A DNA stretch of 34,366 nt from Paludibacteraceae bacterium (lineage in GTDB: Bacteria; Bacteroidota; Bacteroidia; Bacteroidales; Paludibacteraceae). The notes beneath the pieces are model-generated. The model ran no database searches, was not told where the DNA came from, and worked only from the letters and a program-made list of their open reading frames with translations. The stretch is taken from contig JAKSMY010000018.1 in the NCBI GenBank assembly GCA_024400275.1, positions 1-34,366 of the forward strand, in the 5' to 3' direction. Both the position numbers and the translations under genes were made by a program. The number at the start of each line of letters is the position of its first letter. Position 1 is the first letter of the stretch. This document shows, piece after piece, positions 1 through 34,366 of this stretch.

Positions 1-417
1 CTCAAAGTTCAGCGTGTCTGCTGCACAAATTATACTATCTATAGGTGGTTCCGTTTTCGGCGTTTGAACTGTCAAATGCAATTCATAGTACACGCTGTCG
101 CAGCCTGTTTCTGCAAAGTAGGCAGTGTCCCTATACACGTCCTTGCCTGACACATACCGCTGACCATGCCACTCAAAGTTCAGCGTGTCTGCTGCACAAA
201 TTATACTATCTATAGGTGGTTCCGTTTTCGGCGTTTGAACTGTCAAATGCAATTCATAGTACACGCTGTCGCAGCCTGTTTCTGCAAAGTAGGCAGTGTC
301 CCTATACACGTCCTTGCCTGACACATACCGCTGACCATGCCACTCAAAGTTCAGCGTGTCTGCTGCACAAATTGTGCTATTTATAGACGGTTCCGTTTTC
401 GGCGTTTGAACTGTCAA
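1..417 (-). repeat. 171-bp exact tandem repeat inside the adhesin gene
   Basis: Positions 1-171 and 172-342 are identical over all 171 bases. A third, partial copy begins at 343 and follows the unit to about 373, then again around 390-417 with substitutions, before diverging. The unit is 57 codons, so copy-number change keeps frame. In protein it carries the CAADTLNFEWHGQRYV segment and the CDSVYYELHLTVQ segment. The array continues past the left edge, so total copy number is unknown. Confidence 0.95.
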
Positions 418-2187
418 ATTGAGTGTATAGACTGTATCTTCGCAAATTCCCTGTACCGTATCACCGTAGATACCTGTTTCAGTATAGATTTTCTGCCGCC
501 ATTCATACGAATTACCCGGGCATATAGTATGATACAGGGTGTCAACATAAATCGTATCGTATGGCATAACGAACCATGTAACATTGGAGTCGCTAACAGC
601 CGTTTCAAATGTATAGGTGTATTTGCCGTAATCGTTAAATGTATAAATCACATCATCTCCCACTTTCCATTCGTAAGGGAATTCGGTTCGGCATACTTGT
701 TTATATACGTGATAGGAAGTATCGACCTTGAGCGTCATGGTGACGGAGGAGTCGCACCCTGCAATGGTTTTGATTGTTGCAGTTTGACTGCCGGCTTGGG
801 TGAAAGTCAGTCCTTCCCAGTAGAAAGGCAGGTCGTCCTGATGCACACGTGCAGAGGTTTGAATACCGTCATATTTTTTATTGGTGTGTACGATAACAAA
901 TATGGTGGAGTCGTTTTGTCCATCTTCGGTAAGCAAAGTTATGGTTTGAGTTTTGTCGCCGTCAGCAGTGATTTTTTGCCCACCCATTTTGATGGAATCA
1001 CCCTCGCACAACGATGTTTCGTATAGCAAACCATGCTCGGGCATCACTACAAAGGTTCGTTTTACGCTGGCATCGGCATAATCTCCGGTTCCGTTGCAAT
1101 ACGCTTCCATATCAATAACACCCATTGTTGGTATGTCTGATACTTTCAGCGTGGTACTATTGACCGTTGCAGTACCCTTGTTTCCTTTGGTTATTGTACG
1201 ATACGTTACTTTTGCGCCGCCCGTAGAAGGGTTGATAGTGGCTTGATCCAAGGTAACCCCGTTACGCACCACGATGGTATCTTGTCCTTCATACCAGTTG
1301 ATAGTACGTCTGTTGCCGCATAAAATAACAGATAGGGGGATATTACAGATACGTTCATCGTTATCGTATGGTGAATCAGCATGAATACGCACGACTGCAC
1401 CTTTTTTGGTGGTGGCATCTACTTTATATTCTCCCTTGGCTGCATTTGGATTATTAGTAAGGTCTATGCTGCCATTTCCGTTGGATAATTCGCTTGTTCC
1501 CAATGTATTAGGATTAGCCGAATACATGTTTTTAGCGGTTTCATTGTCGAATTTATCTACGGCAACGGTTATGTTCTTCAGGTTACGCCAATTGGCATTA
1601 AGATCCATCGTCTTATCATCAGAATGGTCCGTTGTATTGACCGGCATACGGCCGAAATCAAGCGCACGAGCATCTACATTCAGTTGCACATCAGCATGCA
1701 AAGGTGTTACCACGATGTTACGATAATATCCTTTTAATGTAGCACGATAGCCAATTCGTACAAATCGTGTTTGTGGTTTCAGGGTCACAGTCTTGGCAGA
1801 ATAACTTGTTCCGACCTGACTTAAACTATGTCGCCATGTACGAGAGAGAGAATAATTGCTACCATCGCTACTCTCCGAGAGCCAGCACATAGGCAAGAGT
1901 GCATTGGGTAAGACCATAGCAATATCGCTACTGATTGCTATATCAAAGGATATAGACATAGGGGCACCTTCCAAGGCGATGTCTATATAAGCATCATTGC
2001 CTGACACTGCGTCAAGACCACGGTCAAATGTCACTATATTCCCCGAAAATGAAGGTGAATATTGTTTATTCACCACCACGGTAGGGTCGTTAAAATCGGT
2101 TTGGTCCAGTGTGTGGTTGAATTTGAGCTGGGCAGAGAGACCTGTTGCCAGCATAGTTGTTGTAAAAAATAATAAGAACTTTTTCAT
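1..2187 (-). CDS. Large secreted adhesin-like repeat protein, 3' end off the window
   Basis: The ATG at 2185-2187 opens a frame that runs unbroken to the left edge (729 codons), so the C-terminus is missing. The start MKKFLLFFTTTMLATGLSAQ is a clear signal peptide ending in an AQ cleavage site. The first 400 or so residues look like a beta-rich ectodomain. Further on come repeats of the kind CDSVYYELHLTVQ, CEDTVYTLNLTVQ and CDSSVTMTLKVD, a Cys-Asp/Glu-Ser/Thr motif found in many Bacteroidetes surface proteins exported by the type IX system. The last visible part is a 57-residue unit repeated exactly. The role is inferred to be surface attachment or matrix; no enzyme motif is seen. A promoter sits at 2251-2282. 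The C-terminal sorting domain cannot be seen. Confidence 0.85.
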   Translation of the reverse strand, partial: MKKFLLFFTTTMLATGLSAQLKFNHTLDQTDFNDPTVVVNKQYSPSFSGNIVTFDRGLDAVSGNDAYIDIALEGAPMSISFDIAISSDIAMVLPNALLPMCWLSESSDGSNYSLSRTWRHSLSQVGTSYSAKTVTLKPQTRFVRIGYRATLKGYYRNIVVTPLHADVQLNVDARALDFGRMPVNTTDHSDDKTMDLNANWRNLKNITVAVDKFDNETAKNMYSANPNTLGTSELSNGNGSIDLTNNPNAAKGEYKVDATTKKGAVVRIHADSPYDNDERICNIPLSVILCGNRRTINWYEGQDTIVVRNGVTLDQATINPSTGGAKVTYRTITKGNKGTATVNSTTLKVSDIPTMGVIDMEAYCNGTGDYADASVKRTFVVMPEHGLLYETSLCEGDSIKMGGQKITADGDKTQTITLLTEDGQNDSTIFVIVHTNKKYDGIQTSARVHQDDLPFYWEGLTFTQAGSQTATIKTIAGCDSSVTMTLKVDTSYHVYKQVCRTEFPYEWKVGDDVIYTFNDYGKYTYTFETAVSDSNVTWFVMPYDTIYVDTLYHTICPGNSYEWRQKIYTETGIYGDTVQGICEDTVYTLNLTVQTPKTEPSINSTICAADTLNFEWHGQRYVSGKDVYRDTAYFAETGCDSVYYELHLTVQTPKTEPPIDSIICAADTLNFEWHGQRYVSGKDVYRDTAYFAETGCDSVYYELHLTVQTPKTEPPIDSIICAADTLNFE

Positions 2188-2223
2188 TATTGATAGTTTT
2201 AATTTATGTTTCTGAGTCGTTGT

Positions 2224-2235
2224 GTTCGTGCGAAC
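2224..2235. other. Short inverted repeat in the adhesin leader
   Basis: GTTCG-TG-CGAAC is a perfect 5-bp inverted repeat lying in the untranslated leader, between the predicted transcription start near 2244 and the ATG at 2187. It could fold in the mRNA or bind a regulator. It is too short to decide. Confidence 0.3.
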
Positions 2236-2250
2236 GAACAAAAGAGCATA

Positions 2251-2282
2251 CAAAGTTACAGCATATATTTCATATATGCAAA
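2251..2282 (-). promoter_or_regulatory. Bacteroidetes-type promoter of the adhesin gene
   Basis: On the minus strand a -33 box TTTG (2279-2282) and a -7 box TAACTTTG (2251-2258) are separated by 20 nt, matching the known Bacteroidetes consensus TTTG...TAnnTTTG. Transcription would start near 2244, leaving a leader of about 57 nt. The spacer holds GCATATA-tttca-TATATGC, a perfect 7-bp inverted repeat that could be an operator. Confidence 0.75.
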
Positions 2283-2329
2283 TTTTTTTTCGTTTTGCAA
2301 GGTCTATCTTGCATTTTAGCAACGTTTTA

Positions 2330-2752
2330 TTATTTGCGACCAAAATCAGCGGGTATCTCGCCCCACAAGGTGGTTTCCCATTTGCAAACGGGAGTGGTCC
2401 ATGTATTCTCGCGCAGCCACTGTTCGGCTTTGCGAATCATAAGAAAGAGTTCCTGATTTTCAGGAGTGCAGAGCAGTTTGGTTTTGCAATGTTTGTTCTT
2501 AATCCACGAGATAGCCGTTACCGAATCGGTATAGAGTGTCCACGGCAGGTGGTATTTCTTGAGATAAGCGAGACCGAGAACCAAAGCAAGGAACTCACCT
2601 ATATTGTTCGTTCCTTGCTGATAGGGTCCACGATGAAAGACCTCTGTGCCTGTGTCGGCTACCACCCCCCTAAACTCCAGCAAACCCGGGTTGCCGCTAC
2701 AGGCGGCATCTACAGCGAGGGCAGGTAACTGAGGTTGAATAGGTTGTGGCAT
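2330..2752 (-). CDS. rnhA: Ribonuclease H (type HI fold, Bacteroidetes form)
   Basis: This 140-residue protein should cleave the RNA strand of RNA-DNA hybrids in the cytoplasm. The four acidic catalytic positions of RNase HI can be seen: D15 in VDAACSGNPG, E53 in GTNNIGEFLA, D76 in LYTDSVTAISW and D136 in WGEIPADFGRK. The C-terminal stretch from KTKL through CTPEN to WGEIPADFGRK is typical of the Bacteroidetes branch. An upstream in-frame TTG at 2770 would lie inside the preceding gene; the ATG at 2752 falls 4 nt after that gene's TAG and gives a normal N-terminus, so I chose it. It is probably co-transcribed with the secreted-protein gene before it, an odd partner for a housekeeping nuclease. 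Confidence 0.9.
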   Translation of the reverse strand: MPQPIQPQLPALAVDAACSGNPGLLEFRGVVADTGTEVFHRGPYQQGTNNIGEFLALVLGLAYLKKYHLPWTLYTDSVTAISWIKNKHCKTKLLCTPENQELFLMIRKAEQWLRENTWTTPVCKWETTLWGEIPADFGRK

Positions 2753-2756
2753 AGTT

Positions 2757-4340
2757 CTATTGTTTTTCAATGCCTTGCAACAGGTAGGTTTGTTTGTCGC
2801 TACGGATATACATTTGGTTCTTATACAGGTATTTCTTCACTTCCGAATCAGCAACAGGAGCAGCGTTGTCGGTGGGAGTGTTGGTAAAGGACAGAGCCAC
2901 ACGGGGTGCTACACCATTTTGGGCAGCAGGGAAGGTGAAGTATGCCCGCATACCTTTCATTTGACCGGGCAGGGCTTTGTATAGCAAGTTGCCATCGCCC
3001 AGCACATATTCGCCGCCGCTTAATTGGGTGGGGGTTAATACGCCGCAGAAAGAAAACCCGCTTTGGGTGGTGATGGTTTGTGCTTCGGTAGTCAGTTGAC
3101 TGGTTGCTACGTTCGTCAGTTCTATTTGTGCGATGTCGTCGCTACTCGGTTTAACCAAATAAGGTACACCGGCTTCGATGTCGCCCTCAAGAGGACTGAA
3201 GGTAAAGGTATAGCCATCTTCGGCATTGCCTGATACGGCGATGAACGCATACACCTCAGCACCTGCCCCCAACAAGGTCTCTACCTCTCCACTCACCGGC
3301 GAACAGAAGGTGTTGTAATAGTCCTTGCTCAATGAGCGAGTAAGGGTGAGGTCAAAATCTGCTTCACTTGCTTTAATTTGACTTAAAAAAGCCGTTTTAT
3401 CCTCATTATCAGGTATTGTATAATTTATTCTGCAAGTAAACTCCAAACCGGTGGAGCCAAAATTATAGAAATATGGTTTCGATGAAGAAGTTGGATCTTT
3501 CAGTGCACATAGAGCACCAGATAATTGATAAGTCGAACCCGAAATATGTTTAATGGAAAGTAATGTGCCATTTTGTAGTGGATAGCGAGTGGCGGGCGAC
3601 TGTGATGATGTGCCTGGCCAATATATTTTTGATTGGGCGTCTAGCTTCGCTCCTTCTGTGCCTACAGCATAGTTTCCTGCCAAAAAAGCAGTATTATTCA
3701 ATAATAAGGTGGTTTCATAATTATAGGTATCACTCCCGTTAACTCCCTGTACGTTGAATTTAAGTTGCGTTTGATTGCTAATATCATCATATTGAACTTG
3801 GACACTTGTGATGTTTTTCATTAGATAGTTATTATCGGTGGCTCTATCCACAAAGACAAAGGGCTCTGCTTTAGAATCATTCGATAAGGTATTTGCGTCA
3901 TAACTTAAATTGCACACATAAGAATTGGTGCTACTACCAAAATATAAAGTACATTCTTGTATCTCGTACACATGATCTCCTCGTTTGGCAATTTTGAAAT
4001 TAGAAGATTTTCCTTTGTATAAATAATGGTAAAAATTTCCATCTTTGAGGTACGTACCGGAAGTGGTCTTATCTACCAAAGTGCCACCACTATTATTGTA
4101 GGTGTAAGTTCCGTCAATTTGATTAGAAGAAAAAACAATTTGCAAAGTACGCTCTTCAATGGTTGAACCTGTAGAATTGGTCCTTTTTACTTTTATGGGG
4201 ATTTCAAGTTTGTATCCGGAAGTTTGGCTTGTAACTGTCACTTTGGTTGGAGCACACTTATATATATAATCAGCTCCCCACACCTTTGTTGGTGCGGACA
4301 TTAAAAACAAAGCAAATAATGCAAAAAACAATCTTTTCAT
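2757..4340 (-). CDS. Secreted beta-rich surface protein, 527 aa (paralog family member)
   Basis: The first 22 residues (MKRLFFALFALFLMSAPTKV...) form a signal peptide. Residues about 25-160 and 170-320 are two copies of a beta-rich domain also found in the proteins at 6323-13002: a GTY/GNY turn, then a stretch ending in Y-x-[LI]-x-[GE]-x-[LA] and an aromatic F-x-[YF] strand. Residues about 325-500 form a second module (LTRSLSKDYYNTFCSP, AGVPYLVKPS, MKGMRAYFTFP) shared with the 878-residue protein and common in Bacteroidales surface proteins. The last 25 residues (KKYLYKNQMYIRSDKQTY...) match the tail shared by four other proteins here. No catalytic motif is visible. A promoter lies at 4411-4442. 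Confidence 0.85.
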   Translation of the reverse strand: MKRLFFALFALFLMSAPTKVWGADYIYKCAPTKVTVTSQTSGYKLEIPIKVKRTNSTGSTIEERTLQIVFSSNQIDGTYTYNNSGGTLVDKTTSGTYLKDGNFYHYLYKGKSSNFKIAKRGDHVYEIQECTLYFGSSTNSYVCNLSYDANTLSNDSKAEPFVFVDRATDNNYLMKNITSVQVQYDDISNQTQLKFNVQGVNGSDTYNYETTLLLNNTAFLAGNYAVGTEGAKLDAQSKIYWPGTSSQSPATRYPLQNGTLLSIKHISGSTYQLSGALCALKDPTSSSKPYFYNFGSTGLEFTCRINYTIPDNEDKTAFLSQIKASEADFDLTLTRSLSKDYYNTFCSPVSGEVETLLGAGAEVYAFIAVSGNAEDGYTFTFSPLEGDIEAGVPYLVKPSSDDIAQIELTNVATSQLTTEAQTITTQSGFSFCGVLTPTQLSGGEYVLGDGNLLYKALPGQMKGMRAYFTFPAAQNGVAPRVALSFTNTPTDNAAPVADSEVKKYLYKNQMYIRSDKQTYLLQGIEKQ

Positions 4341-4406
4341 ACCTTAAAAACAAACTTATAATAATACCTAATTTATTGTCAAAAAGTCGAACTTTTCTCA
4401 AATTTC

Positions 4407-4476
4407 GTTGCAAAGATACAACATTTTTTTTAATTATGCAACTTTTTTGTTAAAAAATTTGAATTTTTATAGACAA
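4407..4476. repeat. 70-bp direct repeat, copy A (promoter-bearing)
   Basis: This stretch matches 5693-5761 with only about six differences and one single-base gap, in the same orientation. Both copies carry a minus-strand promoter. The two copies exactly bracket the ATPase gene at 4506-5636. Confidence 0.85.
4411..4442 (-). promoter_or_regulatory. Promoter of the 527-aa surface protein gene
   Basis: Minus strand -33 box GTTG (4439-4442), 20-nt spacer, -7 box TATCTTTG (4411-4418). Transcription would begin near 4404, about 64 nt before the ATG at 4340. The element lies in repeat copy A, so it is nearly identical to the promoter of the ATPase gene. Confidence 0.75.
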
Positions 4477-4505
4477 GGTGAATAAAACATACCAGTTATT
4501 ACACG

Positions 4506-5636
4506 TTATTTGGACCGCATCCACAATTCTAACACAGGGTCTGAAAGGAAAATACCATCCGGCGTGGATATAATAAAATCCTTCTCCAACAATGCCTCTT
4601 GAATGCGACTGATATTGGATTTTGTGCCTAACTGGTATTTGGATAAGACTAATTTGGAAGTAAACTGATTATGCTGCCCATCAAGGATAGCCCTCAGAAA
4701 ATTCATTTGATACCCGGTAAGCGAGGCTGTTTGTTCCATAAACAAAGGAGAACATTGTACGAGCAAATCGTTTATGCCCATTTTCACAGTATCATCCGTA
4801 ACCTGTTCATCAGTGTTAATCATAACATTCCATGCCAGTTGTTGAACATAAGAGGATTGATTTTTCACCACTTCGCATATTTTACGTATGTGCTGTTCAG
4901 CAATAATTAAATTTTTGTCTGCAAATTTGTTTCGAATAAAAGGAATCCAATCCTCAGTAGCAATAGGTTGCAGATAGTTAGGCTCTCCGAACTGATAAAA
5001 AGGCATTCTTTTGTTTTGAAACAATTTATTCATCATGTGCTGTTTACTGCCAAAAAGGCAATAAGAAACATGTTCTTGGTGTTGCCATACACCACGCATT
5101 CGTTTTTGTATTTGCAACGACTCCTGCCATTCTGCGACTTGCTGAAATTCATCAATACAAATCACTAAATGTTTCCCTATTTTTTGAGCTATCAATTCAG
5201 GTAATTGCAGAATTTCCTCCGGTTTATACTCCTTTGGCGTAATACCAAGTGAGACAGAAAATTCAGTATCCGGGTTTATTCCGAACGAAACTTTTGGTGT
5301 CAGTCGGGTTAAAAAGTTCTTTGCATTTTCTAAGAACATATCCAACTTATCAGATGTCTGTTTAAGAATCGCTTCTGCAAACTTATTGTAAAAATCATAC
5401 TCGGAACGGCAATCGTAGATGTCCATGTAAATAGTATGAATCATTGCTGTATCAACGGTTTGCTGTACTTTTTTTACAAGTGATGTTTTTCCCATTCGAC
5501 GAGGAGAAATAAGAACAACATTAAGCCCGTTCTCAAAGTCCATCTTCAAACGCTTAGTTTCGGCAATTCGATCCGTAAAATTGCTGCCTGTCACAGAAAC
5601 TCCATAAATAAATGAGCGATTGATTCCTTTTGTCAT
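4506..5636 (-). CDS. AAA-family ATP-binding protein (STAND/archaeal-type ATPase)
   Basis: This 376-residue protein opens with FIYGVSVTGSNFTDR, the usual lead-in of the COG1672-type ATPases. It then shows Walker A SPRRMGKTS at 44-52, Walker B LVICIDEFQQ at 157-166, and a C-terminal winged-helix-like part (LSKYQLGTKSNISRIQEAL, then IFLSDPVLELWMR). Such proteins are often mobile or repeat-associated in Bacteroidales; their biological role is not settled. A TTG at 5699 would extend the frame by 21 codons but lies in the -7 box, so the ATG at 5636 is the better start. The gene is flanked by 70-bp direct repeats. Confidence 0.85.
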   Translation of the reverse strand: MTKGINRSFIYGVSVTGSNFTDRIAETKRLKMDFENGLNVVLISPRRMGKTSLVKKVQQTVDTAMIHTIYMDIYDCRSEYDFYNKFAEAILKQTSDKLDMFLENAKNFLTRLTPKVSFGINPDTEFSVSLGITPKEYKPEEILQLPELIAQKIGKHLVICIDEFQQVAEWQESLQIQKRMRGVWQHQEHVSYCLFGSKQHMMNKLFQNKRMPFYQFGEPNYLQPIATEDWIPFIRNKFADKNLIIAEQHIRKICEVVKNQSSYVQQLAWNVMINTDEQVTDDTVKMGINDLLVQCSPLFMEQTASLTGYQMNFLRAILDGQHNQFTSKLVLSKYQLGTKSNISRIQEALLEKDFIISTPDGIFLSDPVLELWMRSK

Positions 5637-5692
5637 AAACGATTGTATAAGTTCACACACGAGTGGTCCACAAGAGTGTGTACCGTATTTCC

Positions 5693-5761
5693 GCTGCAAA
5701 GGTACAACATTTTTTTTAACTATGCAACTTTTTTGTTAAAAAATTGAATTTTCATAAACAA
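5693..5761. repeat. 70-bp direct repeat, copy B (promoter-bearing)
   Basis: Second copy of the repeat at 4407-4476, on the 5' side of the ATPase gene. A looser relative of the same sequence appears again at about 6070-6105 in front of the ATPase remnant. Confidence 0.85.
5697..5728 (-). promoter_or_regulatory. Promoter of the ATPase gene
   Basis: Minus strand -33 box GTTG (5725-5728), 20-nt spacer, -7 box TACCTTTG (5697-5704). The start site would be near 5690, giving a leader of about 54 nt to the ATG at 5636. This placement rules out the upstream TTG start. Confidence 0.7.
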
Positions 5762-5832
5762 AATGTATGTATTTTGCATTTTGACGTTCTCAATTGTTGT
5801 TTGGTGCTCCGTTTAACGTCAGAAAAAAAACT

Positions 5833-5876
5833 AAAGCAAGGGTGAACGAACTCTGAACGAAACGTGGACGAAGCGT
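5833..5876. repeat. Degenerate 11-nt tandem array
   Basis: Four consecutive 11-mers: aaagcaagggt / gaacgaactct / gaacgaaacgt / ggacgaagcgt. It lies between the ATPase remnant (stop at 5889) and the ATPase promoter. It resembles in style the 7-nt arrays further right but has a different period. The rest of the 5762-5888 gap shows only an AT-rich stretch and an inverted pair TGACGTT (5782-5788) / AACGTCA. Confidence 0.7.
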
Positions 5877-5888
5877 CTTTTACCTAAA

Positions 5889-6056
5889 TTACCACACATC
5901 TTGGTGCAAAAGAAAATGGAAAAGTCCCATATAAGTGATACCGTTTTCATCTGTATAGGGGGCAATATCATCACCTAAAACGACTATCTTACGGAAACTA
6001 TCATCTATACGACGTAGAGACTGGAGTTCCTGTTCGCGTTTTTCGGGCGAATCCAT
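5889..6056 (-). pseudogene. C-terminal remnant of an AAA+/DUF4143-type ATPase
   Basis: The 55 codons from the ATG at 6056 read MDSPEKREQELQSLRRIDDS and continue through FRKIVVLGDDI, YTDENGITYMG and LFHFLL. This matches the extreme C-terminus of full-length (about 400 aa) Bacteroidales ATP-binding proteins with a DUF4143 region, where R-E-x-x-L, a D-x-[FY]-x-K-I strand and a G-I-x-x-[MI]-x-L-x-x-FL ending are typical. The ATPase core and Walker motifs are absent. A promoter stands directly in front (6072-6104), so the fragment may still be expressed. The frame can be extended upstream to 6134 only by running through the promoter and terminator, which I reject. Whether it is a decayed gene or a domesticated small protein is open. 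Confidence 0.65.
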
Positions 6057-6071
6057 CTGAAGATTCGGGCA

Positions 6072-6104
6072 CAAAGGTACTACTTTTTTTTTAATTACAC
6101 CAAC
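6072..6104 (-). promoter_or_regulatory. Promoter in front of the ATPase remnant
   Basis: Minus strand -7 box TACCTTTG (6072-6079) with a -33 GTTG (6101-6104), here spaced by 21 nt. The region resembles repeat copies A and B. It directly adjoins the terminator hairpin at 6111-6146. Confidence 0.55.
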
Positions 6105-6110
6105 TATACA

Positions 6111-6146
6111 CAAAACGCACACGTGGTTGTACACGTATGCGTTTTG
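6111..6146. terminator. Hairpin terminator ending the surface-protein operon
   Basis: caaaacgcacacgtg - gttgta - cacgtatgcgttttg: a 15-bp stem with one mismatch and a 6-nt loop. On the minus strand the stem begins with AAAACGC and ends GCGTTTT, the usual A-stem-T form of an intrinsic terminator, 22 nt after the stop of the 43-residue gene. It is near symmetrical, so it may also act on plus-strand transcripts. Confidence 0.8.
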
Positions 6147-6168
6147 TTAGTTAAAGTAAGCCTATGCT

Positions 6169-6300
6169 TTAGATAGCGTTGTCTTGTGATGCTTGAGGCT
6201 TCACTCGGAACTCCAAAGGATTGCTGCCACTGACACCAAAAGACTGCATCAGAGTCTCAGTTATGACCATTGTGGTCTCAGGATTCATATACTTTTTCAT
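6169..6300 (-). CDS. Small protein of 43 aa
   Basis: An ATG at 6298-6300 opens a 43-codon frame, MKKYMNPETTMVITETLMQS then FGVSGSNPLEFRVKPQASQ and DNAI, ended by TAA. It starts 22 nt after the stop of the 878-residue surface protein and is followed by a strong terminator, so it is the last gene of that operon. Small Bacteroidales proteins starting MKKY-[MI]-xPE and bearing a short SG-rich stretch are common next to surface-protein genes, from memory; the function is unknown. No signal peptide or membrane segment is visible. Confidence 0.65.
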   Translation of the reverse strand: MKKYMNPETTMVITETLMQSFGVSGSNPLEFRVKPQASQDNAI

Positions 6301-6322
6301 AATTATCTATATTTATGCGTTA

Positions 6323-8959
6323 TTACTTTAATTCTTGAGCCTGTGCGTTATAAACATTGTCACCGCTGAACAACATCAGTTGACCATTTATCAGCATTTT
6401 AGCATTCTGCATTTCAGCAGCAGGAGTCTCGGTTCCGGTAGCCTGATTCTTCACGAAGGCGAACTTACGAGGAGGAACACTTGCGGCAGGCAGTTGGAAG
6501 TAAGCACGGAAGCCCTTGACGCTGCCTGCGGCACCCATAGGAGCCAAACCATTGTCGTAAACGACCATATATTTGCCGGCTACATCTTCAATCTGTTTTG
6601 CATTCAAATTTGCTACGAAATTGCCGGAGGTAGCACCTTCAGTCGTTTTAATAGTAACGCCCTCAAATACAGGATTTTCAGGAGCACCACTTTCCCACTT
6701 GATGAGGTAAGGCATACCGGCAGTCATAGAAGTAACATCTTCTGCCTCAACCAAGAGTGTTTCGCCTTCGAGAGAGCAGTTAGTTACACTCTTAACGGTA
6801 GCACCGGCGAGAGGCGATTCTGCTACGTTAGCAATGTCGAACGGCAAGCAGATAGTTTGCCACATACCATCAACAAACGAACGTTGAATAGTCAAATCTA
6901 TAGTAGCGTTCATAGCGCGATTGAGTAGTGCGGTTTGGTCTGTTGCTTCGCTCACAGCCATTGAGTAGGTGATAGGAGCATCTTCAATGTAATAGGTGTA
7001 ACCATCTGTACCAATCAAAGTGGCATTAAGCATTATTTGACCTTCTTCATCGGAAATAGTAACACTACTACCTGTAGTCATATAAGTATAACTTGTTTTG
7101 GTGTATATCAGATTCCACGAGTCGAATTTGTCGTATCCATAAGTTCCTAATAATGCCAAAGGATTGGCTTGTGTTCCATTTACAGCAAGCATTATCTCCG
7201 GAACATTTACATCTCCAACAACATCAAAATTCAAACCAACAGCAGTAACAGAAGCATCAATATGATCCACATTTACATATACCTCTTTGGGACCCCAAGG
7301 ATTGTCACCTGTGCAAATAAATGTAATCTCAGTACCATGAGCCGTTGTGAGAGTACCGGTCATTGTAATAGTCTTGTTATCTTGAGAATAAGCGACATTG
7401 ACTATACCTGAACGGAAATAGTAATATGCATACTCATCATAGTTATAGTAATAAGAAGGATATTGAGTGTAACTCATATAACCCTGCGAGCCAAGTACAT
7501 CGCCATTGGCGGGAGTGGCAACGTCGGGATTAACAATCGTATGGTTTCCAGCCGTCGGGGCAACATCAGTAGGTGTTTTGAACTCAAGAACAATACGATT
7601 ATAATCGTTATCTTGGAAACTAAATCTTTGTTTTTGATTTGAGAATGTTTTAGTCAGCGAAGTGGATGTAAATTCGATACCACCTTCCACATACTCGGGT
7701 TCTGCATCCCAAGGCGTAGGAGCCGTATAAGTAAAGACAACATCCTTCATCACGTAGGTGTTCTTGTTTTTACAAACAATGGTAGCATTGAGTTTGTACT
7801 CGTTAGGATTGCCCGTTGCTACGATAGAAAGAGCATTAACTTCTGTCTTTGTGGCATCCATTGTAGAAGTTTCATAACCTCCTAAATCTACATAAGTATA
7901 TTGTGCTATAATATTGCTGATAGAAGCATCTACAAGATTAGCAGCCGAAAAATCAATAACAAAATTATTCGGTGTAGCTGTCAAAGCCAATATCCATTCT
8001 CCGTCAGAAGAATAATAAGTGGGATCTACTTTGCTAACGACTAAATCTATCGTTTCGGGTTCAGGAACATACCAAGGGTTGTTCATCGTACTATTCACTA
8101 TGATTTCAGTCCCATGAGCTGTCGTCAATGTTCCTGCCAAAGTCATGGTCTTATTGTCTTGCGAATAGGTCACCGTTAACGAACCGCCTGTAATAAAATA
8201 ATAATATGGATCCCAACCGCCATAATCCTCATAATAAGATGCCAAATAGGTAATCTTAGAGTTTCCCGTTAGGAAATTCTGACCACAAGAAGATTGAATA
8301 GTATTATTTCCAGAAGCAGCGACAAGGAAAGTTGTACCAGCAGTAGGTTGAGCATACTCTGCAACATTCATTTGCAGAAAAATAGTATAATAATCTCTAT
8401 CCGTAATCTTAAAAGTCATCGGGGTCTCATCTTCCCAAGAAGTCATCGAAAGCGTTTTACCTGACATATCAATGGCAGATACTTCTTTTGCAGGTTCTGA
8501 GCCATAAATACTAAATGGAATATTAGAAAAATTATATACTTTATCACTACTTTCAGATGCTGCTCTAGCATTCAATTGACCAGTTATCGTATAACTATCT
8601 TCACCCACTTTTTCAATCGTGATAGATTGTGAACTACTACTATATAAAGTACGTCCTGTACGCAATTTACCAGGATTAGTAGCAGATTGATTATAAATCC
8701 AATTCAAACGCGAATTGGTTGTAGATAACGTACCATCAGATTTCGAAAAAGTACCAACAAAGTCATTTACAGATGGGGTAATTTCAAAACAAATGTCGTA
8801 ATAATAATGGTTGGATGAACTTTCTACAGCATTGAACGTCAAAAGGAGTTTATCCCCTTGGGGAACTGCCGTGAAGTTTTCCACAGTCGTAATCGTGTAC
8901 GCTCCCCACATACTCACTGTGAGTAGGAGAGCTGAAAATAAAGTTAAAATCTTTTTCAT
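6323..8959 (-). CDS. Secreted multidomain beta-rich surface protein, 878 aa
   Basis: The signal peptide is MKKILTLFSALLLTVSMWGA. About five copies of the family's beta-rich domain follow, near residues 20-150, 160-295, 300-410, 425-555 and 560-665. Copies two and four are closest: both contain YYYF-x(2)-G, then TVTYSQDNKT or NVAYSQDNKT, then TLTTAHGTEI and a DNPW or NNPW end. Residues 685-845 are the module with MWQTICLPFDIA, AGMPYLIKW and VKGFRAYFQLP seen in the 527-residue protein. The tail (MLINGQLMLFSGDNVYNAQA) is the shared C-terminal motif. The copies are very rich in Tyr, Asn and Thr. No catalytic motif is seen; a surface or matrix role is inferred. No clear promoter was found in the 87 nt before it, so read-through from the toxin gene is likely. 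Confidence 0.85.
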   Translation of the reverse strand: MKKILTLFSALLLTVSMWGAYTITTVENFTAVPQGDKLLLTFNAVESSSNHYYYDICFEITPSVNDFVGTFSKSDGTLSTTNSRLNWIYNQSATNPGKLRTGRTLYSSSSQSITIEKVGEDSYTITGQLNARAASESSDKVYNFSNIPFSIYGSEPAKEVSAIDMSGKTLSMTSWEDETPMTFKITDRDYYTIFLQMNVAEYAQPTAGTTFLVAASGNNTIQSSCGQNFLTGNSKITYLASYYEDYGGWDPYYYFITGGSLTVTYSQDNKTMTLAGTLTTAHGTEIIVNSTMNNPWYVPEPETIDLVVSKVDPTYYSSDGEWILALTATPNNFVIDFSAANLVDASISNIIAQYTYVDLGGYETSTMDATKTEVNALSIVATGNPNEYKLNATIVCKNKNTYVMKDVVFTYTAPTPWDAEPEYVEGGIEFTSTSLTKTFSNQKQRFSFQDNDYNRIVLEFKTPTDVAPTAGNHTIVNPDVATPANGDVLGSQGYMSYTQYPSYYYNYDEYAYYYFRSGIVNVAYSQDNKTITMTGTLTTAHGTEITFICTGDNPWGPKEVYVNVDHIDASVTAVGLNFDVVGDVNVPEIMLAVNGTQANPLALLGTYGYDKFDSWNLIYTKTSYTYMTTGSSVTISDEEGQIMLNATLIGTDGYTYYIEDAPITYSMAVSEATDQTALLNRAMNATIDLTIQRSFVDGMWQTICLPFDIANVAESPLAGATVKSVTNCSLEGETLLVEAEDVTSMTAGMPYLIKWESGAPENPVFEGVTIKTTEGATSGNFVANLNAKQIEDVAGKYMVVYDNGLAPMGAAGSVKGFRAYFQLPAASVPPRKFAFVKNQATGTETPAAEMQNAKMLINGQLMLFSGDNVYNAQAQELK

Positions 8960-9046
8960 AACTTAAAAATTTTTTGTTAATAATTTGTGTCTTCATTTCA
9001 TTACGGCAGAAGACGTTTGCCTTTATATTTTTGTGTAGTGATTGCT

Positions 9047-9361
9047 TCAATTATGATTTAACAAACTATGTACAGCATCGTAAATATGCATAATCTCTTC
9101 TCCGGAAACCAATCGTTCTATTTTATATGCTATGTGAATATCTTCGTATATAAATTCACAATATTCTAACTCTTTCCAATCCAATCGAAACGGCTCTTTA
9201 TGGGTTATATGAGCATATCGTGCAAATTCTTTAACAGCAATGGCTAGTCTATCAATCTTAGTATGCACCGTTTCTTCAGATAAAGTGGGATGAAGACGCA
9301 TACTTTGTGCATAAAAATCCAGCAGAGATTGTTCTGCCAATGGTTCAACGAGAATTTTCAT
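9047..9361 (-). CDS. RelE/ParE-like toxin of a type II toxin-antitoxin pair
   Basis: The 104-residue protein begins MKILVEPLAEQSLLDFYAQS, has an alpha-helical first half, then FRLDWKELEYCEFIYED and IHIAYKIE, and ends HIYDAVHSLLNHN. Bacteroidales RelE/ParE-superfamily toxins show this pattern of strands with an IYED-[IF]-H-x-AY-x-[IV] segment and a C-terminal YDA-x-HSL. Its ATG overlaps the stop of the preceding small gene by ATGA, the usual coupling in such pairs. The target (ribosome-bound mRNA or gyrase) cannot be told from the sequence. It lies within a chain of secreted-protein genes. Confidence 0.65.
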   Translation of the reverse strand: MKILVEPLAEQSLLDFYAQSMRLHPTLSEETVHTKIDRLAIAVKEFARYAHITHKEPFRLDWKELEYCEFIYEDIHIAYKIERLVSGEEIMHIYDAVHSLLNHN

Positions 9362-9576
9362 GCTTGATAATATTCGTGAACCTTTTGATGTAAATGACTA
9401 ACAACTGTGTCAAAGGGAATCAGTTTTGCAACTGCCTCATCCGACAATTCCGACACATCAGATACTTTGAGATACTCAATGTAATTTAGTATCTGCGCCA
9501 TCTTGACGGGATTATCAATCATCGGTCCCATCGCGTGAATAAATTGTTGGCTTGCTGCCATTTGGGTTGCACTCAT
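9358..9576 (-). CDS. Putative antitoxin, 72 aa
   Basis: A small protein of 72 residues, start MSATQMAASQQFIHAMGP, directly upstream of and 4 nt overlapping the RelE/ParE-like toxin gene. It has helical segments (NPVKMAQILNYIEYL) and a C-terminal part with VSHLHQKVHEYYQA that would suit toxin binding. I assign it as antitoxin from gene order, size and coupling; no DNA-binding motif stands out. It begins 52 nt after the stop of the 640-residue surface protein with no recognisable promoter between. Confidence 0.6.
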   Translation of the reverse strand: MSATQMAASQQFIHAMGPMIDNPVKMAQILNYIEYLKVSDVSELSDEAVAKLIPFDTVVSHLHQKVHEYYQA

Positions 9577-9628
9577 AACTAACGATTTTACATTTGCATT
9601 TCTATATAACTAAAGAAGCACTTTCGAT

Positions 9629-11551
9629 TTATAAGGATTGGGCAGACATCGTATAGCGTTTGCCACCGCGATTGATAAAGACTCTGCCGTTGTGCATATA
9701 TTTTAGCAATCCAACGCCATCGGCTTTCGGCGATTGGGTATCCGTAGGCGCAGCGGAATAACTAAAACGTATCGTGGAGCCATAATAAGAGGTACATTCT
9801 CCCGACAGGGTACGTCTGCCCTGTTCGTCATAACCTAACGTAATGCTACCACTGACCAAATACCAAACCTTATGCACCCAACCATTCTGATCCACCTGTG
9901 CCACATAGCATGGTATCATAATATTTCCATAACGCCCTAAAGAGGAACTGAACACTAAATCCTCCTCTTCCGATGTGGATAAATTATACGTGCCGGCAGG
10001 TATATCCTGCGAATAAGCATACATGCCCAACTGGATATAATACTGCAACCCTTCGGCATCGGTTGTTTCCTGATACAAAGCCATATCCAAAATAGGATCA
10101 CTCATCGTACGACGGTCTTTCCAGTCTAAACTATCCATCTGAACGGAGACTTCTTCCACCACCTTCAGTTCGTCCGTAAAGGGTTGCTCTTTGGGATCTA
10201 CCTCCTCTTCCTCCTGAGGATAATTGATGATATGTGGCACCTGCGTGAAAGAGAACGAATACTCACTACCTATCGTGTCCGTGATATACATTGAATAGGT
10301 CCACGCGCCCTGCCCGGCAGGAGACAGTGTGAGTTGGGCAGTCTTGAACACATACGGTTCGCCGCCAAAGAACCACATCGTATAATCCGATTGGTCCTGG
10401 AACAGCACCAAACCCGACAAGTCATTATTTTCCAATGTATAAGTACCCTCTACCAACTCCATCGGTTTGGACAACGCAACATCTACAATCACGTTGGGGA
10501 AACCGTCCGTCTCCTGAGATGTGGAGAAGAAATTAAACGTATAAGGATAGATATTATTCAACGAATCGGCATACTCGCGTAAATACGAGATGACTACCGT
10601 GTCAATAGCCAACTCAACCTGTTCTTTCTCACGCGGTTCGTCTTCCGGGTCGTACAACAGATTATAAGCACGTGCATCAATCGTCACCTTAGTGCCGTTC
10701 TTTGATGTAGCCTCGCCCGTAATCATAACCGTATCGCCTTTTTCGTTATAAGCAACGGTTATCTGACCGGACACAAGATAATACGGCGTATATTGTCCCC
10801 AAAACTCATCACCTGCGTCACGGATAGCCAAATAACAGGGGTCGTCGTTCTGCAAACTGATATAACCCTGCGAAGCAGTCATCGTGCCTGCCTTGCCGCT
10901 ATTGTCAATGGTATATGTGCCGGCAGGCAAGACCAATTCATCAGCAATCAGATTGAGTTCAATCCAGTTATACGTCTCGTTGGCGGTTTCGCTAATGTTG
11001 ATATTCAACACGCCTGTCTCGCGTAGGCGCGGCACAATCAAATCTGCCACAAAAGCAATGGTTGTAGCCTCCTTAGGTTCGAAACGATACGGATCAGCCG
11101 GCGGTTCCGGAGAAGGTTGGTCATCGTAATCAAACGTGATGGGACTTACCTCAAACACCATATCGCCCTCCGTTTCCATCGAGCCGCTTAAGGTACACGT
11201 CTTATTGCCATTGGACACGATGGTAAGGGTTACTTTGGAATCATATTCGCAATAATACATATCCCCCCAACTCTTGCCTGCTATCTTCTTTTCGGCATAA
11301 CTATTGACATATTCGATGGTTTTGTTCCTTGTAGAGAACGTGCCCGCAATAGATTGGGTAGGCGGATACACATCAAAAGCCAAGGTGTAGTTGTCCTTGC
11401 CGTCTGATGCCTCTACGGTAATGAAATAGTTGAGTTTATCAACCGTTGCATCTTCCACCTTAACGGCAGACGGAGTCAACGAAACGGTTGTAGCCATGAC
11501 CAATCCAGCCACGGCTAACAAGAGAGTTAATGTAATAAAGCGTTTTATCAT
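9629..11551 (-). CDS. Secreted multidomain beta-rich surface protein, 640 aa
   Basis: The signal peptide is MIKRFITLTLLLAVAGLVMA. Four domains of the shared family follow at about residues 25-145, 160-300, 310-440 and 465-605. Each contains an [PE]-[AE]-GTY turn (LPAGTYTID, LVEGTYTLE, IPAGTYNLS) and two contain YYLVSGQITVAY or WYLVSGSITLGY, then G-E-[AC]-TS. Acidic, proline-rich linkers (PSPEPPADP, EEEEVDPKEQ) join the domains. The C-terminal tail (YMHNGRVFINRGGKRYTMSA) carries the shared motif. It lacks the CLP/FRAYF module of the 878- and 527-residue paralogs. Only 2 nt separate it from the gene before, so the two are co-transcribed and probably translationally coupled. Confidence 0.85.
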   Translation of the reverse strand: MIKRFITLTLLLAVAGLVMATTVSLTPSAVKVEDATVDKLNYFITVEASDGKDNYTLAFDVYPPTQSIAGTFSTRNKTIEYVNSYAEKKIAGKSWGDMYYCEYDSKVTLTIVSNGNKTCTLSGSMETEGDMVFEVSPITFDYDDQPSPEPPADPYRFEPKEATTIAFVADLIVPRLRETGVLNINISETANETYNWIELNLIADELVLPAGTYTIDNSGKAGTMTASQGYISLQNDDPCYLAIRDAGDEFWGQYTPYYLVSGQITVAYNEKGDTVMITGEATSKNGTKVTIDARAYNLLYDPEDEPREKEQVELAIDTVVISYLREYADSLNNIYPYTFNFFSTSQETDGFPNVIVDVALSKPMELVEGTYTLENNDLSGLVLFQDQSDYTMWFFGGEPYVFKTAQLTLSPAGQGAWTYSMYITDTIGSEYSFSFTQVPHIINYPQEEEEVDPKEQPFTDELKVVEEVSVQMDSLDWKDRRTMSDPILDMALYQETTDAEGLQYYIQLGMYAYSQDIPAGTYNLSTSEEEDLVFSSSLGRYGNIMIPCYVAQVDQNGWVHKVWYLVSGSITLGYDEQGRRTLSGECTSYYGSTIRFSYSAAPTDTQSPKADGVGLLKYMHNGRVFINRGGKRYTMSAQSL

Positions 11552-11553
11552 AG

Positions 11554-13002
11554 TTATTTAACAGAATGCCCCAATAAGTTATAGAGAGCACCATTCTTAT
11601 TTATCCACAGATGGTTCCGATAGAACATCTTATTGCAACCCATTTGATCCATCAGAACAGGCAACATACCCGTTGCTTCCTTCACGTAGGCAAAAGTAAT
11701 CGGTTCAATCACGTACGTATAGCCGTTCTCGCAAATGAAATTAGCAGACAAGGTGTATGAACCGTCTTTGTTCTCAACAATCGTCAAGACAGAACCTGCC
11801 TCGATATACGATTCGGAAGCTCCAACACTGACACTGGTCCAGATACTCAAATGATCATTGGTGGCGGTAGTAAATGTTCCGGCAGGAGTGCTTTGCTCCT
11901 CTAATTTAATAAATACGGTATAATCCACTCCCTGCTCATTACTTCCCTTAAGATCTATATTCAGTCCTTCCAATCCGTCCTCGGCTACCGTAACCTGACC
12001 GGGTGTAATCACAACCTGCTTATTATCCGGGTCAAAGGCGAAAGATATATCGTCTTTGAAATGGTAGTACAATGTCTGGTCAATATGCTTCTCGCCCATC
12101 ACGCTGAACGATATATCCTGACAAATCAACGTACCGGCATTGAAATGGAACTGCTTGTCACCGTCCTTGGTAACCGTTACCGTGCTAACGGAGTCATTCA
12201 CCAAATAGCGCGTTTTAGAGCCGCCATCAGACTTCAGCCAAGTCACATAACTGCTGGTAGGAATCAGCACATTACTTAAACCTTGCGTAGAATACTTACC
12301 CTCAAGAACCGTGTCCGTTGGACATACGCACAACTGAACGGCATAATCGTACGTAACGTTGTTGTCCAGACGTTTACCGGAGCAAGTGAGATTAAAGTAA
12401 TAACGCACCTGACCATAATCATCGTCCTGACGGGTAACCTGCACACCCTTTACCGTCATATCGTAATCAACATAGGTTTCCCTATTCTTGGCATCCGGGT
12501 CGTACACAAAGGTAAACGGCGTAACGGATATACCCTGCGTTTGAATCTCCGAAGCAGCATAACAATACTTGTAATTATACTGGTTAGTGCCGGACATAGT
12601 CTGCACATTCAGCACACCCTCACCAATCTGATAATGTGTATCGTCCACCTTGGTAATAACAAAGGTATTTTCCAAACTGGGATTCGGACGACGCATATTG
12701 CCGTTGTATGTAATGTCCGAGAAGTCCTTTTTGATTGTACCGTCACTTACTTTATACGTACCTTCCAATTTATGCTCGGCAGGCGCCAGCATCAACGTGG
12801 CAACAGAGGGATAAGTAGTGGTCTTAGCATACTCGGTAGTATTCTTGCATGTCTGCTCAATCGTCAGTTTATACTTATACGTTGTACCATAACTCTGGTC
12901 CTCGACCGTTACTTTGGTAACCGCAGTAAGATAATTATACTGCGTAGCCATCGCGCCAACCGCGCACATCAACATCACTAATGAGAAATAAATCTTTTTC
13001 AT
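11554..13002 (-). CDS. Secreted multidomain beta-rich surface protein, 482 aa
   Basis: The signal peptide is MKKIYFSLVMLMCAVGAMA. Three copies of the family domain lie at about 20-160, 165-310 and 320-450; the third has TPAGTFTTATNDHLS, then SYIEAGSVLTIVENKDGSYT, then a FICENGYTYVIEPI ending. The C-terminal tail (MFYRNHLWINKNGALYNLLG) is the shared motif. It is the first gene of the chain: the promoter at 13075-13106 precedes it, and the 640-residue paralog follows after 2 nt. No enzyme motif is seen. Confidence 0.85.
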   Translation of the reverse strand: MKKIYFSLVMLMCAVGAMATQYNYLTAVTKVTVEDQSYGTTYKYKLTIEQTCKNTTEYAKTTTYPSVATLMLAPAEHKLEGTYKVSDGTIKKDFSDITYNGNMRRPNPSLENTFVITKVDDTHYQIGEGVLNVQTMSGTNQYNYKYCYAASEIQTQGISVTPFTFVYDPDAKNRETYVDYDMTVKGVQVTRQDDDYGQVRYYFNLTCSGKRLDNNVTYDYAVQLCVCPTDTVLEGKYSTQGLSNVLIPTSSYVTWLKSDGGSKTRYLVNDSVSTVTVTKDGDKQFHFNAGTLICQDISFSVMGEKHIDQTLYYHFKDDISFAFDPDNKQVVITPGQVTVAEDGLEGLNIDLKGSNEQGVDYTVFIKLEEQSTPAGTFTTATNDHLSIWTSVSVGASESYIEAGSVLTIVENKDGSYTLSANFICENGYTYVIEPITFAYVKEATGMLPVLMDQMGCNKMFYRNHLWINKNGALYNLLGHSVK

Positions 13003-13074
13003 ACCTAAAAATCAATTTAACTAATAATTACACCTTTTTGTTACGATTTTGTTATAATTTTTACAAATCGGTTG

Positions 13075-13106
13075 CAAAAGTACAAAAAAGTTTTCATATT
13101 TGCAAA
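13075..13106 (-). promoter_or_regulatory. Promoter of the surface-protein operon
   Basis: Minus strand -33 TTTG (13103-13106), 20-nt spacer, -7 box TACTTTTG (13075-13082). Predicted start near 13068, giving a 66-nt AT-rich leader to the ATG at 13002. It likely drives the genes from 13002 down to the terminator at 6111. Confidence 0.75.
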
Positions 13107-13164
13107 TAAATGTACACTTTTTTTACAATTTTAATGCCTTTTTGTTTACTTTTATAGTTTTTGT

Positions 13165-13235
13165 AGCCCCTCCGGGAATCGAACCCGGATCTAAAGTTTA
13201 GGAAACTCGTATTCTATCCGTTGAACTAAAGGGCC
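13165..13235 (-). tRNA. tRNA-Arg (anticodon CCT)
   Basis: A full cloverleaf reads on the minus strand: acceptor GGCCCTT pairing with AGGGGCT (one G-U), D-stem GTTC/GAAT, anticodon loop TT-CCT-AA, T-arm CCGGG-TTCGATT-CCCGG. The anticodon CCU reads AGG, arginine. The 3' CCA is not encoded; the next base, A at 13164, is the discriminator. The outermost anticodon-stem pair is mismatched (C-U), which is tolerated in this isoacceptor. Its position at the border between housekeeping genes and the accessory surface-protein region fits a common integration site, but I see no att duplication. Confidence 0.93.
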
Positions 13236-13241
13236 CTCGTC

Positions 13242-13303
13242 GGAGCAACAACCTCGCAAGAGTTGATTGCCGCGCTGCTTAATCAACAGGCGAGTTGTGC
13301 TCC
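13242..13303. other. Large imperfect hairpin beside the tRNA gene
   Basis: The outer arms ggagcaacaacctcgc (13242-13257) and gcgagttgtgctcc (13290-13303) pair with two bulges, and the inner arms gttgatt (13262-13268) and aatcaac (13281-13287) pair perfectly. It lies 18 nt after the DUF2461 stop and just before the tRNA on the minus strand. There is no T-tract, so it is not a standard terminator; it may be a 3' end or processing structure. Confidence 0.55.
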
Positions 13304-13321
13304 TCCTCTTCGAAAAACCTC

Positions 13322-14086
13322 TTATGAGCTTTTTCGAGTTGTTATATTATATTCTTCAAACGTATAATTAAGAAAGTCATTCATCGGTTTGGCAGCACGG
13401 GCTATATCCAACAAGCGGGACATGAAGTCCGGCGCACATACTTGGGCATCCGTCAGGGGTGTGGAGAACGTATAGGCCTTGCGTTTGAGCCAATCCGCAA
13501 TTCGATTGACGGTTAACGATGCACAATGCACGGTTGAAATTTCGTTGAGTTGTTCTTCAAAGCCGACAGGGACTTTTTTGAGCATCCACTCCGTATCAAA
13601 ATCACCGAAATAACGTTGCCAATGCGGGTTAGCCATAATCTGCTCCACCTCGTCATAATTAGCCACTATTTCCTTCCGCAGAGCCTTCAGCAGGTCCGGA
13701 TTGGGGCACCAGATACCTCCGGCGAACAGACAATGACCGGGCTGCAAATGCAGGTAATAACCTCCCCGCATGGAATGTTTACCGGCTGTATTGGGTTTGT
13801 CAGGAGCCGCAGCGGCAGGAAACGTACCGAACCACTCTTTATAAGGACGCTTGTCGGCAGAGAAACGTACATCACGATAAATACGCCATATACACTGCTT
13901 CGGCTGCAAGCCGACGAGCGACGGATCGATAGCCGCCAAGCCGTCGATATAGTCCTGCGTCAGTGCCTCAAAACGCTTGCGACACGCGTCATAACGGGGC
14001 TTGTTGGCTTGAAACCACTCGCGATTGTTGTTACGCGACAGGTCCGCCAAAAATGTTAATATATCTTTTACAGTCGTTTCAAGCAT
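13322..14086 (-). CDS. DUF2461 family protein, 254 aa
   Basis: The N-terminus (LTFLADLSRNNNREWFQANK) and the central stretch IYRDVRFSADKRPYKEWFG are hallmarks of the DUF2461 (TIGR02453) family, of unknown biochemical function and about this length. A GGYYLHLQPGHCLFAGGIW segment and a C-terminal MNDFLNYTFEEY complete the pattern. No signal peptide is present, so it is cytoplasmic. Its ATG lies inside the 3' end of rfbD (19-nt overlap), so it is the last gene of the envelope gene chain. Confidence 0.85.
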   Translation of the reverse strand: MLETTVKDILTFLADLSRNNNREWFQANKPRYDACRKRFEALTQDYIDGLAAIDPSLVGLQPKQCIWRIYRDVRFSADKRPYKEWFGTFPAAAAPDKPNTAGKHSMRGGYYLHLQPGHCLFAGGIWCPNPDLLKALRKEIVANYDEVEQIMANPHWQRYFGDFDTEWMLKKVPVGFEEQLNEISTVHCASLTVNRIADWLKRKAYTFSTPLTDAQVCAPDFMSRLLDIARAAKPMNDFLNYTFEEYNITTRKSS

Positions 14087-14904
14087 TGTGCAAGTGAATC
14101 AGTCCAATAAGGAACAGTGATACCAAAAGTGGTTTTAACCTTGGCTTTATCCAACACCGAGTAGTGAGGACGCGGCGTTTTATACTGATATTCGGACGAC
14201 AAGATAGGCGTTACCTTGCAGGCAACCCCTGCCTGACGCAGTATCTCTACCGTGAAATCAAACCACGAGCAGACACCTTCGTCGGTGAAATGGTAGATAC
14301 CGGCATGCCACTCGGAAGCCTCAATGGCGGCATAGATAGCCTTTGCCAAGTCCTCGGCATAGGTGGGCGTGCCAATCTGGTCATACACCACGCGCAGTTC
14401 GTCTTTCTCACGCCCGTATTTGAGCATGGTCTTAACAAAATTATTACCGTAGGGCGAATAGAGCCATGCCGTACGGAAAATAATTGCCTCCGGATTAGCC
14501 TTCAGCAGCAATTGTTCGCCCTCGTATTTAGTGCGTCCGTATGCGGTACGCGGTGCCACGGGGTCACTTTCGCGGCAAGGAACATGTTCGTCACCGGAAA
14601 AAACATAGTCGGTGGACACATGAATAACCTTACAGCCCGCCGTTGCCAAGTTCTCAACCGCCTGTGCATTAATCAAACGGGCAGTAACTTCGTCTGCCTC
14701 TGCCTTATCTACGTTCGTATAAGCAGCACAATTAACAATAAGACCTATTTTATTATCGCGCACGTACGCGTGAACGACATCACGGTTGGTGATATCCAAT
14801 TCAGCCACATCGGTAAAAAAATACGTGTGCGACGTATGCTGAACACTCAGGTTACGCATTTCGGTTCCTAATTGGCCATTGCAGCCGGTGATGAGAATAT
14901 TCAT
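14068..14904 (-). CDS. rfbD: dTDP-4-dehydrorhamnose reductase
   Basis: RfbD/RmlD reduces dTDP-4-dehydro-L-rhamnose to dTDP-L-rhamnose, the last step of this sugar-nucleotide pathway, using NAD(P)H. The 278-residue protein has the Rossmann motif GCNGQLG at 7-13, STDYVFSG at 97-104 and the short-chain dehydrogenase pair Y122/K126 in AYGRTKYEGE. Length and order are normal for the family. It follows rfbC after 36 nt; that gap is a small 9-nt repeat array. rfbA and rfbB are not in the window. Confidence 0.95.
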   Translation of the reverse strand: MNILITGCNGQLGTEMRNLSVQHTSHTYFFTDVAELDITNRDVVHAYVRDNKIGLIVNCAAYTNVDKAEADEVTARLINAQAVENLATAGCKVIHVSTDYVFSGDEHVPCRESDPVAPRTAYGRTKYEGEQLLLKANPEAIIFRTAWLYSPYGNNFVKTMLKYGREKDELRVVYDQIGTPTYAEDLAKAIYAAIEASEWHAGIYHFTDEGVCSWFDFTVEILRQAGVACKVTPILSSEYQYKTPRPHYSVLDKAKVKTTFGITVPYWTDSLAQCLKRL

Positions 14905-14905
14905 G

Positions 14906-14941
14906 ATTAGCGGGTTTAACGAGTTTAACAGGTTTAGAGGT
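14906..14941. repeat. Degenerate 9-nt tandem array between rfbC and rfbD
   Basis: The plus strand reads attagcggg / tttaacgag / tttaacagg / tttagagg, filling the whole spacer from the rfbD ATG to the rfbC stop codon. It occupies the same kind of place as the 7-nt arrays. Confidence 0.65.
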
Positions 14942-15489
14942 TAAAAGGGACTATCAAAGTTTTTGAGCAAAGGATGTTTGGTGTCTTTATCGGACAAGAT
15001 ACGGTGCTCTTCCGGCACTTGCCAGTCAATGTGGAGGTCCGGGTCGGAAAGCAAGATACCGCCGTCTGCTTCGGGGTGGTAGAGATTATCACATTTATAC
15101 GTAAAGACAGCCTTCTCGCTCAACACACTAAAGCCATGTGCAAAGCCACGCGGGATAAAGAACTGACGGTGGTTCTCCTCTGTCAGTTCCACCGAGAACC
15201 ACTGACCGAATGTCTTGCTATCCTTGCGTAAATCAACTGCTACATCTAATACCTTACCCTGTGTACAGCACACCAGTTTGGCCTGCGTATAAGGCGGACG
15301 CTGGAAATGCAAGCCACGCACTACGCCGTAAGATGAGCAGGACTGGTTATCCTGCACAAAACGCGCAGTGATACCTGCTTCCTGATAACGCTGTTCGTTG
15401 TAGGTTTCTACGAAATAGCCCCGTGCGTCACGAAACAACTTGGGCTCCAGCACCAATAAACCTTCAATAGGTGTTTTAATTACTTCCAT
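14941..15489 (-). CDS. rfbC: dTDP-4-dehydrorhamnose 3,5-epimerase
   Basis: RfbC/RmlC turns dTDP-4-dehydro-6-deoxy-glucose into dTDP-4-dehydro-L-rhamnose in the cytoplasm. The 182-residue cupin shows the family lead-in LLVLEPKLFRDARGYFVETY, then FVQDNQSCSSYGVVRGLHFQ with the catalytic His in RGLHFQ, and later FIPRGFAHGFSVLSE. It is followed by rfbD in the order usual for rhamnose synthesis clusters and lies 14 nt after the outer-membrane protein gene. The product probably feeds O-antigen or capsule glycan. Confidence 0.95.
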   Translation of the reverse strand: MEVIKTPIEGLLVLEPKLFRDARGYFVETYNEQRYQEAGITARFVQDNQSCSSYGVVRGLHFQRPPYTQAKLVCCTQGKVLDVAVDLRKDSKTFGQWFSVELTEENHRQFFIPRGFAHGFSVLSEKAVFTYKCDNLYHPEADGGILLSDPDLHIDWQVPEEHRILSDKDTKHPLLKNFDSPF

Positions 15490-15503
15490 TATATTTCTAT
15501 TAC

Positions 15504-16706
15504 TTATTTGTCAAACATACCTCTCAAATATGCACCCCGTTTGTCGTGAACAAGTCCGTCCAGACTGAAGCGGACAATCAATTGCTGTTGGTGTTGCAGA
15601 CGTTTGGTGATATTATCGTAGTGCATATTCCAACTCATATAGCAATTAACAAAACTTGAACGATACAAGTAAGCAAATATATCGGTTCGGTTGTAGAAAG
15701 TGGCTTGATAGAACGGGTCACCCTGACACATCAGGCTGCCGATAGGCGTACCCAAATTGTCGGCATTACGAAGCGGTTGCAAATTATCGCCCACATAGGT
15801 GGTGTTCTTCAATCCCAAGAACCACCAATTGGCATACAGTTCAATCAACACGCCTTGCGGCTGGTATTTATCACCGTTCTTGCGGTCACGTGCAATACCG
15901 TAGATATAAGTTGCTTTCAGAGCCAGTGAATCCAACGGCGTGAGACGTGTCAAATCAAAGCCCACATGTGCTCCAAAATTAATATCATCGTATAGACTTT
16001 CTTTCTCGTGCAACTCAGGGTCTGCCGAACAAGCAGTGTGATTCATGTGTACCAATCCGCCCACGAAGAACCATTTATGCTGATACTGCCCGTCAAACAA
16101 AATACGGAACATCTCGCGACGGTGCCAGTCCAACGCACTACGCCAGTCGCACATAAACTCGGCAAAACCTCGTTTATCCTGATAGGTAATCAACGCACCC
16201 TGTATATTGGGGCGTGCATAGGCTATACTATCGTATTGCAGCCAATCGGGCATACTGAGAATACGATTCTCGTAGGGGATAGCACCCAATTGCAGGTTTA
16301 CCCCGTAATTGCTAAAATGGTAATACGCCGTGGGATCGACTTTGGCATTTCGCCACTCGCCGCCCAAAGGCTGCGTATAGCGCACACCGGCAATGAACTT
16401 ATGCGAACCGCCTATTCTGTCCTTAACACGGACACCGACTGTCGGCGACAAGCGGAAAGAGAAAAGCGTCTGAGGTATCTGGCAGTGGTCACCCAACTCG
16501 TAATACTCACGGTTATCGAAGTACGAGTCAAAATCCACATCGTAGATAAAGCGCACTTTCTTTGCCTCGCGTTCCGCCTCTTTGCGTTCATAAACGGTGT
16601 CCACAAATTCTTTCGGCTGCGTCTTGGCATAACGCAACCAGAAACCTTGCGCGTTCGCCATCAAAGGCAATAAAATAAGAATAATCAAACCACTATACTT
16701 TTTCAT
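15504..16706 (-). CDS. Putative outer-membrane beta-barrel protein, 400 aa
   Basis: The start MKKYSGLIILILLPLMANAQ is a signal peptide. The mature part begins with a charged segment (EFVDTVYERKEAEREAKK), then strands of alternating aromatic and polar residues typical of porin-like barrels (FSFRLSPTVGVRVKDR, KFIAGVRYTQPLGGEW, FGAHVGFDLTRL, VLIELYANWWFLGLKN, CYMSWNMHYDNI). I do not recognise a named family. An upstream TTG at 16742 would remove the signal peptide from the terminus, so I chose the ATG at 16706, which overlaps the end of phoH by 14 nt. Placement beside lipid A and rhamnose genes suggests an envelope role. Confidence 0.75.
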   Translation of the reverse strand: MKKYSGLIILILLPLMANAQGFWLRYAKTQPKEFVDTVYERKEAEREAKKVRFIYDVDFDSYFDNREYYELGDHCQIPQTLFSFRLSPTVGVRVKDRIGGSHKFIAGVRYTQPLGGEWRNAKVDPTAYYHFSNYGVNLQLGAIPYENRILSMPDWLQYDSIAYARPNIQGALITYQDKRGFAEFMCDWRSALDWHRREMFRILFDGQYQHKWFFVGGLVHMNHTACSADPELHEKESLYDDINFGAHVGFDLTRLTPLDSLALKATYIYGIARDRKNGDKYQPQGVLIELYANWWFLGLKNTTYVGDNLQPLRNADNLGTPIGSLMCQGDPFYQATFYNRTDIFAYLYRSSFVNCYMSWNMHYDNITKRLQHQQQLIVRFSLDGLVHDKRGAYLRGMFDK

Positions 16707-17646
16707 CTTCTTTCGGCATTTCTTTATTATAGGCTTTAACAATTTCTTTCACCAATGGGTGACGGACAATATCCTTATCCGAGAAAGTAATGCAACCTAT
16801 ACCCTCTATATCCTTAAATCGCTCAATAGCATCGCGCAGTCCGGAGCGTTGCGACATCGGTAAATCCACTTGCGTCAAGTCACCCGTCACAATCATCTTA
16901 CCGTTCATTCCCAGACGTGTCAGGAACATCTTAAGTTGCGATATGGTAGTGTTTTGCGCCTCGTCCAAGATAACCACGGCATCGGAAAGCGTACGTCCAC
17001 GCATAAACGCCAGCGGAGCTATTTGGATGATACCCTTTTCCATATATTCCTCCAACTTGTTTTGAGGAATCATATCCTGCAAGGCATCGTACAGCGGTTG
17101 CAGATAGGGGTCTATCTTGTCCCGCATATCCCCCGGCAGGAAGCCCAGTTTTTCGCCGGCCTCCACAGCGGGACGGCTCAATATGATCCGTTTGACTTCT
17201 TTGTTTTTGAGTGCCCTAACCGCCAGTGCTATCGCCGTGTATGTCTTGCCGCTACCGGCAGGACCTATTGCCAGCAACAGGTCATTATCTTCGTAAGCAT
17301 CTACCAACCGCTGCTGATTCAGACTGCGTGCCGTTATCATCTTACCGTTTACCCCGTGCAGAATGAGGTTGGCGGTGTGTTGCGGTGCCGGTTGTTCGCC
17401 ATGAAGTAACTGCAAGATTTGCACCTCAGTCAGCGCATTATGCTTTATGCAGAAATCTTCACACAGCCGCAACGACTGCTCAAATTTGGCAATCGCACTC
17501 TCCGAACCCGTCACCTTGATTTCATAACCCCGTGCCAATAGACGCACATCGGGGTGCTGGTCTTTCAGACAGTGCATATTACGATTATTCAAACCGTAAA
17601 AAGTAGCGGTGTCCAATGCCTCGTTTAGTTCGATAATTGCGTCCAT
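16693..17646 (-). CDS. phoH: PhoH-like ATPase
   Basis: PhoH proteins are cytoplasmic RecA-fold ATPases linked to RNA metabolism, often near ybeY. The 317-residue protein has an N-terminal KH-like part (RLLARGYEIKVTGSES), Walker A AIGPAGSGKT (127-135), Walker B VVILDEAQN (224-232) and the family motifs SRPAVEAGEKLGFLPGD and MIVTGDLTQVDLP. Its ATG overlaps the preceding HsdR_N-like gene by 22 nt. ybeY is not present here. Confidence 0.93.
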   Translation of the reverse strand: MDAIIELNEALDTATFYGLNNRNMHCLKDQHPDVRLLARGYEIKVTGSESAIAKFEQSLRLCEDFCIKHNALTEVQILQLLHGEQPAPQHTANLILHGVNGKMITARSLNQQRLVDAYEDNDLLLAIGPAGSGKTYTAIALAVRALKNKEVKRIILSRPAVEAGEKLGFLPGDMRDKIDPYLQPLYDALQDMIPQNKLEEYMEKGIIQIAPLAFMRGRTLSDAVVILDEAQNTTISQLKMFLTRLGMNGKMIVTGDLTQVDLPMSQRSGLRDAIERFKDIEGIGCITFSDKDIVRHPLVKEIVKAYNKEMPKEDEKV

Positions 17647-18035
17647 TCGGGTATATCTTGTAAGAATGTTATTTGTTGCCCTTCCACCCTGGCTACCACC
17701 ACTTCGGGGCCGTTACTCAGTATCAAATAGGGTACGTTAAACTGACGGTTATAAACGGCTATTTGGTCTAATACACGTTGGGTAAGGGACACGGATTCTG
17801 CTTTAAACTCAATAAGCACCAACGGCGTAAGGTCTTTGTTGTAGATAATGGCATCGGCTCTGCGTTTGGTAGCCAGTTGTACTTCCACGGCTATCCCCGA
17901 CTCCGGATAGTTGTATTGTTCCACCAGTTTATGCAGGAATTGCTGCCTTACCCACTCTTCCGGTGTCAGTCTAACATATTTCTTCCGCCAGTGGCAGAAT
18001 ATATATTGTTTATTATCCTTCGTTGTTACTTTCAA
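17625..18035 (-). CDS. HsdR_N-like (PD-(D/E)XK fold) small protein, 136 aa
   Basis: The sequence RKKYVRLTPEEWVRQQFLHK followed by a nuclease-like core is the type I restriction HsdR N-terminal-like family (HSDR_N_2) common as a stand-alone Bacteroidetes gene. D61 in RRADAIIYN and E76-x-K78 in VLIEFKAES form a PD-(D/E)XK triad, so it may be an active nuclease; no methylase or helicase is nearby. The frame contains no ATG: the only start is the TTG at 18035, immediately after the UAG of glnS and in the same frame. Homologs have about ten more N-terminal residues. Its target and role are unknown. Confidence 0.8.
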   Translation of the reverse strand: MKVTTKDNKQYIFCHWRKKYVRLTPEEWVRQQFLHKLVEQYNYPESGIAVEVQLATKRRADAIIYNKDLTPLVLIEFKAESVSLTQRVLDQIAVYNRQFNVPYLILSNGPEVVVARVEGQQITFLQDIPEWTQLSN

Positions 18036-19754
18036 CTATTTCTGCCAATTATCTTTCAGACTTGCGGTGCGGTTAACCACCAGTTTATCGTTTGTTGTGT
18101 CAGGGTCAACCACAAAGTAGCCCTGTTTGAGGAACTGGTAGTGGTTCACCTGTGCTATGCCGTTGATTATTTCAGGCTGATGCATCTCTTTCTTCAACGC
18201 CGCTTCTGCCTTGATGGTGACCACTTTCAGGCTGTCAGGATTAAGTAAATCGCGGAAATCACCTTCTTCGGCAGAAGGATTCTCCACGGCAAAGAGACGG
18301 TCATACAGACGTGCCTCCACGTCAATACAGGACTGACACTCCACCCAGTTGATAGTGGCTTTGGTCTTGCGGTTACCGCCCTCGGTGCCGGATTTGCTAT
18401 CGGGGTCGTAAGTAGCATATACAGTCGTTATATTGCCTGCGGCATCTTTTTCGCAGCCCGTAGCCTGAATGATATACGCATTCTTCAGACGCACTTCACG
18501 TCCGCCGGGGCTGAGGCGGAAGAAGTTCTTGTCGGCTTCTTCCAAGAAATCGCCACGCTCAATATACAGTTCTTTGGCGAAGCGCATTTCGCGCGTGCCC
18601 AATTCGGGATGTCCGTCTATATTTTCGGCGGTCAGGTTCTCCCCTTCTCCCTCGTAGTTAGTCAGCACGAGTTTGACGGGGTCAAAGATAGCACAAACGC
18701 GAGGGGCTTTTTCTTTTTGGTCTTCGCGAATAGCATTTTCCAGCCATGTATAGTCAATCATACCCTCCACCTTGGTGTAACCGATTGTGTTGATAAAGGC
18801 GCGTATTGCCTCGGGCGTGTAGCCACGGCGGCGCAAGCCGCAAACGGTCGGCATACGGGGGTCGTCCCAGCCTGCCACCAAACCTTCTTTAACCAGTTGC
18901 AGCATCTTACGTTTGGACATAACGGTATAGGTTATATTCAGGCGGTTGAACTCAAACTGGTGGGTGCGGTCGTCTTTGTCATTGGGATTACGTTGCATAC
19001 CAAAATCAATCATACGGTCAATGAAATAATCGTACAAAGGACGATGCACCACAAATTCCAACGTGCATATACTGTGCGTCACGCCCTCGAAATAGTCACT
19101 CTGTCCGTGTGCGAAATCGTACATAGGATATACATTCCAACGGTGTCCTGTACGGTGATGAGGGTGCGAAGTAATTATACGATAGATAATCGGGTCGCGG
19201 AAATGCATATTCGGATTCGCCATGTCAATCTTGGCACGCAGTACCATCTTGCCCTCCTCTATCTCACCGTTCTGCATGGCCTGGAACAGGCGCAGGTTTT
19301 CCTCCACAGGGCGGTCACGGTAAGGCGAAGCCACACCGGGTTCGGTCGGTGTGCCTTTCTGCTCGGCAATCTGCTCCGGTGTCTGCTCATCTACATACGC
19401 CAAGCCGTGCCGAATAAAAGCAACCGCCAAGTTATATAACTGCTCAAAGTAGTCACTGGCATAATACACATTGCCCCAGCGGAATCCCAGCCACTGAATA
19501 TCCTGTTGAATAGAATCCACGTATTCGGTGTCTTCTTTGGCAGGGTTGGTGTCGTCAAAACGCAGGTTGCATACGCCCTTATAGCGGTCGGCTATTCCGA
19601 AGTCCATGCAAATGGCTTTGACGTGACCGATATGCAGGTAGCCATTCGGTTCAGGTGGAAAACGTGTCTGAATACGTCCGCCGTTCTTACCTTCTTGCAA
19701 GTCTTTCTCAACTATTTGCTCAATAAAATTGAGCGATTTTTCCTCCGTTTCCAT
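18036..19754 (-). CDS. glnS: Glutaminyl-tRNA synthetase
   Basis: GlnS charges tRNA-Gln with glutamine. The 572-residue class I enzyme has RFPPEPNGYLHIGH with HIGH at 41-44, and the KMSKS-like VMSKRK at 278-283. The C-terminal anticodon-binding part includes IINGIAQVNHYQFLKQGYF. Length is normal. The ATG at 19754 is preceded directly by an 8-unit array of 7-nt words in place of an ordinary leader, and the stop UAG abuts the next gene with no spacing. Confidence 0.97.
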   Translation of the reverse strand: METEEKSLNFIEQIVEKDLQEGKNGGRIQTRFPPEPNGYLHIGHVKAICMDFGIADRYKGVCNLRFDDTNPAKEDTEYVDSIQQDIQWLGFRWGNVYYASDYFEQLYNLAVAFIRHGLAYVDEQTPEQIAEQKGTPTEPGVASPYRDRPVEENLRLFQAMQNGEIEEGKMVLRAKIDMANPNMHFRDPIIYRIITSHPHHRTGHRWNVYPMYDFAHGQSDYFEGVTHSICTLEFVVHRPLYDYFIDRMIDFGMQRNPNDKDDRTHQFEFNRLNITYTVMSKRKMLQLVKEGLVAGWDDPRMPTVCGLRRRGYTPEAIRAFINTIGYTKVEGMIDYTWLENAIREDQKEKAPRVCAIFDPVKLVLTNYEGEGENLTAENIDGHPELGTREMRFAKELYIERGDFLEEADKNFFRLSPGGREVRLKNAYIIQATGCEKDAAGNITTVYATYDPDSKSGTEGGNRKTKATINWVECQSCIDVEARLYDRLFAVENPSAEEGDFRDLLNPDSLKVVTIKAEAALKKEMHQPEIINGIAQVNHYQFLKQGYFVVDPDTTNDKLVVNRTASLKDNWQK

Positions 19755-19758
19755 ATCT

Positions 19759-19814
19759 CTTAATTCTTAATTCTCAATTCTCCATTCTCAATTCTCCATT
19801 CTCCATTCTACATT
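19759..19814. repeat. Heptamer array, 8 units, glnS leader
   Basis: Plus strand: cttaatt / cttaatt / ctcaatt / ctccatt / ctcaatt / ctccatt / ctccatt / ctacatt. The array fills the lpxA-glnS spacer; its last unit encodes the final Met codon and the UAG of lpxA, and its first ends 4 nt before the glnS ATG. Confidence 0.9.
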
Positions 19815-20581
19815 CCCTTAATAACGCCTCTTGGCGATTCTTTAATGAAATTAACAATCAAATCACGTTCAGCACTTTGTGGCATATCAGCCAGCACTTT
19901 CTCCACTGCTTGCGACATATTCAGTTTGGACATATATACCAAACGATATACCTGTTGAATGGTATCTATCTGCTCTTTGCTAAATCCACGGCGACCTAAG
20001 CCTACACTGTTGATTCCGCAGAATTGAATAGGATCCCGAGCAGCCATCACAAAAGGAGGTACGTCTTTATTAACGTGGCTGCCGCCCTGAATCATGACAT
20101 GCGAACCGATATGCGAGAACTGGTGTACCAACGTGCCGCCGCCGATAACGGCATATTCTTCTACCACGACTTCGCCGGCTAATTGTGTCGCATTGGACAT
20201 GATGACGTGGTCTTTTACCACCACATCGTGTGCCACGTGGCAATAAGCCATGATGAGGCAGTTATTACCCACGACGGTCTTGCCTTTGCTGGCTGTGCCG
20301 CGATGTACGGTAGAGCACTCGCGCAAGACGGTGTTATCGCCTATATACGTGTAAGTCAACTCACCTTGGAACTTCAAGTCTTGCGGTACAGCACCGACAA
20401 TGGCAGTCGGAAAAACGTGGCAGTTCTTACCGATACGTGTATGTTCACACACTGTGGCGTTGGCGTCAATCACAGTACCCTCACCTATTTCGACATCTTT
20501 GTCTATAAATGCGAACGGTCCCACTTCGACCGTTTCGTGCAGTTTGGCGTCCGGGTGGACGTAAGCTAATGGACTAATCAT
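19808..20581 (-). CDS. lpxA: UDP-N-acetylglucosamine acyltransferase
   Basis: LpxA transfers a 3-hydroxyacyl chain from acyl carrier protein to UDP-GlcNAc, the first step of lipid A synthesis. The 257-residue protein is a left-handed beta-helix with hexapeptide repeats (IGEGTVID, IGKNCHVF, VVGNNCLIM) and the catalytic His at 118 in AYCHVAHDVVV. The C-terminal helical part (FSKEQIDTIQQVYRLVY) is complete. It follows lpxC after only 16 nt, and its terminal Met codon and stop lie in a repeat array. The acyl donor is the product of acpP, also in the window. Confidence 0.96.
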   Translation of the reverse strand: MISPLAYVHPDAKLHETVEVGPFAFIDKDVEIGEGTVIDANATVCEHTRIGKNCHVFPTAIVGAVPQDLKFQGELTYTYIGDNTVLRECSTVHRGTASKGKTVVGNNCLIMAYCHVAHDVVVKDHVIMSNATQLAGEVVVEEYAVIGGGTLVHQFSHIGSHVMIQGGSHVNKDVPPFVMAARDPIQFCGINSVGLGRRGFSKEQIDTIQQVYRLVYMSKLNMSQAVEKVLADMPQSAERDLIVNFIKESPRGVIKGM

Positions 20582-20597
20582 ATATTTGTTGTTATTG

Positions 20598-21494
20598 TTA
20601 GCGTATTTTATCTATCAGTTGTTTGCAGCATGCCGTATTAAAGCCGTGTCCCGGACATTCAGCGATTATCTTGCCGCGTATATATACGCCCGATAAAGCC
20701 AGATCTCCAATTACATCCAGCAGTTTGTGCCGAGCCGGTTCATTGTCGTAGCGCAGGGGGGATAAATAGCCCAATTGACCGGCATCGATGGTAGGTTTCC
20801 CCATTTTCTTTGCCAAGCGGTTCATGCTCCACTGCCATATTTTTTTATCATATATAACCAGCGCATTGTCCAAGTCGCCTCCTTTTATCAGTCCCAAGTT
20901 GAGCAATGGTTTGATTTCTCTCAAGAAGCAGAACGTACGTGCGTCGGCTATCTCCGCAGCAAAGTTCTTCAAGTCGGTCAATTCGGCTGTCTGCTCGCCC
21001 AAGACGGGAGACGGATAGGACACTTTAACCTCTACTGCATATTCCTCAGCGGGTATGATACGCATACGGTTAAAGCCTTTGTTGTCAAACTCAACCGGTT
21101 CCGTCACCACCCACTCTTTGGCATCTGCTTCCTGTTCTTGTGTTCCTACCCTCCTAATCTGTTCCACGTACTGTTTGGCACTGCCGTCCAGAATAGGTAT
21201 TTCGGGAGCGTCCACTTCCACCAGCACATTGGTTATGCCCAAGGCATATAAAGCCGCCATCATGTGCTCTACCGTACTCACTTTCCACGCACCGTTTTCC
21301 AGAACAGTGCCGCGTGAGGTCTTAGTCACATATTGAGCCAATGCTTGATAAGTGGGGCGTTCCGGTAAATCGACACGACAAATACGAATACCTGTATTCA
21401 TTTCTGCCGGAAGGAATGTGGCATGAATCCAACCACCGGTATGTAAACCCGGTCCCTCCAACGTAAACGACTTATTGATGGTTTTCTGTTTCAC
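20598..21494 (-). CDS. lpxC: UDP-3-O-acyl-N-acetylglucosamine deacetylase, stand-alone
   Basis: LpxC is the zinc deacetylase that commits to lipid A synthesis. The 298-residue protein has GLHTGG near the start, zinc ligands H77 (STVEHMMAAL), H256 and D260 (RHKLLDVIGDL), and H283 (PGHGFNT). The start is GTG at 21494, supported by the normal VKQKTINKSFTLEG N-terminus; no in-frame ATG precedes it. In most Bacteroidetes LpxC is fused to FabZ (about 460 aa). Here it ends at residue 298 and lpxA begins 16 nt later, so FabZ is absent from this locus. Confidence 0.95.
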   Translation of the reverse strand: MKQKTINKSFTLEGPGLHTGGWIHATFLPAEMNTGIRICRVDLPERPTYQALAQYVTKTSRGTVLENGAWKVSTVEHMMAALYALGITNVLVEVDAPEIPILDGSAKQYVEQIRRVGTQEQEADAKEWVVTEPVEFDNKGFNRMRIIPAEEYAVEVKVSYPSPVLGEQTAELTDLKNFAAEIADARTFCFLREIKPLLNLGLIKGGDLDNALVIYDKKIWQWSMNRLAKKMGKPTIDAGQLGYLSPLRYDNEPARHKLLDVIGDLALSGVYIRGKIIAECPGHGFNTACCKQLIDKIR

Positions 21495-21496
21495 TC

Positions 21497-21545
21497 TCTC
21501 AACTCTAAACTGTAGCGCCTCCGGCGCGTCCTCTAAACTCTAAAC
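21497..21545. repeat. Heptamer array with 21-nt GTAG-hairpin insert, lpxC leader
   Basis: Plus strand: tctcaac / tctaaac, then a 21-nt insert (21511-21531), then tctaaac / tctaaac. The insert holds GTAG (21512-21515) and the inverted repeat gcgcc-tcc-ggcgc (21515-21527). The insert length equals three heptamers. The lpxD stop codon (21540-21542) lies inside the array and the lpxC GTG start borders it. Confidence 0.85.
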
Positions 21546-22541
21546 TAACTTCCTATACATCTCGGGCAACTTACGCATTACGGCATAGACGCGGCGGCAC
21601 AGACCGGCATCCATGGCCGGGCTGCCGAGGTACATACCGGGTTTGGTAATGCTGTTAGGCACGCCTGTTTGGGCTCCGAATATGCAGTTGTCGGTTATCT
21701 CTATATGTCCGGCAACGCCCACCTGCCCTGTCAGCATACAATGGTTGCCTATCGTGGTCGAACCGGCTATACCGACTTGTGAGCATAGAACGGATGATTC
21801 ACCCACAACCACGTTATGTGCCACCTGTACCAAGTTATCTATCTTGGTATTCTTTTTGATACGTGTCTCACCCATCATGGCGCGGTCCACGGTGGTATTG
21901 GCACCTATCTCCACATCGTCCTCGATAACGGCTATACCTATCTGTGGCACTTTATGGTAAACGCCCTGTGCATCGGGTTCAAAACCAAAGCCGTCTCCAC
22001 CGATAACGACACCGGCATGAAGGATACAGTTGGCACCCACTCTGCAATTATAATAGACCTTGACACCCGGGTACAGGACGGTGTTGTCGCCAATGACCGC
22101 ATTATCGCCCACATACACCTGCGGATATATCTGCACGCCCTTGCCCAAACGGACGTTTCTGCCGATATATGCCATGGCACCTACGTACGCATCTTCGGGC
22201 ACTTGCACCCCCTCGGCGATAAAAGCAGGTTGTTCGATACCTTGGCGCTTGGGGTTCAGCACCTCTGCCACGGCTTGCAGCAGTTGCGCCATTGCGGCGC
22301 GTGCGTTATCGACGAGGATAAGGGCCGCCTGTGTGTTGCCGTCAAAGGGGAGTGTTTTGGTTATCAGCACGACGGAGGCTTTGGTCTCTGCCAAGTACGG
22401 CAGATATTTCTCCTCACCCAAGAAGCACAAATCGCCCTCTTTGGCGGTTTCTAAGCCGGCTACATTATTTACTGTGCGATTGGCATCGCCTACTATCTCG
22501 CCGCCCAATATGGCAGCTATTTGTCCTGCACTAAATTCCAT
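21540..22541 (-). CDS. lpxD: UDP-3-O-acylglucosamine N-acyltransferase
   Basis: LpxD adds the second 3-hydroxyacyl chain in lipid A synthesis. The 333-residue protein has the N-terminal uridine-binding domain (residues 1-100, with [20 protein letters not shown]) and a hexapeptide-repeat beta-helix with the catalytic His at 242 in QVAHNVVVG. The C-terminal segment ([12 protein letters not shown]) is normal. The order lpxD-lpxC-lpxA on one strand is the expected Bacteroidetes arrangement. Its ATG is 6 nt after the stop of the HD-domain gene. Confidence 0.96.
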
Positions 22542-22546
22542 ATCTT

Positions 22547-22567
22547 TCTAAACTCTAAACTCAAACA
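22547..22567. repeat. Heptamer array, 2-3 units, end of HD gene and lpxD leader
   Basis: Plus strand: tctaaac / tctaaac / tcaaaca. It uses the same word as the array before lpxC 1 kb away and encodes the last residues (EFRV) and the stop of the HD-domain gene. Confidence 0.7.
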
Positions 22568-23807
22568 AATATCTTTTTTTTGGTTTGCGGGTCAGCGACT
22601 CCATGCTGAGTATCTCACTGGCAGACGCTATATCTTCCACGGTGCCGTTATTATAGAGAATATCAATAGAATCGTCTTTTTCCGAATAGGTACTATTGGT
22701 TGATATATGCTCCACAAAGAAATAGTGGGCATCTGCTTGGTCTATACCCAACGTGCCGGCATAATACGCAACACGCTCGGCTTTCTCTTCTTCCGTCAGC
22801 GGTGTATTCAACAAATGTCCCTTGTAAAGGCGACGATTGATAAACGCCTCGCTCAGCAGACGCAGCACTTTATCTTCGTGTGACATCCAACTCTTAATAG
22901 CACTAATCACATCGCTATCGTCCAACAAGGCATATTGCCGCACTGCCTCACTGCCTACGTAAAAATCTTTCTCTGATATATGGTTATAAAGGAAATACCG
23001 CAAAGCCGGACTGGCAAACAAAGTTTCCTTTCCACCGTGCATTGTGCATTGTCCACCGTCCACCGTCAACCGAGCAAGTTCTTTAGCTCGGCTCAACACA
23101 GCAATCAACAACTGCTCGGCAGCCACGCTGGTCTTATGCAGATAAACCTGCCAATACATCAACCTACGCGCCACAAGGAATTTCTCCACACTGTATATAC
23201 CTTTTTGCTCCACCACCAAACGGTCGTCCACCACATTCAGCATCTTCAGCAGGCGGTCGCTTGCCACACGCCCCTCTTGCACACCGGTAAAAAACGAATC
23301 ACGGCACAAGTAATCCATACGATCCACATCTAATTGACTACTAATCAGTTGGTGCAAGAAATGATGTTTATACTCGTCCTTGAAGATAGCAATTGCCAAA
23401 TCCAACCCTCCATGCAAGTCTTTATTGATTTGCTCCATCATCATCAGGCTTATTTCCTCATGCGTTATACCTTCCACCATCGTATGTTCCAGCACATGGG
23501 AGAATGGTCCGTGCCCTATATCGTGCAATAAGATAGCTATCTCAGCAGCCGTAGCCTCTTCTTCGGATATAGCCACCCCTTTTTGGCGCAGGGACGCAAT
23601 AGCTTCTTGCATCAGGTGCATGGCTCCGATGGAATGACTGAAACGTGTATGTACAGCACCCGGATAGACCACATTACTCAGCCCAAGTTGCTTGATTCGA
23701 TTGAGCCGCTGCACGTATGGATGTTGCAGCACGTCATATACCAAATCATTGGGTATAGTCAAAAATCCGAACACCGGATCGTTAATTATTTTACGTTTAT
23801 TCGGCAT
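22548..23807 (-). CDS. HD-domain phosphohydrolase (dNTPase-like)
   Basis: The 419-residue protein has the metal-binding HD motif: H57 in HTRFSHSIGAMHL, H95-D96 in AILLHDIGHGPFSH, and a later D in SQLDVDRMDYLCRDS. This is the HD phosphohydrolase group related to dGTP triphosphohydrolases and SAMHD1, common in Bacteroidetes before lpxD. Substrate specificity is not visible. Residues about 246-259 (LTVDGGQCTMHGGK) are encoded by six tandem 7-nt words lying between the conserved stretches RAKELA and ETLFASPALRYF, an in-frame insertion. It is the first gene after the promoter at 23825-23856, with a leader of about 11 nt. Confidence 0.9.
   Translation of the reverse strand: MPNKRKIINDPVFGFLTIPNDLVYDVLQHPYVQRLNRIKQLGLSNVVYPGAVHTRFSHSIGAMHLMQEAIASLRQKGVAISEEEATAAEIAILLHDIGHGPFSHVLEHTMVEGITHEEISLMMMEQINKDLHGGLDLAIAIFKDEYKHHFLHQLISSQLDVDRMDYLCRDSFFTGVQEGRVASDRLLKMLNVVDDRLVVEQKGIYSVEKFLVARRLMYWQVYLHKTSVAAEQLLIAVLSRAKELARLTVDGGQCTMHGGKETLFASPALRYFLYNHISEKDFYVGSEAVRQYALLDDSDVISAIKSWMSHEDKVLRLLSEAFINRRLYKGHLLNTPLTEEEKAERVAYYAGTLGIDQADAHYFFVEHISTNSTYSEKDDSIDILYNNGTVEDIASASEILSMESLTRKPKKRYLFEFRV
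23032..23073. repeat. Heptamer array, 6 units, inside the HD coding sequence
   Basis: Plus strand: ccaccgt / gcattgt / gcattgt / ccaccgt / ccaccgt / caaccga. 42 nt = 14 codons, so the frame is kept. Its words are the reverse complement of those in the arrays at 26368 and 33465. Confidence 0.9.
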
Positions 23808-23824
23808 GATTTCAAATTAGTGTG

Positions 23825-23856
23825 CAAAGATACAAAAAAAATTGCATATATGCAAA
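23825..23856 (-). promoter_or_regulatory. Promoter of the HD-lpxD-lpxC-lpxA-glnS gene chain
   Basis: Minus strand -33 TTTG (23853-23856), 20-nt spacer, -7 box TATCTTTG (23825-23832). A perfect 14-nt palindrome TTGCATATATGCAA (23842-23855) overlaps the -33 box and could be an operator. Predicted start near 23818. No other clear promoter was found between here and 13.3 kb. Confidence 0.75.
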
Positions 23857-23878
23857 CTTTTTGAATGAAAAATGGACT

Positions 23879-25084
23879 TTATTGTTTCCACCAATCGTCC
23901 GCTGTTTTGGTAATTATACGTGCCAATTCGTTCATAACCATGCATTCGGGACGAGTACAAACATAATCCTTGCGATACTCATACTTCCAACAAGTGATTT
24001 GCAACAAGCGATCTTCGGCACAGGCATAGAAAGCCTTTCCATACGGTTTATACCGTTTACCGAAACCATTGTCACAGATTTCAATCACGGGCAATTGCTC
24101 ATCTAATAAGCGTTTGAGTATATTGCGTTCTTTCTCGCTGATGAAAGCCGACACGATGACCGCTCCAAGTCGGGCTTCCCGAAGGACAGCCTCCGCTTGC
24201 CGGTCAAAAAGATTCACATCTGCACGATGGCAAATAAGTGGCAACTTACGGCTCTTCAAAAGCAAAGATTGATTGCCGACATAATCTAAAAACAAACGCG
24301 TTGTCCTATCAGAATCCTGCTGAAGCAACTTCGGTTGTACATTCAACAGGGCGACCTCTAACGCATCCGGATTAGTACGCAGGTTGTAATCCCATTTCAA
24401 CCCTCCGGCAATCGCGTCAAGAGTCCAATTAGCAGAGTGCTGATTACGAACAATTGCAAATTGATTGCGCAGGTTACCTTTGATTATTCTACGCTCAGGA
24501 TTAGAACGGATATAAGCAATCTTGGTTTCGACATCTTCCTTTTCAATAGGGATAGTATCGTTATATCCCCTCACAAAGAGCGCGGGACCACGTTTACTCC
24601 CTCTATGATTCTTTTCTTCCCATTTAGGGTCACATTTCCCGTGCTCCACTGTTTGCTTCATCTCATGCCAAGGTAATCCAAGCACATCCCAATAACCATG
24701 CGTACACCCAATCATGAAACCTTTAATAATTTGTCCAAGATGCACATTGCTTTCAGGCGTTATATAAAGCAATCCATGAAAATGATCAGGCATAACCACA
24801 TTAGCAATAACCTGTACATCGGGATAGAACTGAGGAATCTGCTGCCAACATTGCTCTACATATTTGCCAACCTCCGTGTACTCTATCTCGAGATTTTCAA
24901 CGGTTTGGGTAGATACGTTATAACGTCCATGTATGGTGCTCAATACTTGGTGATGATCTCTGACATTCAAGGTAACAAAGAAATACCCCGCGGTATAATC
25001 CGCATCTGCAAGGCGATGCAACGCAGGCGACAGTTCCTGCTCGCTACGATCCATATTCCATTTCTGTTGATCTGTGTAGCGCAT
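23879..25084 (-). CDS. REP-associated-type HUH transposase fused to a Rossmann-like domain
   Basis: The N-terminal half (about 30-210) is a Y1/IS200-like HUH nuclease of the RAYT type: HFH at 101-103 in NVVMPDHFHGLLYI, a candidate catalytic Tyr at 174 in FVRGYNDTIPI, and YIRSNPERR at 191-199. The C-terminal half (about 265-401) is different: SLLLKSRKLPLICHR, GAVIVSAFISEKERNILKRL, LPVIEICDNGFG and FYACAEDRLLQITCWKYEY look like a DprA/SLOG-type Rossmann domain, met as a separate protein in Bacteroidales. No terminal repeats or partner transposase flank it. It lies 40 nt after the U32 gene, in the same direction. It may be domesticated; the fusion is its main oddity. Confidence 0.75.
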   Translation of the reverse strand: MRYTDQQKWNMDRSEQELSPALHRLADADYTAGYFFVTLNVRDHHQVLSTIHGRYNVSTQTVENLEIEYTEVGKYVEQCWQQIPQFYPDVQVIANVVMPDHFHGLLYITPESNVHLGQIIKGFMIGCTHGYWDVLGLPWHEMKQTVEHGKCDPKWEEKNHRGSKRGPALFVRGYNDTIPIEKEDVETKIAYIRSNPERRIIKGNLRNQFAIVRNQHSANWTLDAIAGGLKWDYNLRTNPDALEVALLNVQPKLLQQDSDRTTRLFLDYVGNQSLLLKSRKLPLICHRADVNLFDRQAEAVLREARLGAVIVSAFISEKERNILKRLLDEQLPVIEICDNGFGKRYKPYGKAFYACAEDRLLQITCWKYEYRKDYVCTRPECMVMNELARIITKTADDWWKQ

Positions 25085-25092
25085 GTTTTGGG

Positions 25093-25104
25093 GCGTTATA
25101 ACGC
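25093..25104. other. 12-bp perfect palindrome upstream of the HUH gene
   Basis: GCGTTATAACGC is perfectly symmetrical and ends 8 nt before the gene's ATG. It could be a regulator site or a DNA target of the encoded nuclease; the sequence alone does not tell. Confidence 0.35.
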
Positions 25105-25124
25105 TTTATAATTGTAGTAGATTA

Positions 25125-26387
25125 TTACTCCGACTTCATGATAAACAACTTATCCCCACGGCGGAGGGGTTTGGTTGTTTTGATAGCAAAAGCATGGCCC
25201 TGATAGACTGTCGGTTGCGGATTGCCGGGCTCGTCATGCAAGTCATGAGCCACCAACTCATACGCGCCGGTCGTCTCGCCCGTCACCAATAACTCATCGC
25301 CCTCCGTAATCTGCGGCACTGCTTCCAAGAAAAACTCAGCCACACCTATCTTCTTGAAATAGTCCGTACAACGCCCGGCATAGACTTTCTTGCGTGTAGC
25401 CTGCGAACCGTACTCGTGCGTCCACTCACCCATTTTCTGCCCCTGATAATAACCGTCCCAGAAACCACGATTAAAGACACGCGCCAGACGGGTGTTCCAA
25501 TCTTCTATCTTGGACAGAATGCCTTCTTGGGCGTATTCGCCTTTCTGCCACGCCTCAACGGCCTCTTTGTAGCAGCCGACAACGGTCTTGACATATTCGG
25601 GTCCGCGAGCGCGACCTTCTATTTTCAGCACCCGCACACCGGCATCCAGCATCTTATTGAGAAAACCGATTGTTTTCAGGTCCTTGGGGGACATGATATA
25701 TTGATTATCCACCTCCAATTCGAGGTCGGACTCTTTATCCTTAACTATATACCCGCGTCGGCACACCTGCATACAAGCCCCGCGATTGGCAGACGCTCCC
25801 AAGTTATTGAGCGACAAGTAACACTTGCCACTAACTGCCATACATAACGCGCCATGGCAGAACATCTCAATGCGGATGAGTTCGCCCTTGGGACCGCGTA
25901 TATCCTGCTCCTGTATATCCTTATAAATAGCCGCCACCTGAGTCATGTTCAGCTCGCGCGCCAAGACGACCACGTCTGCATATTGTGCATAGAAGCGTAA
26001 CGCCTCGGTATTGGCTATATTGAGTTGTGTGGAGAGATGTACCTCAACGCCCTGAGCGTGAGCATATTGCAGCACGGCTATATCGCTAGCGATGACGGCG
26101 GACAGTCCCGCCTGTTTGGCAGTATCCACTATCTGGCGCATAAGCGGCATATCTTCGGGGTACATAACCGTATTCAGCGTGAGGTAGGTTTTGACGTTGG
26201 CTTTCCGGCAGATAGCCACAATCTTACGCAAGTCGTCCGTGGAAAAATTGGCAGAAGAGCGTGCCCGCATATTGAGGTGCTCAATGCCGAAATAGACACT
26301 TGTAGTCCCTGCCTCAATAGCCGCAGCTAACGAGTCCCAACACCCCACAGGAGCCATAATTTCTATGGTAGACGATTGACAATGCAC
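25125..26387 (-). CDS. U32-family protein (TrhP/YegQ-like)
   Basis: The U32 signature is clear: IEMFCHGALCMAVSGKCYLS followed by NRGACMQVCRRGY, with cysteines that in the family bind an iron-sulfur cluster. The N-terminus IEIMAPVGCWDSLAAAIEAG matches family TIM-barrel starts. Members of this group (TrhP) make 5-hydroxyuridine at tRNA position 34; others are called peptidases. The 420-residue length fits. The frame has no ATG before the conserved IEIMAP start, so GTG at 26387 is used; that GTG and the following codons lie in a heptamer array. It begins 9 nt after the stop of asd. Confidence 0.88.
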   Translation of the reverse strand: MHCQSSTIEIMAPVGCWDSLAAAIEAGTTSVYFGIEHLNMRARSSANFSTDDLRKIVAICRKANVKTYLTLNTVMYPEDMPLMRQIVDTAKQAGLSAVIASDIAVLQYAHAQGVEVHLSTQLNIANTEALRFYAQYADVVVLARELNMTQVAAIYKDIQEQDIRGPKGELIRIEMFCHGALCMAVSGKCYLSLNNLGASANRGACMQVCRRGYIVKDKESDLELEVDNQYIMSPKDLKTIGFLNKMLDAGVRVLKIEGRARGPEYVKTVVGCYKEAVEAWQKGEYAQEGILSKIEDWNTRLARVFNRGFWDGYYQGQKMGEWTHEYGSQATRKKVYAGRCTDYFKKIGVAEFFLEAVPQITEGDELLVTGETTGAYELVAHDLHDEPGNPQPTVYQGHAFAIKTTKPLRRGDKLFIMKSE

Positions 26388-26395
26388 GATGCACG
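26368..26395. repeat. Heptamer array, 4 units, U32 gene start
   Basis: Plus strand: gtagacg / attgaca / atgcacg / atgcacg. It supplies the GTG start and first residues (HCQSS) of the U32 protein and lies just after the asd stop. It resembles the array at 33465-33492 over all four units. Confidence 0.85.
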
Positions 26396-26396
26396 G

Positions 26397-27392
26397 CTAT
26401 TTGATGATACACTCCGCTATTTGGACGGCATTGAGGGCAGCACCTTTGCGAATCTGGTCACTGACGCACCAGAAAGCCAAACCATTGGGGTTGGTTAAGT
26501 CAGAACGTACACGTCCTATAAAGACTTCGTCTTTCCCACTCAAGAAAAGGGGCATCGGGTAAGTCTTGGTAGCGGGGTCGTCCATCAAGACACAGCCCGC
26601 AGCGTGTGCAAAAGCCTGTTTGGCCTGTTCAGCCGATATAGGAGATTGTGTTTCCAGCCAGATGCTCTCGCTATGTGCGCGCAACGAGGGGACACGCACA
26701 CAGGTGGCACTGACCTGAATATCCGAGTGCATGATTTTGCGGGTCTCGTTATACATTTTGAGTTCCTCTTTGGTGTAGTCATTATCGGCAAAGACATCAA
26801 TATGCGGAATAACGTTATAAGCCAGTTGGTAAGCAAACTTATTGACTGTAGCCGGCTTACCGTCCAACACCTCACGGTACTGCTGTTCCAACTCTTTCAT
26901 GGCTTGCGCCCCCGCCCCGCTGGCTGCCTGATAGGTAGCCACGTGAACACGGCGGATATGACTCAGTTGTTCTATGGCGTGAAGAGCCACCACCATCTGA
27001 ATCGTCGTGCAATTGGGATTGGCTATGATTCCCCGCGGACGGTTGAGAGCATCGCCGGCATTCACCTCCGGCACCACCAAAGGCACATCGTTGTCCATAC
27101 GGAAAGCGGACGAGTTGTCTATCATCACCGTACCGAAGCGGGTGATGTCTTCGGCATACTCCTTGCTGACCGATCCGCCGGCACTGACAAAGGCTATATC
27201 CACGCCACGGAAGAGGTCTCCGTGTTGCAGTTGTTCCACCACATACGATTGCCCATTAAACACATAACTTGTTCCGGCACTGCGCTCCGAACCGAACAAG
27301 CGCAACTCCGTGACGGGGAAATTCCGTTCACTGAGTACTTTCAACAGTTCCTGTCCTACGGTACCCGAGGCGCCAACAATAGCAACTACCAT
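26397..27392 (-). CDS. asd: Aspartate-semialdehyde dehydrogenase
   Basis: Asd reduces aspartyl phosphate to aspartate semialdehyde with NADPH, feeding lysine/diaminopimelate, threonine and methionine synthesis. The 331-residue protein has the dinucleotide motif VGASGTVGQ (6-14), the catalytic Cys at 128 in ANPNCTTIQ, and [15 protein letters not shown] typical of the bacterial type. Its ATG overlaps the last codons of fabF by 7 nt, so the two are translated together. Confidence 0.96.
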
Positions 27393-28639
27393 TTTTTAAA
27401 CAATAAGCAGGCGTTCTGACCGCCAAAACCAAAGGTATTGGACAAGGCATAACGCAAATCGCGCTTTTGGGCCTTGTTGAACGTCAGATTCAATTTATAA
27501 TCTATTTCTTCGTCCTCGTCCCCCTCTTCGTGATTGATGGTAGGCGGTACGATGCCGTCTTTGAGTGCCATAATCGTTGCCGCTGCTTCCACAGCCCCCG
27601 TAGCACCCATCATGTGGCCGGTCATCGACTTGGTGGAGGATATATTCAAGCGGTAGGCATCTTCGCCCCACACGGAACGTATAGCCTTCAGTTCGCATAT
27701 ATCGCCCAGCGGCGTAGATGTGCCATGTGTATTGATATAATCCACCTGTTCAGGGGTAATTCCTGCATCGTGCATAGCCTCCTGCATGACCCGCGCTGCG
27801 CCCTGACCATCCGGATCGGGAGCCGTCATGTGGTACGCATCGGCGTTCATTCCTGCACCTACCATCTCGGCGTATATCTTGGCACCGCGTTTCTTGGCGT
27901 GCTCATACTCCTCCAGGATAAGGCAGGCGGCACCCTCCCCCAACACAAATCCGTCCCGGGACTTGCTAAACGGACGCGAAGCCGTTTGAGGGCTATCGTT
28001 GCGCGTGGATAAAGCGTGCATCGAATTGAAGCCGCCGATACCCGAATAGGTAATATCGGCATCACTTCCTCCCGTAAAAATAACATCGGCACGTCCCAAT
28101 CGAATAGCATCAAAAGCCGATGCGATGGCATGTCCCGAAGACGAGCAAGCCGAAGCCACGCCATAGTTAATGCCCTTCAAGCCCAACATCAGGGATATAT
28201 GGCCGGCACCCATGTTGATAATCGCTTTGGGGATATAGAAAGGGCTGAACCGTGGTGTTCCGTCGCCCTGCGCGTACGCAGCCATATCCGTTTCCATGCT
28301 AATCAGTCCACCCATTCCGCTTGCCCAGATAGAGCCTATACGATTGGTATCCTCGTGCTCCAAATCCAGACCGGAATCCTCCAGAGCCTGCTTGGCTGTC
28401 CACACGGCAAACTGTGCAAAACGGTCCAGTTTGCGCGCCTCTTTTCTATCCAGCAAAGGCGTAGGGTCAAAGTTCTTTACTTCACAGGCAAAGTGTGTTT
28501 TGTATAACGCGGTATCGAAGGCCGTAATTTCAGCAGCACCACTCTTCCCTGCTTTCATTGCCTCCCACATAGATTCGATATCATTTCCCAAAGGAGTCAA
28601 TGCTCCCATCCCCGTAACAACAACCCGTTTGAGTTCCAT
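27386..28639 (-). CDS. fabF: 3-oxoacyl-ACP synthase II
   Basis: FabF elongates acyl chains on ACP in fatty acid synthesis. The 417-residue protein has catalytic C165 (ACSSS), H305 (NTHGTSTP) and H342 ([11 protein letters not shown]). The start is the ATG at 28639 giving [18 protein letters not shown], the standard KAS N-terminus; a longer frame back to 28711 would cross the hairpin spacer and is not used. acpP lies 87 nt upstream with a hairpin in between; asd overlaps its end. Confidence 0.96.
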
Positions 28640-28674
28640 AGTAAAAAAAATAAAAATTAATGCTATTATAAAAC

Positions 28675-28706
28675 TACGAGTCCACAGTATTGGCCGCAGA
28701 CTCGTA
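28675..28706. terminator. Hairpin between acpP and fabF (partial terminator or processing site)
   Basis: tacgagtc - 16 nt - gactcgta is a perfect 8-bp stem. On the minus strand it is followed by GTTTTAT. It likely ends part of the acpP transcripts or stabilises the short acpP mRNA, giving more AcpP than FabF. Confidence 0.6.
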
Positions 28707-28726
28707 AACAAGTGATTCTTTGCAAT

Positions 28727-28963
28727 TTAAGCAATAGCTTTCTCAACATACGCTACGGCATCACCTACCGTGGAGATTTTCTGTGTATCCTCGTCCGGAA
28801 TAGTGATATTGAACTCTTTCTCAAACTCCATAATCAACTCCACCGTGTCCAACGAGTCTGCATTCAAATCAGCAGAGAAACTTGCTTCCATCGTAACTTG
28901 AGCCTCATCCACACCCAGTTTGTCAACAATGATGGCTTTTACTTTCGATTCAATTTCTGACAT
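28727..28963 (-). CDS. acpP: Acyl carrier protein
   Basis: The 78-residue acidic helical protein carries growing acyl chains on a phosphopantetheine attached to Ser 37 in the motif [15 protein letters not shown]. It supplies FabF next to it and the LpxA/LpxD acyltransferases 7-9 kb away. The ATG at 28963 lies about 39 nt after the predicted transcription start. Confidence 0.98.
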
Positions 28964-29008
28964 AATCTATAAATTTAAGTTAATAATGATTTTTTTCGAA
29001 ATTCGGTG

Positions 29009-29040
29009 CAAAATTACAAAAAGAATTTAACTTATGCAAA
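29009..29040 (-). promoter_or_regulatory. Promoter of acpP-fabF-asd
   Basis: Minus strand -33 TTTG (29037-29040), 20-nt spacer, -7 box TAATTTTG (29009-29016). Predicted start near 29002. Confidence 0.75.
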
Positions 29041-29074
29041 TTATTACACAAAAAAGTTTCTTTTTTCTATTATT

Positions 29075-30859
29075 TTAGAATTTTTTTAATATATCTTCAT
29101 CGGTCAATATTGACACGACCGTTTTTCCATCTTCGGTAAACCGGTAATTGTCCAACCGGAACAGTTTGTCCGTCAAATCAGCCATTTCCTGCTGCGTCAA
29201 GGGCTTACCGTATGGGATAGCGGACTCTTTAGCCATTACCAATGCTATCTGTTTCCGCCACTGTTCACGTACTTTCCGCCCTGTAGTTTCCACGGCGGCA
29301 ATGATATTTTCCAATGCCGTCACCGGATTTTTCTCACCCAACAAAACGGGCACACCGCTAATGCTGAAACTTTTCGGGTCTAACTGCTCTATGTCAAATC
29401 CGATATGACGCAATTCGCCCATCATATCCTGCACCAGAGTGACCTCGTCCTGCGGAACGCTGAGCACCTCCGGGAAAAGCAGTTGTTGAGATGTCATAGG
29501 AGCGTCACCCATCTGACGCATATACATATTATACAACACGCACACGTGCGCGCGGTGCTGGTCCACCATCATCAGTCCACCGTCTGTAGGCAGCAGCAGA
29601 TAGCGGTTGGCGTACTGATAGATAGGACCGGCGGCATATTCCCGTTCAAACAAGGGCTGCTGAACGGCATCCGGCACTGCCGACTGGGGAAGCGGAGCCG
29701 TATAAAGCGACTGCCAGTCCATATTCTGCACTTTCTTCTCCGATTGACGGAAAGGGTTATACGGAGCCGTTGCGTGCGAAGTAGATGGCGGCACAAGAGG
29801 TTTGGAACCCTGAGCCGGCATCTCCACATAACCGTCCCGATTAAAGTCCAACGACGGACTGACATTGAACTTGCCCAACGCCTCACGGACGGTTGCCATC
29901 AGGATTTGAAAAACAGGCTGCTCGTCCTGAAACTTAATCTCGGTCTTCGTCGGGTGGATATTCACGTCTATATTCTCGGGATTGACCTGCATATAGATAA
30001 AATAAGACGGATTGACCTCGGCCTGCAGCAAGCCCTGATAGGCGTTCATCACGGCCTTGTGGAAATAGGAGTGACGCATATAGCGTCCGTTCACAAAGAA
30101 ATACTGCTGTGCATTCTTGCCTGCCCCTTCCGGCTTGCCCACAAAGCCACGAATAGAAATCAAATCCGTATCCGATGCTATATCTACAAAATGGCTCGTA
30201 TAGGCCTGTTTCTGTCCCTTGCCGAACACAGCCTCTATACGCTGTTTCTCGGTTCCGGGCAATAATTCCATCAGCAACTCATCGTTGCTGACAAACGTGA
30301 ACTGCACCTTGGGATAGACCAACACGATACGGTAAAAATCAATCAGCAGATTGCGTAATTCCGTTTGGTCCGTTTTCAGGAACTTACGTCTGACGGGAAT
30401 GTTGTAGAACAAGTTTTTTACCTTTATGTTGGTTCCTTTGGCGCACGCGCAGGATTCCTGTTCCATCACCTGTGAACCATGAATCACCAAGCGTGTTCCC
30501 ACTTCGTCTTCCTCACGGCGGGTCTGCACCTCCACTTGCGCCACGGCGCATATACTCGCCAACGCCTCTCCGCGAAAACCCATCGTGGTCAATTGGAACA
30601 GGTCCGATGCTTCGCGAATCTTGCTGGTGGCATGCCGTTCAAAAGCCATCCGGGTGTCCGTGTCGCTCATGCCCTTGCCGTTATCTATCACCTGAAGCAA
30701 TGTCCTGCCTGCATCACGCACTATAACGTCCACTTTAGTGGCTCCGGCATCCAAGGAGTTTTCCACCAACTCTTTCAGGCAACTGGCGGGACGCTGAATC
30801 ACCTCGCCTGCCGCTATTTGATTGGCAACACTATCGGGTAGTAAATGAATGATGTCCAT
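29075..30859 (-). CDS. mutL: DNA mismatch repair protein MutL
   Basis: MutL couples mismatch recognition by MutS to strand removal. The 594-residue protein has the GHKL ATPase motifs: KELVENSLDAGA with the catalytic Glu at 30, VIDNGKGMSD (58-67) and GFRGEALAS (95-103), then a transducer domain, a proline/serine linker (about 340-410) and the dimerisation domain. At 434 the usual endonuclease motif DQHA(X)2E(X)4E reads DQHRAHVCVLYNMY, lacking the first Glu, so intrinsic nicking may be absent. The start is the ATG at 30859 (MDIIHLLPDSVANQIAAGEV, standard); codons further upstream lie in a heptamer array. Confidence 0.96.
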   Translation of the reverse strand: MDIIHLLPDSVANQIAAGEVIQRPASCLKELVENSLDAGATKVDVIVRDAGRTLLQVIDNGKGMSDTDTRMAFERHATSKIREASDLFQLTTMGFRGEALASICAVAQVEVQTRREEDEVGTRLVIHGSQVMEQESCACAKGTNIKVKNLFYNIPVRRKFLKTDQTELRNLLIDFYRIVLVYPKVQFTFVSNDELLMELLPGTEKQRIEAVFGKGQKQAYTSHFVDIASDTDLISIRGFVGKPEGAGKNAQQYFFVNGRYMRHSYFHKAVMNAYQGLLQAEVNPSYFIYMQVNPENIDVNIHPTKTEIKFQDEQPVFQILMATVREALGKFNVSPSLDFNRDGYVEMPAQGSKPLVPPSTSHATAPYNPFRQSEKKVQNMDWQSLYTAPLPQSAVPDAVQQPLFEREYAAGPIYQYANRYLLLPTDGGLMMVDQHRAHVCVLYNMYMRQMGDAPMTSQQLLFPEVLSVPQDEVTLVQDMMGELRHIGFDIEQLDPKSFSISGVPVLLGEKNPVTALENIIAAVETTGRKVREQWRKQIALVMAKESAIPYGKPLTQQEMADLTDKLFRLDNYRFTEDGKTVVSILTDEDILKKF

Positions 30860-30863
30860 GATT

Positions 30864-30905
30864 ATAGTTGATAGTTGACAGTTGATAGTTGACAATTGAT
30901 AGTTG
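30864..30905. repeat. Heptamer array, 6 units, mutL leader
   Basis: Plus strand: atagttg / atagttg / acagttg / atagttg / acaattg / atagttg. The array ends 4 nt before the mutL ATG and fills most of the gap to the upstream gene. Confidence 0.92.
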
Positions 30906-30914
30906 AGGAATCGA

Positions 30915-31148
30915 TTATTTCAGGAAGAAATAAAACAGCAGCCCCAACGCGAGCAAGGCTATCCAAAAGCCCAACTTGGATTTATTGCGTTGTCGTTGTG
31001 CGGACATGTTTTTTTCATGTTCCTCGCGGAAAGAGCCGTGATGAAGGCGCGCAAGTTTATCCTTGCGCGCCTCTTTCTCCTCATCGTAGTAAATGGGACG
31101 ATAATCCCATTCACGAGGTTTCGGAACTTTTGGAAAAAGAACCGACAT
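30915..31148 (-). CDS. Small conserved membrane protein, 77 aa
   Basis: A charged N-terminal part (PREWDYRPIYYDEEKEARKD) is followed by a single C-terminal membrane segment (LGFWIALLALGLLFYFFL). This looks like a small tail-anchored Bacteroidetes protein of unknown function. Its ATG overlaps the upstream stop as TAATG, so translation is coupled to the OmpA-like lipoprotein gene; mutL follows after 55 nt. Confidence 0.8.
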   Translation of the reverse strand: MSVLFPKVPKPREWDYRPIYYDEEKEARKDKLARLHHGSFREEHEKNMSAQRQRNKSKLGFWIALLALGLLFYFFLK

Positions 31149-32824
31149 TATTTCACGATAGCCAGGAAGGCCTCGTCCTCTGCAAATTTAGCAAATTCGA
31201 TATCCTTCTGGGCTTTTGCTTTCAATGTAGCACATTTTTCAACAGCCACTTTCAAGTTGCTATACACAGCCTCGCGGTCGTTGGTACGGGCACCGACGAT
31301 AGCCAGCAGATAAGCAGTCTTGGCATTGGGCTCTGCAATAGCGTTCAACGTCTTGCGAGCACCGGCGTAGTCCTCGTTGAGGATCTGTTGAATAGCGGCG
31401 TTGTTGTTAACCGTGTTACCATAAGCGGCTTTGGCTTTCTGGTAGTCACCCTTCATGGTGTAGTATGTTCCGCAAGCAGCAGCCATATCACCTTTGGTGC
31501 CGGCAGCCTTGCCCAGATACAGCTCAGCTTTGTCCAAATCATTGTCAGCCATAGCTGCCAAAGCGGCGTTGTAATTAACGTCAGCATCGTTTGGATTGAG
31601 TTGCAAAGCTTTCTCGTAGCAACGACGAGCCTCTGCTATATTGCCTGCTTTGAAATATTCCATTCCTAAGTTGTTCCAACCACGATAGTCAGCGGGGAAC
31701 ATCTCAGTTGCCTTTGCATAAACGGCTTTCTTGTCTTCTACCAACGTACCGCAGTAGAGCAGTTCCTCCACGTTGAGTTGAGCAGGATCGCTGCCGAACA
31801 GAGCAACGATTTCTTCGTCGGACTTACCAATCAGGTCGGTAGTCAGAATCATGCGGCTGCGACGCAAAGCGGGCAGAATCTCATCAGCAATGTTTTTGTA
31901 AACAGCGCTTAAGTTCTTAATTTGTGCCTCGCGCTCCTCAGGATCGCTGTACATACGCAATACGTTCAGAACAAGGTCTTTGTCTTGGATATTGCTCTCT
32001 TCCATTGCTTTTTGGAAGCCTTCCCAGTCTTCAGCCGTAACATCAGAAGCGATAGCGGCATCTACTTTATCTTTCTTCATTGCGTTTGCAAGGAACTTTT
32101 GAGCATTGGCTTGACGGTCGTTTGCCAATTTGGTATTCAACTCCAAACCACCTTCGGGGCTGGCATAACCAAGAACTTCCAATTTATTAATGGCTTTTTT
32201 CTCGTCGTTGTTAGCGTCTTTAACGGCAGCCTTGAAATCCTTAACGGCTTGGCTGTTGGTTTCAGAACTACGCAGTGCACTTTGTTGAAGCAGGAACTGG
32301 ATGTCAGCCTCTTGCATTTGTTGGATAACACGTTGGAACTTATCAGCAGCAACGTTAGCCTTCATACATGCAGCATCAGCCAATTTAGCAGTAGCAATAA
32401 TGCCGTCGGCAATCTTCAAATCAGGCTCATCGTAGGTTTTGTTGCCCTGACGAGCGTCGAAACGCAAATACAATTCGCATTGAGCCATTTCTTCGTTATA
32501 GTCAAAACTGATACTTTGGCTATACGAACCACCATTCTTGTAACTAACGGTTTTGCCGTTTTCTTTAACTTTTTCGCCCACGTAAACAACGGGTTCTCCG
32601 AGCAGTTCTTTACCGTTGTACTTCAGCACGGGAGTAACGGTCAAGACACCTTTTCTTGCAAATTTCTTTGCAGGGAAAGTACCGGTAATGGTTGCATTAA
32701 CTTTGTTACCCACTACCGTAAGGGGATTGGGGTTAACACTGATTTGATCGGGCTGAACAGGTTCGCCGCAAGATGTCAACAACGCCATAGCGAGGATTGA
32801 CACAAAAAAGATACTTTTTTTCAT
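31148..32824 (-). CDS. OmpA-like/TPR lipoprotein, 558 aa
   Basis: MKKSIFFVSILAMALLTSC is a lipoprotein signal with the lipid-bearing Cys at 19. A beta-rich domain follows (about 25-140), then an OmpA-family-like segment where LEVLGYASPEGG and LANDRQANAQKFL recall the peptidoglycan-binding core, then TPR repeats (about 378-480: WNNLGMEYFKAGNIAEARRC, YEKALQLNPNDADVNYN). It is probably anchored in the outer membrane and may tie it to peptidoglycan and partner proteins. The ATG at 32824 is chosen over an upstream start at 32875 because it opens the signal peptide. Confidence 0.85.
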   Translation of the reverse strand: MKKSIFFVSILAMALLTSCGEPVQPDQISVNPNPLTVVGNKVNATITGTFPAKKFARKGVLTVTPVLKYNGKELLGEPVVYVGEKVKENGKTVSYKNGGSYSQSISFDYNEEMAQCELYLRFDARQGNKTYDEPDLKIADGIIATAKLADAACMKANVAADKFQRVIQQMQEADIQFLLQQSALRSSETNSQAVKDFKAAVKDANNDEKKAINKLEVLGYASPEGGLELNTKLANDRQANAQKFLANAMKKDKVDAAIASDVTAEDWEGFQKAMEESNIQDKDLVLNVLRMYSDPEEREAQIKNLSAVYKNIADEILPALRRSRMILTTDLIGKSDEEIVALFGSDPAQLNVEELLYCGTLVEDKKAVYAKATEMFPADYRGWNNLGMEYFKAGNIAEARRCYEKALQLNPNDADVNYNAALAAMADNDLDKAELYLGKAAGTKGDMAAACGTYYTMKGDYQKAKAAYGNTVNNNAAIQQILNEDYAGARKTLNAIAEPNAKTAYLLAIVGARTNDREAVYSNLKVAVEKCATLKAKAQKDIEFAKFAEDEAFLAIVK

Positions 32825-32900
32825 AACTTTAACTAATAATTTAGCCGTTAATTGTAATGATTTTATATTTGTCAAATGACTTTACGCACAAAAGACGTTG

Positions 32901-32932
32901 CAAAGATACAAAGAATTTTTTGAATAGACAAA
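32901..32932 (-). promoter_or_regulatory. Promoter of the OmpA-like lipoprotein-mutL unit
   Basis: Minus strand -33 TTTG (32929-32932), 20-nt spacer, -7 box TATCTTTG (32901-32908). Predicted start near 32894, leader about 70 nt. Confidence 0.75.
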
Positions 32933-32949
32933 TTTTTTAGGGCAAAAAA

Positions 32950-32964
32950 TTGATAATTTATCAA
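32950..32964. promoter_or_regulatory. 15-nt palindrome upstream of the lipoprotein promoter
   Basis: TTGATAA-T-TTATCAA is a perfect palindrome 17 nt upstream of the -33 box, a place suited to an activator or repressor. The rest of 32965-33051 holds nothing I recognise. Confidence 0.35.
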
Positions 32965-33051
32965 ATATATGATATTTTTACGGCTGTGTGGGGCATTTAC
33001 GAATGATTTATTTTTGCTTGCCCGTATGTGCTAAACGAACGGAAGTTATCC

Positions 33052-33516
33052 TTATTGCAAATCGGGAACAAAGGGTTCATCTACCGTGCCTACCATATCG
33101 TCGTTGACAAAGGAGACAAACGGAGCCGTATAAATACGCATGAGTTTGACCGAGTAATAGCGGAGGGTCAGTGCGCCGGCGCCATGCGGGTCGGCTATAC
33201 GGATGACATAACTGTCCGGCACCTCATCCCAAGGAGTAGCCACTCCGACAATAGTCTGACCTGCTGCCACAGAAATCATGTCGGTGGCATCGGCATACGG
33301 GCGCAGCACTTCGGGCAGACGGATAATAGCCGTCATCGATTTATAACTCTCTGCATCTTCCGCCACTTTCCACTCCGGACGTGGTGTGTTGTCCGGAGTG
33401 AGAATAGTGCGTTCGGTTTTCTGCTTGCAGCCAAGCATTACTATCGCGATAATCGCGATAATGGATTGACGGTTGACAATGCACAATGCACGATTAAATA
33501 TTTTTTTCATGTTCAT
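33052..33516 (-). CDS. Small lipoprotein, 154 aa, unknown function
   Basis: The protein has an unusual signal peptide: MNMKKIFNRALCIVNRQS, a hydrophobic core IIAIIAIVMLG and a lipobox Cys (MLGC). Residues about 9-18 (RALCIVNRQS) are encoded by a heptamer array, and the core IIAIIAI by a 9-nt tandem pair. The mature part (about 120 residues) is beta-rich and unfamiliar (RPEWKVAEDAESYKSMTAII, ISVAAGQTIVGVATPWDEVP). A second ATG at 33510 (MKK) may be the true start. Confidence 0.7.
   Translation of the reverse strand: MNMKKIFNRALCIVNRQSIIAIIAIVMLGCKQKTERTILTPDNTPRPEWKVAEDAESYKSMTAIIRLPEVLRPYADATDMISVAAGQTIVGVATPWDEVPDSYVIRIADPHGAGALTLRYYSVKLMRIYTAPFVSFVNDDMVGTVDEPFVPDLQ
33465..33492. repeat. 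Heptamer array, 4 units, inside lipoprotein signal-peptide coding
   Basis: Plus strand: attgacg / gttgaca / atgcaca / atgcacg. It is closely similar to the array at 26368-26395, 7 kb away, and shares words with the one at 23032-23073 in the other orientation. Confidence 0.88.
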
Positions 33517-33521
33517 AACTT

Positions 33522-33570
33522 CTTTTATCTGTTATCTTTTATCTTTTACCTGTTATCTGTTATCTGTTAC
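33522..33570. repeat. Heptamer array, 7 units, between surface protein and lipoprotein genes
   Basis: Plus strand: cttttat / ctgttat / cttttat / cttttac / ctgttat / ctgttat / ctgttac. The last unit contains the stop codon (33567-33569) of the upstream surface protein; the first ends 5 nt from the lipoprotein ATG. Confidence 0.92.
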
Positions 33571-34366
33571 CTGACAAAGGCTCCTTGAGCGTCATAGACA
33601 TTTCCTTTGCGTTGGATGTAGAGGATACCGTTATCTACCACTTTCTCCAAGACAGAGTCGCCGAAACGGATAAGGTACGGGTTACGTACCGTTCCTGTAG
33701 GCGACAAGGCACCATAATTCAGTACATTAGATGCAGTCTGCTCTTCGCCTTTGTCGTCGGTAACGGTGAAGGTAAGTTCGCTGCCACTTGCGGCATGAAC
33801 GAGCAGGAACCACTTACCATCGACGGCTTGTGCTTCGCCTACCAGTTCGTCGTGTGCGTAAGCACGCAGAACAGCGTTGTCAGGACAAGTAACAGTCCCG
33901 TTGTCCTCCAATGCCGCCACGATAGGCATCACGGTGGAGTAACTCCGATTTGCTCTCACACTCTCCGCACTACCGCCTTTACGCGGAGCAGAGGCAGGAA
34001 CGGAAGGATAGAAATGTACGGTGACATCCTCCCTTGCCTGACGGTAGAGCATATAACCCTCGCCCGGGATAAGGGTCTCGAGCGAACCCACCCACTGCTT
34101 GTTGTCAAAGACGGCAAACCGGTAATAACCTGTGATGATATCGCCGTCTTTCGCCGCGTTGAAGTAGTCCGCCATAGCAGCATCCAAAGACGTGTTGGCT
34201 TCGAAGAGGCACGGCAGGTTGTTCCACCCGTGACGGAAAGTCAGTTCGGGAGCCTGATCGGCTGAGAAAGCCGTTCCAAACACTTCCAACATCATATTCT
34301 TTTTCGCATAGAGCATATAGGTGTTGCGGTAGTCCAGTTTTATATTCTTGCTCCAGCCGTTGTTGG
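33567..34366 (-). CDS. C-terminal part of a large surface protein, 5' end off the window
   Basis: The frame is open to the right edge (266 codons visible), so the N-terminus is missing; the internal Met at 34316 is not a start. It contains WNNLPCLFEANTSLDAAMAD, GDIITGYYRFAVFDNKQWVG and LIPGEGYMLYRQ, a module seen near the C-terminus of many large Bacteroidales surface proteins. An Ig-like segment (LRAYAHDELVGEAQAVDGKW) follows. The last 25 residues (VVDNGILYIQRKGNVYDAQG) carry the tail motif shared with the four proteins at 2757-13002. Confidence 0.85.
   Translation of the reverse strand, partial: NNGWSKNIKLDYRNTYMLYAKKNMMLEVFGTAFSADQAPELTFRHGWNNLPCLFEANTSLDAAMADYFNAAKDGDIITGYYRFAVFDNKQWVGSLETLIPGEGYMLYRQAREDVTVHFYPSVPASAPRKGGSAESVRANRSYSTVMPIVAALEDNGTVTCPDNAVLRAYAHDELVGEAQAVDGKWFLLVHAASGSELTFTVTDDKGEEQTASNVLNYGALSPTGTVRNPYLIRFGDSVLEKVVDNGILYIQRKGNVYDAQGAFVR

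Follow-up and report, generated by a model that had tools for sequence, protein, structure and literature searches.

In cyanobacterial STRR, 7 nt is the dominant repeat unit, with slippage and a polymerase footprint proposed as the explanation. The Rickettsia palindromic elements are short repeats that lie in frame inside conserved protein genes; they are palindromic and longer than ~31 nt. The TAACTGA heptamer direct repeats (MacGregor 2015, PMC4679880) are described as tandem 7-nt units, mainly intergenic and often near gene starts, with indels in 7-nt steps, and the same account describes long assemblages of mixed heptamers for certain Bacteroidetes. It also refers to heptanucleotide long simple sequence repeats (Mrazek 2007, as cited in PMC4679880), for which 7 nt is the dominant unit and slippage plus a polymerase footprint was proposed. 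GTAG-tagged REPs and RAYT-mobilised REPINs are described as hairpins that carry a GTAG tag, their GC stem being short and their loop 3 nt long (PMC3733652, PMC3116915). The statement of the initial annotation that no named element matches the arrays studied here was thus too strong, since heptanucleotide arrays have been described, including in five Bacteroidetes (PMC4679880). Heptamer arrays are already known; those studied here differ in including a bounded dispersed unit of ~31 nt and in the respelling of array sites.

Here we analyse a window of 34,366 nt (contig JAKSMY010000018.1, assembly GCA_024400275.1) from a Bacteroidales chromosome, Paludibacteraceae-like, together with comparison genomes (coded G###; G001 is the nearest relative among them) and loci (coded L###). 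Tandem scores at lag 7, lag 9 and lag 11 were compared with 60 shuffles of the window (shuffle maxima 10.5, 10.5 and 11.5, respectively), and 391 kb of G001 and 400 kb of G002 were scanned at lag 7, both against shuffles. In an AAT-pattern search, the control was the pattern read backwards; the range obtained is only rough, because the reversed pattern is itself a heptamer pattern. The initial annotation had proposed a scan of related genomes for tandem 7-mers and a test of enrichment between co-directional genes. The scans returned 63 period-7 segments in G001 and 66 in G002 against 0.0 in shuffles of either, and the lag-7 excess across 80 loci was 102 against 0. Co-directional spacers held 0.92 and 0.90 arrays per kb and genes 0.08 and 0.06 (G001 and G002, respectively), an 11–15-fold difference in density; called genes contain 26 of 63 arrays in G001 and 21 of 66 in G002. 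The 7-nt-step arrays are thus real, far above chance, and located mainly at gene junctions but also in some genes. A period-11 class also exists, with 42 segments in 0.71 Mb of G001, 34 of them outside genes.

These arrays resemble the heptanucleotide simple-sequence class (LSSR/STRR) in having 7 nt as the dominant unit and in lying far above chance and mainly outside genes. They differ in their degenerate units and in one subfamily that forms a bounded element dispersed over the genome. With the TAACTGA system, as its account describes it, they share tandem 7-nt units, a mostly intergenic position often near starts, 7-nt indels and mixed assemblages. However, that system uses one fixed word, whereas the arrays here use many words, partly genome-specific and respelled at orthologous sites. 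Membership of the TAACTGA family was rejected, as no TAACTGA dimer occurs in 250 loci or, with one mismatch allowed, in the window.

All eight heptamer places reported for the window exist. Four lie above every shuffle alone (19758, score 38.5; 33521, 31; 30864, 21; 23037, 19), whereas the other four (21496/21531, 22547, 26371 and 33476) score 7 to 9.5 against the maximum of 10.5 and are not significant alone. The arrays at 26367 and 33464 were recognised as copies of a dispersed polar element, whereas that at 21497 belongs to a composite repeat with further copies. By gene calls, four of the eight, rather than six, fill same-strand spacers. These are an array with sense words AATTGAG, AATGGAG and AATTAAG in the lpxA–glnS spacer (19758–19815, minus strand; also in the TRF rows); the composite in the lpxD–lpxC spacer (21497–21546); a polar-element copy of 2+2 heptads in the asd–U32 spacer (26367–26394, plus strand), which is common to L001 and has another array in its place in L018; and an array with sense words ACAGATA, AAAGATA and ACAGGTA before a 154-aa gene (33521–33573, minus strand). 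A short AGTTTAG array (22547–22566, minus strand; score 9.5) forms the last residues and stop of an HD-domain gene ahead of the lpxD start, and the alignment with L001 shows there an array that is longer and differs in its words. An array of TCAACTA and TCAACTG sense words (30864–30906, minus strand) lies directly upstream of the mutL start, leaves the rest of a ~290-nt spacer unfilled, and by alignment is absent in L001. The remaining two arrays lie inside called genes and therefore not at junctions: a polar-element copy of 3+2 heptads in sense orientation within the HD-domain gene (23037–23071, minus strand), and one of 2+2 heptads plus GAT (33464–33494, plus strand), antisense in the N-terminal region, at the 5′ end, of the called 154-aa gene and absent in G135 (L231). 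The 9-nt array in the rmlC–rmlD spacer (14907–14936; reported at 14906) is marginal, with a score of 11 against 10.5. The 11-nt array (5843–5876; reported at 5833) is weak and not significant alone (10.5 against 11.5), although it resembles the period-11 class that is real in G001.

The RRTKSAC group noted in the window is a discrete, bounded, dispersed polar unit of ~31 nt with the consensus (RRTKGAC)2(RATGCAC)2GAT. It has 66 copies in G001, 49 in G135 and at most 8 in each of 60 other genus-sample genomes. GAC words precede TGCAC words in a fixed order (27:0), the ends are sharp, copies occur in both orientations, and called genes hold 14 of 30 copies. Between relatives, the element is present or absent at individual sites; of the 16 pairs compared, two (L240 11357 and L018 1153, the latter the only L018 match to the element) were left out of the counts because they resemble chance matches in conserved coding DNA. 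The suggestion of a dispersed mobile repeat is thus supported for this group, its putative movement being visible as sites present or absent between species. The other arrays of polar-element-rich genomes have quite different words.

The HD-domain gene (22548–23807, minus strand; open frame of 419 aa, Pfam HD and HD_assoc_2) carries the element in frame, with a net gain of 12 residues that are absent at this place in 37 aligned homologues. Such in-frame presence inside conserved genes is shared with the Rickettsia palindromic elements, but the polar element is ~31 nt long, non-palindromic and heptad-built, and that identity was rejected on the palindrome and a fold z of 0.22. In-gene arrays more generally are mostly stop-free in the sense frame, and those at N termini (28 of 138, against 10.4 expected) include many signal peptides.

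Comparison of orthologous spacers, also proposed in the initial annotation, showed arrays present, absent or respelled between related species. The asd–U32 junction carries an array at 11 of 27 loci, in 10 different words, and a second same-site set carries one at 12 of 26 loci, in 6 words; random windows gave 27 of 3,889. Between relatives, array families were swapped at the same site, and one pair differed by 21 nt (three units) with moved variant units. Two of the seven G126 arrays compared were unchanged in G127. Word identity was higher within than between genomes in G001, G002 and G018, hardly raised in G089 and not raised in G106 (0). Inside G001, word sharing was 4.8% against 0.3% for letter-permuted words. 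Array words are partly genome-specific. A shared word skeleton stood above the permuted null; with species mixed, the excess was small (3.59 against 2.91–3.12 bits), and one skeleton for all species was rejected. General word polarity was likewise rejected, as most word transitions are reversible and only the GAC-to-TGCAC order is fixed.

We give an even chance to an origin of the arrays by slippage in 7-nt steps combined with template switching between arrays, the products being kept where tolerated. The window is a sample of degenerate arrays present throughout the genome, mostly in 7-nt steps and in a minority in 11-nt steps. Polymerase slippage would create and remodel the arrays, and short-homology template switching or conversion, templated by further arrays in that genome, would keep the step, homogenise the units, spread genome-specific words and let one family overwrite another at the same spot. 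We infer such array-to-array copying indirectly, and block copying as a general rule was rejected, as the sharing of complex word strings fell below a Markov null (2 against 6.5). In this lineage, the block GGTTGAC GGTTGAC AATGCAC AATGCAC GAT would have become a stable copied unit. The HD insertion lies at a place without an array in relatives, and template switching would therefore need a first landing without homology. Selection would then filter places: junctions, where the stop of the upstream gene often comes from the array; stop-free frames that form loops; and signal peptides, for which T-rich heptamers provide hydrophobic residues. A regulatory role would not be needed. Tentatively, and with rather low confidence, we also consider a novel kind of DNA synthesis that proceeds in fixed steps of 7 nt (and 11 nt), writes and overwrites arrays at reusable sites, and made an exceptionally small element (~31 nt, non-palindromic, four heptads) able to enter coding genes although neither a transposase nor a reverse transcriptase is detected. 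The arrays make heptamer repeats a testable evolutionary system, with a bounded dispersed unit, sites that are present, absent or respelled, and a strong step-length signature. They offer a handle on why 7 nt is favoured as the duplication step in bacteria. Arrays that turn into signal peptides or loops of conserved proteins also show one way in which new coding sequence arises.

That the polar element is instead a true miniature mobile element with a dedicated enzyme, some other arrays being its amplified or decayed relics, seems unlikely. It would account for the bounded unit, its copy numbers, both orientations, the present/absent sites and the copies in genes, but the consensus has no terminal inverted repeats and no stable fold, target-site duplication is not seen above control (2 of 41 copies have a 2–3-nt flank repeat; control 4%), PF01797 was not found in G001, and the words of other arrays are quite different. 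MITE identity was rejected on the same flank and fold results.

Pure local slippage, in which a chance seed in a spacer grows, 7 nt is the preferred slip and location reflects tolerance only, is doubtful. Whole-unit differences, local homogenisation, spacer enrichment and the mostly reversible word transitions speak for it, and the slippage-built origin first suggested is supported, for arrays other than the polar element, by the 21-nt difference and moved variant units; however, slippage is not the whole account, because orthologous sites carry different words. It is already strained by the polar element, dozens of copies of which join two very different words in one set order, and by the word sharing within G001 and the families swapped at the same site.

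Regulatory leaders, with arrays near starts binding a protein or the ribosome and tuning translation, as has been proposed for the TAACTGA repeats (PMC4679880), are improbable. Among co-directional junctions, 14 of 28, 14 of 37 and 37 of 63 have their array within 10 nt of a start, but contact with the upstream stop is no rarer (20 of 28, 25 of 37 and 31 of 63), and short spacers alone could cause this. Species also differ in their words at the same junction, and 26 of 63 and 21 of 66 arrays fall in called genes. There was no support for the suggestion that a protein or RNA with a 7-nt step uses the arrays as sites, as words differ at the same junction between related species and arrays also lie in gene interiors.

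Least probable of all is a dedicated Y1/RAYT-type transposase or reverse transcriptase, for which a weakly RAYT-like window ORF (33 bits against an NCBIfam cut-off of 80), GTAG-tagged hairpins within some arrays and RVT_1 in array-rich G019 and G089 speak, but that ORF matches no Pfam family even at E 1, PF01797 (Y1_Tnp) was not found in G001 or array-rich G018, G050, G082, G092 and G098, and a search of eight genomes rich in arrays or in the element found no RVT_1 in six (G001, G135, G002, G018, G106 and G050). Neither was detected in G001, G018 and G050; MAGs may be incomplete. RVT_1 also occurs in two of four array-poor genomes (G053 and G032). A reverse transcriptase was rejected as agent, and Y1/RAYT was rejected as a required one. 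Y1_Tnp occurs more often in array-rich genomes (19 of 24) than in the others (50 of 96; P = 0.02, uncorrected for genome size or kinship), and Y1/RAYT may contribute to the arrays.

In the composite at 21497, CTCTAAA heptamers surround a GC hairpin that bears a GTAG tag (stem 21515–21527; fold z −3.1). The composite shares with REPs and REPINs, as characterized in the sources cited, the GTAG tag, short GC stem and 3-nt loop, but it is embedded in heptamers and its stem is variable. The RAYT that a REPIN system would require was not found, as PF01797 was not detected in G001 and the window holds only the sub-cut-off NCBIfam match. The composite pattern has 15 copies in 0.71 Mb of G001, 0.42 Mb of G135 and the window, and in 11 of these the stem is at least 4 bp, forming a palindromic tagged unit, whereas the 31-nt element, unlike REPINs, is not palindromic.

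Most genes surrounding the window arrays are minus-strand housekeeping genes; the set comprises glnS, lpxA, lpxC, lpxD, asd, mutL and the genes for an HD-domain protein, a U32 peptidase and a ketoacyl synthase. A search with the window Asd protein led to Bacteroidales, with the best match, at 90% identity, in locus L001 of a Paludibacteraceae MAG. The genome of L001 (G001; a 391-kb sample, later 0.71 Mb), G002 (400 kb), G135 (the genome of locus L018; 0.42 Mb) and smaller samples of further genomes stand in for the window's own genome in genome-scale counts. Gene limits are those of our own simple codon-score caller. Lag self-match segments were counted at a score of at least 12, with three dinucleotide shuffles of G001 and G002 as the null. 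Lag 7 yielded 63 (G001) and 66 (G002) segments, where shuffled sets averaged 0.0; these counts are far above the base-composition rate that the initial annotation had proposed as a benchmark. Of the eight heptamer arrays it had listed in the window, four are significant alone and the other four are not. Lags 14 and 21 came next after lag 7; lag 11 gave 23 segments in G001 and 12 in G002, and lags 8 and 9 gave 13 and 18 in G002. The 80 asd loci contain 102 lag-7 segments (0 in one shuffle) and G135 contains 56 in 0.42 Mb (counted without a shuffle). A rough pattern search gave matches in 112 of 120 same-family genomes (0 to 1,867 matches per genome, both strands); its backward control also has the form of a heptamer pattern. 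Degenerate arrays that advance in 11-nt steps make up a further class in G001, where 0.71 Mb contains 42 such segments, 34 of them not in called genes (for example, L087 2799-2886 and L122 18608-18662).

The suggested enrichment between co-directional genes was borne out: array density in co-directional spacers is 0.92 per kb in G001 and 0.90 in G002, against 0.08 and 0.06 in genes. At co-directional junctions, arrays lie within 10 nt of, or overlap, the upstream stop in 20/28 (G001), 25/37 (G002) and 31/63 (window and other asd loci) cases, and the start in 14/28, 14/37 and 37/63, respectively. The array between the HD and lpxD genes (window 22547-22566) provides the HD stop, and its words and length differ between the window and L001. 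Heptamer arrays were also observed immediately upstream of putative Bacteroidetes promoters, with TTTG and TATCTTTG motifs (L129 12330-12600 and 17480; L089 8150-8520).

Arrays inside called genes account for 26/63 in G001 and 21/66 in G002. In three sets of in-gene arrays (n = 23, 17 and 15), stop density per 7 nt is 0.04, 0.24 and 0.15 in sense and 0.55, 0.60 and 0.47 in antisense. Against this trend, 4/17 and 2/15 arrays have at least 0.6 sense stops, perhaps reflecting wrong gene calls. Among 138 in-gene arrays, 28 start no more than 25 codons into the gene, where gene length predicts 10.4; these cases are not all independent, because six are orthologues of one mutL-adjacent gene (22/132 without them). 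By eye, without a predictor, about 19 or 20 of the 27 N-terminal arrays inspected resemble signal peptides, and the six mutL-side loci, with four word types, are all readable as lipoprotein leaders.

Comparison of orthologous spacers revealed arrays that are present, absent or respelled. At the asd-U32 peptidase junction, 11/27 loci bear an array (score of at least 9) with 10 distinct words; windows there differ in length and four of those 11 arrays score no higher than 10.5. An array lies 3' of mutL in 12/26 loci (6 words), and in 27 of 3,889 random 90-nt windows. In the G126-G127 pair (locus about 89% identical), seven of eight usable G126 arrays were comparable: two are unchanged, one differs by 21 nt, two have moved variant units, one is replaced by other words and one lies in a diverged region. 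Other clades show in-gene gains (L013 13913) and replacements.

Array words belong in part to genomes. Majority words are identical in 4.8% (G001), 5.7% (G002), 45% (G018) and 4.0% (G126) of within-genome array pairs and, at the lower end, in 3.2% (G019), 1.3% (G089) and 0% (G106), compared with 1.1% between genomes and 0.3% for letter-permuted G001 words. A common word skeleton carries 5.62 bits in G001 and 5.39 in G002 (column-permuted nulls 3.43-3.68 and 3.15-3.30), and exceeds the null in four smaller samples as well. A complex four-word string is common to 2 array pairs, against 6.5 expected under a Markov model, which counts against block copying. Some arrays share longer flanks, for example those in L130 and L135 (133 nt at 88%); these longer dispersed intergenic modules (L130 5200-5560, L135 230-620) bear different heptamer arrays.

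The words described initially as fitting RRTKSAC form an ordered unit of about 31 nt, here called the polar element (window copies at 23037, 26367 and 33464). In it, words of the GAC type come before those of the TGCAC type, by 27:0 in G001 (0.71 Mb) and 3:0 in the window. This order was absent from 400 kb of G002 and from 77 other asd loci; one L018 match resembles chance coding DNA. Whole-genome counts of RRTKGACRATGCAC are 66 in G001 (35 on the forward and 31 on the reverse strand, with 0 for the backward control) and 49 in G135; of the other 60 genus-sample genomes, 36 have none and the maximum is 8. Of 30 copies, 18 have 2+2 heptads, and placement is in spacers (16), in genes in sense (8) or antisense (6). 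The search pattern fixed inner letters only, leaving flanks free; among 41 2+2 copies (16 G001, 2 window, 23 G135), GAT follows (0.73, 0.68, 0.93) and C precedes (0.56), with no further flank consensus or target duplication.

Sense copies read in the HD gene (window 22548-23807, minus strand) and in L001 U32 and lpxD share the frame LT(V/M)D..QCT. In the HD protein the element adds 12 residues net, an insertion missing from the 37 other homologues aligned (38 of 120 listed, including the window). Four of these bear a different insertion adjoining the place, so the loop is length-tolerant. For comparison with G135, flanks were usable at 16/65 sites, with two chance matches left out: the element is shared in six rows (five sites; two with other mid-element DNA in one species), other words occupy the site in six rows (four sites) and it is absent in two. 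At one swapped site (L250/L135), which reads like a kdsB coding region, one species has the polar element and the other ACAGATA words. Other, partly hairpin-like DNA was seen mid-element, at the AAT-GCAC joint of the polar element, in one species per pair (L018 about 3425-3460; L134 about 2228).

The array at window 21497, in the lpxD-lpxC spacer, consists of CTCTAAA heptamers flanking GTAG and a GC hairpin. This composite has 15 copies (13 in G001, one of which, L083 8286, is probably a chance match, one in G135 and one in the window). A terminal stem of at least 4 bp, with seven different arms, occurs in 11/15, against 3.9% of shuffled inserts. GTAG-tagged GC hairpins with varying stems and constant flanks CTCTAAACT were observed at window 21507-21533 and in G001 loci L082, L086, L088 and L139. 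The neighbouring window LpxC (20598-21494) is a stand-alone 298-aa ORF; an LpxC-FabZ fusion occurs in many Bacteroidales. The hairpins are possibly a Bacteroidales REP family. The composite is like the GTAG-tagged REPs described in PMC3733652, but a Y1 transposase was not found in G001.

MacGregor 2015 (PMC4679880) reports that Beggiatoaceae, cyanobacteria and five Bacteroidetes have TAACTGA repeats, and cites Mrazek 2007 for the dominance of 7-nt units. In titles and abstracts, with subscription journals mostly outside coverage, neither degenerate Bacteroidales arrays nor the polar element was found described. The period and location of the arrays, the changes in their units, their respelling between orthologues and the dispersed polar unit are established; slippage and template switching between arrays, followed by selection as a filter, are inferred to have produced the arrays. 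Arrays seem to need neither Y1 transposases nor RVT_1 reverse transcriptases, but Y1 is more frequent in array-rich genomes (19/24 versus 50/96, p = 0.02, uncorrected) and MAGs may be incomplete. For a 401-aa ORF (window 23879-25084), the RAYT-like match in NCBIfam is weak, at 33 bits against a cut-off of 80, and a Pfam search gave no match; the ORF is not found in the L001 locus and is 96% identical in L018. A 171-bp tandem repeat at window 1-419 (2.5 copies, 97% matches) runs into the window end.
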